This document shows, in pieces, positions 1 through 56,869 of a DNA stretch of 56,869 nt (position 1 is the stretch's first letter; every line of letters begins with the position of its first letter). The stretch spans positions 1 through 56,869 of the forward strand of contig NZ_JASAOI010000049.1 of NCBI RefSeq assembly GCF_029953285.1. The letters run 5' to 3'. The stretch is from Yinghuangia seranimata. Its GTDB lineage: Bacteria > Actinomycetota > Actinomycetes > Streptomycetales > Streptomycetaceae. The translations under genes were made by a program, and so were the position numbers. Under the pieces are notes generated by a model. The model ran no database searches and was not told the origin of the DNA. It worked only from the letters and a program-made list of their open reading frames with translations.

Positions 1-151
1 ATGGCCGCCGCCCCCGCCCGCGGGGGGCGGGGCGGGGGGGTGCCGGCGCGGTCGACGTCGACGGCACACGGTGACCGAAGCCCCGCGCGGCCGCTGACAC
101 GAACCGCCCGCCCCACTCCTCACTCGTGGCGCGACCGACTCCGCCGTACCG

Positions 152-976
152 CTACTCCGCGACGCGGACCGTGGTGGCCTCGCCGGGCGCGAGCAGCGTG
201 ACGCGGTCGGTCAGGCCGGCCGCGGCGAAGGCGTCGCGCAGGTCGTCGATGCCCTCGGTGAAGTGCGCCCAGCTGTTGAAGTGCAGCGGGACGACGTGCG
301 CCGCCCCGAGGATCTCCGCGGCCTCGGCGGTCTGCGCGCTGGTCAGCGTCAGGTGGCCTTCGGGGATCAGCGGGGTCTTCGCCGCACCGGCGAACAGCAG
401 GGCGATGTCGATGCGTTCGAACCGGTCGGCGATCTCGCGGACGAGGTCGAGCGACGCGTTGTCCCCGCTGACGTACACCGTCGGCAGCCCCTCGCCGGAC
501 AGCACGAACCCGGCGACCTCGCCGACCAGGTGCTCGGTGCCCTCCGGGCCGTGCAGCGCGGGAACGCGGGTCACGCGCAACACGCCGCCGTCGGGACGGA
601 CGAGCTCGGCGTGCTCCCACAGCGGGAGTTCGCGCACCACGCCGCCGATGCGCCCGGCCGCGGCACCGGTGCTGAAGACCACGGGCACGTCCGCGATGAA
701 CGCGCGCCCGCTCTCGTCGAGGTTGTCCACGTGGTGGTCGTGCGACAGCAGGACGGCGTCGACCGTCCCGACCCGGTCCGCCCCGAACGCCGACGGCTCG
801 GTCTTGGTCAGCACCCGCTCGGGGGTTATCGGATAGTCGCGCGGCGCGTCGAACGTCGGGTCGGTGACGATCCGCAGCCCGGCGAACTCGAGCACGGCGG
901 TGGGCCCGCCGACGGCGGTGATGTGCAGGTCGCGGGCGGTGTGGGGGACGCGGCGCTGGTCGGCGACGGCGGTCAT
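152..976 (-). CDS. MBL-fold metal-dependent hydrolase, UlaG-like
   Basis: A cytoplasmic protein of 274 residues with the metallo-beta-lactamase fold of the UlaG-like branch. The metal motif SHDHHVDNLD lies at residues 78-87, with H79 and H81 as the likely first ligands. The N-terminal stretch around residues 19-40 has the usual 'GGPTAVLEFAGLRIVTDP' layout. I chose the ATG at 974-976 because GAGAGGAAC sits just upstream; a frame extension of 19 residues lacks this support. The gene is divergent from the TetR gene and shares its promoter region, which contains a TAGACCGGTCTA palindrome, so it may be a target of that regulator. The substrate is unknown. Family call is firm; the exact reaction is not. 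Confidence 0.85.
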   Translation of the reverse strand: MTAVADQRRVPHTARDLHITAVGGPTAVLEFAGLRIVTDPTFDAPRDYPITPERVLTKTEPSAFGADRVGTVDAVLLSHDHHVDNLDESGRAFIADVPVVFSTGAAAGRIGGVVRELPLWEHAELVRPDGGVLRVTRVPALHGPEGTEHLVGEVAGFVLSGEGLPTVYVSGDNASLDLVREIADRFERIDIALLFAGAAKTPLIPEGHLTLTSAQTAEAAEILGAAHVVPLHFNSWAHFTEGIDDLRDAFAAAGLTDRVTLLAPGEATTVRVAE

Positions 977-1090
977 GGGCGTTCCTCTCGGAGTGCACGG
1001 CAGGTCGGCTGTACCCGGTACCGCGACTCTCACATGAACACCCCCCTTTACGCAAAGAAATTCGCGTTTAGCCGCGCAGGGTGGATTTAC

Positions 1091-1102
1091 TAGACCGGTC
1101 TA
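1091..1102. promoter_or_regulatory. Perfect palindrome TAGACCGGTCTA, probable TetR operator
   Basis: A 12-bp perfect palindrome 15 bp before the TetR start codon and about 115 bp from the divergent hydrolase. It resembles the TAGACC-type boxes described for LmrA/YxaF-type TetR regulators, the family to which the adjacent regulator belongs by overall look. Autoregulation and control of the divergent gene are inferred from position. Confidence 0.65.
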
Positions 1103-1117
1103 CATATTATCTGGGCC

Positions 1118-1762
1118 ATGGGTCGGAAGAACGACACGCGTCAGCGCATCCTCGACACCGCCGCCGGGCTCTACCAGCGGCAGGGCTACCTCGGCACCGG
1201 GCTCAACCAGATCCTCGCCGAGGCCGAGGCGCCGAAGGGCTCGCTGTACTTCCACTTCCCGGGCGGCAAGACGCAGCTCACGACCGAGGCGGTCGGGCTG
1301 TCCGGGAGCCGGTACGCGTCGCGGATGGCCGAGGTCGTGGCCGCCGCGACCGGGGCACGCGACGGACTCGCGGGCCTCGCCGGGCTGTTCGCGGAATCGC
1401 TGACCTCGTCGGACTACACCACCGGCTGCCCGGTCGCGGTCGTCGCCCTGGAGGCGGGAACGGACGAACCCGTCCGTGCGCAATGCGACCAGGTCTTCGA
1501 CGGCTGGCTGGCCGGCCTCCGCCTCGCCCTCGTCCGGTGGGGAGTCGCCGAATCGGCGGCGCCCGCACTGGCAACACTCGTCCTGTCGTCGATCCAGGGC
1601 GCGATCCTGCTCGCCAAGGTTCGGCAGGACACCGCGCCGCTGCACAGCGTCGCCGCCCAACTCGCCGACCTCGTCGAGAGTTCCGTCGCGCCGCCCACCG
1701 ACGAACCCGCCGACAAACCCACTGACAAACCCGTCGACACCTCCGTCGACGCGTCACGCTGA
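1118..1762 (+). CDS. TetR/AcrR family regulator, LmrA/YxaF-like
   Basis: A 214-residue one-component repressor. The N-terminal helix-turn-helix domain covers about residues 6-52, with typical features such as 'RQRILDTAAGLYQRQGY' and 'GSLYFHFPGGK'. The rest is a helical ligand domain containing 'TTGCPVAVVALE', as in the LmrA/YxaF branch. The last 25 residues are an unusual low-complexity tail of PTDEPADKPTDKP type, probably disordered. The start lies directly downstream of the TAGACCGGTCTA palindrome, which suggests autorepression. A second hydrolase gene follows 29 nt downstream and is probably cotranscribed. Ligand unknown. Confidence 0.88.
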   Translation: MGRKNDTRQRILDTAAGLYQRQGYLGTGLNQILAEAEAPKGSLYFHFPGGKTQLTTEAVGLSGSRYASRMAEVVAAATGARDGLAGLAGLFAESLTSSDYTTGCPVAVVALEAGTDEPVRAQCDQVFDGWLAGLRLALVRWGVAESAAPALATLVLSSIQGAILLAKVRQDTAPLHSVAAQLADLVESSVAPPTDEPADKPTDKPVDTSVDASR

Positions 1763-1791
1763 TCCGCCACCCGGAAAGGGACCGGTCCCCG

Positions 1792-2607
1792 ATGCGCGTG
1801 CACCACCTGAACTGCGGCTCCATGGTCGAGATCGACCACGCCGACGGCCCCGACAGCCCGCTGGCGCCCGCCCGCGCCGTATGCCACTGCCTGCTCGTCG
1901 AAACCGACTCGGACGGCCTCGTGCTGGTCGAGACCGGCCTCGGCACGAACGACGTCGCCCGTCCCGCCGAAACCCTCGGCGCCGACTGGGTCGCGGTCGC
2001 CGGACCCGTCCTCGACCTCGAGGAGACCGCCCTGCACCAGGTGCGGCGGCTCGGCTACGACCCGTCCGACGTCCGGCACATCGTGCTCACCCACCTCGAC
2101 CGCGACCACGCCGGCGGGCTGCCCGACTTCCCCGACGCGACGGTCCACCTCCACAAGGCCGAGCACGAGGCCGGGCTCACCTCCGGCCTCGACCGCTACC
2201 GGGCCGCGCAGATCGCGCACGGCCCGAAGTGGGCGACGTACGTGGAGGACCAGGGCGACGCGTGGTTCGGCTTCGACGCGGTACGGCAGTTGGACGGCCT
2301 GACCGACGACATCCTGCTGATCCCGCTCGGCGGGCACACCGAGGGCCACACCGCGGTCGCGGTCCGGGACGGCGCGACGTGGCTCCTGCACTGCGGCGAC
2401 GCGTACTTCTACCACGGCGAGGTCGACCCCGATCAGCCCCGCTCGCACCCCCTTCTCGACCTCGTGCAGGTCGGTGGCGAGGTCGACCGGCCACTGCGCC
2501 TGGCCAACCACGCGCGGCTGCGCGAACTGGTGCGGCTGCACAACGGGGAGGTCGAGGTCTTCTCGTCCCACGACCCCTGGGAGATCGCGCGCTACGCCGG
2601 GAACTGA
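1792..2607 (+). CDS. MBL-fold hydrolase, lactonase-like
   Basis: A 271-residue metallo-beta-lactamase-fold enzyme. The metal-binding motif HLDRDH is at residues 101-106 and is followed by 'AGGL'. Further probable ligands are the His in 'LGGHTEGH' (about 182-189), the Asp in 'LHCGDAYFYHGE', and the late His in 'SSHD'. This layout is that of the glyoxalase-II and N-acyl-homoserine-lactonase-like group, but the substrate cannot be read from sequence. It follows the TetR gene by 29 nt and is likely in the same operon. Its stop lies only 16 nt from the convergent stop of the last caspase gene, and I see no terminator hairpin between them. Confidence 0.85.
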   Translation: MRVHHLNCGSMVEIDHADGPDSPLAPARAVCHCLLVETDSDGLVLVETGLGTNDVARPAETLGADWVAVAGPVLDLEETALHQVRRLGYDPSDVRHIVLTHLDRDHAGGLPDFPDATVHLHKAEHEAGLTSGLDRYRAAQIAHGPKWATYVEDQGDAWFGFDAVRQLDGLTDDILLIPLGGHTEGHTAVAVRDGATWLLHCGDAYFYHGEVDPDQPRSHPLLDLVQVGGEVDRPLRLANHARLRELVRLHNGEVEVFSSHDPWEIARYAGN

Positions 2608-2623
2608 CCGGCACCGGCCGGGA

Positions 2624-4348
2624 TCACGGGCCGACCCCGAGGACGCGGACCAGGCCGTCGACGCAACCCGCCGCCACCTGACGGCCGTTCGACGCGAACG
2701 CGACGGAGGTGACGGCATGGCCGCACTCTGCCTTGCCGCTGGTGAAACGGCGGCCGAGCTCCGGGTCCCACAGCCTGACCATCCCGTCGGTGCCGCCGCT
2801 GGCCACGGCGGTACCGTCAGGGCTGAAGGCGAGGGCACGGATCGTCCCGGCGACCGGCCCCCAGTGTGGGCCCAGTTCGAGGTTGGCGCCGAGGTCGGTC
2901 ATCCGGATCCGGCGCCGGTCCCCGCCCACGACGAGACGGCCGGTCGCGTCGTGGGCGGCCAGGGCGTTCGACACTCCGTCCCGGGTCTGCCACATGTGGT
3001 GGACGTCCTGCTCCCTGATACGCCAGGTGTGGACGCGGCCGCCCGAGCCCGTGGCGGCGACGACACTGCCTCCGGCGGTGAAGGCCACCGCTTCGAGCGG
3101 ATCGCCGCCGGGGGCGGACAGCACGCGGTGCGTTCCGTCACGCCAGTCCGCCAGCCGCACCGTGCCGTCGTCGCCGGCACTCGCGAGCAGCACGCCGTCC
3201 GGGCTGAACGCGAGCGAACGCACCACGGACTGACGGTGCCTGACGGGCCGTCGCGCGGCGCCGTCGTCGACGGCCCACATCCACAGGAAGCGCTCGCCGC
3301 CGACGGCCAGCATCACGCCGTCAGGCGAGAACGCCACCGCGTTCACGGGCCTGGACGTGTGCGCGGTCCACGCCCCGCGCAGGCTGCCGTGCTCGTTCCA
3401 CACGCGCACCGAGCCGTCCTGGTAGGTCGCCACCAACTCGTTCGAGCCGGGCCGGTAGGCGACCGCCAGGACGTCGGGGAAGCGCGGCTCCTGATCCTGT
3501 GCGGGGAGCGTGCGCAGCAAGGTCAGCCGCCGACGGCGGGGACGGGCTTGCCGAGCAGGCGGTTCCGGCGGCGGATCCGACACCCTCGCACGCGGGTTGC
3601 GCGACAGCCGGATCCTGCCCTCGGCGCCGAACACCCACCGCTGCGGCGTCTGCTTCGCGCCTCGTGCGCGCATGCGGGCGAACGCGTAATCGTAGGCGTC
3701 GTCGACCGTGATGACGCCGTCGTTGTCGGCATCGGCACCGCCGGACCTGATCCCCTCGACCAGCGCCGCCGTGAACACCGACCGCACCCCGTCGCCGGCC
3801 ATCGCCTCGCCCTCGAACGAGTACTCGCTCGCCCGCGACGCGGTCAGCACGACGCGTCCGCGCGCGGGGCCCATCAGGTGCTCACGCAGGTCGAGTTCGT
3901 CCCCGGCCTTGGCCCCGGCGGCGAACGCCCCGCTGAAGCAGCAGTCCAGGACGACGACCTGGGACCGGGCCGGGCACTCGTCCAACTGGTCCAGCAGCCA
4001 CGGCGCTTCGACGGTTGTCGAGGCCAGACGCGCCTTTCGCGTGTCGGTCGCCGCGAAGTACAGCCGACCACGCGCGTCGCGAAGGCCGTGCGTCGTCAGG
4101 TAGACGACCACCAGTTCGTCGGCCTTGCGGGAGGCGAGGAACTCGTCGACGTCATGCTTGATCTCGTGATGCCGCCGGTCGACGAGACTCGTCACCGCGA
4201 ACCCGCCCAACGCCGGATCGGCGAGCACCTCCGCGAACTCGGCGACGTCATGTGCGGGGGCACGCAGCCGGCTCAGGGCGGGGTCGTCGTAGGTCGCGGT
4301 GGCGATGACGAGCGCGGACCGGCGTCCGCCGGCCGGTGCGGCGGTCAC
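2624..4348 (-). CDS. Caspase-like protease fused to a seven-bladed WD40 propeller
   Basis: Third and last gene of a coupled array, 574 residues. Residues 10-245 form a caspase-like (peptidase C14) domain with catalytic His87 in 'YLTTHG' and Cys137 in 'LDCCFSG'. A 12-residue loop at 206-217 (DADNDGVITVDD) matches an EF-hand calcium loop. After a Pro/Arg-rich linker, residues 285-574 hold seven WD40-type repeats of the 'AVAFSPDG...GTVRLW' kind, enough for one closed propeller. The GTG start at 4346-4348 overlaps the stop of the previous gene as GTGA. The long frame upstream of this GTG lies inside that gene and was not used. The family matches actinobacterial caspases linked to conflict systems. 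Protease activity and trigger are inferred. Confidence 0.85.
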   Translation of the reverse strand: MTAAPAGGRRSALVIATATYDDPALSRLRAPAHDVAEFAEVLADPALGGFAVTSLVDRRHHEIKHDVDEFLASRKADELVVVYLTTHGLRDARGRLYFAATDTRKARLASTTVEAPWLLDQLDECPARSQVVVLDCCFSGAFAAGAKAGDELDLREHLMGPARGRVVLTASRASEYSFEGEAMAGDGVRSVFTAALVEGIRSGGADADNDGVITVDDAYDYAFARMRARGAKQTPQRWVFGAEGRIRLSRNPRARVSDPPPEPPARQARPRRRRLTLLRTLPAQDQEPRFPDVLAVAYRPGSNELVATYQDGSVRVWNEHGSLRGAWTAHTSRPVNAVAFSPDGVMLAVGGERFLWMWAVDDGAARRPVRHRQSVVRSLAFSPDGVLLASAGDDGTVRLADWRDGTHRVLSAPGGDPLEAVAFTAGGSVVAATGSGGRVHTWRIREQDVHHMWQTRDGVSNALAAHDATGRLVVGGDRRRIRMTDLGANLELGPHWGPVAGTIRALAFSPDGTAVASGGTDGMVRLWDPELGRRFTSGKAECGHAVTSVAFASNGRQVAAGCVDGLVRVLGVGP

Positions 4349-6137
4349 GTCGACCACGCCGGCACCTGGTGGAAGTAGACGCTTCCGTCCAGGCAACCCA
4401 CGGTCAGGCACCGCCCGTTGTCGCTGAACGCCAGGCTTGTGGGCTCCGCTGGGTAGATGACCTCCGGGATGGGAATCCAGGCATCGGGCGTCCGATGGAG
4501 AAGCCGCACGGACTTCCCGTGTCCGGCCGCGGCCACCGCTGTCGTCCCCCACACGGCGGCCGCAGTCGTGCCGTAGACGACCGAGATCCCGTATTCGGAC
4601 AACGCCGGATCTACAGGGACGGCCAACGGTTCAAGGTCCGTCTCCTCGACCTCCACAGCGATGCCGTAACCGCCGAGAGGTCCAGCCACGGCCGCAATGC
4701 GGCGACCCTCGAGGCTCGGCCACTCCTGGACGCGCGCCCATGATCGGGTGTCGTGGACCGCGAGCCATCCGTCCTCCCCGCCGACGACCAGGGACCCCTC
4801 TCCGTACGGGCTGAACGACAACGCCGCCACCCGGCCGTCGGTCGGCACCGTGTGGAGACGCACCCCGTCCTTGAGCGAAAGCACGGAGACACCCGCGTCC
4901 CCGTCTGCAACCGCCAGGTGTTCGCCCGCCATCGACAAGGCGAGCGCGTGCACGCTTCGCCCCATGACTCTGAGGCTCCTGAGCGGCCGCTCTTCCACCA
5001 CGCTCCACAACCGGATCAGGCCGTCATCCCCGTTGGCACTCGCCAGGGCGCGGCCCCGTCTGCTGAACGCGAGCGCTGTCACCGCGCTCTCCGACGCCTT
5101 GACGGACATGGGGCGCGGCGAGCCCGCGGGCGTGTCCGGCGCCGTCCCCAGCAGCGTCCGGGCGACCGAGGCCACGCGCGGTGCCTCGGTCTCGACGACC
5201 CTGCGCAGCTCGACGCCTGCCGTGATGCGCTCCCCGTGGTCGTCGCCGCGCAGCCAGACCCCGAGGGTGTTCACCGCGCCGATCCGCACCTCGGGGTAGG
5301 GGCTCTCCAGACTCATCCTCAAGCCGTCCGGCAGCGGTGTCGGCTCGACCCTGACCCCCGCCGCGCTCCTGGCCAGCACCAACCGGCCCTCACCGCCGAA
5401 CACCCAGCGCTGCGGGGTCTGGCCGACGCCGACCCGCGTGCAGGCGTAGTCGTAGGCGTCCTCGACGGTGATCAGCCCGTCGTTGTCCGTGTCCGCCCAG
5501 CCGGTCCGCAGGCCCTCCACCAGTCCGGCGGTGAACGCCGAGGCACCGGTGCCGCCCGCCGACAGTGGCTTGCCCTCGAACGAGTACTCGCCGGCCCGCG
5601 AAGCCGTCAGCACGACCCGGCCCCGCCCTTGCCCGCCGAGCCGGCGTCCGAGGTCCAGCTCCGCGTCGGCCTTCGCACCGGCGACCGCGAACGCGCCGCT
5701 GAAGCAGCAGTCCAGGACCACCACCTGGCGTCCTGCCCGGCATTCGTCCAAGAGGTCCAGCAGCCACGCGGATTCGACGCCGGTCGAGGCGAGGTGCGAC
5801 TTGCGAGTGTCCGTCGCGGCAAAGTAGAGCCGCCCGCGACCGTCCCTGACACCGTGGCAGCTCAGGTAGACGAAGATCAGTTCGTCCCCCTTGCGCGCGG
5901 CAAGGAAGTCCTCGACCGCGAACTTGAGTTCGTGGTGCGGCCGGTCGACGACACGAACCACGTCGAACCCGCCGATCCCGGGATCCGCGAGCACGCCGGC
6001 CAGCTCGGCGACGTCGTGCACGGGCGACCGGAGGCGGCTGAGCCCGGGATCCACGTACGCCGCCGTCGCCACCACGAGCGCCGACCGCCGGCCCGGCGGA
6101 AGGGCCGGGGCCGGGACGGTGACCGACGATTCCGAGG

Positions 6138-6141
<4 letters not shown>
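4345..6141 (-). CDS. Caspase-like protease with HEAT-like insert and WD40 propeller
   Basis: Middle gene of the array, 598 residues. The caspase domain covers about residues 20-260, with His96 in 'YLSCHG' and Cys146 in 'LDCCFSG'. It is followed by an EF-hand-like loop, DTDNDGLITVED. Between protease and propeller, around residues 285-345, there is an alpha-helical stretch with HEAT/ARM character ('PYPEVRIGAVNTLGVWLR', 'APRVASVARTLLG') that the two sister genes lack. The C-terminal part has about six recognisable WD40-like repeats, the fourth and fifth badly eroded. Start and stop overlap both neighbours by 4 nt (ATGA upstream, GTGA downstream), so the three proteins are probably made in fixed proportion. 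Confidence 0.85.
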
Positions 6142-7922
<1,781 letters not shown>

Positions 7923-7970
7923 CGACCCCCGACTCCCCCTCCTCGGAGTCGCAGGTTACCGCCAACGGGA

Positions 7971-8002
7971 CGGGGCCGAGGGGCAATCGCCCGTCGGCCC
8001 CG
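7971..8002 (-). terminator. Hairpin after the acyl-CoA dehydrogenase gene
   Basis: Outer arms CGGGGCCGA (7971-7979) and TCGGCCCCG (7994-8002) pair perfectly, and an inner GGGC/GCCC extends the stem. It lies between the dehydrogenase stop at 8018 and the start of the caspase array, separating the two units. Confidence 0.6.
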
Positions 8003-8017
8003 CGCCGTTCGTGCCGG

Positions 8018-9175
8018 TCAGATGCCCGCGAGGGCCGCGATGCGTTCGCGCTGTGCCGTGCGGCGGCCGAAGAGCAGGGCCGAGGTGGTGGCGCGCTTGA
8101 GGTACAGGTGGGCGTCGTGCTCCCACGTGAACCCGACGCCGCCGTGGAGCTGGATGGTCTCCTCGGCGATGGCGCGGTACGCTGCGGTCGCGGTGGTCAT
8201 GGCGAGCGGGGCCATGAGGGCGAGTTCGCCCGCGCCGGGGGCGGCGGGGTCGACGTCGAGGCCGACGGCCTCGGCCTCGGTGGCGGCCCAGGCGGCGTAG
8301 TAGAGGGCCGAGCGGGACGTCTCCAGCTGCACGTACATGTCGGCGCAGCGGTGCTTGATCGCCTGGAAGGACCCGATCGCACGGCCGAACTGCACGCGGA
8401 TCTTGCTGTATTCGACGGTCATGTCGAGGCAGCGCGCGGCGCCGCCGACGGACTCGGCGGCGATGGCGATCTCGGTGAGCTGCCGGACGCGTTCGAGGGC
8501 GGCCTCGGCCTGGGCGCCGGGGGCACCGATCAGGCGGGCCGGGGTGTCGCTGAAGTCGAGGCGGGCCTGGCGGCGGGTCTGGTCGAGGACGGGGAGCGCC
8601 GCGCGCGTGAGGCCGGCGGCGTCGGCGGCGACCGCGAAGAGCGCGACCTCGCCGTCGAGGCGGGCGGCGACCAGGACCAGGTCGGCGAGGGCGCCGTCGA
8701 TGACGTGCGTCTTCACGCCGTCGAGGCGGTACTCGCCGGTCGACGTCGCGGTCGCGGTGACCGAGACCTCGGTGACGTCGCGGGCGCCGGGCTCGGCGAG
8801 GGCGAGCGTGGCGATCGTGGCACCCTCGGCCATGCCCGGCAGGTACTCGGCGCGGGCGGCCTCGTCGCCGCCGTGGACGAGTGCGGACGCGGCGAGGACC
8901 GCGGAGCCGAGGAAGGGCGACGGGAACAGCGTGCGGCCCATCTCCTCGAGCGCGATGACGACCTCGGTGAAGGTGAAGCCGACGCCGCCGTACTCCTCGG
9001 GGATGCCGAGTCCGGCGAGGCCGGTCTGCTCGCAGAGGCGGCGCCAGACCTTGGGGTCGTAGCCGTGCTCGGTGGCCATGGCGGCGCGGACCGCCGGGGA
9101 GTCGGCGGCCTTGTCGAGTGCGTCGCGGAGAGCCCTGCGGATCTCCTGCTGTTCCTCGCTGAACTCGACGTCCAT
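8018..9175 (-). CDS. Acyl-CoA dehydrogenase
   Basis: A flavoprotein of 385 residues that introduces the alpha,beta double bond in an acyl-CoA. The N-terminal helical domain begins 'MDVEFSEEQQEIRRAL', the middle beta domain is at about 120-220, and the C-terminal helical domain carries 'QLHGGVGFTWEHDAHLYLKRA' near residues 345-365. This signature is common among the steroid and branched-chain FadE enzymes of actinobacteria, several of which work as heterotetramers. No partner subunit is directly adjacent. It is divergent from an acyl-CoA synthetase, with a CTGAC-N5-GTCAT site between them. GGGAG upstream supports the start. Confidence 0.88.
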   Translation of the reverse strand: MDVEFSEEQQEIRRALRDALDKAADSPAVRAAMATEHGYDPKVWRRLCEQTGLAGLGIPEEYGGVGFTFTEVVIALEEMGRTLFPSPFLGSAVLAASALVHGGDEAARAEYLPGMAEGATIATLALAEPGARDVTEVSVTATATSTGEYRLDGVKTHVIDGALADLVLVAARLDGEVALFAVAADAAGLTRAALPVLDQTRRQARLDFSDTPARLIGAPGAQAEAALERVRQLTEIAIAAESVGGAARCLDMTVEYSKIRVQFGRAIGSFQAIKHRCADMYVQLETSRSALYYAAWAATEAEAVGLDVDPAAPGAGELALMAPLAMTTATAAYRAIAEETIQLHGGVGFTWEHDAHLYLKRATTSALLFGRRTAQRERIAALAGI

Positions 9176-9255
9176 GCCGCTGCTCCCTGATCATCACCGG
9201 GCTGTGCGTTTCGGACCGGCCCCATTGCGCGATCCCGCGGCCCGCACCCCAGTAT

Positions 9256-9270
9256 CTGACACACCGTCAT
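9256..9270. promoter_or_regulatory. Operator site A (CTGAC-N5-GTCAT)
   Basis: Sequence CTGACACACCGTCAT, one arm mismatch from the shared dyad. It lies between the divergent acyl-CoA dehydrogenase (start 9175) and acyl-CoA synthetase (start 9368), so it can control both. Confidence 0.6.
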
Positions 9271-9367
9271 ATCATGCGAACATCGCCTTCATCACACCCT
9301 TGGACCGTGGTGCGCGGAGCCCCTTCCGTGCTGTGCTCAAAGGGGAAGCCTGGCAGGAGGAGTCCTG

Positions 9368-10900
9368 ATGACCGTAGTGGCCGCAGTGTTGCGGGAGGCC
9401 GCGCGGCGCTTTCCCGAGCGCCGGGCGCTGGTCCAGGGCGGCACGGCGTTCACGTACGCGGGCCTGGACGCGGTGACCGACCAGGTCGCCGCCGGGCTGG
9501 CGAAGCGGGGGGTCCGTGCGGGCGACCTCGCGGCGCTCGTCCTGCCCACCGGCCCCGAGTACGTGGTGGCCTACCTTGCGCTCGCCCGGCTGGGAGCGGT
9601 CACCACCGGCGTCGGCCCGCGCTACACCGCCGACGAGCGCGCTCGGGTGCTGGCGCAGGCGAAGCCCGAGCTGGTGATCGCCACCGAGGAGCTGGCGGAG
9701 GGCGTCCCCGGCGGCGCCGAGCTGCTGCGCTGCGTGCCGGCGAAGACGGCCTACGAGGTGTGGGGCGACCTGCGCCTGGACGCGATCCCGCCGGCCCCGC
9801 AGGTCACCGGCGTGACCGACCCCGACCTGCCCGAGACGGTCGTGTTCACGTCGGGCACCACCGGCGTGCCCAAGGGCGCGCTGTTCACGTCGCGGCAGAT
9901 CGCGGCGATCACCGAGATGGACACCGGCGGCCGGTGGGGCGAGGGCGGCCCGCAGCTGGTCGCGACCGGCCTGCCGCACGTCGGGTTCATGGCCAAGCTG
10001 GCGGGCTACCTCAAGCTCGGCGCCACCATGCACCTGCTGGGGCGGTGGCGGGCCGAGGACGCGCTGCGGATCGTGGCCCGCGAGCGCATCCCGTACATCG
10101 GCGGCGTCGCGGCGCAGATCTCGCTGCTGCTGCGCCGTCCCGAGTTCGACTCGTACGACTTCTCGTGCGTGAAGGGCCTGATCGTCGGCGCCGGCCCGTC
10201 CCCGGCGCCGACCGTCCGCGAGGCGCGCGAGCGCTTCGGGGCCGGGTACTCGATCCGCTACTCGATGACCGAGTCCGGCGGCCTCGGCACGCTCACGTCC
10301 TTCGACGCACCGGAGGACGAGGCCCTGCACACCGTCGGGCGCCCCCGCCCCGGCACCGAGCTGGAGATCCGCGATCCGGAGACCGGCAAGGCGCTGGCAC
10401 AGGGCGAGGCCGGGCAGATCTGCCTGCGAGCCGCCTCGGTGATGGCCGGATACTGGCGCAACCCCGAGGACACCGCGAAGGCGCTCGACCCGCAGGGGTG
10501 GCTGCGCACGGGTGACCTCGGGCTGATCGACGGAACCGGCTGTCTGCGCATCACCGGCCGGATCTCCGACATGTACATCCGCGGTGGCTACAACGTCTTC
10601 CCGCTCGAGGTCGAGTCCGTCCTGCTGGCGCACCCGGGGGTGGCGTCGGTCGCGGTGGCGCCGCGGCCGAGTGCGGTGATGGGCGAGATCGGCGTCGCGG
10701 TCGTGGTGCCGAGGGCCGACGCCCCGACGCCCACGCTGGAGGACCTGAGGGCTTTCGCGGCACCGCGCCTGGCGGCGTACAAGCTGCCCGAGGCGCTGCG
10801 GATCGTGGACGAGTTGCCGCTCACCGGAATGGACAAGGTCGATCGCAAGGCGCTCGCTGACCGCGAGCGGCGGCTCGATGGAGAGACGCGAGCGCCGTAG
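9368..10900 (+). CDS. AMP-forming acyl-CoA synthetase (FadD-like)
   Basis: An adenylate-forming ligase of 510 residues that would activate a carboxylic acid to its CoA thioester. The ATP/AMP motif 'FTSGTTGVPKGA' is at about residues 159-170. The adenine-site motif 'YSMTESG' follows at about 299-305, and 'GRISDMYIRGGYNVFPLEVE' starts the C-terminal lid near residue 397. The conserved lysine in 'MDKVDRKAL' is close to the end. The start has an excellent AGGAGG-type site just upstream. It is a single-gene unit divergent from an acyl-CoA dehydrogenase with a shared operator. Among known enzymes it is closest in style to the FadD ligases of steroid clusters, but chain specificity cannot be read here. 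Confidence 0.88.
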   Translation: MTVVAAVLREAARRFPERRALVQGGTAFTYAGLDAVTDQVAAGLAKRGVRAGDLAALVLPTGPEYVVAYLALARLGAVTTGVGPRYTADERARVLAQAKPELVIATEELAEGVPGGAELLRCVPAKTAYEVWGDLRLDAIPPAPQVTGVTDPDLPETVVFTSGTTGVPKGALFTSRQIAAITEMDTGGRWGEGGPQLVATGLPHVGFMAKLAGYLKLGATMHLLGRWRAEDALRIVARERIPYIGGVAAQISLLLRRPEFDSYDFSCVKGLIVGAGPSPAPTVREARERFGAGYSIRYSMTESGGLGTLTSFDAPEDEALHTVGRPRPGTELEIRDPETGKALAQGEAGQICLRAASVMAGYWRNPEDTAKALDPQGWLRTGDLGLIDGTGCLRITGRISDMYIRGGYNVFPLEVESVLLAHPGVASVAVAPRPSAVMGEIGVAVVVPRADAPTPTLEDLRAFAAPRLAAYKLPEALRIVDELPLTGMDKVDRKALADRERRLDGETRAP

Positions 10901-11042
10901 CCCGGCGCCGCGAAAGACGATCCTCCGGTTTGGAACACCCTCCTGACCGGCGGCTTCATCGAAAAATATTGACCAAGTCACCAGAAATCCCCATGATCGG
11001 ACAGATATGCGAGACCACGGGGGGATGAGACGGTAGACAGTC

Positions 11043-11057
11043 CTGACGTCCCATCAG
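11043..11057. promoter_or_regulatory. Operator site B1 (CTGAC-N5-ATCAG)
   Basis: CTGACGTCCCATCAG, one mismatch from the dyad. It is 23 bp centre-to-centre from site B2, about two helical turns, so two dimers could sit on one DNA face upstream of the NDP-forming synthetase. Confidence 0.45.
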
Positions 11058-11065
11058 CAAGCTAA

Positions 11066-11080
11066 CTGACTGACCGTCAG
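11066..11080. promoter_or_regulatory. Operator site B2 (CTGAC-N5-GTCAG)
   Basis: CTGACTGACCGTCAG, with both arms perfect. It lies 45 bp before the start of the NDP-forming acyl-CoA synthetase at 11126 and in its only plausible promoter region. Confidence 0.7.
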
Positions 11081-11125
11081 GTCATGATTCACTGATGGAT
11101 CGGAAGACGAGGGACGGGCCAGACG

Positions 11126-13348
11126 ATGCTTCGTGACAGCAGGGAACAGCACGCTCCGGGACACGCCCGTACCGGTTCCGCGAGCGCATTGGGCTCCATG
11201 AGCCCGGTCAAGTCGGTCGACCCGGCACTGCCGGTCGACGTCACCGGCCGGCCGCTCATGCTGCGGCCCGCCGACCTGGACCGGTTCTTCCGGCCGCGCA
11301 CCGTCGCCGTCATCGGCGCCTCCGACACCGAGGGCCGCCCCGGTGCCCGCATCACCGCGCAACTGCGGGCCTGGTCCGAGCGGGTCGGGGCGACGATGTT
11401 CCCGGTCAACCCCAAGCACGCGGTCATCGGCGGCCAGGTGTGCCACCCCGACATCGCCTCCGTACCGGAGGTCGTCGACCTCGCGGTGATCCTGGTGGGC
11501 GACCCGCAGGAGGTCCTCGCCGACCTCGCCGCGGCCGGGGTGTCCTTCGCGGTGGTGTTCGCGGCCGGGTTCGCCGAGTCGGGTGCGGCCGGAGCCGAAG
11601 CACAGGCGCGGCTCACGGAGTTGATCGACGGCGGACCGCTGCGGCTGCTCGGTCCCAACACCAACCTCAACGCCTTCGAGGAGTTCCGCACCGACCTCGA
11701 CGGCAAGTCGATCGCGCTCATCACACAGAGCGGCCACCAGGGCCGCCCGGTGTTCGCGTCCCAGGAGATCGGCATCAAGGTCTCGCACTGGGCGCCGGTC
11801 GGGAACGAGGCGGACCTCGAAACCGCCGACTTCATCCGGTACTTCGCCGACCAGCCCGAAGTCGGCGTGATCGCCTGCTACATCGAGGGCTTCAAGGACG
11901 GGCGCACCTTCGCGCTCGCCGCCGACCACGCGGCGCAGCAGCGCAAGCCGATCGTGATGGTCAAGGTCGGACGCACCGAATCCGGCGCGAAGATGGCCGC
12001 GTCGCACACCGGAAAGCTCACCGGCCAGGACCGCGTCGCGTCGGCCGTGTTCCGGCAGTTCGGCGTCACCCGCGTCGACGGCCTGGACGAACTCATCGAC
12101 ACGTCCCAGATGTTCGCGCGCACCAGCCGCCCGAAGGCGGACGGCGTGTGCGTGTACTCCATCTCGGGCGGCACCGGCGCGCACATGGCCGACCTGGCCG
12201 CCGCCCAGGGCCTGTCGCTTCCGCAACTCGCGCCCGGCACACAGGAGTCGCTGCGCGAGTGGATCCCCGGTTACCTCACCATCTCGAACCCGGTCGACAA
12301 CGGCGGACACCCCGCCGGCGACGAACGCGGCCGCAAGATCATCGACGCGATCCTCGCCGACCCGAACATCGGCGTGCTCGTCTGTCCCATCACCGGCGCG
12401 TTCCCGCCCATGAGCGACAAGCTCGCGCAGGACCTGGTCGACGCGGCGGAGGCGACGGACAAGGTCGTGTGCGTGATCTGGGGCTCGCCGGTCGGCGACG
12501 AGTCCGCGTACCGCGACATCCTGCTCAAGTCGAGCCGGATCGTGGTCTTCCGGACGTTCGGCAACTGCGTCACCGCGCTCCGGGCCTACTTCGACTACCA
12601 CCGCTTCCGCGACAACTACACCCCGCCGTTCGACGACGTCGCGCGCACGGCCTCCCCGGCCGCCGCCAAGGCGCGCCGGCTGCTCACCACCGGCAAGCCG
12701 CTGTCGGAGCACTCCGCCAAGCAGCTGCTGCGCACGTACGGCATCCGCGTCCCGCGCGAGCAGCTGGTCACCTCGGCCGCCGCCGCGGTACGCGCCGCCG
12801 GCCTCATCGGCTACCCCGTGGTGATGAAGGCCTGCGCGCCGCAGCTGCCGCACAAGAGCGACCTCGGGCTGGTCAAGCTGGGCCTGCGCTCGGCGAGCCA
12901 GGTGCGCGACGCGTACCGCGAGATCGTCGACGCGGCGCGCGACAACGGCGCCGGGCGCCTCGAAGGCGTGCTGGTGTGCCAGCAGGTCGACAAGGGCGTC
13001 GAGATGGTCGTCGGGATCGCCCACGACGAGCTGTTCGGGCCCACCGTCACGGTCGGCCTCGGCGGCATCTTCGTGGAGGTCTTCGACGACATCGCCATCG
13101 GCGTGCCGCCGTTCGGCCCGTACGAGGTGCGCCGCATGCTCGGCGAGCTGCGCGGCCTCAAGTGCCTGCAGGGCCTGCGCGGGCAGCCCGCCGCCGACCT
13201 CGACGCCCTCGTCGACGTCGTGATGCGGGTCCAGCGCATGGCCCTCGAGCTCGGCGACGACCTGGCCGAACTCGACATCAACCCGCTGATGGTCATGCCG
13301 CGCGGCGGCGGAACCGTCGCCCTGGACGCGCTCGCGATACCCAAGTGA
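11126..13348 (+). CDS. NDP-forming acyl-CoA synthetase (acetate-CoA ligase family)
   Basis: A 740-residue fused alpha-beta enzyme of the NDP-forming acyl-CoA ligase family. These enzymes interconvert acyl-CoA plus NDP and phosphate with the free acid, NTP and CoA. The order is CoA-binding domain ('RTVAVIGASDTEGRPG' near residues 58-73), ligase-CoA domain, then an ATP-grasp domain from about 520. The phosphohistidine region is 'MAASHTGKLTG' at about 290-300. The ATP-grasp part contains 'YPVVMKACAPQLPHKSD'. A Met at residue 25 is an alternative start because the upstream SD is weak. It precedes an enoyl-CoA hydratase by 75 nt and the two form one unit under operators B1/B2. Acyl substrate unknown. 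Confidence 0.85.
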   Translation: MLRDSREQHAPGHARTGSASALGSMSPVKSVDPALPVDVTGRPLMLRPADLDRFFRPRTVAVIGASDTEGRPGARITAQLRAWSERVGATMFPVNPKHAVIGGQVCHPDIASVPEVVDLAVILVGDPQEVLADLAAAGVSFAVVFAAGFAESGAAGAEAQARLTELIDGGPLRLLGPNTNLNAFEEFRTDLDGKSIALITQSGHQGRPVFASQEIGIKVSHWAPVGNEADLETADFIRYFADQPEVGVIACYIEGFKDGRTFALAADHAAQQRKPIVMVKVGRTESGAKMAASHTGKLTGQDRVASAVFRQFGVTRVDGLDELIDTSQMFARTSRPKADGVCVYSISGGTGAHMADLAAAQGLSLPQLAPGTQESLREWIPGYLTISNPVDNGGHPAGDERGRKIIDAILADPNIGVLVCPITGAFPPMSDKLAQDLVDAAEATDKVVCVIWGSPVGDESAYRDILLKSSRIVVFRTFGNCVTALRAYFDYHRFRDNYTPPFDDVARTASPAAAKARRLLTTGKPLSEHSAKQLLRTYGIRVPREQLVTSAAAAVRAAGLIGYPVVMKACAPQLPHKSDLGLVKLGLRSASQVRDAYREIVDAARDNGAGRLEGVLVCQQVDKGVEMVVGIAHDELFGPTVTVGLGGIFVEVFDDIAIGVPPFGPYEVRRMLGELRGLKCLQGLRGQPAADLDALVDVVMRVQRMALELGDDLAELDINPLMVMPRGGGTVALDALAIPK

Positions 13349-13423
13349 CAGCAGGCACCACCCAGCGCTGATCCCGACGTCGGACAGCGACCGCAGCAAC
13401 CCCCGAGAGGAACCACCCTCGTC

Positions 13424-14296
13424 ATGAGCACCACCCCCGACACCGAGGCCGCCCCCGAGCCCGAGCTGCTCCACCGCATCGAGAACGGTGTGCTGTGGAT
13501 CACCCTCAACCGCCCCAAGGCCAGCAACGCCATCACCTGGGACCAGCGCGAGACGATCATCGCGCTGCTCGGCGAGGCCTCGGCGAACGAGGCCGTGCGC
13601 GCGGTCGTCCTCGGTGCGGCGGGGGCCAAGCACTTCTGCACCGGCATGGACCTGCGCAGCTCGCCCGGCACCAAGTCGCTCCTCGCGGACGCCGCGCCCG
13701 CCGAGGACGGCGCGCCCAAGCCGCCGGAGCGGCCGACCGGCTACGCGTCGCGCATGATGAAGAACGGTGTGCTGCGCCTGACCACCGCGGTCCTGGAGTG
13801 CGAGAAGCCGGTCATCGCGGCGATCAACGGCACCACGGCCGGCTACGGCATGAGCCTCGCGCTGGCCTGCGACCTGGTGATCTCGGCGCAGAGCGCCCGG
13901 TTCATCCAGATCTTCACGCGCCGCGGCCTCATCCCGGACGGCGGCAGCGCGTACCTCCTGCCGCGCCTGGTCGGGCCACAGAAGGCCAAGGAGCTGATGT
14001 TCTTCGGCGACGACCTGCCCGCCGACGAGGCGTACCGGATCGGCGTCGTCAACAAGGTGGTCGCGGACGACGAGCTGCAGGCCACCGTCAAGGAGTGGGC
14101 CGAGCGCCTGGCCACCGGGCCGACGCGCGCGCTGGCCATCACCAAGCGCCTGGTCAACCGCTCGCTGGACAGCGACCGGGCGACGTCCTTCGGCGAGGAG
14201 GCGGACTCCGTCGAGCTGAACATGACCACGCGCGACGCCAACGAGGGCGTCGCGAGCCTGATCGAGCGCCGCAAGCCGGAGTACTACGGCTGGTGA
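13424..14296 (+). CDS. Enoyl-CoA hydratase/isomerase family protein
   Basis: A 290-residue crotonase-fold protein that would hydrate or isomerise an enoyl-CoA in the second step of beta-oxidation. Recognisable parts are 'LWITLNRPKASNAI' near residue 25, the first oxyanion-hole region 'KHFCTGMDLR' near 68, and the second, 'INGTTAGYGMSLALACDLV', near 135. The insert between the two, rich in Pro, Ala and Asp, is longer than in the classical enzyme. GAGAGGAACC sits upstream of the start. It is the last gene of the operon that begins with the NDP-forming synthetase and is followed by a strong hairpin. Confidence 0.85.
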   Translation: MSTTPDTEAAPEPELLHRIENGVLWITLNRPKASNAITWDQRETIIALLGEASANEAVRAVVLGAAGAKHFCTGMDLRSSPGTKSLLADAAPAEDGAPKPPERPTGYASRMMKNGVLRLTTAVLECEKPVIAAINGTTAGYGMSLALACDLVISAQSARFIQIFTRRGLIPDGGSAYLLPRLVGPQKAKELMFFGDDLPADEAYRIGVVNKVVADDELQATVKEWAERLATGPTRALAITKRLVNRSLDSDRATSFGEEADSVELNMTTRDANEGVASLIERRKPEYYGW

Positions 14297-14359
14297 CGCA
14301 CCTGCCCACCCGTCACCCCCCACCACCCATATTCGAGTCGCTTCGCTCCGCCCTTGATC

Positions 14360-14396
14360 GCGGCCCGGGGGATCTTCCCGAACTCCCCCGGGCCGC
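14360..14396 (+). terminator. 13-bp perfect hairpin after the enoyl-CoA hydratase
   Basis: Arms 14360-14372 (GCGGCCCGGGGGA) and 14384-14396 pair perfectly across an 11-nt loop, 64 nt beyond the stop at 14296. The 300-nt gap to the next gene otherwise holds only operator C and the next promoter. Confidence 0.7.
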
Positions 14397-14424
14397 ACGG
14401 CAATAGCGGTGTGTGCCAAGACAA

Positions 14425-14439
14425 CTGACTGAGCGTCAG
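14425..14439. promoter_or_regulatory. Operator site C (CTGAC-N5-GTCAG)
   Basis: CTGACTGAGCGTCAG, both arms perfect, 158 bp upstream of the flavin reductase start and downstream of the previous terminator. Confidence 0.7.
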
Positions 14440-14596
14440 GTGTGACGCACGCCCCGTTCCGGATCGATTGACGCACCGTTTTCCCCTCCCATAGCGTCGG
14501 TCCACCGCCGAAAATCACGCTCCGGCGGCACCCTTTCTCCGGACATGCGGGATTTGCCCCGCTTGTCCGTACTTCCGATGATGTCTGCGAGGACCC

Positions 14597-15106
14597 ATGG
14601 GCCAGCTCGACGCTCCCGCCGTCGACCCCGCCGCGTTCCGGCACGTGCTCGGGCACTTCTGCAGCGGCGTCACGATCATCACCGCCGTCGACGGCGACGA
14701 CCCGGTGGGCTTCGCCTGCCAGTCCTTCTCGTCCCTGTCGCTCGACCCGCCGCTGGTGACCTTCTTCGTCGCCAAGACGTCGACGACCTGGCCGCGCATA
14801 CAGCCGGGCGGCAAGTTCTGCGTCAACGTGCTGGCCGACGACCAGGAGCAGCTCTGCCGCGGCTTCGCGGTCAGCGGCGCCGACAAGTTCGCGGGCGTCG
14901 CCCACAAGCCCGCCCCGGTCACCGGCTCGCCGCTCCTCGAGGGGACGCTGGCGTACATCGACTGCACCCTGGAGCAGGTCGTGGACGGCGGCGACCACGA
15001 GATCGTCGTCGGCCGCGTGCAGGCCCTGGAAGCACCGCGTGACGACGCGGGCCCGCTGCTGTTCTACAAGGGCAAGTTCGGCCACCCCGCCCAGAACGCC
15101 GACTGA
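14597..15106 (+). CDS. Flavin reductase, HsaB-like
   Basis: A 169-residue flavin reductase that would use NAD(P)H to reduce FMN or FAD for a partner monooxygenase. The sequence follows the HsaB pattern closely, for example 'FRHVLGHFCSGVTIIT' at residues 14-29, 'VGFACQSFSSLSLDPPL' at about 39-55, and 'GTLAYIDCTLE' in the C-terminal half. HsaB of actinobacteria supplies reduced flavin to the HsaA hydroxylase in steroid A/B-ring degradation. No HsaA-type oxygenase is present in this window, so its partner must lie elsewhere. It stands alone under operator C. The family is clear; a role in steroid breakdown is inference. Confidence 0.85.
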   Translation: MGQLDAPAVDPAAFRHVLGHFCSGVTIITAVDGDDPVGFACQSFSSLSLDPPLVTFFVAKTSTTWPRIQPGGKFCVNVLADDQEQLCRGFAVSGADKFAGVAHKPAPVTGSPLLEGTLAYIDCTLEQVVDGGDHEIVVGRVQALEAPRDDAGPLLFYKGKFGHPAQNAD

Positions 15107-15136
15107 CCCACCGGTTAGTCTCTCCCTCAATCCCGT

Positions 15137-15168
15137 AGGCCCCGGACGCGCACGACGCTCCGGGGTCT
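15137..15168 (+). terminator. Hairpin after the flavin reductase
   Basis: A stem of about 10 bp (AGGCCCCGGA against TCCGGGGTCT, with one G-T pair) 31 nt after the stop. It is weaker than the others in the window and has no clear T-run. Confidence 0.45.
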
Positions 15169-15201
15169 ATGTGTCTCCGGGGATCGAGGGGGTTCTCAGT
15201 C

Positions 15202-16140
15202 ATGCGTAGAAGACACACCGTGACGGCCGTGTACCTGGCGGCCGTCGTGCTCGGGGCGGGGGCATGCGGTGGGACGAACGACGCCGCGGGCAAGTCCAAG
15301 ACGGGGACGGGCGACGCGAGCGCGGTACGGGCGCTGCGGGACGCCCGCGAAGCGGCGAACGCCAAGCAGACCGTCACGACGAAGGGGACCATCGCGCAGG
15401 GGTCGGACGGGAGCGTGTCCGTCACGGCGGACTCCTCCTTCCGGTACGGGCCCGCGCCCGTCGTGCACACCACGACGACGTTCAGCGGCCTCGCGGAGCC
15501 GGGCAACGCCGCGGAGGCGCCGAAGATCGAGCTCATCGCCACCGAGACCCGGCTCTACTCGAAGGTGCTCGAGGGCGGCGGCATGATCCCCGCTGACGCG
15601 CTTTCGAAGCAGTGGACGCCACGCCCCGCGCCGTCCGCCGTGCCCGGCACCTCGGACCGTCCCAGGCCACCCTCACCCACGGCGGACGCACACCCGGCCC
15701 TCCAGGACCCGGTGGTCGCGCTCGCCGTACTGGCGGCGGCTCCCGATGTGCACAAGGCCGGCGACGAGCCGCTCGACGGTGTCCAGACCGCGCACTACCA
15801 GGGCGCCTACCCAGCGTCCGCACTCAAGACCGCGACCGCGAAGTCGCTCGGCCTGACCGAGGGCCAGTACCAGCGTCTGGCGGTCGACTTCCTCGACAAC
15901 CGCCAGACCTCGGTCCGGTTCGACATCTGGCTCGGCGCCGATCGGCTGCCGGTGCAGATGAGCGCGAAGAGCGTCTACAACCGCACCGAGGACCCGGTCT
16001 TCACGACCGAAGCCCCCGATCCGGCCTACGAGGACGCGGTACCGGAGCCGCTGGCCTTCACCGTGCAGATCAGGCTCACCGGCTGGGGCTCTCCCGTCGA
16101 CGCCGCGGAACCGCCCGCTGACCAGGTCCGTACGCGATAG
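15202..16140 (+). CDS. Secreted lipoprotein, unknown function (paralogue 1)
   Basis: A 312-residue exported protein with an N-terminal signal sequence (RRR, then a hydrophobic stretch) ending at 'GAGACGG', where Cys22 is the likely lipidated residue. The mature part has a low-complexity start and then the elements 'VQTAHYQGAYPAS' and 'RFDIWLGADRLPVQMSA'. The same elements ('VQATHYSGTVDLKQ', 'KIELWIGADQLPVKQV') occur in the gene at 17508, so the two are paralogues. The fold resembles the LppX/LprG-like lipoprotein group that binds lipids, but that is only a resemblance. GAGGGGG before the ATG supports the start. It ends at a bidirectional terminator. Confidence 0.75.
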   Translation: MRRRHTVTAVYLAAVVLGAGACGGTNDAAGKSKTGTGDASAVRALRDAREAANAKQTVTTKGTIAQGSDGSVSVTADSSFRYGPAPVVHTTTTFSGLAEPGNAAEAPKIELIATETRLYSKVLEGGGMIPADALSKQWTPRPAPSAVPGTSDRPRPPSPTADAHPALQDPVVALAVLAAAPDVHKAGDEPLDGVQTAHYQGAYPASALKTATAKSLGLTEGQYQRLAVDFLDNRQTSVRFDIWLGADRLPVQMSAKSVYNRTEDPVFTTEAPDPAYEDAVPEPLAFTVQIRLTGWGSPVDAAEPPADQVRTR

Positions 16141-16157
16141 CCGCCGGACACGGCGAA

Positions 16158-16186
16158 GCCCCCGGGAGCAGTGCGCTCCCGGGGGC
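16158..16186. terminator. 12-bp perfect bidirectional terminator
   Basis: GCCCCCGGGAGC at 16158-16169 pairs fully with 16175-16186 around a 5-nt loop, with TTTC after it and AA before it. It serves the convergent lipoprotein and SPFH genes. Confidence 0.85.
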
Positions 16187-16200
16187 TTTCTCGTCGGTCG

Positions 16201-17235
16201 TTACGGCTTTCCGGCCGGGGCCGTGATCGAGAAGCCCTGGCCCGGGGCGAACGTGGTCACGTTCGGCGGGATGGACTTCATGATGTCGATCTGCGCGCAC
16301 GCCGGGCACGCGTTGTAGCCCTGCTGCCGGGCCGCGTTCGCCTTCGCCTCGGCCTCGGCCTGGGCGACGAGGGCCTGCGACTGGGCGGCCTTGGCCTGCA
16401 TCTCGGAGACCTTCGCGTAGGCCGCCTGGGCCTGGTTCACCGCGTCCTGGACGCTCTGCGGCATCGTGATCCGGACCAGGTTGAAGCGCAGGTTGACGAT
16501 GAACTCGTCGCCCAGCGTGGCCTTCAGGTCGGCGGCCAGCGAGGTGTTGATGGCGTCCTGGATCTTGGAGATGTTGTTGTTGCTGGCGGCGCCGGAGACC
16601 GGCGCGGGCGCCGTCGGCTGGCCCGGCGCCGAGGCGTTCTGCACGAGGGCGCAGCTGCTCACCAGGTCCGCGCAGCGGAAGTTGCCGATCTGGACGCGCA
16701 GGTCGTTGTCGATCACCGGGCGGATGATCTGGTCGAGGAACGCCGACCAGCCCTTGTCGCCGTCCCACGGGTAGTAGGCGTCCTTGCCCAGCGAGAACTT
16801 GCGGGTGCCGAACTTGTCGTCGAACCGCTTGATGACGGAGTGGTCGAGGTTGAGGCTGAAGTACAGCGTGCCCTCGATGCCCATGTCGACGCCGTCGCTG
16901 GACGGCACGTGCACGATGTCGACGCCGCCCTTGTCGCCCGCGTTGGCCTGCGCGGTGATCGTGTAGAACCGCTGCTGCGCCGGGTACTTGTGGACGGTCG
17001 AGTAGAAGCCGGTCCACGTCATGCCGGACGACGGGTCCATGACCTGGCGGATGTTGTTGTTGTCGAACGGCCCGCCGTTGCGGACCACTCCGATCTCGCC
17101 CGCGTTGGTCCGCTCCAGGCCGCCGAAGATGGCGTTCAGCATGCGGATGAGGATGATCAGGACGAGGATCCCGACGGCGAGGAAGACCCATGCCTTGCGG
17201 CCGCGCAGGATGTTCGGAACTGAGAAGGAAGACAT
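16201..17235 (-). CDS. SPFH/Band 7 domain membrane protein
   Basis: A 344-residue protein of the stomatin/prohibitin/flotillin type. One N-terminal membrane helix lies at about residues 15-35 ('AWVFLAVGILVLIILI'). An SPFH domain covers about 40-270. An Ala/Gln/Glu-rich coiled coil at about 270-310 ('AAYAKVSEMQAKAAQSQALVAQAEAEAKANAA') is followed by a short tail with a CPAC pair. Such proteins oligomerise in membrane microdomains and scaffold other proteins. The CxxC near the end is an unusual touch that could bind metal or form a disulfide. It is convergent with one lipoprotein gene and divergent from its paralogue, which suggests an envelope role for the trio. Confidence 0.85.
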   Translation of the reverse strand: MSSFSVPNILRGRKAWVFLAVGILVLIILIRMLNAIFGGLERTNAGEIGVVRNGGPFDNNNIRQVMDPSSGMTWTGFYSTVHKYPAQQRFYTITAQANAGDKGGVDIVHVPSSDGVDMGIEGTLYFSLNLDHSVIKRFDDKFGTRKFSLGKDAYYPWDGDKGWSAFLDQIIRPVIDNDLRVQIGNFRCADLVSSCALVQNASAPGQPTAPAPVSGAASNNNISKIQDAINTSLAADLKATLGDEFIVNLRFNLVRITMPQSVQDAVNQAQAAYAKVSEMQAKAAQSQALVAQAEAEAKANAARQQGYNACPACAQIDIMKSIPPNVTTFAPGQGFSITAPAGKP

Positions 17236-17507
17236 CGTCGCTCCCGTTGATCGTCTTCTCGATCACATTGTTTGTGCCGCCAGGATGCTGGACCGGAAGC
17301 CCGGCGGTACGGGGCATTTCCCTCAGGTTCGCGGAGGTCGCGCGGCCGGTCGCCCGTCGGACAGTGGCGGTTGCCCCTCGCATGGTGAGGCCGTGCGGCG
17401 CCGTCCTGGCGCCGCGGGCCGTTGTTGGCTGGCCCCGTAGGAAACCGGCCGCCGCCGCGCACCGTGCGCGCTCCCGGACGCCGGTTCGCTTCGGGGAGCC
17501 CCACACC

Positions 17508-18437
17508 ATGCGCAAGCTCGCGTTCGGTGCCGTCGTCGGCGCCGTGTGCCTGTCGTTCACCGTCACCGGCTGCGACTTCGGCACGTCCGACGGGAAGTCC
17601 GACGGCAAGGCCGATGCGAAGTCGGCGGCGTCGGCCCCGGCATCGCCGGGCCCGTCGGGCGGGACGCCCGGGACCTCGGCGGCCGGCGGTGCCGGGTCCC
17701 CGCTGGCGGCCAAGCTGGAGACCGCGAAGACGAAGACGTCCGCGACCACCTCGGTGCACCAGTCGACGGTCACCACGGTCGACGGCGTCAAGAAGACGAC
17801 GGTCGAGACGGACGTCCGCATCCGGCCGGACCAGGCCACGCACTCGGTCTCGACGACCATGATCAAGCTGCTCGACGAGACCTCGACCGTGACCACGGAG
17901 ACGGTCGGCACCGCGCAGGCCTTCTACGCCAAGCTGCAACCCGAGGAGGCCGCGAAGAACGGCGGCAAGCAGTGGGAGAGGAAGGACCTCGCGGCCGCGG
18001 CGCAGACCACGCCCGCGGGGCAGGGCGCCCAGTCCCCCCTGGATCCCACGCAGCACCTCGCCCTGCTTCAGAAGTCCGGCGACATCCGCGAGGTCGGCAC
18101 CGAGACCGTCAACGGCGTCCAGGCCACGCACTACTCGGGCACCGTCGACCTCAAGCAGCTGCGGGCGAACAACCCGCAGACCAAGAACGAGTCGCCCGAG
18201 GACGCGAAGCTGATGGACGCCGTGGCCAAGGCCTGGGGCGACACTCCGCTGAAGATCGAACTGTGGATCGGCGCGGACCAGTTGCCGGTCAAACAGGTGA
18301 CGGGGCAGGACATCACGGTAGCGGACAAGAAGCAGCACCTCGAGACGACCGTGACGTTCACCAAGTGGAACTCCCCGGTGAACATCACGACGCCGCCCGC
18401 GAACCAGACGATCGCGTCGGCCGATGTGAAGCGGTAG
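17508..18437 (+). CDS. Secreted lipoprotein, unknown function (paralogue 2)
   Basis: A 309-residue lipoprotein. The signal peptide ends in a clear lipobox, 'TVTGC', with Cys21 the lipidated residue. Residues 25-65 are rich in Gly, Ser, Ala and Pro and look like a cell-wall linker. The folded part shares 'VQATHYSGTVDL', 'KIELWIGADQLPVKQ' and 'TVTFTKWNSPVNITTPPA' with the lipoprotein at 15202, whose end reads 'RLTGWGSPVDAAEPPA'. The common C-terminal pattern ('W.SPV....PPA') is a good marker of the family. It is divergent from the SPFH gene. Ligand and role are unknown. Confidence 0.75.
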   Translation: MRKLAFGAVVGAVCLSFTVTGCDFGTSDGKSDGKADAKSAASAPASPGPSGGTPGTSAAGGAGSPLAAKLETAKTKTSATTSVHQSTVTTVDGVKKTTVETDVRIRPDQATHSVSTTMIKLLDETSTVTTETVGTAQAFYAKLQPEEAAKNGGKQWERKDLAAAAQTTPAGQGAQSPLDPTQHLALLQKSGDIREVGTETVNGVQATHYSGTVDLKQLRANNPQTKNESPEDAKLMDAVAKAWGDTPLKIELWIGADQLPVKQVTGQDITVADKKQHLETTVTFTKWNSPVNITTPPANQTIASADVKR

Positions 18438-18474
18438 CCGTCCCTCCCGCTGCCCGCGGCCGGCCGGCGAACGC

Positions 18475-18930
18475 CTAGACGACGCAGAACTCGTTGCCCT
18501 CCGGGTCTGCCAGCGTGACGCCGTACTGGCCGGCCTCGGGCTCGTCCGAGACCCGGAGCACGCGGGCGCCGACCGCGACCAGTCGCTCGACGGTGTCGGC
18601 GACCCGCCGCGTCCGGACCTCCAACGGCACGTCGCGGCCGCCGCCGACCTTCAGGTCGAAGTGCATCCGGTTCTTGGCGGTCTTGGCCTCGGGGACCTCC
18701 TGGAACCACACCCGCGGGCCCCGCCCGGTGGGATCGACGATCGACTCGGCGGTCTCCCCCACGCCGTCCGGCAGTTCCTCCTCGGGCACACCCGCGGCCA
18801 GCCAGTACTCCCGCCACGTGCCGTGGCCGCCCGGCGGCGGTTCGGGAATGTAGCCGAGGGCCTCGCTCCAGAACGCCACGAGCGTGGGTGCGTCGGCGCA
18901 GTCGATGGTCACTTGCAGCGTCATCTCCAT
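18475..18930 (-). CDS. VOC-superfamily (glyoxalase-like) protein
   Basis: A 151-residue protein of the vicinal oxygen chelate fold, with two beta-alpha-beta-beta-beta halves. The first half has 'VTIDCADAPTLVAFWSEALGY', the usual start of these domains. The second half ends 'GVTLADPEGNEFCVV', the typical closing strand with a metal-ligand Glu. Members include dioxygenases, glyoxalases and antibiotic-binding proteins, and the reaction cannot be decided here. Met3 is an alternative start. It runs on the same strand as the alcohol dehydrogenase but is separated from it by a strong hairpin. Confidence 0.8.
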   Translation of the reverse strand: MEMTLQVTIDCADAPTLVAFWSEALGYIPEPPPGGHGTWREYWLAAGVPEEELPDGVGETAESIVDPTGRGPRVWFQEVPEAKTAKNRMHFDLKVGGGRDVPLEVRTRRVADTVERLVAVGARVLRVSDEPEAGQYGVTLADPEGNEFCVV

Positions 18931-18970
18931 GGCGGGGGCCTGTCAGACCCCTCCGCCGTCAGGCGCACGC

Positions 18971-19017
18971 GAACGGGGCCGGTACGCGCGGAAGATCCGT
19001 GCGTACCGGCCCCGTTC
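18971..19017 (-). terminator. 17-bp perfect hairpin after the alcohol dehydrogenase
   Basis: Arms 18971-18987 and 19001-19017 pair without mismatch, with a further CGG/CCG pair in the loop. It lies 15 nt beyond the dehydrogenase stop on the minus strand. Confidence 0.8.
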
Positions 19018-19032
19018 GGGGTGTCCTGCGGG

Positions 19033-20100
19033 TCAGAAGACGAACACGCCGCGGGCGACCTTGCCGGCCTCCGCGTCCTCCACCGCGTGGTGGAAGTCGT
19101 CCAGCGCGTAGGTCTGGGTCACCAGCTCGTCGAGCTTGAGGGCGCCGGTGCCGTACAGGTCGGCGTAGCGCGCGATGTCGTACTGCGGGCGGGAGGAGCC
19201 GTAGCGGCAGCCCATGATGCTCTTGTCGAGGAACATCGACGAGACGTGGAAGGACGCCTCCGCGTCGGACGGGGCGACGCCGAGAATGACGGCCTGGCCG
19301 GCGCGGCCGAGCATGTCGATGGCGTTGCGGATGACCGCGACGTGGCCGACGCACTCGAAGGCGTGGTCGACGCCGCCGGGGACGAGCTCCTGGACGGCCT
19401 TGACCGAGCTCTCGACGGCCTTGGCGTCCACGAAGTCGGTGGCGCCGAACTCGCGGGCCACGGCCTCCTTCGCCGGGTTGGCGTCGACGGCGACGATCTT
19501 GACGGCGCCGGCCAGCTTGGCGGCCTGGATGACGTTGAGGCCGATGCCGCCGGTGCCGATGACCGCGACGGTGTCGCCCGGCTGCACCTTGGCCCGGTTG
19601 AGGACGGCGCCGACGCCGGTGAGGACGCCGCAGCCGATGAGCGCCGCGGACGCCATCGGGATGGACTTGGGGATCTTGACCGCCTGGACGCCCTTGACGA
19701 CGATCCGCTCGGCGAAGACCGACAGGCCCGCGAAGTTGTAGACCGGCTTGCCGTCACGCGTGAACGGCTGGTTGAGCTGCCCGAAGCTCTTGACGCACAT
19801 GGTCGGACGCCCGCGGTCGCACTCGCGGCACGCGCCGCACGCGGCGAGCGTAGACAGCGCGACGTGGTCGCCCGGCTTGACGTGCGTGACCAGCTCGCCG
19901 ACGGCCTCGACGACGCCCGCGCCCTCGTGCCCGAGCACGACCGGCGGCGGGAACGGGATGGTGCCGTTGATGACGCTGATGTCGGAGTGGCACAGGCCGG
20001 CCGCGCCGATCTTGACGAGGACTTCGTTCGGCCCGGGGTCGCGGACCTCGAGGTCGTCGACTACGAGGGCTTCCTTGCCGTCGAACAGAACGCCTTTCAC
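19033..20100 (-). CDS. Zinc-dependent alcohol dehydrogenase (MDR family)
   Basis: A 355-residue medium-chain dehydrogenase that oxidises an alcohol or reduces an aldehyde with a nicotinamide cofactor. Catalytic zinc ligands are Cys37 in 'GLCHSD' and His58-Glu59 in 'GHEG'. The structural-zinc lobe has Cys88, Cys91, Cys94 and Cys102. The dinucleotide motif 'VIGTGGIGLN' follows near residue 185. The GTG start at 20098-20100 has GGAGGAG a few bases upstream, whereas the longer frame has no such site. Operator D lies 91 bp upstream, which joins the gene to the acyl-CoA regulon. It may oxidise a side-chain alcohol to the aldehyde. Confidence 0.87.
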   Translation of the reverse strand: MKGVLFDGKEALVVDDLEVRDPGPNEVLVKIGAAGLCHSDISVINGTIPFPPPVVLGHEGAGVVEAVGELVTHVKPGDHVALSTLAACGACRECDRGRPTMCVKSFGQLNQPFTRDGKPVYNFAGLSVFAERIVVKGVQAVKIPKSIPMASAALIGCGVLTGVGAVLNRAKVQPGDTVAVIGTGGIGLNVIQAAKLAGAVKIVAVDANPAKEAVAREFGATDFVDAKAVESSVKAVQELVPGGVDHAFECVGHVAVIRNAIDMLGRAGQAVILGVAPSDAEASFHVSSMFLDKSIMGCRYGSSRPQYDIARYADLYGTGALKLDELVTQTYALDDFHHAVEDAEAGKVARGVFVF

Positions 20101-20190
20101 CGGGGTCTCCTCCGTGGTGGGTCGGTCACCTCGTGCGGACCGGTGCTGTCGACGGCGGTCCGGCAGTGTCATGCCCAACCTAGCGCGCGT

Positions 20191-20205
20191 CTGACGATGA
20201 GTCAG
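20191..20205. promoter_or_regulatory. Operator site D (CTGAC-N5-GTCAG)
   Basis: CTGACGATGAGTCAG with perfect arms, 91 bp upstream of the alcohol dehydrogenase start codon. Confidence 0.7.
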
Positions 20206-20221
20206 CCTGTTGTGACAGTGC

Positions 20222-20740
20222 TCATGGTCGGGTTTTCGGGTCGCCGCGGAGATCGCCACCCGGGAGGCGGCTCACCGCGTCCGCGATGCCCACTCCGAGT
20301 TCGGGGGCCACCTCGCGGGCGGGGCAGTCGGCGAACGTCACGTCCGGCCGCACCGCCGTGAACTCCCTGGCCCCGCCCAGTGTGCCGGACACCCGCAGGC
20401 TCCGCGCCGGGGCCTCCCCCGGTGCCGCGCCGGGTCTCGCGCCGGGCTCCGGCCCGAGGACGAACTCCACGGTGAACGGCGGGTCGTCGCGCCACTCGAG
20501 CTCGTCCCACTCGACCGCGGACCGTTCGGCGGTCAGGCCGAACGCGCACCATATGTCGAGCACTTCGAGCACCGTCGGCCCGGTGGCCCGCCACCGGAAC
20601 CCGACCACCTCGACGCCGCCGACCGCGGTCGTCCACTCCGTCCAGCCCATGCCGTTGCCCAGGAACGCCAGCTCGATACGCCGCGTAGCCGACGCATCGA
20701 ACGGCACGCCCCGCCAGAGCCCGACGAGCGGATCAGTCAT
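20222..20740 (-). CDS. Uncharacterised protein, coupled paralogue B
   Basis: I do not recognise this family. It encodes 172 residues without signal peptide or membrane segment. The first 75 residues are well patterned: 'LVGLWRGVPFD', 'LAFLGNGMGWTEWT' and 'VEVVGFRWRATGP'. The gene just upstream has the same pattern ('LIGLWHTGPYD', 'AAFLPDGGGWTEWSGFGG', 'TEVVGLRWDCPTP'), so the two arose by duplication. A Gly/Pro/Ala-rich insertion sits in the middle. The ATG at 20738-20740 overlaps the stop of the upstream gene as ATGA and is preceded by GGAGGAG. The Trp-rich repeated strands suggest a small beta-barrel, possibly lipocalin-like; that is only a guess. Confidence 0.7.
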   Translation of the reverse strand: MTDPLVGLWRGVPFDASATRRIELAFLGNGMGWTEWTTAVGGVEVVGFRWRATGPTVLEVLDIWCAFGLTAERSAVEWDELEWRDDPPFTVEFVLGPEPGARPGAAPGEAPARSLRVSGTLGGAREFTAVRPDVTFADCPAREVAPELGVGIADAVSRLPGGDLRGDPKTRP

Positions 20741-21243
20741 GTCCCGTCTCCTCCCGGTGTCCACCCCCCACGATCCCCAGCTTGGCGCAAGAGATCGGCT
20801 GGGGAGGGCGCGATGAGCAAGGAGTACGCGGGACAGTCCGCGGCGCCGACATCACGCCTCCGGAGGGCGTACCCGCGGGAGAACGCGATGTGCTCGCGCA
20901 GGGCCAACGCAGTGAACCGCCCGTTCCAGCCGGGGATCCGCGCGGCGGGATTCACGGAGTACGCGTTGGCCTCCGGCGGCCGGTCCAGGAATGCGAACTT
21001 CTCCCACCGCGTGGGCCCGTCGTTCGACCAGTACCCGTGTGCGTACCAGACCTCCTGGACGACCAGCCGGCCCGGCGTCGGGCAGTCCCAGCGCAGTCCG
21101 ACGACCTCGGTGGAGCCGCCGAAGCCGCTCCACTCCGTCCAGCCGCCACCGTCCGGGAGGAAGGCCGCCTCGGAGGTCTCCATGGCGCCCAGGTCGTAGG
21201 GGCCGGTGTGCCAGAGGCCGATCAGGTCCGGGTCGTACGCCAT
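20737..21243 (-). CDS. Uncharacterised protein, coupled paralogue A
   Basis: The upstream member of the coupled pair, 168 residues from the ATG at 21241-21243; the longer frame adds 16 Arg/Pro-rich residues with no support. Beyond the shared N-terminal pattern it has 'EVWYAHGYWSNDGPTRWEKF' at about 67-86, and a C-terminal part with 'RGYALRRRDVGAADCPAYSLL'. The paired gene ends in a similar 'VTFADCPAREVAPEL', so similarity runs through both halves. No catalytic motif is visible. The gene runs into its paralogue by a 4-nt overlap and has no operator of the acyl-CoA type upstream, so it is probably not part of that regulon. Confidence 0.7.
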   Translation of the reverse strand: MAYDPDLIGLWHTGPYDLGAMETSEAAFLPDGGGWTEWSGFGGSTEVVGLRWDCPTPGRLVVQEVWYAHGYWSNDGPTRWEKFAFLDRPPEANAYSVNPAARIPGWNGRFTALALREHIAFSRGYALRRRDVGAADCPAYSLLIAPSPADLLRQAGDRGGWTPGGDGT

Positions 21244-21280
21244 GACCGCATTCTCGCCGCGCCCGTCGGCCGGAACGCGG

Positions 21281-21314
21281 CGGGGGCGCACGGACGGATG
21301 TCCGTACGCCCCCG
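21281..21314 (-). terminator. Hairpin closing the SDR-acyl-CoA dehydrogenase operon
   Basis: CGGGGGCGCACGGA (21281-21294) pairs with 21301-21314 with one A-C mismatch and a 6-nt loop, 19 nt beyond the stop at 21334. Confidence 0.7.
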
Positions 21315-21333
21315 AGGCGTCGCGGGTTCCGCG

Positions 21334-22110
21334 TCAGGCGCGCTGGCTGCTGACGGAGACGACCTCACCGGTCATGTACGACGAGTAGTCCGAGGCGAGG
21401 AAGATCATCACGTTGGCGACCTCCCACGGTTCGGCGGCGCGGCCGAAGGCCTCGGCGCCGGCGAGGGCCGAAAGCAGCTCCTCCGACGAGGCCTTCGCCA
21501 GGAAGGCGTGCATCGCGATGCTCGGGGCGACCGCGTTGATCCGCACGCCGAACTCGGCGGCCTCGACGGCCGAGCAGCGGGTCAGGGCCATGACGCCGGC
21601 CTTGGCGGCGGCGTAGTGGGCCTGGCCCTTCTGCGCGCGCCAGCCGAGCACGGAGGCGTTGTTGACGATGACGCCCTTGCCGCGCGGCTGCATGTGGCGC
21701 AGCGCGGCGCGGGTCATGCGGAAGGTGCCGTTGAGCGTGACGTCCAGGACGAGGTTCCACTGGTCGTCGGTCATGTCGACGAGGTCGACCTGGCCGCCGA
21801 GGCCCGCGTTGTTGATCAGGACGTCGATGCCGCCGAGTTCGGCCGCCGCGGTGTCGACGAGGCGCTGCACGTCCTCCTCGACGGTGACGTCGCACGGCAC
21901 CGCGAGCGGCCGCGCGCCGGTGAGCTTGGCGAGTTCGTCGGCGGCCTCGCCGAGCCGACGCTCGTGCTTGTCGCTGATCGCGATGACGGCGCCCTCCTCG
22001 GCGGCCTTCTTCGCGGCGGCGAAGCCGATGCCGGTGCCGGCCGCGGCGGTGATCAGCACGGTCTTGCCGGCCAGCAGGCCGTGGCCGGGGACGTACTCGG
22101 GCGCGGTCAC
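21334..22110 (-). CDS. Short-chain dehydrogenase/reductase
   Basis: A 258-residue Rossmann-fold oxidoreductase. The cofactor motif is 'ITAAAGTGIGFAAAK' near residue 20, where the usual first Gly is replaced by Ala ('TAAAGTGIG' instead of 'TGxxxGxG'). 'NNAG' is near 98, and the catalytic Tyr and Lys are in 'HYAAAKAG' near 165-172. It would oxidise a hydroxyl to a ketone, as in the third step of beta-oxidation or a ring hydroxyl. The GTG start overlaps the stop of the upstream acyl-CoA dehydrogenase as GTGA. A long minus-strand frame through both genes is a shadow. Confidence 0.85.
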   Translation of the reverse strand: MTAPEYVPGHGLLAGKTVLITAAAGTGIGFAAAKKAAEEGAVIAISDKHERRLGEAADELAKLTGARPLAVPCDVTVEEDVQRLVDTAAAELGGIDVLINNAGLGGQVDLVDMTDDQWNLVLDVTLNGTFRMTRAALRHMQPRGKGVIVNNASVLGWRAQKGQAHYAAAKAGVMALTRCSAVEAAEFGVRINAVAPSIAMHAFLAKASSEELLSALAGAEAFGRAAEPWEVANVMIFLASDYSSYMTGEVVSVSSQRA

Positions 22111-23291
22111 TTGGCTTCTCCCTTGGGTTCGCGGGGCATGCCGAGGACGCGCTCGGCGATGATGTTGCGCTGGACCTCGTTCGACCCGCCGTAGATGGTG
22201 TCGGACTTGGTGAACAGGAACAGCCGCTGGGCTTCGGTGAGTTCGTACGGGAACTCGGCGGCGAGCGTCGAGTCCACGCCGCCGACGTCCATGGCCAGCG
22301 TGCCGAGCCGCTGGTGCCAGGTCCCCCACACCAGCTTGGCGACGGACGGCGCGCCCGGGTCCGGCGAACCGAGGGTGCGCAGCGCGTTGCAGCGCAGCAC
22401 CTTGAGGTCGATCCAGGCCTGGAGCAGCCGTTCGCGCAGGATCGGGTCGTCGATCGCGCCGTTGTCCTTGGCGCGGTCGATGACGGCCTGGAGCTCGAGT
22501 TCGAAGCCGATCTGCTGGGCGAGCGTCGAGACGCCGCGCTCGAACGCCAGCAGGCCCATCGCGACGCCCCAGCCCTGTCCGAGCTGTCCGACGACGTGCT
22601 CCGGCCTGGCCCGGGCCCCGTCGAAGAACACCTCGTTGAACTCGCTGGTGCCGGTGAGCTGGACGATCGGCCGCACCTCGATGCCGGGCTGGTCCATCGG
22701 CGCGAGGAAGAACGTGATGCCCTTGTGCCGGGTGGACCCGGCCTCGGTGCGGGCCAGCACGAAGATCCAGTCGGCCTCGTGGGCGAGCGACGTCCACACC
22801 TTCTGGCCGCTGATCAGCCAGTCGCCGGTCTCGTCGTCGCGCACCGCGGTGCTGCGCAGCCCGGCGAGGTCGGAGCCGGCGCCCGGCTCCGAGTAGCCCT
22901 GGCACCACAGCTCCTCGCCGCGCGCGATGGGCGGCAGGAAGCGGGCCTTCTGCTCGTCGGTGCCGAACGCCAGCACGGTCGGGCCGAGCAGGTTCTCGCC
23001 CATGTGGTTGACCCGGCCGGGGGCCTTGGCGCGGGCGTACTCCTCGCCGAAGATGACCTGCTGCATCAGCGTGGCCTCGCGGCCGCCGTACTCCTTGGGC
23101 CAGTCGAGGCCGATCCAGCCGCCCTCGCCGAGCCGCCGCTCCCATTCCCGGCGGATCTCGAAGTGCTCGTGCTCGCTGCCGGGGCCGCCGGTGCCGACGG
23201 CGGCGGCGAACTCGCCTGCGAGGTTCTCGCGGAGCCATTCGCGGACTTCCGTCCGGAACTCCTCATCCTCGTCGCTGTAGCGAAAGTCCAC
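22107..23291 (-). CDS. Acyl-CoA dehydrogenase
   Basis: A 394-residue dehydrogenase with the complete three-domain fold. The N-terminal part begins 'MDFRYSDEDEEFRTEVREWL'. The flavin-binding strands carry 'WCQGYSEPGAGSDLAGLR' at about 129-146 and 'KVWTSLAHEADW' at about 163-174. The C-terminal domain has 'LAFERG' near 253, where Glu is the probable catalytic base, and the closing 'YGGSNEVQRNIIAERVLG'. This type is the larger subunit in known heterotetrameric steroid dehydrogenases, but no small subunit is adjacent. It is translationally coupled to the downstream short-chain dehydrogenase and follows another short-chain dehydrogenase by 147 nt, probably under operator E. Confidence 0.88.
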   Translation of the reverse strand: MDFRYSDEDEEFRTEVREWLRENLAGEFAAAVGTGGPGSEHEHFEIRREWERRLGEGGWIGLDWPKEYGGREATLMQQVIFGEEYARAKAPGRVNHMGENLLGPTVLAFGTDEQKARFLPPIARGEELWCQGYSEPGAGSDLAGLRSTAVRDDETGDWLISGQKVWTSLAHEADWIFVLARTEAGSTRHKGITFFLAPMDQPGIEVRPIVQLTGTSEFNEVFFDGARARPEHVVGQLGQGWGVAMGLLAFERGVSTLAQQIGFELELQAVIDRAKDNGAIDDPILRERLLQAWIDLKVLRCNALRTLGSPDPGAPSVAKLVWGTWHQRLGTLAMDVGGVDSTLAAEFPYELTEAQRLFLFTKSDTIYGGSNEVQRNIIAERVLGMPREPKGEAK

Positions 23292-23438
23292 GGCTCGTCA
23301 CTTTCTCGGAGGGATGGAGGGATGGGATGGGTGGAATGCGTGGGGTGCGTGCGCCGGGAGGGGACGGCGGGACGGGCCGGCCGCCCCCTCGCGCGGAGGG
23401 TGCGGCCGACCCGGCGGAGCCGGCGGTACGGGTGGGGC

Positions 23439-24362
23439 TCAGCCCTGCGCCGCGGCCGCCTCGGCGGCCTTCTTCGCCGCGGCGGCCGCGGCGTACTCCT
23501 TGAGCTGGGCGAGGACCGGCATCGGGTCCTGGCCGATGGCGCCCGGCAGGGTGGCCGCGATGCGCTCGGCGGTCCACTTGTCGTCGCTGTACATCGCCTT
23601 GATCTCGTGCGGCTGGTCCCACAGCGCGATCTTCGGGCCGGCGGTCGTGTAGACCTGGCCGGTGATCTCCTTGGCGTGGTCGGAGAGCAGGAAGACGACC
23701 AGCTCCGCGACGTCCTCGGGGTCGCCGATCTCCTTGAGGGTCATCGGGACGTTCTCGGACATGCGGGTGCGGGCGACCGGCGCGACACAGTTCGCGTTGA
23801 CGCCGTACTTGTTGAGGCCCAGCGCCGCCGAGCGGATGAACGACACGATGCCGCCCTTGGCCGCCGCGTAGTTGGCCTGCGCGACCGAGCCGAGCGCGTA
23901 CACGCCCGAGGTGAAGCCGACGATCGAGCCGAAGCCCTGCGTCTTCATGACCTTGGACGCCGCCTGCACGACGGTGAAGGTGCCCTTGAGGTGGGTCGCG
24001 ATGACGCTGTCCCACTCGTCCTCGGACATGTTGAACAGCATGCGCTCACGCAGGTTGCCGGCCACGGTCACGACGCCGTCGATGCGGCCCCAGTTCTCGA
24101 CCGCGGCGTTGACGATGCGCGCGCCGCCCTCCATCGAGGCGACCGAGTCCGCCACCGCGACGGCCTCGCCGCCGAGCGCCTCGATCTCCTTGACGACGGC
24201 GTCGGCGACCTCGCTGGTCGGCTCGGAGCCGTCCATCGCGACGCCGTAGTCGTTCACGACGACCTTCGCCCCGTGGGCGGCGGCGGCGAGCGCCACGGCA
24301 CGGCCGATACCCCGGCCCGCGCCGGTCACCGCGACGACCTTGCCGGTCAGGAAGTCACCCAT
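23439..24362 (-). CDS. Short-chain dehydrogenase, MFE-2/17beta-HSD4-like
   Basis: A 307-residue dehydrogenase of the type found in the hydroxyacyl-CoA dehydrogenase part of peroxisomal multifunctional enzyme 2. It has 'VTGAGRGIGRAVALA' at residues 12-26 and the characteristic insert 'VVVNDYGVAMDGSEPTSEVADAVV' at about 36-59. The catalytic 'NYAAAKGG' is near 165. It would oxidise a 3-hydroxyacyl-CoA. The last 20 residues are almost only Ala, Lys, Glu and Gln, an odd helical tail. I chose the ATG at 24360-24362, which has AAGGGG upstream; a frame extension of 17 residues is possible. The promoter region is shared with the divergent cyclase gene and holds operator E. Confidence 0.86.
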   Translation of the reverse strand: MGDFLTGKVVAVTGAGRGIGRAVALAAAAHGAKVVVNDYGVAMDGSEPTSEVADAVVKEIEALGGEAVAVADSVASMEGGARIVNAAVENWGRIDGVVTVAGNLRERMLFNMSEDEWDSVIATHLKGTFTVVQAASKVMKTQGFGSIVGFTSGVYALGSVAQANYAAAKGGIVSFIRSAALGLNKYGVNANCVAPVARTRMSENVPMTLKEIGDPEDVAELVVFLLSDHAKEITGQVYTTAGPKIALWDQPHEIKAMYSDDKWTAERIAATLPGAIGQDPMPVLAQLKEYAAAAAAKKAAEAAAAQG

Positions 24363-24545
24363 GTTCTGCCCCTTCGGATCGGCCTGCGACATGCCCGCGC
24401 GGACACTGTCCAACGGCCCTGTTGGTCCCTAGCATGGTCGCCGTACCGGGCGCGTGCCCGAGCCCGAGGCCCGGCCGTAGCCAAGCCCGCGGCCGGTCCG
24501 CCGCCAAGATCGACGCCATGTGAGAACTGCCTCTCCCGACAGTAT

Positions 24546-24560
24546 CTGACGGTACGTTAG
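24546..24560. promoter_or_regulatory. Operator site E (CTGAC-N5-GTTAG)
   Basis: CTGACGGTACGTTAG, one mismatch, 54 bp upstream of the cyclase-family gene and 184 bp from the divergent short-chain dehydrogenase. Confidence 0.6.
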
Positions 24561-24613
24561 TTTCTACGGGTAGAGTGCCGCACCCCACAGCCAGGCTTGC
24601 CAGGAGGTCCGCG

Positions 24614-25540
24614 ATGCCCATGCCCGCCGAGTTCACAGAACTGGCCAAGCGCGTCAACAACTGGGGGCGCTGGGGCAAGGACGACCAGATCGGGACGATG
24701 AACCTCGTCACCGACGACGTCGTCAAGGCCGCCGCCGCGTGCGTCAAGACCGGCAAGCGCTTCTCGCTGGCCGTCGAGCTGCGCGAGGACGGCATCCAGA
24801 ACGGCATGATCCCGGGCCGCGACAACCCCAAGCTCACCACCTTCCTGGTCAACCACGAGGTGTTCGGCCCCGGCACCGTCGCCACCAGCGACGACGCGGT
24901 CACGATGGGCATCCAGGCCGGCACCCACTGGGACGGCTTCACGCACGCCACGTACGAGGACCGCCTCTACAACGGCTTCTCCGCCAAGGAGACCGTCACC
25001 GCCGAGAACGGTGCGGTCAACCTCGGCATCGAGCGCATCAAGACGCTGGTGACACGTGGCGTCCTGCTCGACGTCGCGGGCGCCAAGGGCGTCGAGCGCC
25101 TCGAGCCGATGTACGCCGTGACCCCGGAGGACCTGGAGGCCGCCGAGGAGTTCGGCAACGTCAAGGTCCGCGCCGGCGACATCGTCCTGGTCCGCACCGG
25201 CCAGATCACCGTCTACTTCGGCGGCGACCGCGACAACTACTTCTTCAGCCCCGGCCTGTCGGTGCGCTGCCCCGAGTGGTTCCACGCCCGCGACGTCGCC
25301 GCGGTCGCGAACGACACGGTGACCTTCGAGGTCTTCCCGCCCGAGATCGAGGACTGCTTCATGGCCGTCCACGCGCTCCACCTCGTCGAGATGGGCATGC
25401 TCCAGGGCCAGAACTGGAACCTCGAGGAACTCGCCGCCGACTGCAAGGCCGACGGCGTCTACGAGTTCCTCCTCGACGCCTCCCCGCAGCCGTTCGTCGG
25501 CGGCGTCGGCTCGCCGGTCAACCCGATCGCGATCAAGTAG
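24614..25540 (+). CDS. Cyclase-family (kynurenine formamidase-like) hydrolase
   Basis: A 308-residue metal-dependent hydrolase of the cyclase family. The metal motif 'GTHWDGFTHATY' at about residues 106-117 fits the HxD...H pattern of the family. Members hydrolyse formyl-kynurenine, cyclic amides, esters or lactone-type bonds. The ATG at 24614 has AGGAGG 8 nt upstream, while the longer frame has no such site. It is a single-gene unit divergent from the MFE-2-like dehydrogenase with operator E between, and it ends in a 15-bp hairpin. A role in opening a lactone or ring intermediate of the pathway is a guess. Confidence 0.83.
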   Translation: MPMPAEFTELAKRVNNWGRWGKDDQIGTMNLVTDDVVKAAAACVKTGKRFSLAVELREDGIQNGMIPGRDNPKLTTFLVNHEVFGPGTVATSDDAVTMGIQAGTHWDGFTHATYEDRLYNGFSAKETVTAENGAVNLGIERIKTLVTRGVLLDVAGAKGVERLEPMYAVTPEDLEAAEEFGNVKVRAGDIVLVRTGQITVYFGGDRDNYFFSPGLSVRCPEWFHARDVAAVANDTVTFEVFPPEIEDCFMAVHALHLVEMGMLQGQNWNLEELAADCKADGVYEFLLDASPQPFVGGVGSPVNPIAIK

Positions 25541-25557
25541 CACCTCAAGCAACCGCC

Positions 25558-25603
25558 GGATGACGGCGTTTCGGCCACACCACAGGCTGAAACGCCGTCA
25601 TCC
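25558..25603 (+). terminator. 15-bp perfect hairpin after the cyclase gene
   Basis: GGATGACGGCGTTTC (25558-25572) pairs completely with 25589-25603, loop 16 nt, 17 nt after the stop, followed by TGCTTTA. Confidence 0.8.
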
Positions 25604-25743
25604 TGCTTTATGGCGACCCGACTTCGTCAAGGTGCCCGCCGGACGCCTCGTCGTCCCCTCGCGAAGGACCGCCACACCCAGAGTGATCACCGCTCGACGA
25701 ACGGTCAACACCTCCGACCGCCCACAGACCGGATTCGCCCACC

Positions 25744-26427
25744 TCACCACCGCCGCCCACGATGCGGCCCGGGCAACACCCCCCTGGCGTCCTGCCCGTC
25801 CAGCACCGCATGCGCCACCCGCGTCAGATCCTCGGCACTCGGCAGCAATGCCTGCATCTGAGGGGGCAACCCGCCGTATGTGGATACGGCCATGGGCTGG
25901 TTCGAGTTGTTGAGTGCGTACTGCACGACGGCCGCGTTCCGCTCCGCGGCGATGAGGATGCCAACGGTCCGCTCATCGTGGTCCGGGTCGCGCACAAGGT
26001 CGTCAACCACCGCCACGTAGAAGTCCCGCTCGGAGCGGGTGTCGAGGCTGCCCAGCAGCATCGCGATGTGGCCCCAAGGCAATTGTCCAACAGGCTGTTG
26101 GACAATTGGCTCCGGCCACGCTTCGGCGAACTGCCGCATGTAGTGGAGGTTCGCTCGGGAGAACCCCTTCCGGCCGGGGTACTCGGCACGCAGGTCCACC
26201 GCGAGCCGGTTGACGACCTTGGCACCCCAGCCCTCGTTCTGCTGCCTGGCAAGGATGATCTTCCCGATGCGCCAGTAGTGGCCGATCAGCTCGGTGTTGA
26301 CCGCGCGGATGAGGCGTACTTGCGATGTGGCGATCTCCGCCTTGATCTCGCCGAGCATGGCGTCGTAGCTCGGCGGGAGTTCCGCAGGGCAGCTCGTGCC
26401 GGGGGCGGGGTTCTTGTCGGGTGTCAC
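25744..26427 (-). CDS. DUF1016/YhcG-type protein with internal deletion of the nuclease core
   Basis: A 227-residue protein. Residues about 20-140 are a normal DUF1016 N-terminal domain ('HYWRIGKIILARQQNEGWG', 'GFSRANLHYMRQFAEAWP'). Immediately after 'RSERDFY' the sequence jumps to 'VAVVDDLVRDPDHDERTVGILI', which in full-length YhcG proteins lies at the far end of the PDDEXK nuclease domain. The middle of the protein with the catalytic Asp/Glu/Lys residues is missing. The joint falls at a shared Phe-Tyr, as expected for deletion between short repeats. The frame is intact, and the GTG start overlaps the upstream gene (GTGA) with GGAGGAG before it. It may keep DNA or protein binding but cannot be an active nuclease. 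Confidence 0.8.
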   Translation of the reverse strand: MTPDKNPAPGTSCPAELPPSYDAMLGEIKAEIATSQVRLIRAVNTELIGHYWRIGKIILARQQNEGWGAKVVNRLAVDLRAEYPGRKGFSRANLHYMRQFAEAWPEPIVQQPVGQLPWGHIAMLLGSLDTRSERDFYVAVVDDLVRDPDHDERTVGILIAAERNAAVVQYALNNSNQPMAVSTYGGLPPQMQALLPSAEDLTRVAHAVLDGQDARGVLPGPHRGRRW

Positions 26428-26984
26428 TGTTCTCCTCCGGAGATCGCGTACAGGTTGAAGTGCCCCGTGCCCGGCGGCGGGCCCGGGGCGGAGTCGCCGT
26501 GTCGGAGGTGGAGGTCGATGTCGATCATGTGGACCAGGACGCTGTTGGACCAGCCGTACTCGAGGGCCCGGAGGGCGTAGAAGTCGCGTTCGGGGCGGGC
26601 GTCCAGGGCGTTGATCAGGGTGACGACGTGGCGCCAGGGGAGGCGGGAGACCGGGAGGAGGTCGACGCCGTCCGGCCAGGCGTCGGCGAAGCGGCGCATG
26701 GTCCACAGGTTGGGGCCGGAGAGGCCCTTGTGCTGGGGGAACGCGGCGTGGAGGTCCTTGGAGAGGCGTGTGCACAGGCGGGTGCCCACGGCGTCGCGGT
26801 AGCGCGGGTGGGCGAGGACGGAGCCGACGCGCCAGTAGTGGCGGATGGTGGCGACGTCCGCCGCCCGGGTCGTGCGCAGTGGCGCGTTCGCCACCTCCGC
26901 GTTGATTTCGCCAAGCAGTTCGCCATACGTAGGGGGCGGTTCCGGATCGCTCGGCGCACCGGAATTGCGCGAGTCATGCGTCAT
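26424..26984 (-). CDS. DUF1016 N-terminal domain protein (truncated YhcG)
   Basis: A 186-residue protein that contains only the DUF1016 N-terminal domain ('HYWRVGSVLAHPRYRDAVG', 'GLSGPNLWTMRRFADAWP') and its end ('ERDFYALRALEYGWSNSVLV'). The chain stops 30 residues later, where the PDDEXK nuclease domain should start. YhcG-family proteins are putative nucleases often found near restriction systems and prophages. The start is uncertain: an ATG at 26982-26984 is used, but neither it nor an upstream Met has a good SD. The gene overlaps its downstream sister by 4 nt. Together they look like a decayed tandem duplication. Confidence 0.75.
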   Translation of the reverse strand: MTHDSRNSGAPSDPEPPPTYGELLGEINAEVANAPLRTTRAADVATIRHYWRVGSVLAHPRYRDAVGTRLCTRLSKDLHAAFPQHKGLSGPNLWTMRRFADAWPDGVDLLPVSRLPWRHVVTLINALDARPERDFYALRALEYGWSNSVLVHMIDIDLHLRHGDSAPGPPPGTGHFNLYAISGGEQ

Positions 26985-27295
26985 GGCGACCAAGCTCGGC
27001 CATGTGTTCCCCGTTTGGCGGGCGAACATTCGAAGATCACCCGGACCTCCGCGGTGCGCCCGGGGCGCGCCACCCGCGCGGGCGCGCACGCCCTCCGGAC
27101 CTGCGGGGCACGCGCCGGCGAGAGGTTTCCGACGGGGCGTCAGATATTTTCGATCTTTCCCCGAGATCGCGGCCGGGCCGCTCGATTTGATCTTGACCCG
27201 GTGCTACGTTGATCTGACTGTCCGTCAGGTTTCTGTGGTGACCGGCGCACGTGCACCATCCGTCGGTCCCTGCACGCGCGCCCCCAGGAGCGGCC
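26985..27295. other. Intergenic region between divergent DUF1016 and acyl-CoA dehydrogenase genes
   Basis: About 310 nt without a gene. It contains the promoter of the acyl-CoA dehydrogenase operon with operator F, and a run of AT-richer sequence around 27140-27200 (ATATTTTCGATCTTT, GATTTGATCTTG) that stands out from the GC-rich background. I see no RNA gene in it. Confidence 0.6.
27214..27228. promoter_or_regulatory. Operator site F (CTGAC-N5-GTCAG)
   Basis: CTGACTGTCCGTCAG with perfect arms, 68 bp upstream of the first gene of the five-gene beta-oxidation operon. Confidence 0.75.
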
Positions 27296-28483
27296 GTGGA
27301 CTTCGAACTGACTCCCGATCAGCGCACTTTCGCCGACAAGGTGAAGCGCTTCCTCGACGAAAACGACGATCCCGAGGTGTTCGACGTCACCCGGGAGAAC
27401 ATGGCCCAGATCGTCGACACCCCCGCCCGCCGCGCCTTCATGCGCAAGATCGCCGACCAGGGCTGGCTCGGCATCACCTGGCCCGAGAAATGGGGCGGCC
27501 AGGACGGCGACGGAATCTACGAGTACATCCTCAACGAGGCCCTCGCCGGCCGCGGCGGCCCGCAGATCGGCAAGGGCGTCGGCATCATCGGCAAGACGCT
27601 GCTCGCCGTCGGCAGCGAGAAGCTCAAGGCCGAGTTCCTGCCCAAGATCCTCAACAACGAGGTCGAGTTCGCGGTCGGCTACAGCGAACCGGAGGCCGGC
27701 TCCGACGCCGCCTCCATGAAGCTGCGCGCCACCCGTGACGACGAGCGCGGCGGCTGGGTGCTCAACGGCCAGAAGACCTGGACCACGTCGGCGCACTTCG
27801 CCGAGTGGTACTGGGTCGGCGCCCGGACCGACCCCGACGCCCCCAAGCACTACGGCATCACGCTGTTCCTCGTCCCACTCGACCACCCGGACGTCACCGT
27901 CCGGGGCATCTGGACGATGGGCGACGAGCGCACCAACGACGTGTTCTTCGACGACGTCTTCGTCCCGGACGACTACGTGGTCGGCGAGCTCAACAAGGGC
28001 TTCCAGTACATCTCGCAGGCGCTCGACCTCGAGCGCTTCACGATGTTCTCGTTCGCCCCCATCGAGCAGCGCCTCAACCTGCTGACCGACTACGTGAAGA
28101 CCGCGACGCGCGACGACGAGCCGCTCGCCGCCGACCCTGTGGTCCGCCAGAAGATGGCCACGCTGGCCACCGAGGCCGAGGTCGCCCGGCTGCTCGGGCT
28201 GCGCGTCGTCGCGGCCGCCGAGAAGGGCGGCGCGCCGCCCACCACCGAGGCGTCCGAGTACAAGCTGTACGCGACCGAGTTGTCCAAGCGGCTGGCCAAC
28301 GCCTCCATGGACCTCGGCGGCGCCGGCACCCAGCTCAAGGTCGGCACCGACGAGGCGCCGATGAAGGGCCGTGCCGAGTCGACGTACCGCTACACCGTGC
28401 TCGACACGATCGGCGGCGGCACCTCCGAGGTGCAGAAGAACATCATCTCCCGGCGCAAACTCGGCCTCCCGAAGAACTTCTGA
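27296..28483 (+). CDS. Acyl-CoA dehydrogenase (large-subunit type)
   Basis: A 395-residue flavoprotein, first gene of a five-gene operon. It has 'AVGYSEPEAGSDAASMKLRA' in the flavin-binding domain, 'KTWTTSAHFAEWYWVG', 'LDLERFTMFS' in the position of the catalytic Glu-Arg, and the closing 'GGGTSEVQKNIISRRKLG'. The GTG at 27296-27298 has CAGGAG five bases upstream; the ATG 45 nt earlier has none. The operon ends with a second dehydrogenase lacking this closing signature. The two probably form a heterotetramer, as in the ChsE1-ChsE2 steroid enzymes. Controlled by operator F. Confidence 0.87.
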   Translation: MDFELTPDQRTFADKVKRFLDENDDPEVFDVTRENMAQIVDTPARRAFMRKIADQGWLGITWPEKWGGQDGDGIYEYILNEALAGRGGPQIGKGVGIIGKTLLAVGSEKLKAEFLPKILNNEVEFAVGYSEPEAGSDAASMKLRATRDDERGGWVLNGQKTWTTSAHFAEWYWVGARTDPDAPKHYGITLFLVPLDHPDVTVRGIWTMGDERTNDVFFDDVFVPDDYVVGELNKGFQYISQALDLERFTMFSFAPIEQRLNLLTDYVKTATRDDEPLAADPVVRQKMATLATEAEVARLLGLRVVAAAEKGGAPPTTEASEYKLYATELSKRLANASMDLGGAGTQLKVGTDEAPMKGRAESTYRYTVLDTIGGGTSEVQKNIISRRKLGLPKNF

Positions 28484-28519
28484 CGGGCCGTCGAGGAAAC
28501 CGAGAGAAGAACCCCGACG

Positions 28520-29692
28520 ATGGGCACTGAGCTCCTCGAAGGCGTCACCGTGCTGGATCTGGCGAGCGTGGGCCCCGCGGCCCGCGCCTCGCGCTGGCTC
28601 GCCGACTACGGCGCGGACGTGGTGAAGGTCGGCCCCGTCCCCGCCAAGAGCGGCGTGCAGATCGCTCCTCCCTTCTTCTCGTACAGCGCACACCGCCGCA
28701 TGAAGCGGGTCCTGCTCGACATCAAGGCGCCGGAAGGCCGCGACGCGTTCCTCGCGCTCGCCGCCGAGGCCGACGTCGTGATCGAGAGCTTCCGGCCCGG
28801 CGTGGTGGACCGGCTCGGCATCGGGTACGCGGCGGTCTCCGCCGCCAACCCGGGCATCGTGTACTGCTCGACGTCCGGGTTCGGCCAGTCCGGCCCGAAG
28901 TCGCAGCAGGCCGGGCACGACCTGAACTACCTGGCCAGCGGCGGGTTCCTGCACCTGACCGGGGCCGGCCCGGACGGCGGGCCGCCGATCCCGGGCGCGA
29001 CCGTCGCGGACAGCGCCGGCGGCGGCATGCACGCCGTCATCGCGATCCTCGCGGCGCTGCACCACCGCGCCGCGTCCGGCGACGGCCTCGGCCGCCACCT
29101 GGACGTGTCGGTCGCGGACGGCGTCCTGGCGCTGATGGCGCTGTCCGTCGACGAGTTCCTGGCCACCGGCCAGGACGTCGAGGTCGGCTCCAACCTGCTG
29201 CTCGGCCGCTACGCCTGCTACGACACGTACCAGGCGGGCGACGGCAAGTGGCTCGCCGTCGCGGCCATCGAACCGCGGTTCTGGGCCAACCTGTGCGGCC
29301 TGCTCGGCCTCGACAAGTGGACCCGGCACCAGAACGACGACGCGGTGCAGGACGACATACGCCGCGACATGGCCGAGGTGTTCCGCACCAAGGACCGCGA
29401 CACGTGGGTCGCCGAGCTCGCGCCGGCCGACACCTGCGTGTCCGGCGTGCTGTCGGTGCCCGAGCTGGTCGAGGACGAACAGTTCGCCGCACGCGGCGCG
29501 TTCGTCACCGCGAAGCACCCCGCGCACGGCACCTTCCGGCAGATCGGCCCGGTGCTGGCGGGCATGGTTCCGGCCGACGAGCCGTACGTGTGCCGGGAGT
29601 CCGACGCGACCGACACCGACGAGCTGCTGGCCCGCGCCGGTCTCGCGGCCGACCGGATCAGCGCACTACGCGATCAAGGAGTGGTGGCGTGA
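28520..29692 (+). CDS. CoA-transferase family III, alpha-methylacyl-CoA racemase-like
   Basis: A 390-residue CaiB/BaiF-family protein. It aligns well with alpha-methylacyl-CoA racemase (MCR) of Mycobacterium, which interconverts (2R)- and (2S)-methylacyl-CoA. All four residues of the racemase active site are present: His133-Asp134 in 'GHDLNY' (MCR H126-D127), Asp164 in 'VADSAGGG' (MCR D156) and Glu251 in 'AIEPRFW' (MCR E241). The C-terminal 'CYDTYQAGDGKWLAVAA' also follows MCR. This makes racemase more likely than a true CoA-transferase. In a beta-oxidation operon it would prepare a methyl-branched side chain for the stereospecific dehydrogenase. Its stop overlaps the next start (GTGA). Confidence 0.83.
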   Translation: MGTELLEGVTVLDLASVGPAARASRWLADYGADVVKVGPVPAKSGVQIAPPFFSYSAHRRMKRVLLDIKAPEGRDAFLALAAEADVVIESFRPGVVDRLGIGYAAVSAANPGIVYCSTSGFGQSGPKSQQAGHDLNYLASGGFLHLTGAGPDGGPPIPGATVADSAGGGMHAVIAILAALHHRAASGDGLGRHLDVSVADGVLALMALSVDEFLATGQDVEVGSNLLLGRYACYDTYQAGDGKWLAVAAIEPRFWANLCGLLGLDKWTRHQNDDAVQDDIRRDMAEVFRTKDRDTWVAELAPADTCVSGVLSVPELVEDEQFAARGAFVTAKHPAHGTFRQIGPVLAGMVPADEPYVCRESDATDTDELLARAGLAADRISALRDQGVVA

Positions 29693-30225
29693 CAGAGCCG
29701 ACCCCGCTGGACGACACCCTCCCCGAGGACGTCGCCGCGCTCATCGGGCAGTACCAGTACGAGAAGACCGGCGACTTCCCGGTCGAACAGGGCTACGTGT
29801 GGACCAGCTGCGCGTCGGTCTTCAACGGCAACCCGGTCTACTGGGACGCCAAAGTCGCCGAAGAGGTGACCGGCGGGCCGATCTCGCCGCCGAGCCTGCT
29901 GTCCGCGTACGCCCGCCCGCACTACTGGGCGCCCGGCGCGGAGGGCGAACAGCTTTCCCTCCAGGTGCACTTCGACCTCAAGAAGCGCTTCGGCCTGCCC
30001 GAGGCGATCATGACCGACAACACCAACGTGTTCTACGAGCCGGTGCGGATGGGCGACCTGATCCGCTCGCGCCAGGTGCTCAAGTCGGTCAGCGGCGAGA
30101 AGCGCACCAAGCTCGGCATCGGCCGGTTCTGGGTGATCGACGTGGAGTACCACAACCAGAACGGCGAGCTGCTGGGCACCGAGTCGTACACCGGCTATGG
30201 CTACCGCAGGGAGGCGTCGGCATGA
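29689..30225 (+). CDS. MaoC/FAS1-like dehydratase, hot-dog subunit 1
   Basis: A 178-residue hot-dog fold protein of the FAS1-like dehydratase type ('VTGGPISPPSLLSAYARPHYW', 'TNVFYEPVRMGDLIRSRQVL'). It starts with GTG overlapping the racemase gene and is coupled by ATGA to a second hot-dog gene. Such pairs form heteromeric enoyl-CoA hydratases; one subunit usually carries the Asp/His catalytic pair. In this subunit I do not see the classical hydratase-2 motif, so it may be the structural or substrate-binding partner. It would act after the operon's dehydrogenase. Confidence 0.8.
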   Translation: MTEPTPLDDTLPEDVAALIGQYQYEKTGDFPVEQGYVWTSCASVFNGNPVYWDAKVAEEVTGGPISPPSLLSAYARPHYWAPGAEGEQLSLQVHFDLKKRFGLPEAIMTDNTNVFYEPVRMGDLIRSRQVLKSVSGEKRTKLGIGRFWVIDVEYHNQNGELLGTESYTGYGYRREASA

Positions 30226-30707
30226 CGACCACCGCATCGGCGCTGACGCTCGACCAGGTGAAGGTCGGCGACACGCTGCCCGAACTGGCCCACGACGTCA
30301 CCGCGACGACCGTCATCCTCGGCGCGCTCGCGTCGCGCGACTGGCGGCCCATGCACCACGACTCCAAGTTCGCCGTGGAACGCCAGGGCGTGCAGGACAT
30401 CTTCCTCAACACCCCCAACCAGGGCGCCTGGTTCGAGCGGTACCTCACCGACTGGACCGGCCCCAAGGGCCGCATCGGCCGCGTCGTGTTCCGCATGACG
30501 TCGCCGGTGTTCCCCGGCGACCGCATGGTCTACAACGCGACCGTCAAGGACGTCTCCACCGACGGGTCCGGCTGCGGCTGGGTCACCCTCGACGTGTCCC
30601 TGACGGTGGACGGCAAGCCCAAGACCACGTGCGAGGCCCGGGTCGCCGTCCCGGTGTCCGACGACGACAACCCGTGGGACCGGCGCGGCGAGCGCTGGAC
30701 CCCGTGA
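30222..30707 (+). CDS. MaoC-like dehydratase, hot-dog subunit 2
   Basis: A 161-residue hot-dog protein whose central 'ALASRDWRPMHHDSKFAVERQG' at about residues 36-57 is the hydratase-2 catalytic region (Asp followed by His). 'IGRVVFRMTSPVFPGDRMVYNATVK' gives the typical second half. With the preceding subunit it resembles the ChsH1-ChsH2 arrangement of actinobacterial steroid side-chain hydratases, although ChsH2 carries an extra DUF35 domain not found here. The ATG overlaps the previous stop as ATGA, so equal amounts of both subunits are expected. Confidence 0.82.
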   Translation: MTTTASALTLDQVKVGDTLPELAHDVTATTVILGALASRDWRPMHHDSKFAVERQGVQDIFLNTPNQGAWFERYLTDWTGPKGRIGRVVFRMTSPVFPGDRMVYNATVKDVSTDGSGCGWVTLDVSLTVDGKPKTTCEARVAVPVSDDDNPWDRRGERWTP

Positions 30708-30723
30708 CGCGGAAGGAGCTTCG

Positions 30724-31851
30724 ATGGACCTCGAATTCAGCGACGAGCAGGAAGTCCTCCGCGAGACCGTGCGCGGCCTCGCCGCACGGCACGCCGACCT
30801 CGGCGTCGTGCGCGCGATGGAGGACGACGAGAAGGGCTACCCGGCCGACTTCTGGGCCAAGCTCGGCGAGAGCGGCCTGACCGGGCTCACCATCCCGGAG
30901 AAGTGGGGCGGCTCGGAGATGTCGTTCCTGGACGCGGTCGTCGTCTACGACGAACTCGGCCGCGCCCTGTCCCCGTCCCCGCACTTCGTCAGCTCGGTCG
31001 TCGCGGGCGGCGTGCTGACGGCCGCGGGCAGCGACGAGCAGCGCCAGGAGTGGCTGCCCAAGATCGCCTCCGGCGAGGCCGTGGTGACCACCGGGTGGCT
31101 CGAGCCCGACCGTGGCTTCGGGCCCAAGGGCGTCGCGCTGGCCGCCACGCCGGACGGCGACGGGTGGCTGCTCACCGGCACCAAGCGGCATGTGCCGTAC
31201 GCCGATTCGGCCGACCGCGTGCTGGTGCTCGCGCGCACCGGCGGCGAGCCGACCGACGTCACGCTGTTCCTGGTCGACCCGGCCGCGGACGGCGTCACGC
31301 TCACCGCGCAGCGCACGGTCGCGTCCGACGTGCAGCACCGCCTCGACCTGGCCGGCGTCCGCGTCGGCCCGGACGACGTCGTGGGCACCGTCGGCGGCGG
31401 CTGGCCGGTGTGGTCGGACGTCCTGCACGACGGCGTCATCCTGCTGGCCGCCCAGGCCGTCGGCGGCGCCCGGCGGGTGCTGGAGATCACCGTCGAGTAC
31501 GCCAAGACCCGCAAGCAGTTCGACAAGCCGCTGGGCGCCTTCCAGGCGATCGCCCACGACCTGTCGGACGCGGTCACCGCCGTCGACGGCGCCGAGACCC
31601 TCGTGTGGGAGGCGGCGTGGGCGCGCGACACAGGGCGCGGCGTCGAGAAGCTCGCGCCGATGGCCAAGCTGTTCGCGTGCAAGACCTACCGTGAGGTCAG
31701 CGACCTCGCGGTGCACGTGCACGGCGGCATGGGCTTCACCGTCGAGTGCGACGTCCAGCTGTTCTTCCGGCGCGCCAAGTCCCTTCAGCTGAACTGGTGG
31801 GACGACCGCTACCTGGAGGAACTCGTGGCGGCGCAGCTCCTGGACGCCTGA
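30724..31851 (+). CDS. Acyl-CoA dehydrogenase (small-subunit type)
   Basis: A 375-residue dehydrogenase closing the operon. It has 'MDLEFSDEQEVLRETVRGL' at the N-terminus, a shortened flavin-binding region ('WLEPDRGFGPKG' where others have 'SEPGAGSDL'), and the C-terminal 'VHVHGGMGFTVECDVQLFFRRA'. This is the pattern of the partner subunits in heterotetrameric dehydrogenases, where one subunit has lost part of the FAD site. It begins 16 nt after the hydratase with GGAAGGAG before the ATG. Pairing with the first gene of the operon is inferred. Confidence 0.86.
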   Translation: MDLEFSDEQEVLRETVRGLAARHADLGVVRAMEDDEKGYPADFWAKLGESGLTGLTIPEKWGGSEMSFLDAVVVYDELGRALSPSPHFVSSVVAGGVLTAAGSDEQRQEWLPKIASGEAVVTTGWLEPDRGFGPKGVALAATPDGDGWLLTGTKRHVPYADSADRVLVLARTGGEPTDVTLFLVDPAADGVTLTAQRTVASDVQHRLDLAGVRVGPDDVVGTVGGGWPVWSDVLHDGVILLAAQAVGGARRVLEITVEYAKTRKQFDKPLGAFQAIAHDLSDAVTAVDGAETLVWEAAWARDTGRGVEKLAPMAKLFACKTYREVSDLAVHVHGGMGFTVECDVQLFFRRAKSLQLNWWDDRYLEELVAAQLLDA

Positions 31852-31866
31852 CGACACTCCTCTCAT

Positions 31867-31900
31867 GGTGGCCGCGCACCGGATTCGGTGCGCGGCCACC
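31867..31900. terminator. 14-bp perfect hairpin between convergent genes
   Basis: GGTGGCCGCGCACC (31867-31880) pairs fully with 31887-31900 around a 6-nt loop. It lies between the acyl-CoA dehydrogenase stop (31851) and the nitric oxide synthase stop (31955). Confidence 0.8.
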
Positions 31901-31954
31901 GCGCTGTTTCACGGGCCTTCGCGTGACGGAAGGCGGATCACCCGCGGGCGGGCC

Positions 31955-33163
31955 TCACCCCTCGCGGACCGGGGTCTCCCCTCGCGCGCGCTGCACCGCT
32001 TCGTCGTCGAGGACGAACGCCGGCCGCAACTCCGCCTCGTCGTAGGCGTCGTAGTAGCGGTGGTACACCGGCGTCAGCCCGCCCGACACCGGCGGAACGA
32101 TCCAGCTCCAGTCCGCGGGGCACCCCCGGCCCGCGTCCTCCTCACGGCCGAGGTGGCGCAGGAACCGCTCGGACTCCGTGTGGTGGTCGGTGATCGCCGC
32201 GCCGGCGGTGTCGAACGAGTGCAGGACCGCACGGTTCAGCTCGACCAGTGCGCGGTCGCGCCACAGCGTGCGTTCGCTGGAGGTGTCCAGGCCCAGCAGC
32301 CGCGCGAGGTCCGGCAGGACGTCGTACCGGTCGGCGTCGACGAGGTTCCGGGCGCCGATCTCCGTCTGCATGTACCAGCCGTTGAACGGCGCCGCGCCGT
32401 ACGTGACTCCGCCGATCTCCAGGCGCATGTTCGCGATCGCGGGCACCGCGTGCCAGCGCAGGTCAAGTTCGGCGACCTGCGGGTACTCGGGGTGGGTGAT
32501 GGGCACTTCGTGCACCGCGTTGCGCGGCAGCGGGAACCACCGCACGCCGTCCCGCTCGTGCTCCACGATCAGCGGCAGGACGTCGAACCGGCCGCCGGGA
32601 CCGCGCCAGCCCAGGCTGCGGGCGTACGTGGTGATGCCGCTGGTGCGGCCGTCGCCGACGCGCGTGCCGTCCGGCATGACGTACCCGGCGTACCGGACGA
32701 GCTGTTCGTTCCAGATCCGCGGCCCGGCCTGGTCCGGGGTGTCCGGCGCGAAGACGGTGATGGTCGGGCGTATGCGGCCGCCGCGCCAGGTGGAGCGGAG
32801 GTGCTCGACGCACTCGGCGGCGACGTCCCCGACCCGGAACATGCCGCGCCGGTCGCGTATGTGCAGGCTGTTCCAGTAGAGGCGGCCTATGCAGCGCGCC
32901 GAGTTGCGCCAGGCGACCCGTGCGCCCCACGTCAGTTCGTCGAGGGTGTGGGTGTACGTGCCGGACCTGTCGATCTGTGTGCGCACCTCGCGCCAGCGCG
33001 CCTCGAACGCCTCCTCGCCCCGGCCCGCGGCGGCCGTCTCGCGGTGGAAGCCGGCGAGGAACTCACGGGCCTCGTCGGGGTCGGCGACGCCGCGCTTCGC
33101 GGCGGGAGCGGGGGCCGGCGACGGGATGGCGGTCGCGGCGGCGTGGTCGGTGTCGGTGCTCAC
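31955..33163 (-). CDS. nos: Nitric oxide synthase, oxygenase domain
   Basis: A 402-residue bacterial nitric oxide synthase that makes NO and citrulline from arginine. The haem-thiolate motif 'WRNSARCIGRLYW' places the haem-ligating Cys at residue 91. The arginine-binding Glu is residue 268 in 'GWYMQTEIG'. 'RWHAVPAIANMRLEIGG' is also typical. It has no reductase domain, as usual for bacterial enzymes, but the gene directly upstream encodes a flavohaemoglobin-type reductase. I use the GTG at 33161-33163 with GAGGA upstream; an ATG 78 nt earlier would overlap the neighbouring gene. The N-terminal 30 residues are Pro/Ala-rich and probably disordered. Confidence 0.93.
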   Translation of the reverse strand: MSTDTDHAAATAIPSPAPAPAAKRGVADPDEAREFLAGFHRETAAAGRGEEAFEARWREVRTQIDRSGTYTHTLDELTWGARVAWRNSARCIGRLYWNSLHIRDRRGMFRVGDVAAECVEHLRSTWRGGRIRPTITVFAPDTPDQAGPRIWNEQLVRYAGYVMPDGTRVGDGRTSGITTYARSLGWRGPGGRFDVLPLIVEHERDGVRWFPLPRNAVHEVPITHPEYPQVAELDLRWHAVPAIANMRLEIGGVTYGAAPFNGWYMQTEIGARNLVDADRYDVLPDLARLLGLDTSSERTLWRDRALVELNRAVLHSFDTAGAAITDHHTESERFLRHLGREEDAGRGCPADWSWIVPPVSGGLTPVYHRYYDAYDEAELRPAFVLDDEAVQRARGETPVREG

Positions 33164-33218
33164 GGTCGTCCTCAGCGGGGCCAGGTCTCGGGCGGGGCAA
33201 CCCGTAGGGCGGGCGGGG

Positions 33219-34451
33219 TCAGTACGCATTGGCGCGCTCACGGGAGTCGCGGCCGCGCGGTGCCTCGGCGGCCGCGGACGGCGGCACCCCGAACCCGAGG
33301 GTCACCGGGTCGTGGTGGATCTGCTCGGCGGGCAGGCCGAGCCTCCGCAGCACCCGGGAGCTCTCCAGCACCATTTCGGGCGGACCGCTCAGGTACGCGT
33401 CGCAGCCGTAGAACGGCCCGTACTCGGCCAGTACGTCGGCGATGGCGCCGCTGATGCCGGCCAGCGCCACGTCGTCGACGGCGGGGCGGACCTTCAGCCA
33501 CGACACGCGCTGCGCGAGTCGCAGCAGGTCGTCGAGGCCGTACAGCCCGCTGTGCGTGCTCGCGCCGTAGAACACGTCGACGAAGCGGTCGGACCCGACG
33601 TAGGCGATCTCCTCGACGATCGCCCTCAGCGGTGCGAGGCCCGTGCCGCCGGCCACACACAGGACCGGGTGGACCTGGCGGTGGTCGACGACCATCTCGC
33701 CCTGCGCGGGCCCGAGTTTGACGCGGTCGCCGACACGGGCCTTGCGCACAAGGGCGTTGCTCACCCAGCCGGCCGGGACGGCGCGGACGTGGAACGTCAA
33801 CAGGCCGTTCCCGTCAGGTGCGTTGGCGATCGAGTAGGCCCGCCAGACGCGTGGCCACCAGGGCGTCTCGACGGTCGCGTACTGGCCGGCCCGGTAGGGG
33901 TAGTGCGCGTCGGGCCGTACGGTCACCACCGCGATGTCGTCGGCGGGGCGCTCGTGCGCCACGATCTCGCCCGCCCAGTGCGCGGGGTTGACGGCGGCGT
34001 CCAGGTCGGCGGCCCCGGTCATGAGCCCGGCGGCCGCGGTGTAGGCACGGCCCCAGGCGTCGGCGACGGCCTGGTTCCAGGTGTCGCCCGAGTAGCGGGC
34101 GAGCGCCGCGACCAGGCACTCGCCGACGAGGGTGTAGTGCTCGGCGAGCACGTCGAACTTGCGGTGGTCGCGTCCGAGTCGGCCGAGGTATCCGGAGAGC
34201 GCCTCGGCGTTCTCCAGGTCCCCGACGATACGGACGAGCGCTTGGACGAGGCGGTCGCGTTGGGTGTCCATCGCGGGCGGGAAGAGCTCGCGCAGGCTCG
34301 GTTCCCGGAGGAACAGCAGCGCGTAGAAGTGTGATGTCAGCTCGCCCGCCCGCGGGGCGACCACCTCCAGGTTGGCACGTATGAGTTCGGCGTCGTTCTC
34401 AGACAATTTCGCCCCATTGCTCCACCCCCAACGGCAAGCGGCGATGCGCAT
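33219..34451 (-). CDS. Flavohaemoglobin-like globin/FAD/NAD(P)H oxidoreductase
   Basis: A protein of about 410 residues with three parts. The globin domain covers roughly residues 15-150 ('LTSHFYALLFLREPSLRELFP' with the B10 Tyr; 'GRDHRKFDVLAEHYTLVGE' with the proximal His). An FAD domain follows ('YRAGQYATVE', 'RAYSIANAP'). The NAD(P)H domain has 'VAGGTGLAPLRAI'. Flavohaemoglobins turn NO and O2 into nitrate. Here the gene lies just upstream of nitric oxide synthase in one operon, 55 nt apart. It may protect against the NO made, or pass electrons to the synthase. The start is uncertain: ATG at 34449-34451, or TTG nearer the globin, and SD support is weak for both. Confidence 0.85.
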   Translation of the reverse strand: MRIAACRWGWSNGAKLSENDAELIRANLEVVAPRAGELTSHFYALLFLREPSLRELFPPAMDTQRDRLVQALVRIVGDLENAEALSGYLGRLGRDHRKFDVLAEHYTLVGECLVAALARYSGDTWNQAVADAWGRAYTAAAGLMTGAADLDAAVNPAHWAGEIVAHERPADDIAVVTVRPDAHYPYRAGQYATVETPWWPRVWRAYSIANAPDGNGLLTFHVRAVPAGWVSNALVRKARVGDRVKLGPAQGEMVVDHRQVHPVLCVAGGTGLAPLRAIVEEIAYVGSDRFVDVFYGASTHSGLYGLDDLLRLAQRVSWLKVRPAVDDVALAGISGAIADVLAEYGPFYGCDAYLSGPPEMVLESSRVLRRLGLPAEQIHHDPVTLGFGVPPSAAAEAPRGRDSRERANAY

Positions 34452-34606
34452 CGGCAGCCCGCCACGAGGTCGTCGCTTTGGGCTACTGATCAACCACCCT
34501 CCATGTGTTCGGCGGGGCGGCGCAAGTCTCGGGACCGGTTCTTCACGGCGTGCGGGGGAAGTCGGCTAAGTCGCGGATCTCCGGGTTACGCGCGTCATGA
34601 CAAATC

Positions 34607-34616
34607 CATACGTATG
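34607..34616. promoter_or_regulatory. Palindrome CATACGTATG upstream of the NO operon
   Basis: A perfect 10-bp dyad followed directly by a repeat of its half, CGTATG (34617-34622), in an AT-richer patch about 155 bp upstream of the flavohaemoglobin start. It may be an operator for this operon or for the membrane gene downstream on the other side. No regulator is known. Confidence 0.35.
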
Positions 34617-34642
34617 CGTATGTTACGCCGAACGGGTGGGGG

Positions 34643-35281
34643 TCAGACCGCCTCGGCGGTCGGGCCCGGGCGGGTGGCCAGCGTGCTGCCGAGCTGGCGG
34701 ACCAGCGACCCCACCGCGACGAAGAGCACCAGCAGCAGGAAGACCGCCCCGGTCACCCGTCCGTAGCCGCCGTTGCCCACGGCCGGGTCGAGGAACGGGT
34801 ACGGGTAGTCGCCCGTCGCCGCCCCGCGGATCAGGGCGTACGCCGTGTAGGCGAGCGGGAACACCAGCCAGCCCGCGGCGTCCTGGTAGCTCACGGGGCG
34901 GCTCGGCGGGGTCAGGAGCCAGTCCGCCGCGAGGACGAGCGGGAGGACGCCGTCCATCACCGTGGTGGCCCAGGGCACGGCCAGTGTGCTCGGCTGGGTG
35001 ACCGGCAGGAGGCCGAAGACGATGCCGGGGACCGCCAGGTAAAGGACGACCGCCCCGCGCACGTTGTCCAGGAGCCGGCTGGGCGCCCCGTCGGGCGGCT
35101 CCCGCAGGCCCTGCACGCCGAGGTACAGCAGCAGGGCGCACGACGCGGCCGCCGCGAGGACGGTGAAGTCACTGACGAAAGCGCCGGCCGTGGGTGCCTC
35201 CACGGCGGCGGCGCCGAGGGCGGCGGCCGCGAGCAGGCCGAAGACGACACGCAGCACGTTGACCCACATGCGTCCGGTCAT
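34643..35281 (-). CDS. Pr6Pr-family integral membrane protein
   Basis: A 212-residue protein with about six hydrophobic segments, of the Pr6Pr family of unknown function. The family pattern is visible: 'PWATTVMDGVLPLVLAADWLL', 'WLVFPLAYTAYALIRG', and 'YPYPFLDPAVGNGGYG' before the last helix. The gene stands between the flavohaemoglobin promoter region and a dehydrogenase operon, separated from the latter by a strong hairpin. No partner or substrate is apparent. Confidence 0.8.
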   Translation of the reverse strand: MTGRMWVNVLRVVFGLLAAAALGAAAVEAPTAGAFVSDFTVLAAAASCALLLYLGVQGLREPPDGAPSRLLDNVRGAVVLYLAVPGIVFGLLPVTQPSTLAVPWATTVMDGVLPLVLAADWLLTPPSRPVSYQDAAGWLVFPLAYTAYALIRGAATGDYPYPFLDPAVGNGGYGRVTGAVFLLLVLFVAVGSLVRQLGSTLATRPGPTAEAV

Positions 35282-35394
35282 GCCAGCACTTCCTCAGGGC
35301 CCGTCGGGTGTCGTCCCCACCACGATGCCCGTCGGCGGGCGAGTCGGCGACACGGGCGGCCGCGGCGCCCGGCCCGAACCGTCCCCGGACACGG

Positions 35395-35432
35395 CTGTGC
35401 GCGGGGCCGGCCGGAGCCGGTCCCGCGCACAG
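35395..35432 (-). terminator. Long hairpin after the paired dehydrogenase operon
   Basis: CTGTGCGCGGG (35395-35405) pairs fully with 35422-35432, and the stem continues inward for about five more pairs. It lies 28 nt beyond the stop at 35460. Confidence 0.75.
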
Positions 35433-35459
35433 TCCGCAGTGGTACCGCGGCCGCGTCAC

Positions 35460-36446
35460 CTACAGCGTCGCCGCCAGTGCTTCCTCGTTCTCCTCGGCGC
35501 CGCCGAACTGGGTGGCGTGCACCCAGGCGCGCTTGAGGTACAGGTGGACGTCGACCTCCCAGGTGAAGCCCATGCCGCCGTGCACCTGGGTGGCGTCCTT
35601 GCCGTTGCGGGTGGCCGCGTCGTCCGCCATCAGCTTGGCGGCGGGGACGGCCACGGCGAGGTCGCCGACGACCGGGTCGTCCAGCGTGACCGCCGCGGAG
35701 TACACGGCCGCACGCGCGATCTCGGTGCGCACCAGCATCTCGGCGCACAGGTGCTTGACCGCCTGGAAGCCGCCGATGACGCGCCCGAACTGCTCGCGCT
35801 CCTTGGCGTACTGGGTCGCCAGCTCGGTCAGCCGGCCCGCGATGCCGAGCTGCACCGCCGCGGTCAGCACGGCGCCCTCGCGGCGGAAGCGGGCGGCGGT
35901 GTCGGCGTCGCCGACGCGGGTGCCCTCCGGCAGCGCCTCGACGTGGTGCAGCGGTGTGAACGGGTCGACGGGGTTCTTGACCGCCGTGCCGGACACGGAC
36001 GACGGCGCAACCCGGCGGATGCCGTCCTCGTCCAGGACGAGCAGGACGTCGAGGACGTCGAGGTGCTCGACCAGGATCGGGCTGTCCTCCGCGTCCACGA
36101 CGCCGACGATCAGCTCACCGGACGCGGCCCCCGCGCCCAGGTCGCCGCCGAGCGACGCGGCCAGGTGCGTGGCCACCAGGGGCCCGGGCAGCAGCACGCG
36201 CCCGGCCTCCTCGTACACCAGCACCGCCTCGGCGCTGCCGAGCCCCACGCCGCCCTCGGCCTCGGGTACGCGCAGGCTGAAGAAGCCCGTCTCGGCGAGC
36301 TCGGTCCACAGCGCGCGGTCGACCATGCCGGGCACGCGGTTCTTGTCGACCAGGTCGCGCATGCGGTCGCGGTCGAACCGGCCCTCGCAGAACTCGCGGA
36401 CGCCGGTGGCCAGGTCGCGCTGGTCTTCACTGAGCTGAAAGTCCAT
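35460..36446 (-). CDS. Acyl-CoA dehydrogenase, short small-subunit type
   Basis: A 328-residue dehydrogenase, about 50 residues shorter than usual. The missing part is in the middle beta domain: after 'LGAGAASGELIVGVVDAEDSP' the FAD-binding 'SEPGAGSDL' element is absent. The C-terminal helices are complete, with 'QYAKEREQFGRVIGGFQAVKH' and 'QVHGGMGFTWEVDVHLYLKRA'. Partner subunits of heterotetrameric FadE enzymes show similar losses. The ATG overlaps the stop of the upstream large-subunit gene by 1 nt (TGATG), which supports a fixed complex. Third gene of the operon controlled by operator G. Confidence 0.85.
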   Translation of the reverse strand: MDFQLSEDQRDLATGVREFCEGRFDRDRMRDLVDKNRVPGMVDRALWTELAETGFFSLRVPEAEGGVGLGSAEAVLVYEEAGRVLLPGPLVATHLAASLGGDLGAGAASGELIVGVVDAEDSPILVEHLDVLDVLLVLDEDGIRRVAPSSVSGTAVKNPVDPFTPLHHVEALPEGTRVGDADTAARFRREGAVLTAAVQLGIAGRLTELATQYAKEREQFGRVIGGFQAVKHLCAEMLVRTEIARAAVYSAAVTLDDPVVGDLAVAVPAAKLMADDAATRNGKDATQVHGGMGFTWEVDVHLYLKRAWVHATQFGGAEENEEALAATL

Positions 36447-37633
36447 CAGCGTTCCTTCGGCAGGCCGAGGATGCGCTCCCCGACGATGTTGCGCTGGATC
36501 TGCGAGGTGCCCGCGGCGATCGTGTACGACAGCGACGAGAGCCGCTCGTCCATGAGGTGGCCGCTGGGCAGGCCCGCGACGTCCTCGACGCACAGCGCGG
36601 CGCGGTCGAGCAGCCGGTGCGCGAGGTCGTAGACCTTCTGCTTGGTCTCGGAGAACCGCAGCTTGAACACGGACCCGCCGATGCCCGGCACGCCGGAGCG
36701 CGAGGCCTCGGAGACGTTCCACTTGGTGAGCGCCCACAGCGCCTCGAACTCGGCGGTGAGGTGCCCGAGTTCGCGGCGCAGCGCGACGTCGTCCCACGCG
36801 GTGGCCTGGCGCCGGGTGACCTTCTTGGCCAGTTCCGCCAGGTCGTGCAGCAGCTTCTGGCACGCGACGACCTCGCTGACGAACGCGGTGCCGCGCTCGA
36901 AGGACAGCGTGACCATGGTGACGCGCCAGCCGTCGTTCTCCTCGCCGACCCGGTTGCCGACCGGGACACGCACGTCGTCGAAGAACACCTCGGCGAACTC
37001 GGAGGTCCCCATCACGGTCTCGAGCGGCCGGATGGTGATGCCGGGGGTGTCCATCGGGACGATCAGCCAGGTGATGCCCTTGTGCTTGGGCGCGTCCGGG
37101 TCGGTGCGCACGAGCATCTCGCAGTAGTCCGCGACCTCGGCGTGCGACGTCCAGATCTTCGACCCGTTGATGACGTACTCGTCGCCGTCACGCACCGCGC
37201 GGCAGCGCAGCGACGCCAGGTCGGAACCGGCGCCCGGCTCGGAGAAGCCCTGGCACCACACGTCCTCGCCGGACAGGATGCCCGGCAGGTACTTGCGGCG
37301 CTGCTCGTCGCTGCCCGCGGCGTTGATCGTCGGGCCGGCGTGCAGCAGACCGACGAAGTTGGCGCCGACGTACGGCGCGCCCGCGCGCTCGCTCTCCTCG
37401 AGGTAGATCAGGTGCTCGGTCGGGGTGGCGCCCTTGCCGCCCGCCTCGACCGGCCAGTGCAGGCCCGCGTAGCCGGCGTCGAAGAGCATGCGCTGCCACG
37501 TGGTGTCGTACGCGCGGCGGCCCGGCCAGTCGTTGCGGTCCGGCTTCGGCGGCAGCTTGGGCAGCGCCTCGTCGAGCCAGGCGCGCAGTTCGGCGCGGAA
37601 GCGCTCTTCCGCCTCGGTGTACCTGAGGTCCAT
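36446..37633 (-). CDS. Acyl-CoA dehydrogenase, large-subunit type
   Basis: A 395-residue dehydrogenase with all the usual elements: 'WCQGFSEPGAGSDLASLRCRA', 'KIWTSHAEVADYCEML', the probable catalytic Glu in 'LSFERGTAF', and 'AAGTSQIQRNIVGERILGLP' at the end. It is coupled to the short dehydrogenase downstream and probably forms an alpha2-beta2 enzyme with it, like ChsE4-ChsE5 (FadE26-FadE27). The start chosen gives the standard N-terminus 'MDLRYTEAEERFRAEL'; a 24-residue extension is Arg-rich and unlikely. It follows the short-chain dehydrogenase by 31 nt. Confidence 0.87.
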   Translation of the reverse strand: MDLRYTEAEERFRAELRAWLDEALPKLPPKPDRNDWPGRRAYDTTWQRMLFDAGYAGLHWPVEAGGKGATPTEHLIYLEESERAGAPYVGANFVGLLHAGPTINAAGSDEQRRKYLPGILSGEDVWCQGFSEPGAGSDLASLRCRAVRDGDEYVINGSKIWTSHAEVADYCEMLVRTDPDAPKHKGITWLIVPMDTPGITIRPLETVMGTSEFAEVFFDDVRVPVGNRVGEENDGWRVTMVTLSFERGTAFVSEVVACQKLLHDLAELAKKVTRRQATAWDDVALRRELGHLTAEFEALWALTKWNVSEASRSGVPGIGGSVFKLRFSETKQKVYDLAHRLLDRAALCVEDVAGLPSGHLMDERLSSLSYTIAAGTSQIQRNIVGERILGLPKER

Positions 37634-37664
37634 GTCTGCCAGGTCCCTTCGGGTCGTCCGCGGC

Positions 37665-38570
37665 TCAGGCGCCGTAGACCGGCGTCGGGGTCGGCGCCTC
37701 GTCAATGAGCTTGGCGACGACGGGGCCCAGCTCGGCCGGGTTCCAGCGGCGCCCCGCGGTGGCCTCGGGGCCGTGCTGCCAGCCGATCGCGACGGAGACC
37801 TTGTCGCCCTCGACCTCGAAGCAGCGGCCGGTGACGTCCTTGGACTCGGCGGAGCCGAGCCACACGACGAGCGGCGAGACGTTCGCCGGGTCGTAGAAGT
37901 CGAAGGAGCCGTCGGTGGGCGCGGCGACCATGTCGGGCATGGCCTCCTCGGTCATGCGGGTGCGCGCGGCGGGGGCGATCGCGTTGACGGTGACGCCGTA
38001 GCGGCCGAACTCGACGGCGGCGATCTGGGTCAGCGTGAGGATGCCGCCCTTGGCGGAGGCGTAGTTGCCCTGGCCGACCGAGCCCATGAGGCCGGCGCCG
38101 GAGCTGGTGTTGATGACGCGGCCGTCGATCGGGTTGCCGGCCTTGGCCTGCTCGCGCCAGTACGCGCCGGCGTGGCGCATGGTCGCGAAGTGGCCCTTGA
38201 GGTGCACGCGGATGACGGCGTCCCACTCGGCCTCGCTGAGCGAGACGAGCATGCGGTCGCGCAGGAAGCCCGCGTTGTTGACCAGGACGTCCAGGCGGCC
38301 GAAGGTGTCGATCGCGGTCTGGACGAGGCGGCCGGCGCCCTCCCAGTCGGCGACGTCGTCGGAGTTGATGACGGCCTTGCCGCCCATTGCGACGATCTCG
38401 TCGACGACCTGCTGGGCCGGGCCGGGCGAGCGGCCGTCGCCCTGCCGCGACGCGCCGATGTCGTTGACGACCACGTGCGCGCCTTCGCGCGCGAACGCCA
38501 GCGCGTGCTCGCGCCCGATGCCGCCGCCGGCACCGGTGACGATGACGACGCGTCCCTCGCAGATACCCAT
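37665..38570 (-). CDS. Short-chain dehydrogenase, MFE-2/17beta-HSD4-like
   Basis: A 301-residue dehydrogenase opening the three-gene operon. It has 'VTGAGGGIGREHALAFA' at about residues 11-27, the MFE-2-type 'VVVNDIGASRQGDG' insert, 'NNAGFLRDRM', and the catalytic 'NYASAKGG' near 177. Its pattern resembles the HSD4A/ChsB1-type dehydrogenases of steroid side-chain degradation, which oxidise the hydroxyacyl-CoA made by the hydratase. The C-terminal 50 residues ('WQHGPEATAGRRWNPAELGPV') form the extra tail typical of this branch. Operator G lies 65 bp upstream. Confidence 0.86.
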   Translation of the reverse strand: MGICEGRVVIVTGAGGGIGREHALAFAREGAHVVVNDIGASRQGDGRSPGPAQQVVDEIVAMGGKAVINSDDVADWEGAGRLVQTAIDTFGRLDVLVNNAGFLRDRMLVSLSEAEWDAVIRVHLKGHFATMRHAGAYWREQAKAGNPIDGRVINTSSGAGLMGSVGQGNYASAKGGILTLTQIAAVEFGRYGVTVNAIAPAARTRMTEEAMPDMVAAPTDGSFDFYDPANVSPLVVWLGSAESKDVTGRCFEVEGDKVSVAIGWQHGPEATAGRRWNPAELGPVVAKLIDEAPTPTPVYGA

Positions 38571-38634
38571 GTCGGCTCTACCGGTCCCCTCTGGAAGTAC
38601 CCCTGGCCTGTGTGCAGCGCCCTGGAGTCTAGAT

Positions 38635-38649
38635 CTGACGACTAGTCAA
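38635..38649. promoter_or_regulatory. Operator site G (CTGAC-N5-GTCAA)
   Basis: CTGACGACTAGTCAA, one mismatch, in the promoter of the minus-strand operon that starts at 38570. Confidence 0.6.
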
Positions 38650-38659
38650 ATACCCGGGA

Positions 38660-38698
38660 ACGGCCTGCCGGACGCGTCACATCGCATCGGCAGGCCGT
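38660..38698 (-). terminator. 11-bp hairpin after the amidohydrolase
   Basis: ACGGCCTGCCG (38660-38670) pairs fully with 38688-38698, 19 nt beyond the amidohydrolase stop at 38718. It separates that gene from operator G. Confidence 0.7.
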
Positions 38699-38717
38699 CC
38701 CCGTGGACGTTCGGGTC

Positions 38718-39959
38718 CTACTTGTCGAAGTCCAGGTTGAGCATCCGGATCGCGTTGCCGCGGATGATCTTGTAGACGGTCTCCTTGTCGAGGCCCGCCA
38801 GGTGCTCCTCGGCGATCTTCTTGGTGTGCGGCCAGGTCGAGTCGACGTGCGGGTAGTCGGTCTCGAAGGTCACGTTGTCCACGCCGATGGCGTCGAGCGA
38901 GTTGACGCCGTGCTGGTCGCGGAAGAAGCACGCGTACATGTTCTGCCGGAAGTAGAACGACGGGCGCTCGGCCAGGCCGTCGCCGACACCGGCCCAGGCG
39001 CGGTGCTCCTCCCACACGTCGTCCATGCGCTCGAGCGCGTAGGGGATCCAGCCCATCTGGCCCTCGGAGTAGGCCAGCTTGAGCTTCGGGAAGCGCGCGG
39101 GGATGCCGGCGAAGATGAAGTCCGCCATCGACGCCATCGCGTTGTTGAAGCTCAGCGACGCCTGGACGGCCGCGGGCGCGTCGGGGGACGCGGCGGGCAT
39201 CGTCGACGAGGAGCCGATGTGCATGTTGATGGTGACGCCGCGCTCCTCGCAGATGCGGAAGAACGGGTCCCAGTAGCCGGTGTGGATGCTCGGCAGGCCC
39301 AGGAACGCCGGGATCTCCGAGAAGCACACGGCGGTGACGCCGCGGTCCGCGTTGCGGATGATCTCGGCGACCGCGAGGTCGACGTCCCAGAGCGGGATGA
39401 TGATCAGCGGGATCAGACGGCCGCCCGAGTCACCGCACCACTCCTCGACCATCCAGTCGTTGTAGGCGCGGACGCACGCGAGCGCGACCTCCTTGTCCTT
39501 CGCCTCGGAGAAGGTCTGGCCGCAGAAGCGCGGGAAGGTCGGGAAGCAGAGGGAGGCCTCGACATGGTTGATGTCCATGTCCTTCAGGCGCTCCTTCGGG
39601 TCGTACAGACCCGGGCGCATCTCCTCGCGGGTGATGCCCTCCAGCGTCATCTGGTCGCGGCTGAAGCCGACGGCCGCGATGTTCCGCTTGTACGGGAAGC
39701 GCAGGTCCTCGTAGAACCACCAGTCCGCGAGCGGCCCGTCCGGGTCGGTCGTGATCTTGTAGCTGGCGCCGGTGTACTCCAGCTGCCCGATACCGGTCTG
39801 GACGTGCTTGGGACCCCGGTCGTGGTACTTGGCCGGCAGCCAACGCTCGAACAGGTGCGCCGGTTCGATGACGTGGTCATCGACACTGATGATCTTCGGG
39901 AGTTCCCCGAAGCTGTTGCCGGACTCGGTGGCGTCCTGCTCGTGCAGGTTGGCGCTCAT
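38718..39959 (-). CDS. Amidohydrolase-2 family metal-dependent hydrolase
   Basis: A 413-residue TIM-barrel hydrolase or decarboxylase of the amidohydrolase-related family. The first metal site 'ISVDDHVIEP' is at about residues 24-33. The barrel His is in 'INMHIGSSS' near 239-247. The Asp/His end is 'FETDYPHVDSTWP' near 362. Homologues in aromatic and steroid gene clusters include C-C hydrolases and decarboxylases, so a carbon-carbon cleavage is possible. The gene is divergent from the cysteine-hydrolase homologue, with two operator copies in the 96 nt between them, and ends in its own hairpin. Confidence 0.83.
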   Translation of the reverse strand: MSANLHEQDATESGNSFGELPKIISVDDHVIEPAHLFERWLPAKYHDRGPKHVQTGIGQLEYTGASYKITTDPDGPLADWWFYEDLRFPYKRNIAAVGFSRDQMTLEGITREEMRPGLYDPKERLKDMDINHVEASLCFPTFPRFCGQTFSEAKDKEVALACVRAYNDWMVEEWCGDSGGRLIPLIIIPLWDVDLAVAEIIRNADRGVTAVCFSEIPAFLGLPSIHTGYWDPFFRICEERGVTINMHIGSSSTMPAASPDAPAAVQASLSFNNAMASMADFIFAGIPARFPKLKLAYSEGQMGWIPYALERMDDVWEEHRAWAGVGDGLAERPSFYFRQNMYACFFRDQHGVNSLDAIGVDNVTFETDYPHVDSTWPHTKKIAEEHLAGLDKETVYKIIRGNAIRMLNLDFDK

Positions 39960-39981
39960 CGGCCCCTCCTACGGACTGAAT

Positions 39982-39996
39982 CTGATGGACCGTCAG
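39982..39996. promoter_or_regulatory. Operator site H (CTGAT-N5-GTCAG)
   Basis: CTGATGGACCGTCAG, one mismatch, 23 bp upstream of the amidohydrolase start. Confidence 0.65.
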
Positions 39997-40031
39997 ATTT
40001 AGCGTAATCTCTCCCCGCAGGCAACAGCAAG

Positions 40032-40046
40032 CCGACGGTCCGTCAG
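40032..40046. promoter_or_regulatory. Operator site I (CCGAC-N5-GTCAG)
   Basis: CCGACGGTCCGTCAG, one mismatch in the left arm, 10 bp before the start codon at 40056; it runs into the SD sequence GGAGG. Its centre is 50 bp from that of site H. Confidence 0.65.
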
Positions 40047-40055
40047 GAGGCTCAC

Positions 40056-40673
40056 ATGGCACTCGATATGGGTACGTTGCTCGCACCGCGCACGACCGCC
40101 CTGGTCACCCAGGAATGCCAGAACGGCGTGATCGGGAAGGACGCCGTCTTCCCCGCCCTCGCCGAGCAGACCCAGGGTCTGATTCCGGCCATCGACGGGC
40201 TGTGTCGCGCCGCACGCTCCGCCGGCGTCCCCGTCCTGCACTGCCTCGCCCTGCGGCGCGCCGACGGCCAGGGCGCGAACCGCAACGCCCGCATGTTCGG
40301 CGCCGCCGCCAAGGCGCCCGTGCAGCTGCTGCCCGGCTCCGTGGCGGCCGAGGTCGCCGAAGGCATCGAAGTGGCCGAATCCGACCTCGTCCTGACGAGG
40401 TATCACGGACTGGGACCGATGGCCGATACCGGGCTCGCGGCGGTCCTGCGCAACCTCGGCGTCACCACGGTCGTCGGCGTCGGGGTGTCGCTCAACGTCG
40501 GGATGCTCAACTTCGCGATGGACGCCGTCAACGCCGGCTTCCAGTTCGTCGTACCGCGCGAGGCGGTGGCCGGCTTCCCCGCCGAGTACGCCGAGGCGGT
40601 GCTCGCCAACACCCTCGGCGCTGTGGCGACGATCACCACCGCGGCCGAGGTGACGGCGGCCTGGACCCGCTGA
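40056..40673 (+). CDS. Isochorismatase/cysteine-hydrolase homologue lacking the catalytic triad
   Basis: A 205-residue Rossmann-like protein of the isochorismatase/nicotinamidase superfamily. By alignment to the family pattern all three catalytic residues are changed. The N-terminal Asp is Glu20 ('VTQECQNG'), the Lys is Arg115 ('LVLTRYHG'), and the nucleophilic Cys is Gly149 ('SLNVGMLNFAMDAV'). The fold-determining residues around them are kept, including the 'VVGVGV' strand and 'DAVNAGF'. It therefore cannot act by the normal thiol mechanism. It may be a binding protein, a regulatory subunit or an enzyme with another chemistry. GGAGG stands before the ATG, and operator I overlaps this region. 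Confidence 0.82.
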   Translation: MALDMGTLLAPRTTALVTQECQNGVIGKDAVFPALAEQTQGLIPAIDGLCRAARSAGVPVLHCLALRRADGQGANRNARMFGAAAKAPVQLLPGSVAAEVAEGIEVAESDLVLTRYHGLGPMADTGLAAVLRNLGVTTVVGVGVSLNVGMLNFAMDAVNAGFQFVVPREAVAGFPAEYAEAVLANTLGAVATITTAAEVTAAWTR

Positions 40674-40687
40674 CCGAGCACACGACG

Positions 40688-40723
40688 ACGGGCGGCCCCG
40701 GGGACTCCCCCGAGGCCGCCCGT
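40688..40723. terminator. Bidirectional hairpin between convergent genes
   Basis: ACGGGCGGCC (40688-40697) pairs with 40714-40723, and the stem continues inward with one mismatch. It lies between the stops at 40673 and 40755. Confidence 0.75.
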
Positions 40724-40754
40724 TCGCGTGTGTCAGACCGTCAGCTCAGCCGCG

Positions 40755-42317
40755 TCAGCGCTGCGGCGCCCACGGCTTCGCGTTGTACTCGTCGCGGATC
40801 TTGAACTTCAGCACCTTGCGCAGCGTCTCGTTGCGCGGCAGCGCGTCCACGACCTCGAGCTGCTCCGGGATCTTCTGCACCATCAGGCTCGCGTCCTTCA
40901 GGTACCGCACCATCTCGTCGAACTCCAGGTCGGGCTGCCCCGGCTGACGCTCCACCACCGCGCACACGCGCTCGCCCCGCTCGCGGTCGGTCAGGCCGAC
41001 CACGGCGACGTCGGCGACCTTCGGGTGCGCGAACAGCAGGTCCTCGATCTCGCGCGCGGAGATGTTCTCGCCCTTGCGGATGATGACGTCCTTCAGGCGG
41101 CCGGTCAGCGACAGGTGGCCGTCCGTGCGCAGCTTGCCCAGGTCGCCGGTGCGGTAGAAGCCGTCCTCGTCGAACGCCTCCTTGGTCAGCTCCGGGTCCG
41201 TGTAGCCCTTGAAGACCATCGGGCCGCGCAGCCGGACCTCGCCCTCCTCGTCGGGGCCGGCCACCGTGCCGTCCGCGCGCACGATGCGCACCTCGATGCC
41301 GTGCACCGGCTTGCCCTCGGAGAACTTCAGCTGGTCCGGGGTGTCGTTCGGGCCGCCCTGCGCGATCATCGGCGACTCGGTCATGCCGTAGCCGTGGCAC
41401 AGCACGGCCTGCATCTCGTCGACGACCTCGTGGTACAGCTCCGGCGGCTTGGGCGCGCCGCCGCCGGACACGATGCGCAGCGACGGGATGATCTTCTCGC
41501 CGGGCTGCTTGCGCTGCTCGTTGAGGAACGCGACGTAGAACGCCGGGCCGCCGCCGACCATCGTGACGCCCAGGCGCGCGTACACCGGGATGACGCCTGC
41601 CGGGTCGAACGTCTCGATGATGACCGCCGGGAAGCCGGTGATCAGCAGCGTGTTCACGTAGTCCGGGCCGGCGATGTGCGCGTACGGGAAGGCGATCGAG
41701 CCGATGTCGGTCTCGGCCATGTCCAGCGCCTTCGCCAGGCCCAGGCCGCCCGCGATCAGCGTGCCGTCGGTGTGCTGCACACCCTTCGGGTCGGACGTCG
41801 TGCCGGACGTGTAGTACAGCCACCGCACCTCGTCGCCGTCGGTCGGCGCCGGCGGCAGCGTCGCCGGGTCACCCTCGGGCAAGCTGTCGTACGCGCTCAA
41901 CACGGTGAGCCCGCCGGGCAGTTCCTTGCCCAGCGCCTCGCCCATGGCGACGAAGTCGAAGCCCTTCCAGGTGCCGGGCGTCAGGTAGAACTCGGCGCCG
42001 GTCTGGCGCAGGCAGAACCCGACCTCCTTCTCCCGGTAGAACGGGATGATCGGGTTCTGGACCGCGCCCAGGCGGGCCAGCGCGGTCGCCGCGACGATCG
42101 ACTCGATCCGCGTCGGCAGCTGCCACGTCACGCGCGTGCCGGCCGTGATGCCCAGCGCGTGGTACCCGGCCGCGACCCGCTCCGCCCACGCCTTGAACTC
42201 CCCGAACGTGACCCTGCGGTCCTCCGGGTCGAGCAGCATCGGGGTGTCGGGCGAGGCCGCGGCCCGGCGCTCGACCAGCTCCCAGAGCGTCGCGGCGTCG
42301 TAGATCGGATCAGACAC
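40755..42317 (-). CDS. AMP-forming acyl-CoA synthetase (cyclohexanecarboxylate-CoA ligase-like)
   Basis: A 520-residue adenylate-forming ligase. The ATP motif is 'YYTSGTTSDPKGVQHT' near residue 180, the adenine motif 'GYGMTESPM' near 310, and the lid motif 'GRLKDVIIRKGENISAREIE' near 408. The final catalytic-lysine region is 'LPRNETLRKVLKFKIR'. The 'SDPKGV' variant and general look recall the medium-chain and alicyclic acid ligases. The GTG at 42315-42317 has GGAGGG upstream, while the longer frame is unsupported. Operator J, the most symmetrical of the set, lies about 90 bp upstream. Confidence 0.87.
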   Translation of the reverse strand: MSDPIYDAATLWELVERRAAASPDTPMLLDPEDRRVTFGEFKAWAERVAAGYHALGITAGTRVTWQLPTRIESIVAATALARLGAVQNPIIPFYREKEVGFCLRQTGAEFYLTPGTWKGFDFVAMGEALGKELPGGLTVLSAYDSLPEGDPATLPPAPTDGDEVRWLYYTSGTTSDPKGVQHTDGTLIAGGLGLAKALDMAETDIGSIAFPYAHIAGPDYVNTLLITGFPAVIIETFDPAGVIPVYARLGVTMVGGGPAFYVAFLNEQRKQPGEKIIPSLRIVSGGGAPKPPELYHEVVDEMQAVLCHGYGMTESPMIAQGGPNDTPDQLKFSEGKPVHGIEVRIVRADGTVAGPDEEGEVRLRGPMVFKGYTDPELTKEAFDEDGFYRTGDLGKLRTDGHLSLTGRLKDVIIRKGENISAREIEDLLFAHPKVADVAVVGLTDRERGERVCAVVERQPGQPDLEFDEMVRYLKDASLMVQKIPEQLEVVDALPRNETLRKVLKFKIRDEYNAKPWAPQR

Positions 42318-42407
42318 GTGCCCTCCACGTGAGGATGTTTCGCCCGGACCGGCGGCCGCGCCGGCGCACCGCGGGGAACCGCCGGGGCGCGCGCACGACA
42401 TGCCGAC

Positions 42408-42422
42408 CTGACGGTACGTCAG
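42408..42422. promoter_or_regulatory. Operator site J (CTGAC-N5-GTCAG)
   Basis: CTGACGGTACGTCAG with perfect arms, upstream of the minus-strand acyl-CoA synthetase and 99 bp from the divergent Rieske gene. Confidence 0.75.
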
Positions 42423-42521
42423 AATCCTGGTCCGCCGAAAGGGCCGCCGTGGGGTGGCTGAGGTCACGCCCGCACAGCGGGGTGAATTCGATCACCGAAG
42501 CGCTGTCCTTCCCACGCAGGT

Positions 42522-42947
42522 ATGCCTACCCTGCCCCGTATGAAGGTGCCGTTCCGCCGGGACCGCCGGACGCCCCCGCCGGCCGTCCCCGAGGGCGCCG
42601 TACGTGTGGGGCCGCTGGCCGACGTCCCTGAAGGCGCCGTCCAGCGGATCTGCCAGAACCCCCCGATCGCCGTGCTCCGGCACGGCGCGACGGTCCACGC
42701 CTTCGAAGACCGCTGCCCCCACGCCGGCGCCCTCCTCTCCCGCGGGACCGCGCGCGGCGACGAGGTCACCTGCCCGTCCCACAAGGGCGTCTTCCGCGCC
42801 GACACGGGGAAGTCGATCGGCGAACAGTCCTGCAGGGCGCTGCGGACCTACGAACCGGTGGTCGTCGACGGCGTCCTGTACGTGAACCCGGCACCGCGCG
42901 AGGCCCGCGAGGCCAGGCGCGACGTGTGCGACCGAATCAGCGCGTGA
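42522..42947 (+). CDS. Rieske [2Fe-2S] ferredoxin-like protein
   Basis: A 141-residue protein with a single Rieske domain. The cluster ligands are Cys65 and His67 in 'RCPHAGALL', and Cys84 and His87 in 'TCPSHKGVF'. It lacks a membrane anchor and an oxygenase domain, so it is probably a soluble electron carrier for an oxygenase or reductase. The first 25 residues are basic and Pro-rich. ATG at 42522 or 42540 are both possible; the former has a short GCAGG before it. It is divergent from the acyl-CoA synthetase and may share operator J. Confidence 0.83.
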   Translation: MPTLPRMKVPFRRDRRTPPPAVPEGAVRVGPLADVPEGAVQRICQNPPIAVLRHGATVHAFEDRCPHAGALLSRGTARGDEVTCPSHKGVFRADTGKSIGEQSCRALRTYEPVVVDGVLYVNPAPREAREARRDVCDRISA

Positions 42948-43094
42948 CGCCGGGGCCCGGCTCCGGCCGACCCGGAGCGGGCCGGTCGGACGCGGGCCGT
43001 GTAGCCGGGACCCGCGTACGCCGGGAACGTGTAGCTACCCGAGACGTCCTTCCCGGCCGAGAGCCGGTCCCGCCTCCGAGCTCCGGGCCCGATT

Positions 43095-43128
43095 GACCAG
43101 AATTCTGATCCAGCCTAGAATTCTGGTC
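43095..43128. promoter_or_regulatory. Inverted repeat operator of the toxin-antitoxin pair
   Basis: GACCAGAATTCT (43095-43106) and its exact complement AGAATTCTGGTC (43117-43128), 10 nt apart. Each arm itself holds the palindrome AGAATTCT. The right arm touches the antitoxin start codon, so bound antitoxin would block the promoter and the start. Typical of toxin-antitoxin autoregulation. Confidence 0.8.
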
Positions 43129-43413
43129 ATGAAGACGCTCTCGCTGGCCAACGCCAAGACGCAGCTCTCGTCGGTCGTCGACGAGGTGGTTCGCACGCAC
43201 GAGCAGGTGACCGTCACCCGCAACGGTGAGCCGGCCGTCGTGATACTGGCCGTCGAGGACTTCGAGGCCATACAAGAGACCATCGAGCTGTTGGCCGACG
43301 GCCCCGCCCGCGCCCGTATCGAGCAGGCGCGCAGCGACATCGCCGTGGGCGAGTTCAGCACAGCGGACGAGCTGGCCGACCTGATGGCCGAGCGGCGGCG
43401 CCGCGGTGAGTAA
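43129..43413 (+). CDS. Antitoxin, Phd/YefM family
   Basis: A 94-residue antitoxin. The N-terminal DNA-binding and dimer part is 'MKTLSLANAKTQLSSVVDEV', followed by 'VTVTRNGEPAVVILAVEDFEAI', the standard Phd/YefM core. The acidic C-terminal half would wrap the toxin. The ATG follows the operator repeat directly without any Shine-Dalgarno sequence, which suggests a leaderless transcript. The toxin gene overlaps its end by 8 nt. Confidence 0.88.
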   Translation: MKTLSLANAKTQLSSVVDEVVRTHEQVTVTRNGEPAVVILAVEDFEAIQETIELLADGPARARIEQARSDIAVGEFSTADELADLMAERRRRGE

Positions 43414-43693
43414 CCCTCCGGGCCCTGCCCTATACGCGCTCCGCATTGCGCCCGTCGCCCGGCGCGCGCTCACGGACCGCCTTCCCTCTGCGGTGGCCTT
43501 CGCCGCGTTCGAGTTCATCAACGGTCCGCTGCGCAACGACCCGCATCGCGTCGGCAAGCCGCTCCACGAGCCGTTCGAGGGGCTGTGGTCGGCACGCCGC
43601 GGCACGTACCGGATCCGCTACGCGATCGACGACAAGACACTCACGGTCGACGTCCTCGACATCGCGCCGCGCGCTGACGCCTACCGCACCTGA
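43406..43693 (+). CDS. Toxin, RelE/ParE family
   Basis: A 95-residue small basic protein of the RelE/ParE fold ('LRIAPVARRALTDRLP', 'GKPLHEPFEGLWSARRGTYRIRYAID', 'LTVDVLDIAPRADAYR'). The Arg residues around 'SARRGTYRIRY' match the mRNA-interferase surface of RelE-type toxins, which cut mRNA in the ribosome. It starts with GTG inside the last codons of the antitoxin, which supports coupled translation. Confidence 0.87.
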   Translation: MSNPPGPALYALRIAPVARRALTDRLPSAVAFAAFEFINGPLRNDPHRVGKPLHEPFEGLWSARRGTYRIRYAIDDKTLTVDVLDIAPRADAYRT

Positions 43694-43794
43694 ATTCGGC
43701 ACGTCCGGCGGCACCGTACGCCGTGATCCGGGCTCCGCGGCCGCTCGCGACACGGCGATCCGGGTTCCGTGGCCGATGCCGGACAATGGGACGC

Positions 43795-45021
43795 ATGCCC
43801 GCAGCCCAGCTCGACGAGATCCTGCACGCCGTCCTCGGTTCCCCTGACGACGACGCGGCGCAGGTCGCCGTCGATTCCGGGGCGTCCCGGTTGGCCGATC
43901 CCGCGGAGCGGTGGCCCGAGGTGAGCCGGGCGTTCCTGGCGCTGGCCGAGCGGGTCGCGGACGGGTGCTGGTCGCGCGGCTGGCAGCCAGCCGACGTCGT
44001 CCGGATGGTGGGGCGCGGGCTGAGCGAGCGGCATGTGCGGCTGGCCGTCGACGTCGTGGCCGCCGCCGCGCGCCGCGACCCCGCGTCGGGGCGGGGGTCG
44101 CGCTGGGCCGCGCAGATACGCGAGCTCGGGGCGGACACGCCGTGGTGGGGCGGCGACGAGCACTACCTGCCGGAGTTCGCGCGGCGCGAGCAGCTGACCC
44201 GGTTCGAGACGGCGGGGTACGCGCTGGAGGTGCTGCGCCTGCTGGGCCGGCTGCCCGGCATCACGCCGCTGGCCGCGGAGGCGGCGGAGGCCGCCCCGGT
44301 GGCGGACGGTACCGAGCCGCGCGTGCTCGGGCGGATCCGCGGTCTGCTGGCCAAGGCCGAGTCGACGGAGTTCCCCGAGGAGGCCGAGGCGCTGACCGCC
44401 AAGGCCCAGGAGCTGATGGCGCGGTACAGCATCGACGCGGCGCTGGTCGACCGGAGCGGCGGCGGTCCGGGGGTGGGGCCCGGTGCGATCCGGATCGGCG
44501 TCGACGCGCCGTACGACGGGGCGAAGGCCCTGCTACTGAACGCCGTCGCGGAGGCGAACCGCTGCCGCACGGTGTGGTCGCGCGACTTCGGGTTCTCGAC
44601 GGTGATCGGCTTCGACCCGGACCTGGACGCGGTCGAACTGCTGTACACCTCACTGCTCGTGCAGGCGACGGCGGCGATGGGCCGGGCCGGCAGCCGTGGC
44701 CGGTCGCGGTCGCGCTCGTTCCGGCAGTCGTTCCTCGTCGCGTACGCCGGCCGCATCGGCGACCGCCTGGCCGCCGCCACCAAGCAGGCCGAGGCGACCC
44801 ACGAGGCCGCCCACCCCGGCGCCGACGGCATCCCGGCCGCCGCCTCCGACCTGCTCCCCGTCCTCGCCGCCCGCGACGTCGCCGTCCAGGCCACGACCGA
44901 CCGGCTCTTCCCGGAGCTGACCACCCACCGCGTCAAGATCCGCGACGAGGAGGGCTGGGCGCACGGCAAGGCCGCCGCCGACCGCGCGACCCTCCACCCC
45001 CGCGCCGTCACAGGCCGCTAA
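43795..45021 (+). CDS. DUF2786-domain protein
   Basis: A 408-residue protein. A DUF2786 domain is visible at about residues 180-220 ('RVLGRIRGLLAKAESTEFPEEAEALTAKAQELMARYSID'). The N-terminal 160 residues are helical, and the part after 230 contains 'FGFSTVIGFDPDLDAVELLYTSLLVQATAAM' and an Arg/Ser-rich stretch 'GSRGRSRSRSFRQSF'. DUF2786 proteins are common in actinobacteria and phages, with no defined biochemical role. It lies 101 nt after the toxin gene and may be a separate unit. Confidence 0.8.
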   Translation: MPAAQLDEILHAVLGSPDDDAAQVAVDSGASRLADPAERWPEVSRAFLALAERVADGCWSRGWQPADVVRMVGRGLSERHVRLAVDVVAAAARRDPASGRGSRWAAQIRELGADTPWWGGDEHYLPEFARREQLTRFETAGYALEVLRLLGRLPGITPLAAEAAEAAPVADGTEPRVLGRIRGLLAKAESTEFPEEAEALTAKAQELMARYSIDAALVDRSGGGPGVGPGAIRIGVDAPYDGAKALLLNAVAEANRCRTVWSRDFGFSTVIGFDPDLDAVELLYTSLLVQATAAMGRAGSRGRSRSRSFRQSFLVAYAGRIGDRLAAATKQAEATHEAAHPGADGIPAAASDLLPVLAARDVAVQATTDRLFPELTTHRVKIRDEEGWAHGKAAADRATLHPRAVTGR

Positions 45022-45094
45022 AACACCCTCATACGCAACACGTAGTGACAAACTGAAAGCAAGCCTTCACCGTCGTCCCACCAGGAGGCTTGCC

Positions 45095-45760
45095 ATGCGT
45101 ACCGGACCGTTGACCGGCGTCGCCGCCGTGGGTCTCAGTGTCGCCTCGTTCCTCATGACGATGGGCACCCCCGACATCGACAAGTCCGCCCAGCAGATCA
45201 GGAGCTATTACGTCGTCCACGAGAACCGGCAGTGGGGTGCCATCTGGCTGCTGATGCTGGCCGGCGTCGCACTCGTGTTCTTCTCGGCCTACCTGTTCAG
45301 CGTGCTGCGTGCGCGCAACGGCGGGTCGGGCTGGCTGCCGCACACCGTGCTGGTCGGCGGGGTGGCGACCGGGGTCGGCTACTTCGTCGCGGCCGCGAGC
45401 AGCGCCGCGCTCGTCGACGCCGCGAACGAGCGGCGGTTCACCTCGGACTCGATCGTCGCGCTCAACGCGGTGTCGAACGACGCTTTCTTCATCGCGTTCT
45501 TCGGCATGGCGGTGCTCATGCTCGCCGCGGGCCTCGCGGTCGTCCGCGCCGCGACGCCGCTCCCCCGCTGGATGGGGTGGGCGGGCGTCGTCATCGGCGT
45601 AGGCGGCCTCGTTCCGTGGGTGACGTGGATCGCGTTCCCGCTCGGCGGGATCTGGATCCTGGTCGCCAGCGTGCTCCTGTGGTTCAGGGACACGACGGAC
45701 ACCCGTGCGGAGACGTGGGCCAGCGACCACAGCGGCGACCAGGCGTCCACCGCGATCTGA
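45095..45760 (+). CDS. Four- to six-helix membrane protein, unknown function
   Basis: A 221-residue integral membrane protein, not recognised beyond a loose resemblance to DUF4386-like proteins. Hydrophobic segments are at about residues 5-25, 47-70, 83-108, 127-150 and 160-195. An extracellular-type loop contains 'SAQQIRSYYVVHENRQWG'. CAGGAGG precedes the ATG. It is convergent with hemB, their stops 12 nt apart. Confidence 0.75.
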   Translation: MRTGPLTGVAAVGLSVASFLMTMGTPDIDKSAQQIRSYYVVHENRQWGAIWLLMLAGVALVFFSAYLFSVLRARNGGSGWLPHTVLVGGVATGVGYFVAAASSAALVDAANERRFTSDSIVALNAVSNDAFFIAFFGMAVLMLAAGLAVVRAATPLPRWMGWAGVVIGVGGLVPWVTWIAFPLGGIWILVASVLLWFRDTTDTRAETWASDHSGDQASTAI

Positions 45761-45772
45761 GCCGGTCGCGGC

Positions 45773-46768
45773 TCAGCGCAGCTTGCGCGCCGCCTCGACG
45801 GCCCAGTAGGTCAGGATCGACGACGCGCCCGCGCGGCGGATCGACGTCAGGGTCTCCATGATCACCCGGTCCCGGTCGATCCAGCCGTGTGCGGCCGCCG
45901 CCTCGACCATCGCGTACTCGCCGCTGACCTGGTACGCCGCCACCGGCACGTGCACCAGGTCGGCGATGCGCCGCACGATGTCCAGGTACGCCATGGCCGG
46001 CTTCACCATGACCATGTCCGCGCCCTCCTCGATGTCGAGGAGGACCTCGCGGATCGACTCGTCCGCGTTCGCCGGGTCCTGCTGGTACGTCATGCGGTCG
46101 CCCTGCAGCGTCGACTCGACCGCCTCGCGGAACGGGCCGTAGAAACCGCTCGCGTACTTCGCGCTGTACGCCAGGATCGCCGTGTCCTGGTAGCCCGCGG
46201 CGTCCAACGCCCGCCGCACGTAGCCGACCTGACCGTCCATCATGCCGCTGGGGCCGAGCATGTCAGCGCCCGCCTCGGCCTGCGCCAGCGCCATCTCCGC
46301 GTACCGCTCGAGCGTCGCGTCGTTGTCGACGCTGCCGTCCTCGCGCAGCACACCGCAGTGACCGTGGTCGGTGAACTCGTCCAGGCACAGGTCGGACATG
46401 ATCACCGCGTCGCCGCCCACCTCGGCGGCGACGTCGCGCAGCGCGACCTGCAGGATCCCGTCCGGGTCGGTGCCGGCCGTCCCGCACGCGTCCTTGACCG
46501 CCGGGATGCCGAACAGCATCAGGCCGCCCACGCCCGCCGCGACCGCGTCGTGCGCGGCCTTCCGCAGCGTGTCGCGGGTGTGCTGGACGACGCCTGGCAT
46601 CGACGACACCGGGATCGGCTCCGCCGCGCCCTCCCGCACGAACAGCGGCAGGATCAGCTCGGCCGGGTGCAGTCGCGTCTCCGCGACAAGGCGGCGCACC
46701 GCCGGGGTCCGGCGCAGCCTCCTCGGTCGGACCAAGGGGAAACCGGACCCTGACGGTGCGTCAGCCAT
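45773..46768 (-). CDS. hemB: Delta-aminolevulinic acid dehydratase (porphobilinogen synthase)
   Basis: A 331-residue enzyme that joins two aminolevulinate molecules into porphobilinogen. The two active-site lysines are Lys204 ('[13 protein letters not shown]') and Lys256 ('[10 protein letters not shown]'). The metal site reads '[15 protein letters not shown]', so of the three zinc cysteines of the classical enzyme two remain (Cys128, Cys138) and the middle one is Asp130. This is a hybrid between zinc and magnesium types. Last gene of rex-hemA-hemC-hemD-hemB. An in-frame GTG at 46769-46771 is an alternative start with better SD spacing. Confidence 0.93.
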
Positions 46769-46770
46769 CA

Positions 46771-48381
46771 CTACTTCGCCTTCCTCCGCGACCCGGGACG
46801 GCGCTCACTGGGCTTCGTCACCGGTTCGCCCGCTTCGATGAGAGACGTGCGCCGCGCGGCCCCGAACTCGGCCAGCGCCTCCGCCAAGGCTGCCACAGAC
46901 GGCTCCGGCGCCATGACGTCAACGCGCAATCCGTGCTCCTCGGCGGTCTTCGCGGTCGCCGACCCGATGCACGCGATCACCGTCACCGCGTGCGGCTTCC
47001 CGGCGATGCCGACCAGGTTGCGGACCGTCGACGAGGACGTGAAGAGCACCGCGTCGAAGCCGCCGCCCTTGATCGCCTCGCGGGTGTCGGCCGGCGGCGG
47101 CGCCGCGCGCACCGTGCGGTACGCCGTGACGTCGTCGACCTCCCAGCCCAGCTCGACCAGGCCCGCGACCAGCGTCTCGGTCGCGATGTCGGCGCGCGGC
47201 AGGAACACCCGGTCGATCGGGTCGAACACCGGGTCGTACGGCGGCCAGTCCTCGAGCAGCCCGGCGGCGGACTGCTCGCCCGACGGCACCAGGTCCGGCT
47301 TCACGCCGAACTCCACCAGCGCACGGGCAGTCTGCTCGCCGACCGCGGCCACCTTGATGCCCGCGAACGCGCGCGCGTCCAGGCCGTACTCCTCGAAGCG
47401 CTCGCGCACCGCCTTGACGGCGTTCGTCGAGGTGAAGGCCACCCACTCGTAGCGGCCGGTGACCAGGCCCTTGATGGCCCGCTCCATCTGCTGCGGAGTG
47501 CGCGGCGGCTCGACCGCGATGGTCGGCACCTCGTGCGGCACCGCGCCGTACGAGCGCAGCTGCTCGGACAGCGAGGCCGACTGCTCTTTGGTGCGCGGCA
47601 CCAGCACGCGCCAGCCGAACAACGGCTTGGTTTCGAACCACGACAGGGTGTCGCGCTGCGCGACCACGTCGCCCACCACGATCACCGCCGGCAGCGCGAC
47701 CCGCGCCGCCTTCAGGTCCGCCGCCACGTTCGCCAGCGTCGACACGATGGTGCGCTGCTCGGTCGTGGTGCCCTGCGTCGTCACCGACACCGGCGTGGCC
47801 GGCTTGCGGCCGCCCGCGACCAGCTCCTGCGCGATCTCCGCGATCTGGTCGACCGCGCCGCGCAGCACGAGCGTGCCGTCGGTCGCGCCGACCGTCGCCC
47901 AGTCGGTCGACGGCTCGGCGATGTCGAGGACCCGCACGCCCCCCGCACCACTTCGCGCGCTGTGCAGCGGCACACCCGCGTACGCCGGCACCGCGGTGCA
48001 CGCCGGAACGCCCGGCACGACCTCGAACGGCACCTTGGCCTTCGCGACCGTCGCGATCTCCTCGACCGCGCCCTGGTCCACGACCGGGTCGCCGTCGACG
48101 GTACGCACGACCACGCGGCCCGCACGCGCGGCCGCGACGATCAGCTTGGCCCGGCCCGCGGCGGCCAGGGGCTCGCCGTCCTCACCGGCCGAGGGGTCGA
48201 CCACCTCGACGTCGGGACGGCAGTGGAACAGCACCTGCGCCCTCGTCGCGGCATCGGCGACGACCACGTCGGCCTCGGCCAGCACCTCGACGGCACGCAG
48301 GGTCAGCAGACGGGGATCGCCGGGGCCCGCACCGACGAAGGTGACGGTTCCGCTGGGCTTCTTCTTCGCTCTGGGGCTCAA
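46771..48381 (-). CDS. hemD: Uroporphyrinogen-III synthase with N-terminal SUMT-like domain
   Basis: A 536-residue fusion. The N-terminal half (about residues 10-250) has the tetrapyrrole methylase fold ('[21 protein letters not shown]', '[23 protein letters not shown]'). The C-terminal half (about 265-510) is uroporphyrinogen-III synthase ('[24 protein letters not shown]', '[16 protein letters not shown]', '[15 protein letters not shown]'). It closes hydroxymethylbilane to uroporphyrinogen III. In the methylase half the usual LKGGDPFVFGRGGEE is eroded to '[15 protein letters not shown]', so methyl transfer is doubtful. The stop overlaps the hemB start region, and the start overlaps hemC by 4 nt. 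Confidence 0.9.
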
Positions 48382-49340
48382 GGGACGCGCTCCCCCATAA
48401 GACCGGCGGCACCCCGGGCAAGCATCTCAGCGGCCAGCGATCGGCCGAGCGACGCCGCCTCGTCCAGGGGTCCGGTGGCGGACAACCGTACGTTCATGGT
48501 GCCGTCTTCGCTCGCGACTACGGCCCTGAGGTACAGCTCGGTGACCTCCACACCGCCGGACTCCCCCACGGACACGTCCGCGAGAGCGCCCACCGGGGCC
48601 GAGCAACCGGCCTCCAGTTCGGCGAGGAGCATGCGCTCGGCCAGCACGGCGGCCCGGGTGTCCGGGTCGTCGAGCACGGCGAGCAGTTCGGCGAGCGCGG
48701 CGTCCGACGACGCGCACTCGACGGCCAGCGCCCCTTGACCGGGGGCCGGCAGCATCTGGAGCGGATCGAGGACCTCGGTGGCCTCGTCCGCCCGGCCGAG
48801 ACGGGCCAGGCCCGCCTTGGCGAGGACGACCGCGTCGATCTCGCCGGACGTGACATACCCGATCCGGGTGTCCACGTTCCCGCGGATCGGCACGATCTCG
48901 TGCCCGAGCCCGAGCGCGCGCAGCTGCGCGGCCCGGCGCGGCGATCCGGTGCCGATCCGGGAGCCCGGCGGCAGTTCGCCCAACGTCAGCCCGTCGCGCG
49001 CGATCAACGCGTCGCGCGGGTCCTGCCGCGGCGGCACCGCCGCCAGCACCAGGCCCTCGGGCTCGGCGGTCGGCAGGTCCTTCAGCGAGTGCACCGCGAA
49101 GTCGATCGACCCGTCGAGCAGCGCGTCGCGCAGCGCCGACACGAACACGCCCGTGCCGCCGATCTGCGCGAGGTGCTCGCGGGACGTGTCGCCGTACGTG
49201 GTGATCTCCACCAGCTCCACGGCACGCCCGGTCGCCTCGGTCAGCGCCTTCGCGACGTGCCCGGACTGGGCCATCGCCAGCGCGCTGCGCCGCGTGCCGA
49301 GCCGCAGCGGCTTGTCGCCGTCGGCTATGCGCTCACTCAT
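48378..49340 (-). CDS. hemC: Porphobilinogen deaminase (hydroxymethylbilane synthase)
   Basis: A 320-residue enzyme that polymerises four porphobilinogens. Cys246 in '[11 protein letters not shown]' carries the dipyrromethane cofactor. The catalytic Asp88 lies in 'HSLKDLP', and the substrate arginines are in '[14 protein letters not shown]' and 'IRGNVDTRI'. Length is normal. It overlaps hemA upstream by 8 nt and hemD downstream by 4 nt. Confidence 0.95.
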
Positions 49341-50685
49341 GCGGCACCCCCTCGCCGGTCGCCTGGCTCGGCAGGTCCGCGCGGCTGACCGCCGCCATCG
49401 GGCCCGAACCGAGGTCGAACAGCGTGCGCAGCGCCTCCGCGTAGGAGGCCCCGCCCGGCTCGCCGGCCAGCTGCTTCACCCGCACGGTCGGCGCGTGAAG
49501 CAGCTTGTCGACGATGCGGCGGACCGTCTGCTCGAGCTCGCCGCGCGTCTTCGGGTCCAGGTCGGGGGTGCGTCCGCTGAGCCGTTCCAGCTCCGCCCGC
49601 ACGACGTCCGCGGCCATCGCGCGCAGCGCGACGACCGTCGGCGTGACCACCTGCGCGCGCTGCGCGGCGGCGAACTCGGCGACCTCGGCGCCCACCAGCT
49701 GGCGCACCAGGTCGACGTCGGCGGTGCCCGAGGCACCGCTGCCGACGTCCGCGAGCAGCTCGAGGTCGACCAGGTGCAGGCCGTCCAGGCCGCGCACCGC
49801 GGGGTCGACGTCACGCGGCAGCGCCAGGTCGATCAGCACCAGCGGCCGCTCGGCGCCGCGCTCGCGGCGGGCCGCGAGCACCTGCTCGACGTCGGCCTTG
49901 GTGATGACCAGGCCGGTCGCGCCGGTGCACGAGATGACCACGTCCGCGGCGGACAGCGCGTCCGGCAGCGCGGTGATCGGCACCGCGCGCCCGCCGACCT
50001 GGTCGGCGAGGTGCTCGGCGCGCTCGTAGGTGCGGTTGGTGATGACGATGTTCGGCGCGACGTTGCTGTCGCCCTGGCGGGCCAGCGTCGTCGCGGCCAG
50101 CGCGCTCATCGAGCCCGCGCCGACGACCAGCGAACGGGCGCCGGCCACCGGGCCGAACACCAGCTCGGCCTGCTCGAGCGCGACGGTCACCAGCGACTGG
50201 CCCGCGCGGTCGATGCCGGTCTCGGAGTGCGCGCGCTTGCCGACCCGCAGCGCCTGCTGCGCCAGGTCGTTCAGCACCCGGCCCGCGGTGTCGTACTCCT
50301 GCGCGAGCGCCAGCGAGGTCTTCAGCTGGCCGAGGATCTGGCCCTCGCCGACCACCATCGAGTCGAGGCCGCACGCCACCGAGAACAGGTGGTGGACCGC
50401 CCGCTCCTCGTAGTGGACGTACAGGTGCGGGGTCAGCTCCTCCAGCGTCACGCCGGTGTGCCGGGACAGCAGCCCGGACAGGCCGTCGACGCCGCCGTGG
50501 AACCGGTCCACGTCGGCGTACAGCTCGACGCGGTTGCACGTCGAGAGCAGCATCGCCTCGGCGACCGGCTCGGCGGCCGCCATGTCCTGCAGCAGCTTGG
50601 CCTGGGCGTCACCGGCCACCGCCACCCGCTCCAGCAGGCTCACGGGAGCGGTGCGGTGGCTCAGCCCGACCACGAGGACGCTCAT
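49333..50685 (-). CDS. hemA: Glutamyl-tRNA reductase
   Basis: A 450-residue enzyme that reduces glutamyl-tRNA to glutamate semialdehyde, the first step of C5 haem synthesis. The nucleophile is Cys50 in '[10 protein letters not shown]'. '[18 protein letters not shown]' is the classical signature near residues 98-115, and an NADPH domain follows around 180-300. A C-terminal dimerisation domain extends to the end. It lies 46 nt downstream of rex; the same order occurs in Streptomyces, where Rex controls the operon according to NADH/NAD+. Confidence 0.95.
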
Positions 50686-50731
50686 GCGTCCCCCCGGTGG
50701 TCAGGCGTAAAGGCGTATGCGGTCCGGACGT

Positions 50732-51493
50732 TCACGCCGGCATCACCTCGGGCAGGTCGCCGCCCCGGTCGCCGCGCGCGGCGGTGCCGGCCGGCGGAGG
50801 AGCGGTCGGGGGAAGAGTGGGGCCGGCGTCGGTCGCCGACTTGCGCTGCTCGTGGAAGGCGAGGATCTGCAGCTCTATCGACAGGTCCACCTTGCGCACG
50901 TCGACGCCCTCGGGAACGGCGAGGACCGTCGGCGCGAAGTTCAGGATGCTGGTGATGCCGGCCGCGACGAGCCGGTCGCACACACCCTGCGCGGCGGGCG
51001 CGGGGGTGGTGATGACCCCGATCGACACGCGGTCGTCGCGCACGATCTGCTCGAGGTCGTCCATGTGCCGCACGACCATCCCGGCTATCCGCTGCCCGGC
51101 CACCGCGCGGTCGGCGTCCAGCAGCGCCGCGACGCGGAAGCCGCGGGAAGCGAAGCCGCCGTAGTTGGCGAGCGCGTGGCCCAGGTTGCCGATGCCGATG
51201 ATGGCGACCGGCCAGTCCTGCGTGAGGCCCAGCTCGCGGGAGATCTGGTAGACGAGGTACTCGACGTCGTACCCGACGCCGCGGGTGCCGTACGACCCGA
51301 GGTACGACAGGTCCTTGCGCAGCTTGGCGGAGTTGACCCCGGCGGCGGCCGCGAGCTCCTCGGAGGACACGGTCGGCACGCCGCGCTCCGACAGCGCGCT
51401 CAGCGCTCGGAGGTACAGCGGGAGCCTCGCCACCGTCGCCTCGGGAATACCGCGTCCCCGGTGCGCCGGTCGCTCGGTACGGCCTGTAGCCAC
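50732..51493 (-). CDS. rex: Redox-sensing transcriptional repressor Rex
   Basis: A 253-residue repressor. The winged-helix domain covers about residues 15-85 ('GIPEATVARLPLYLRAL', 'GVNSAKLRKDLSYLGSYGTRGVGY'). An NADH-binding Rossmann domain follows, with 'IIGIGNLGHAL' at 98-108. Rex leaves its operators when NADH is high, turning on respiratory and related genes. The GTG start at 51491-51493 has AGGAG upstream, whereas the longer frame runs through the promoter. A Rex operator lies 50 bp upstream, so the gene and the following hem genes are autoregulated. The C-terminal tail is Pro/Gly-rich. Confidence 0.95.
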   Translation of the reverse strand: MATGRTERPAHRGRGIPEATVARLPLYLRALSALSERGVPTVSSEELAAAAGVNSAKLRKDLSYLGSYGTRGVGYDVEYLVYQISRELGLTQDWPVAIIGIGNLGHALANYGGFASRGFRVAALLDADRAVAGQRIAGMVVRHMDDLEQIVRDDRVSIGVITTPAPAAQGVCDRLVAAGITSILNFAPTVLAVPEGVDVRKVDLSIELQILAFHEQRKSATDAGPTLPPTAPPPAGTAARGDRGGDLPEVMPA

Positions 51494-51542
51494 GGTGCTC
51501 CTGTGGGTGGGACCTGCGGTTTCGAATGCCAGGTTAGGCTTT

Positions 51543-51558
51543 TGTGAACGTGTGCACA
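51543..51558. promoter_or_regulatory. Rex operator (ROP)
   Basis: TGTGAACGTGTGCACA, with TT and AA flanks, matches the Streptomyces consensus TGTGAACNNNTTCACA except for one base in the right arm. It is placed for autoregulation of the rex-hem operon. Confidence 0.88.
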
Positions 51559-51715
51559 AAGCTGATGTCCGTTTTGCGCACCTGCCGTGACATGCATCAC
51601 GCGACGGTTCCCGGTCGACCCTGTGAGCTCGACCACAGTTGGTGACCCGGAGGTGAGCGCTCCGTGACCCACCGGACCCGCCGGACCTGGCACTTCGCTC
51701 GCGCACCGGTCCCCC

Positions 51716-51988
51716 TCAGCCCAGCGCGGCCCGCAGCCGACGCTCGTCCACCCGCCAGAAGTCGTGCTGGCGCCCGTCGATGAGCGTCACCGGGATCTGC
51801 TCGCGGTACTCCTCCTCGAGCTTCGGATCCGTCGTGATGTCCACCTCCTCGACCCGCACCCCCAGTTCGGCGGCTACCCGCTCGACGACGGCTCGCGCGT
51901 CGTCGCACAGATGACAGCCCGGACGGGTCAGGAGCGTCACGAGCTCGGCGCGCGGTACGGCGGCGTCCCGCCGGCGGAAGATGCCCAT
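51716..51988 (-). CDS. Glutaredoxin-like thiol protein
   Basis: A 90-residue protein of the glutaredoxin/thioredoxin fold. The redox pair is '[10 protein letters not shown]' near residues 26-35, followed by '[27 protein letters not shown]', with the cis-proline in 'IPVTL'. It would carry out thiol-disulfide exchange in the cytoplasm. It sits between the Rex promoter region and the divergent HAD gene; its place near rex is common in Streptomyces and fits a redox theme. Confidence 0.87.
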
Positions 51989-52169
51989 ACCCCCGATTGT
52001 CCCCCTCCCGAGGGTCCCCCTCGGACCACCGCGACACGCCCGGGCCGTCGAGGACCCGACCTGCTCGATCAGCTTCGATCAGCGGCGTATCCGGACCGAA
52101 CACCTCCACATCACACAAGCGCAAGCAGACCGCCACACAGACGCAACGCGAGGCCGTTACGCTCGCGGT

Positions 52170-53117
52170 ATGGCCCTGCTGCGCCGGAGTCTCCGCAATG
52201 TCCCGGGCGGCGCGCTCACCCGCGCCGTGACCGCCGGTGAGGCCGCCGCCGAGGCGGCCCACGCGTCAGCGCACCCCGACATACTCCCGGACGCGGACGC
52301 CGCGCCCGGCGAGGCCGCGGAGGCGCCGCCCTCCGACGAACAGCGCCCGCTCGGCGCGGCGTTCTTCGACCTCGACAACACCGTCATGCGCGGCGCGTCT
52401 ATCTTCCACATGGCCCGCGGCCTGCACGCCCGCCGCTTCTTCGACACGCGCGACATCCTGCGCTTCGGCTGGCAGCAGGTCCGCTTCCGGCTCGGCGGCG
52501 AACACATGGGCCACGTCGGCGACGCGCAGGAGACCGCGCTGTCGTTCGTGAAGGGCTACACCGTCGAGGAGATCACCGCGCTCGGCGAGGAGATCTTCGA
52601 CGAGTACATGGCCGACAAGATCTGGCCGGGCACCCGCGCGCTGGCCCAGCTCCACCTCGACGCCGACCGGCAGGTCTGGCTCGTCACCGCGGCGCCCATC
52701 GAGATCGCGTCCACCATCGCCGGCCGGCTCGGCCTGACCGGCGCGCTCGCCACCGTCTCCGAGACCCGCGACGGCGTCTACACCGGCCGCCTGGTCGGCG
52801 AACTCCTGCACGGCGAGGCCAAGGCCGAGGCGGTGCGCGGGCTCGCGGTGCGCGAAGGCCTCGACCTCGCGGACTGCTCGGCGTACAGCGACTCGTCGAA
52901 CGACATCCCCATGCTGTCGCTCGTCGGCGACGCGTGCGCGGTCAACCCCGACGCCAAGCTGCGCCGACACGCGCGCGAACACGGCTGGCGCGTCAAGGAC
53001 TACCGGACCGGACGCAAGGCCGCCCGGATCGGCATCCCGGCCGCCGCGGGAATCGGCGCGGTCGCGGGGGCGCTCGCCGCCGGCACCGCCGTGCGCCGGC
53101 GTGCGGCGCTCGTCTGA
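52170..53117 (+). CDS. HAD-IB family phosphatase
   Basis: A 315-residue hydrolase of the SerB-like HAD-IB group. The nucleophile motif 'FFDLDNTVM' gives Asp67 and Asp69. Motif II is in '[11 protein letters not shown]', and the final Asp pair is in '[12 protein letters not shown]'. The first 60 residues are acidic and Ala-rich, probably disordered. The last 30 ('[19 protein letters not shown]') form one membrane helix with a basic end, so the enzyme may be membrane-attached. An inner extension of the frame upstream of 52170 is not supported. Substrate unknown, perhaps a phospholipid or phosphoserine. Confidence 0.87.
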
Positions 53118-53435
53118 CCACCCCGCCTGCACCCGTCTAGTCGCACCCATCCGCGCGATCCGCCCCATGGCGTCCGAACACGCCCAACACGCGCGGAATC
53201 GCGGCTTGTAGCACCACACGGTCGCGGTGTCCCAGGAATGGCTCAAACAGCACACTTCCGCTGGCCATCCGGGTAGCTTCGCTACGCCGATGAGCACACT
53301 TGGTATTCCTTCCTTTACTACGCGTTATTCTCGATCGGCGCACGGCAGTCCCCGTTGTCCCTACGATGGGTGACCGTCCCCGCACATTGAGTCATGAAGC
53401 CGAATGATGATGACGCCGACGCGACAGGGAGTCCC
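53118..53435. other. Region upstream of bldN
   Basis: A 318-nt gap without a gene. It is AT-richer between about 53290 and 53340 (TTGGTATTCCTTCCTTTACTA and after), which probably marks the promoter of the sigma gene. A small stem GTAGC-TTC-GCTAC lies at 53273-53285. I cannot recognise a convincing BldD box by eye. Confidence 0.5.
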
Positions 53436-54218
53436 GTGCACCGAATCGTCCGGGTTGACGTGACCGGGCTGGCGACGCTGCGAGCGGCGGTGGTCGCCTC
53501 GCTCGACCCCTGGCCCACCGACCTTGTTCTGGCCGCCGTCACGGACGCCGGACCGACCCGCGAAGGCGTGTTCGCCGGAGCGGTCAGCCGCGCCGCCCGT
53601 ACCGGAACCACCGACCAGGGCCGTCCCGCACGCGGCTCCGGGTACACCCGGGGCACCGCACCGGACGGCGAGGCCGGGCGCATCATGGCGCTGGTCGAAC
53701 TCGCCCAGGACGGCGACGGCGACGCGTTCGCCCAGCTGTACGACAACTACCTCGACACGGTGTACCGCTACATCTACTACCGGGTCGGGGGCCGGGCGAT
53801 CGCCGAGGACCTCACCAGCGAGACCTTCCTGCGCGCGTTACGCCGCATCGGCACGTTCACCTGGCAGGGCCGCGACTTCGGGGCGTGGCTCGTGACCATC
53901 GCGCGCAACCTGGTGGCCGACCACTTCAAGTCCAGCCGGTTCCGGCTCGAGGTCACCACCGGCGAGATGCTCGACGCCAACGAGGTGGAGAGCAGCCCCG
54001 AGGACTGCGTCCTCGAGTCGCTGTCCAACGCCGCGCTGCTCGACGCGGTGCGGCGGCTCAACCCGCAGCAGCAGGAATGCGTCACGCTGCGTTTCCTGCA
54101 AGGGCTTTCCGTGGCCGAGACGGCCCGGATCATGGGCAAGAACGAGGGTGCCATCAAGACACTGCAGTACCGCGCCGTCCGGACGCTGGCCCGCCTGCTT
54201 CCGGAGGACGTGCGGTGA
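53436..54218 (+). CDS. bldN: ECF sigma factor BldN
   Basis: A 260-residue sigma factor for aerial growth and sporulation. From about residue 95 the sequence is nearly that of Streptomyces BldN: region 2 with 'YDNYLDTVYRYIYYRVGGRA', 'TSETFLRALRRIGTFTWQGR', and region 4 with 'LNPQQQECVTLRFLQGLSVAE'. The first 85-90 residues are a variable extension like the pro-sequence that is removed from BldN in S. coelicolor. The GTG at 53436 is preferred because AGGGAG precedes it and because its product, 'VHRIVRVDVTGLATLRAAV', matches the known N-terminus. An ATG at 53394 is possible. Confidence 0.93.
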   Translation: MHRIVRVDVTGLATLRAAVVASLDPWPTDLVLAAVTDAGPTREGVFAGAVSRAARTGTTDQGRPARGSGYTRGTAPDGEAGRIMALVELAQDGDGDAFAQLYDNYLDTVYRYIYYRVGGRAIAEDLTSETFLRALRRIGTFTWQGRDFGAWLVTIARNLVADHFKSSRFRLEVTTGEMLDANEVESSPEDCVLESLSNAALLDAVRRLNPQQQECVTLRFLQGLSVAETARIMGKNEGAIKTLQYRAVRTLARLLPEDVR

Positions 54219-54363
54219 ATCACACCTCCGTAACCCCCGAGGGCATCGGCTCGTTCTCCCAGATAGCGGCCCCCTCGGGGGCGCCACGCGGCGGGGAGCC
54301 GACTCACGGCCCCCGACCCGTAGACGTCCCTGGACGGGCTTCCGGGGAGAGGAGGTGCGGCCC

Positions 54364-55629
54364 GTGAGCATCGCGGTTGTGGACCGGCGGCGCGCGTTGG
54401 CCTTCGCGCAGGCCGTCGACGAGATGGAATCCGGCCCCGCGCCCAGCCGGGGGGAGACCCACGGGGGCGACCAGGGGGATGTGGAGACCTCGGCGGCCTT
54501 GGCCACCGTGGCCCTGTTGCGCGAGGAGGGGGCGGCAGGCCCCGCTCCGTCGGCGGACTTCCGGGCGGCGTTGCGCAGCCGCCTCCTGGAGGAAGCGTCC
54601 GCACTGCCCGCCGCGGGCGCCGCGGTGCCCGCCCCGCGCGGCGCGCACCGGCGGCCCGCCGCCATCCCCCGCCAGCGCTCCGTGCGTTGGCGGCGGCGGT
54701 GGGCGGTGGCCGGCTCGCTGGTGGTCATCACCGCGGGCGGCCTGGGCGGTGTCGCCTATGCGAGCACCGACGCGGTGCCGGGCGACATGACCTACGGCGT
54801 CAAGCGCGGCCTGGAGGACCTGCGGGTCTCGATGGCCGACTCGGACCGCGAGCGCGGCGAGGAGTACCTGAGCCAGGCACGCACCCGGCTGGCCGAGGCC
54901 GAGACGCTCCTCGACCGGTCCGGCGACGGCACGGTCGGCAAGGGCACCATCGGGCACCTCAAGGAGGTCCTCGACGACATGCGCGACGAGACGGCCCACG
55001 GCCGCGCGCTGCTCACCGAGACCTACCACGAGAACGGCAAGGTCGGGCCGATGCGCGACCTCGCCGACTTCGCCCGCACCGGCACCGAGCGCATGAACCT
55101 CATCAACGACCGGCTGCCCGGCGAGGTCGCCGAGCAGCGCGACCTGGTGTGGAACCTGCTGTACGACATCCACCGGCAGGTCGCGCCGATCCCCGGCGCG
55201 GTCAACGCGCAGGACGTGGCACGGACCGGGGGCACGCTCCCCGGCCCGGCCGGGCGGGGCGGCGCCCCGGTCGGCGGCGCCCCGGCGGCGCCCGGCGGCC
55301 AACCGCAGTCCCCGGCCGGCGGCCTCACCGGCGCCGTGCCACCGCTGCTCGGGGCCGTCCCGGGCACCGGCCAAGGCGGCGAACCCTCGCCGTCGGCGAG
55401 TTCGGGGGCACTGCCGAACGTCAACGTGCCGCTGCTCGAGCCGAGCCCGTCCGGGTCCGGCTCGCCGTCGGGTTCGCCCGCGCCCCTCGGCGTGGACGTC
55501 CCCGCGCCCGCGCTGCCGCCGGTGAACCTCAACGTGCCGCCGCTGCTGCCGGGCCTGCCCGGCATCGGCATCACGATCGGCGGGGCGCCGCAGTCGGCGC
55601 CGCCGGAGGGCGGCGCGCAGCAGCCCTGA
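54364..55629 (+). CDS. RsbN-like membrane anti-sigma protein (DUF5667)
   Basis: A 421-residue protein directly after bldN, where Streptomyces has rsbN, the anti-sigma factor of BldN. The N-terminal 110 residues would be cytoplasmic, including 'VVDRRRALAFAQAVDEMESG'. One membrane helix is at about 114-134, then an outer DUF5667-type helical domain at about 135-280 ('YASTDAVPGDMTYGVKRGLED'). The last 140 residues are Pro/Gly/Ser-rich. The GTG at 54364 has GGAGAGGAGG nine bases upstream. The 145-nt gap after bldN holds no gene. The role as BldN antagonist is inferred from position and topology. Confidence 0.82.
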   Translation: MSIAVVDRRRALAFAQAVDEMESGPAPSRGETHGGDQGDVETSAALATVALLREEGAAGPAPSADFRAALRSRLLEEASALPAAGAAVPAPRGAHRRPAAIPRQRSVRWRRRWAVAGSLVVITAGGLGGVAYASTDAVPGDMTYGVKRGLEDLRVSMADSDRERGEEYLSQARTRLAEAETLLDRSGDGTVGKGTIGHLKEVLDDMRDETAHGRALLTETYHENGKVGPMRDLADFARTGTERMNLINDRLPGEVAEQRDLVWNLLYDIHRQVAPIPGAVNAQDVARTGGTLPGPAGRGGAPVGGAPAAPGGQPQSPAGGLTGAVPPLLGAVPGTGQGGEPSPSASSGALPNVNVPLLEPSPSGSGSPSGSPAPLGVDVPAPALPPVNLNVPPLLPGLPGIGITIGGAPQSAPPEGGAQQP

Positions 55630-55652
55630 GCCCGTCTCGGGAGTACCGAACG

Positions 55653-55691
55653 ACGGCGCCGCCGCGGACCAGTGGTCCGCGGCGGCGCCGT
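55653..55691. terminator. Very strong bidirectional hairpin
   Basis: Arms 55653-55671 and 55673-55691 are complementary over their whole length (effective stem about 17 bp, loop CAGTG), followed by TTTC. It separates the convergent rsbN-like and acyltransferase genes. Confidence 0.88.
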
Positions 55692-55745
55692 TTCACGTGC
55701 GGTGCCCGGCCGGGTGCCCAGTGGCGCGCCCGGCCGGAAGCCGGC

Positions 55746-56828
55746 TCAGAAGAAGACCGACCTGCGCTGCATCAGCACCCGGTAGATGGTGTGCTGGATC
55801 GTCTCGCGGACCTCGTCGGTCAGGTTGAACACCACCATCGGGTCGTCGGCGGTGTGCGCCGGGTACCGGTCGGTGCGGATCGGCGCGCCGAACTCGATGC
55901 GCCAGCGGGTCGGCAGCGGCAGCAGCCCGACCGGGCCGAGCAGCGGGAACGTCGGCGTCACCGGGAAGTACGGCAGCCCCAGCAGCCGCGCGAGGGTCCG
56001 CGCGTTGCCGATCATGGGGTATATCTCCTCGGCCCCGACGATCGAGCACGGGACGATCGGCACGCCGGTGCGCAGCGCCGACGACACGAACCCGCCCCGC
56101 CCGAACCGCTGCAGCTTGTAGCGGTCCTTGAACGGCTTGCCGAGCCCCTTGTAGCCCTCCGGCCACACGCCGACCAGTTCGCCCTGCGACAGCAGCCGTT
56201 CGGCGTCCGCGGGGTGCGCGAGCGTGTGCCCGCTCTTGCGCGCCAGCTGCCCGATCAGCGGCAGCTGGAACACCAGGTCGGCGCCGAGCAGCCGCAGGTT
56301 GCGGCTGTCGGGGTGGTGGTCGTGCACCGCGACCTGCGTCATCAGCGCGTCCAGCGGCAGCGTCCCGGAGTGGTTCGCGACGATCAGCGCGCCGCCCTTG
56401 CCCGGGATGTTCTCCAGGCCCTTGACCTCGACCCGGAAGTACGTGTCGTAGAACGGCCGGAGCAGCGACATGATCAGCTGGTCGGTCAGCTCCTGGTCGA
56501 AGCCGAACTCGTCGACCTCGTAGTCGCCGGTGATCCGGCGGCGCAGGAACGCCAGCCCGTCGGCGGCCTTGTCCTCCCAGCCGGGCCCCGCGAGGCCGTC
56601 GGCGAGGCCGCGCACGGCGCCGCCGGCCAGGCCGCCGAGGGCGCCCGCGAGCAGGCCGAGCCCCGGCGTCCCCGAACGCCCGCGGGAGCCGCCGGGTGTC
56701 TCGCCGGCCTCCGGCGCGGCGCCCAGCGCCCGCACCCGGGCAGGGCGCTCACGCACCGGGACGGCGTCCTCGGGGCCCGCGTCCGTACCGTCGGACGCCC
56801 CGTCGACCCCGTCGGCGACCTGGCTCAC
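55746..56828 (-). CDS. 1-acylglycerol-3-phosphate acyltransferase (PlsC-like)
   Basis: A lysophospholipid acyltransferase of at least 360 residues. The catalytic motif 'NHSGTLPLDALM' lies at about residues 151-162, and the substrate motif 'GVWPEGYKGLG' at about 217-227. A later 'PIVPCSIVGAEEIYP' is the third block. It would acylate lysophosphatidate in membrane lipid synthesis. The N-terminal 90 residues are Gly/Pro/Arg-rich. The GTG at 56828 has no clear SD and the frame stays open to the window edge, so the true start may lie outside. Convergent with the rsbN-like gene. Confidence 0.8.
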   Translation of the reverse strand: MSQVADGVDGASDGTDAGPEDAVPVRERPARVRALGAAPEAGETPGGSRGRSGTPGLGLLAGALGGLAGGAVRGLADGLAGPGWEDKAADGLAFLRRRITGDYEVDEFGFDQELTDQLIMSLLRPFYDTYFRVEVKGLENIPGKGGALIVANHSGTLPLDALMTQVAVHDHHPDSRNLRLLGADLVFQLPLIGQLARKSGHTLAHPADAERLLSQGELVGVWPEGYKGLGKPFKDRYKLQRFGRGGFVSSALRTGVPIVPCSIVGAEEIYPMIGNARTLARLLGLPYFPVTPTFPLLGPVGLLPLPTRWRIEFGAPIRTDRYPAHTADDPMVVFNLTDEVRETIQHTIYRVLMQRRSVFF

Positions 56829-56869
56829 CGCCGCCTGCGCCGACCGCGCGCCGCGCCCGGCGCGCCGCG

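Follow-up and report, generated by a model that had tools for sequence, protein, structure and literature searches.

The 56,869-nucleotide contig NZ_JASAOI010000049.1 of Yinghuangia seranimata (hereafter the window) carries acyl-CoA genes whose promoters share a palindrome, CTGAC-N5-GTCAG, and raises the question of which regulator recognizes it. A sequence-only reading had listed eleven copies in nine promoter regions and attributed them to a regulator encoded elsewhere.

Putative operator copies in the window

All eleven copies were found where they had been placed, in nine promoter regions, outside ORFs (as called by an in-house program that had been trained on the window) and no more than about 165 bp from a called start. 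The arm tally needed correction: rather than six perfect and five one-mismatch copies, five are exact (11066, 14425, 20191, 27214 and 42408) and six differ at one arm position (9256, 11043, 24546, 38635, 39982 and 40032). To these we add a sixth exact copy at 46750 in the hemB promoter, and one-mismatch copies at 27129 and 27308, flanking 27214; the copy at 27308 becomes intragenic if the longer start at 27251 applies. Altogether the window holds 16 exact or one-mismatch copies, 14 intergenic and 2 intragenic by our ORF calls. Copies with up to two mismatches are not enriched in the window (39 observed, 36.9 expected), and our claim therefore rests on exact and one-mismatch copies.

The copy at 9256-9270 (CTGACACACCGTCAT) lies in the divergent promoter of an acyl-CoA dehydrogenase (8018-9175, minus strand; Pfam assignment) and an AMP-binding acyl-CoA ligase (9368-10900, plus strand), and has a counterpart at 61334 (ATGACGGTGTGTCAG) in the same-genus genome G148. 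A pair, 11043-11057 (CTGACGTCCCATCAG) and 11066-11080 (CTGACTGACCGTCAG), is found upstream of an ADP-forming type CoA ligase (ATP-grasp; 11126-13348, plus strand; G018 ortholog, 66%). The counterpart pair in G018, a Streptomyces-type genome, is at 52724 and 52748, and the G148 ortholog has a single site at 59573. An enoyl-CoA hydratase occupies 13424-14296 (plus strand). The copy at 14425-14439 (CTGACTGAGCGTCAG) is upstream of an HsaB-like flavin reductase (14597-15106, plus strand; 216 bits against a cut-off of 230), whose G018 ortholog has a site at 56012 and whose G148 ortholog has none among the sites listed.

Upstream of a zinc alcohol dehydrogenase (19033-20100, minus strand) we find 20191-20205 (CTGACGATGAGTCAG; G148 counterpart at 52847). 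The divergent promoter of an SDR gene (23439-24392, minus strand) and a cyclase gene (24614-25540, plus strand) holds 24546-24560 (CTGACGGTACGTTAG), with counterparts at 65626 in G018 (CTGACGGTCCGTTAG) and 49449 in G148 (CTAACGTACCGTCAG); a further acyl-CoA dehydrogenase is at 22107-23291 (minus strand). The copy at 27214-27228 (CTGACTGTCCGTCAG; G148, 48152) is upstream of an acyl-CoA dehydrogenase (27296-28483, plus strand) whose promoter also has a possible weak operator at 27129-27143 (CCGACGGGGCGTCAG). The run at 27251-31851 (plus strand) consists of an acyl-CoA dehydrogenase, a CoA-transferase III, a MaoC-like gene (24 bits, under the cut-off of 27) and a second acyl-CoA dehydrogenase. 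Another run (35460-38570, minus strand) comprises two acyl-CoA dehydrogenases (35460-36446 and 36446-37705) and an SDR gene (37665-38570) with 38635-38649 (CTGACGACTAGTCAA) upstream; the G148 ortholog of this SDR gene (24113-25018) has none among the sites listed.

Two copies, 39982-39996 (CTGATGGACCGTCAG) and 40032-40046 (CCGACGGTCCGTCAG), lie upstream of an amidohydrolase (38718-39959, minus strand; top PDB matches DitZ, 4e-61, and PtmU3, 6.5e-42), the latter in the promoter divergent with an isochorismatase-like gene (40056-40673, plus strand); the G148 ortholog has the pair 22693/22743. The copy at 42408-42422 (CTGACGGTACGTCAG; counterparts at 20366 in G148 and 71589 in G018) lies in the divergent promoter of an AMP-binding acyl-CoA ligase (40755-42317 or 40755-42467, minus strand) and a Rieske protein (42540-42947, plus strand). 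In G018 the amidohydrolase and ligase orthologs are divergent neighbours, and sites 71501 and 71589 are common to both. The copy upstream of hemB (45773-46699, minus strand), 46750-46764 (CTGACGGTGCGTCAG), is kept in G148 at 15584.

Genome-wide distribution and conservation of the motif

The motif survived a genome scan comparing intragenic with promoter copies. Of 110 exact copies (the reversed pattern occurs 3 times), 82 are outside called ORFs, in a genome of which about 17% is non-coding (800 kb sampled). A called gene start lies within 250 bp of 61 of these, and the median distance from site centre to gene start is 90 bp (71 site-gene pairs at 20-200 bp). In the 800 kb, exact intergenic copies number 7, whereas 59 permuted arms average 0.14 (at most 1); for one-mismatch intergenic copies the count is 26, and permuted arms average 4.3 (at most 12). 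The same arms at other spacings give 5-14 one-mismatch intergenic copies versus 26 for N5, and 0-1 exact intergenic copies at each other spacing from 0 to 11. We found no support for a -10 hexamer overlapping the operator (the best offset accounts for 5 of 70 site-gene pairs), and literal spellings of CTGAC-N5-GTCAG had no occurrence in the literature searched.

Composition or codon usage could generate such a palindrome as a by-product. Copies within genes look like a codon effect; all are in frame 0 and encode Leu-Thr-x-x-Gln in both G148 (19/19) and G018 (8/8). This would account for in-gene copies only, however, and outside ORFs, where most copies lie, other arms and spacings are unenriched; we give it a vanishingly small chance. 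The BldD box, TNAC-N5-GTNA (PMC4151990), is loose enough to accommodate the motif, BldD is encoded in the genome and one site is followed by a GGDEF gene, so the sites might be BldD boxes, linked to c-di-GMP. Yet among 16 XTNAC arms only CTGAC is enriched intergenically (7 copies; 0-1 for each of the other 15), and the DNA in the BldD crystal carries a box whose arms are TCAC (PMC4151990). Because CTGAC is the only enriched arm, we reject membership in the BldD regulon through degenerate TNAC arms as extremely improbable.

The arms are also capable of pairing, and the sites could be RNA hairpins (bidirectional terminators or stop-codon hairpins) rather than operators. Of the exact copies outside ORFs, 16 of 82 contain a called stop codon (random intergenic positions, 6.6%; TGA is part of the motif), as do 9 of 16 copies outside ORFs in G085, a genome of family f13 (30 of its 473 sites sampled for location). 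Given these stop codons, and with 21 of the 82 copies more than 250 bp from any called start, part of the set may be elements of gene ends, which is what many f13 copies are. Against hairpins, the conserved cluster copies are promoter-located in the window's genome, G018 and G148, often between divergent genes; tandem copies stand 23-50 bp apart in window promoters; and convergent gene ends hold none of the eleven copies first listed. We consider hairpins very unlikely.

Sites are conserved as promoter elements in relatives. In G148 (30 of 92 sites and 80 kb of its cluster sampled), a site is present at the ortholog for 8 of 10 promoter regions of the window; the same holds for several in G018, and shared promoters in other genomes keep sites while their centres change. 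A divergent ACAD/thiolase-like promoter retains a one-mismatch site in 66/66 readable Streptomyces loci (80 surveyed, 14 not readable for that promoter), and the next best of 60 arm permutations reaches 2/66. In this footprint a TTAG stretch following the site is conserved too, and only 2 of 5 centre bases vary.

A TetR_C_38 protein as candidate regulator

A TetR gene is encoded behind an SDR gene on contig C29 of the same assembly (91475-92122). An exact site stands at the head of the SDR-TetR operon, and another, with one mismatch, covers the TetR start codon. The missing regulator is most likely this protein. It has a TetR_C_38 domain (3.2e-62), and its TetR_N helix-turn-helix scores 23.1 bits, just below the cut-off of 24, with 26.7 bits for the G018 ortholog. 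The modelled fold is all-helical, and TetR repressors head its fold matches, with ranks that carry little weight given the low confidence of the model (mean pLDDT 69). The candidate regulator is encoded outside the window, as had been proposed, but is not remote in general: in G148 the TetR gene lies about 2 kb from the ortholog of the acyl-CoA dehydrogenase at 8018-9175, beside the window cluster.

The ortholog is present in 41/41 genomes sampled from the family, and all 30 loci fetched of these 41 have the one-mismatch copy over the TetR start codon, where coding constraint may add to conservation since the site overlaps codons. In other families, where orthologs have 37-57% identity, 14/19 loci have an intergenic site (exact or with one mismatch) in the roughly 350 bp upstream of TetR; no site was found beside the TetR gene in 3 of 5 f13 orthologs and in f4 and f22 orthologs. 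A TFYQYF stretch in the recognition-helix region is identical in 21/21 orthologs listed. None of 17 other TetR genes of the genome has a site within 300 bp upstream of the helix-turn-helix, a control window that differs from the 350 bp used for orthologs; two further control picks lay beyond the DNA examined and were left out. Three TetR genes that adjoin exact sites (L065, L082 and L096) were rejected as the cognate regulator, with no tblastn match to the candidate at 1e-5; about two TetR neighbours are expected by chance (100 site-side genes, about 8,500 genes assumed, at least 150 TetR genes).

Motif abundance follows the regulator across 148 genomes of the class. All 24 genomes with at least 13 matches have TetR, the 118 genomes lacking it have at most 12 each, and 6 of 30 TetR-bearing genomes show background counts only (1-12). 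With families f1 and f13 left out, the Mann-Whitney p is 4e-7 (kinship ignored). In family f14, seven genomes with TetR have 16-34 matches, and two scored as lacking it (no match at E 1e-20) have 2-3.

The palindrome could instead be the operator of another regulator, the TetR gene being one of its targets. The TetR gene shares its operon's site with the SDR gene, and a site also lies over the start of the operon's first gene, a pattern that any member of the regulon might show; moreover, about half of the targets picked below are not catabolic, as expected of a global regulator. This is nevertheless unlikely, given a site at or near the TetR gene in five families (2/5 loci in f13), its presence within f1 also where TetR's upstream neighbour differs, and the motif counts that track TetR presence. 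We favour, with good confidence, a reading in which CTGAC-N5-GTCAG, with a GGWCC-like centre in its consensus, is the operator of the C29 TetR protein, very probably the ortholog of Sco4385, which would repress catabolic clusters. We infer binding, repression and the ligand as follows. The C29 protein or Sco4385 is predicted to bind CTGACGGTCCGTCAG. A dimer would occupy promoter palindromes of several catabolic clusters (those of the window, and an echA20-ipdA-ipdB-ipdC-like cluster with thiolase on C29) and of scattered single genes, repressing these targets and itself. A metabolite of the pathway would release it, the most likely ligand being the CoA thioester of a product of cyclic terpenoid or steroid-type degradation.

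Regulon content and comparison with known systems

The proposal of an acyl-CoA regulon stood as to one operator type and a regulon, but not as to confinement to acyl-CoA genes. A purely acyl-CoA regulon was dropped, the 100 downstream genes spanning 140 Pfam families with none above three members. Among 30 of these 100, hand-picked and sorted by the author with most window and C29 genes left out, 15 encode CoA or other catabolic enzymes or transporters, and for about half a catabolic role is not evident.

Among the operons that bear a site are those with ipdAB/echA20-like steroid-ring genes and with the DitZ-like hydrolase. A C29 run (86993-90504) of echA20-like, ipdA-like, ipdB-like and NMO-domain genes shares a divergent site with the TetR operon; its assignment draws on PRK07938 above cut-off, the NMO domain and PDB matches 6co6, 6coj and 6con, which we take to be IpdAB (the PDB names themselves read CoA-transferase). 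The C29 cluster also has a thiolase gene.

In mycobacteria ipdAB, ipdC and echA20 belong to the KstR2 regulon (PMC5380842), a gene set that the site-bearing C29 run resembles in content. KstR is an autoregulated TetR dimer that recognizes a short palindrome in many, often divergent, lipid and steroid catabolism promoters, with two copies in one promoter (PMC1995591). The candidate system would resemble it in these respects but differs in the operator, TnnAACnnGTTnnA (PMC1995591): CTGAC-N5-GTCAG contains no AAC-N2-GTT, in keeping with the difference noted earlier. KstR is not named among 22 PDB sequence matches of TetR (E ≤0.01), nor KstR2 among these and the best 50 fold matches, several of the names being generic. 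The KstR2 operator, given as a CAAG-CTTG type in the sequence-only reading, would likewise differ from CTGAC-N5-GTCAG. EthR is the best match in both sequence (4.9e-6) and fold (7e-5), and acyl-CoA-bound entries of TetR-type FadR (Sulfolobus, Bacillus, Thermus), which shares the TetR fold, stand lower in the fold list; identity is 13-20% among the matches listed. For mycobacterial motif X and Rv0767c, the article text presents the motif as a figure only (PMC6593523; PMC4482099).

It is possible, if slightly short of an even chance, that this one conserved TetR, a practically unstudied protein, is a master repressor of cyclic terpenoid or steroid-type ring catabolism in Streptomycetaceae and several other actinobacterial families, having taken over KstR2's ipdABC/echA20 module and reaching hemB and flavin-dependent oxygenase genes. 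Under the favoured reading, uncharacterised catabolic clusters, probably for ring-bearing terpenoid or steroid-like compounds, would be under one switch, with a regulator unlike mycobacterial KstR.

Gene order, compared between G018 and published landmarks of Streptomyces coelicolor, suggests that TetR is the ortholog of Sco4385. There, sco4383 encodes a 4-coumarate-CoA ligase, sco4384 an enoyl-CoA hydratase and sco4385 the TetR protein (AEM 2025, PMC12093943), and SCO4387 is a PNPOx (PMC3215729). The same order is seen in G018 (AMP-binding ligase, enoyl-CoA hydratase, TetR, PNPOx), but with extra genes between landmarks; PB4 primers flanking the SV1 attB, meant to tie its ligase gene to SCO4383, did not locate the gene. 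In the Sco4385 study a 23-bp consensus came from two antibiotic clusters foreign to the host, whose own genome had no site without a mismatch, and the authors say that this consensus may not be the genuine recognition sequence; the main text names no palindrome (PMC12093943). The operator proposed here addresses that question, and an orphan, widely conserved Streptomyces regulator gains a concrete candidate operator and target list. The two proteins are also alike in their conservation within Streptomyces (TetR, 84-99% in nine genomes of genus g2) and in size (23.3 kDa for G018 TetR, 24.69 kDa for tagged Sco4385; PMC12093943).

Genomic distribution of the palindrome

The sequence-only reading had listed eleven copies of the palindrome CTGAC-N5-GTCAG (one written-out form is CTGACGGTCCGTCAG) in the window. 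All eleven were found, but five were exact, with both arms perfect, and six had one mismatch, the reverse of the reported split, and a further exact copy at 46750 had been overlooked. At the two-mismatch level the window was not enriched (39 copies seen versus 36.9 expected). The source genome (9.8 Mb) belongs to f1, the Streptomyces family; what we take to be the S. coelicolor BldD sequence had a 90–98% match in 12 of 13 f1 genomes. Genome-wide there were 110 exact palindromes versus 3 of the reversed pattern. We also sampled 800 kb from three other contigs of this genome (C22, C98 and C40), about 17% of it non-coding by the same ORF caller. It held 7 exact intergenic copies, whereas the permuted arms (n = 59) averaged 0.14 and never exceeded 1, and each arm spacing other than five gave 0–1. 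Intergenic copies with one mismatch numbered 26; changing the spacing gave 5–14, and permuted arms averaged 4.3.

The proposed location in promoters rather than genes was borne out genome-wide, with 82 of the 110 exact copies outside called ORFs and 61 of these 82 within 250 bp of a called start. In-gene copies seem to have a separate origin, because all those read lie in frame 0 and encode Leu-Thr-x-x-Gln (19/19 in the same-genus genome G148, 8/8 in the complete Streptomyces-type genome G018). A smaller share of the copies outside ORFs may instead be elements of gene ends: a called stop codon falls within the site in 16 of the 82, versus at 202 of 3060 random intergenic positions, though the motif itself includes TGA. 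A 5.1 Mb genome of family f13 (G085; loci L160–L189) has 473 copies of the same palindrome; 16 of 30 copies read lay outside ORFs and 9 of these 16 enclose a gene's stop codon, a pattern suggestive of a stop or terminator hairpin.

A candidate TetR regulator

A regulator encoded outside the window had been proposed, and a candidate, a predicted TetR_C_38 protein, is present on contig C29 of the same genome (91475–92122, equivalent to 11475–12122 of locus L384). The gene lies behind an SDR gene, in an operon headed by an exact site that is common to a divergent enoyl-CoA hydratase. Of 17 unrelated TetR genes in the same genome, none had an intergenic site with up to one mismatch in the 300 bp preceding the helix-turn-helix. 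The view that the regulator is not beside the window sites holds for this genome but not for G148, in which some 2 kb separates TetR from the ortholog of the acyl-CoA dehydrogenase at window 8018–9175, and counterparts of the window cluster adjoin counterparts of part of C29.

In G018, one 62-kb cluster contains 11 of 48 exact sites and the TetR gene, whose start codon is spanned by CTGACGGCATGACAG. Streptomyces accounted for 79 of the best 80 named loci closest to this regulator. An ortholog was present in 41/41 sampled f1 genomes, as a single match in 40, and the same 15-mer covered the start codon in 30/30 f1 loci, with one base altered in one locus. The start region (L270–L299) is near-invariant across genera, and a TAAACT-like hexamer six bases 5' of the ATG suggests that the transcript is leaderless.

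Outside f1, the orthologs had 37–57% identity, and at 14 of 19 loci the ~350 bp upstream contained an intergenic site with no more than one mismatch; the other 5 had none beside the gene. We scored 148 genomes of the class by CTGACG-N4-GTCAG hits, both strands summed. TetR was present in 24/24 genomes with at least 13 hits, and the 118 genomes lacking it had at most 12 each; with f1 and f13 removed, the difference in count gave p = 4e-7, a statistic that ignores shared ancestry. Counts were at background in 6 of 30 TetR-bearing genomes (G089, 12; G132, 11; G056, 10; G011, 8; G022, 4; G031, 1), and these six, together with the five site-less loci, speak against a TetR–operator link. The G031 ortholog (L422, family f4) has one in-frame TGA; that genome's motif count is only background.

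Sco4385 is described as a previously uncharacterised, dimeric protein, highly conserved in Streptomyces, whose gene adjoins sco4383 and sco4384; the study, which also produced an S. coelicolor sco4385 deletion, judged its own consensus as possibly not genuine (PMC12093943). SCO4387 is given as a PNPOx homolog (PMC3215729). By gene order, the G018-type TetR is likely Sco4385, because the G018 landmarks (AMP-binding ligase, enoyl-CoA hydratase, TetR, PNPOx) match sco4383–sco4387, although G018 has extra genes between them. The literature searched contained none of six literal spellings of the CTGAC-N5-GTCAG motif, and only two papers in it named SCO4385, SCO4386 or SCO4387.

Site conservation in relatives

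The G018 cluster is partly syntenic with the window (protein identity 55–76%). Window sites with a counterpart there include the tandem pair ahead of a CoA ligase (11043/11066; 52724/52748 in G018), that of the flavin reductase (14425; 56012) and that of the cyclase, with its unusual TTAG arm (24546; 65626). In G018 the amidohydrolase and the 40755 ligase have orthologs that stand divergently side by side and share sites at 71501 and 71589. G148 orthologs of window genes are mostly 73–91% identical, and a site with at most one mismatch was found at counterparts of 8 of 10 window promoter regions (9256, 11043/11066, 20191, 24546, 27214, 39982/40032, 42408 and 46750); none was listed at the orthologs of the flavin reductase or of the SDR headed by site 38635 (37665–38570). 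Outside the window, a divergent pair at locus L041 retained the exact site in all three genomes. An ACAD/thiolase-like divergent promoter had a one-mismatch site in 66/66 named Streptomyces loci that were readable, out of 80. There identity in the arms was 95% or higher; two of the five centre bases and most of the flanking columns varied, and a short TTAG stretch following the site was likewise conserved.

Proposed mechanism and candidate targets

TetR proteins commonly repress, as dimers on short palindromes. With KstR as a model, a TetR dimer would bind the palindrome and repress, its own gene included, and a CoA thioester would release it. Mechanistically, the pair would belong with KstR/FadR-like systems, with binding and repression here predicted from sequence. 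The KstR site lies partly over the -10 region (PMC1995591); a test for overlap of the present sites with -10 elements did not demonstrate it. An AlphaFold model of TetR matched TetR repressors, with EthR top, a fold ranking that carries little weight at its mean pLDDT of 69.

The sites had been taken to define an acyl-CoA regulon. Within the window the putative targets are acyl-CoA dehydrogenases, ligases, a hydratase, a CoA-transferase, SDRs, a flavin reductase and an amidohydrolase. Genome-wide the picture is mixed, as 30 hand-picked downstream genes, by our own functional sorting, comprised 5 CoA enzymes, 10 other catabolic enzymes or transporters, 12 of other families and 3 with no Pfam match. 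Adjoining TetR on C29 is an echA20-ipdA-ipdB-ipdC-like run of the steroid C/D-ring type (L384:6993–10504), of which the ipdA-like and ipdB-like genes match 6co6, presumably IpdAB, at 1e-97 and 4.5e-87; the ipdC-like member is an NMO-domain protein. The window flavin reductase is near HsaB (216 bits versus a cut-off of 230). DitZ and PtmU3 are the best matches among solved structures for the amidohydrolase (38718–39959), hinting at diterpenoid-type substrates. The M. tuberculosis KstR2 regulon is reported to include ipdA, ipdB, ipdC and echA20 (PMC5380842). These resemblances point to a regulon that may serve the breakdown of rings in steroid-like or terpenoid compounds. The exact site at 46750–46764, kept in G148, precedes hemB by 58 bp; this gene, for delta-aminolevulinic acid dehydratase, fits oddly into a catabolic regulon.
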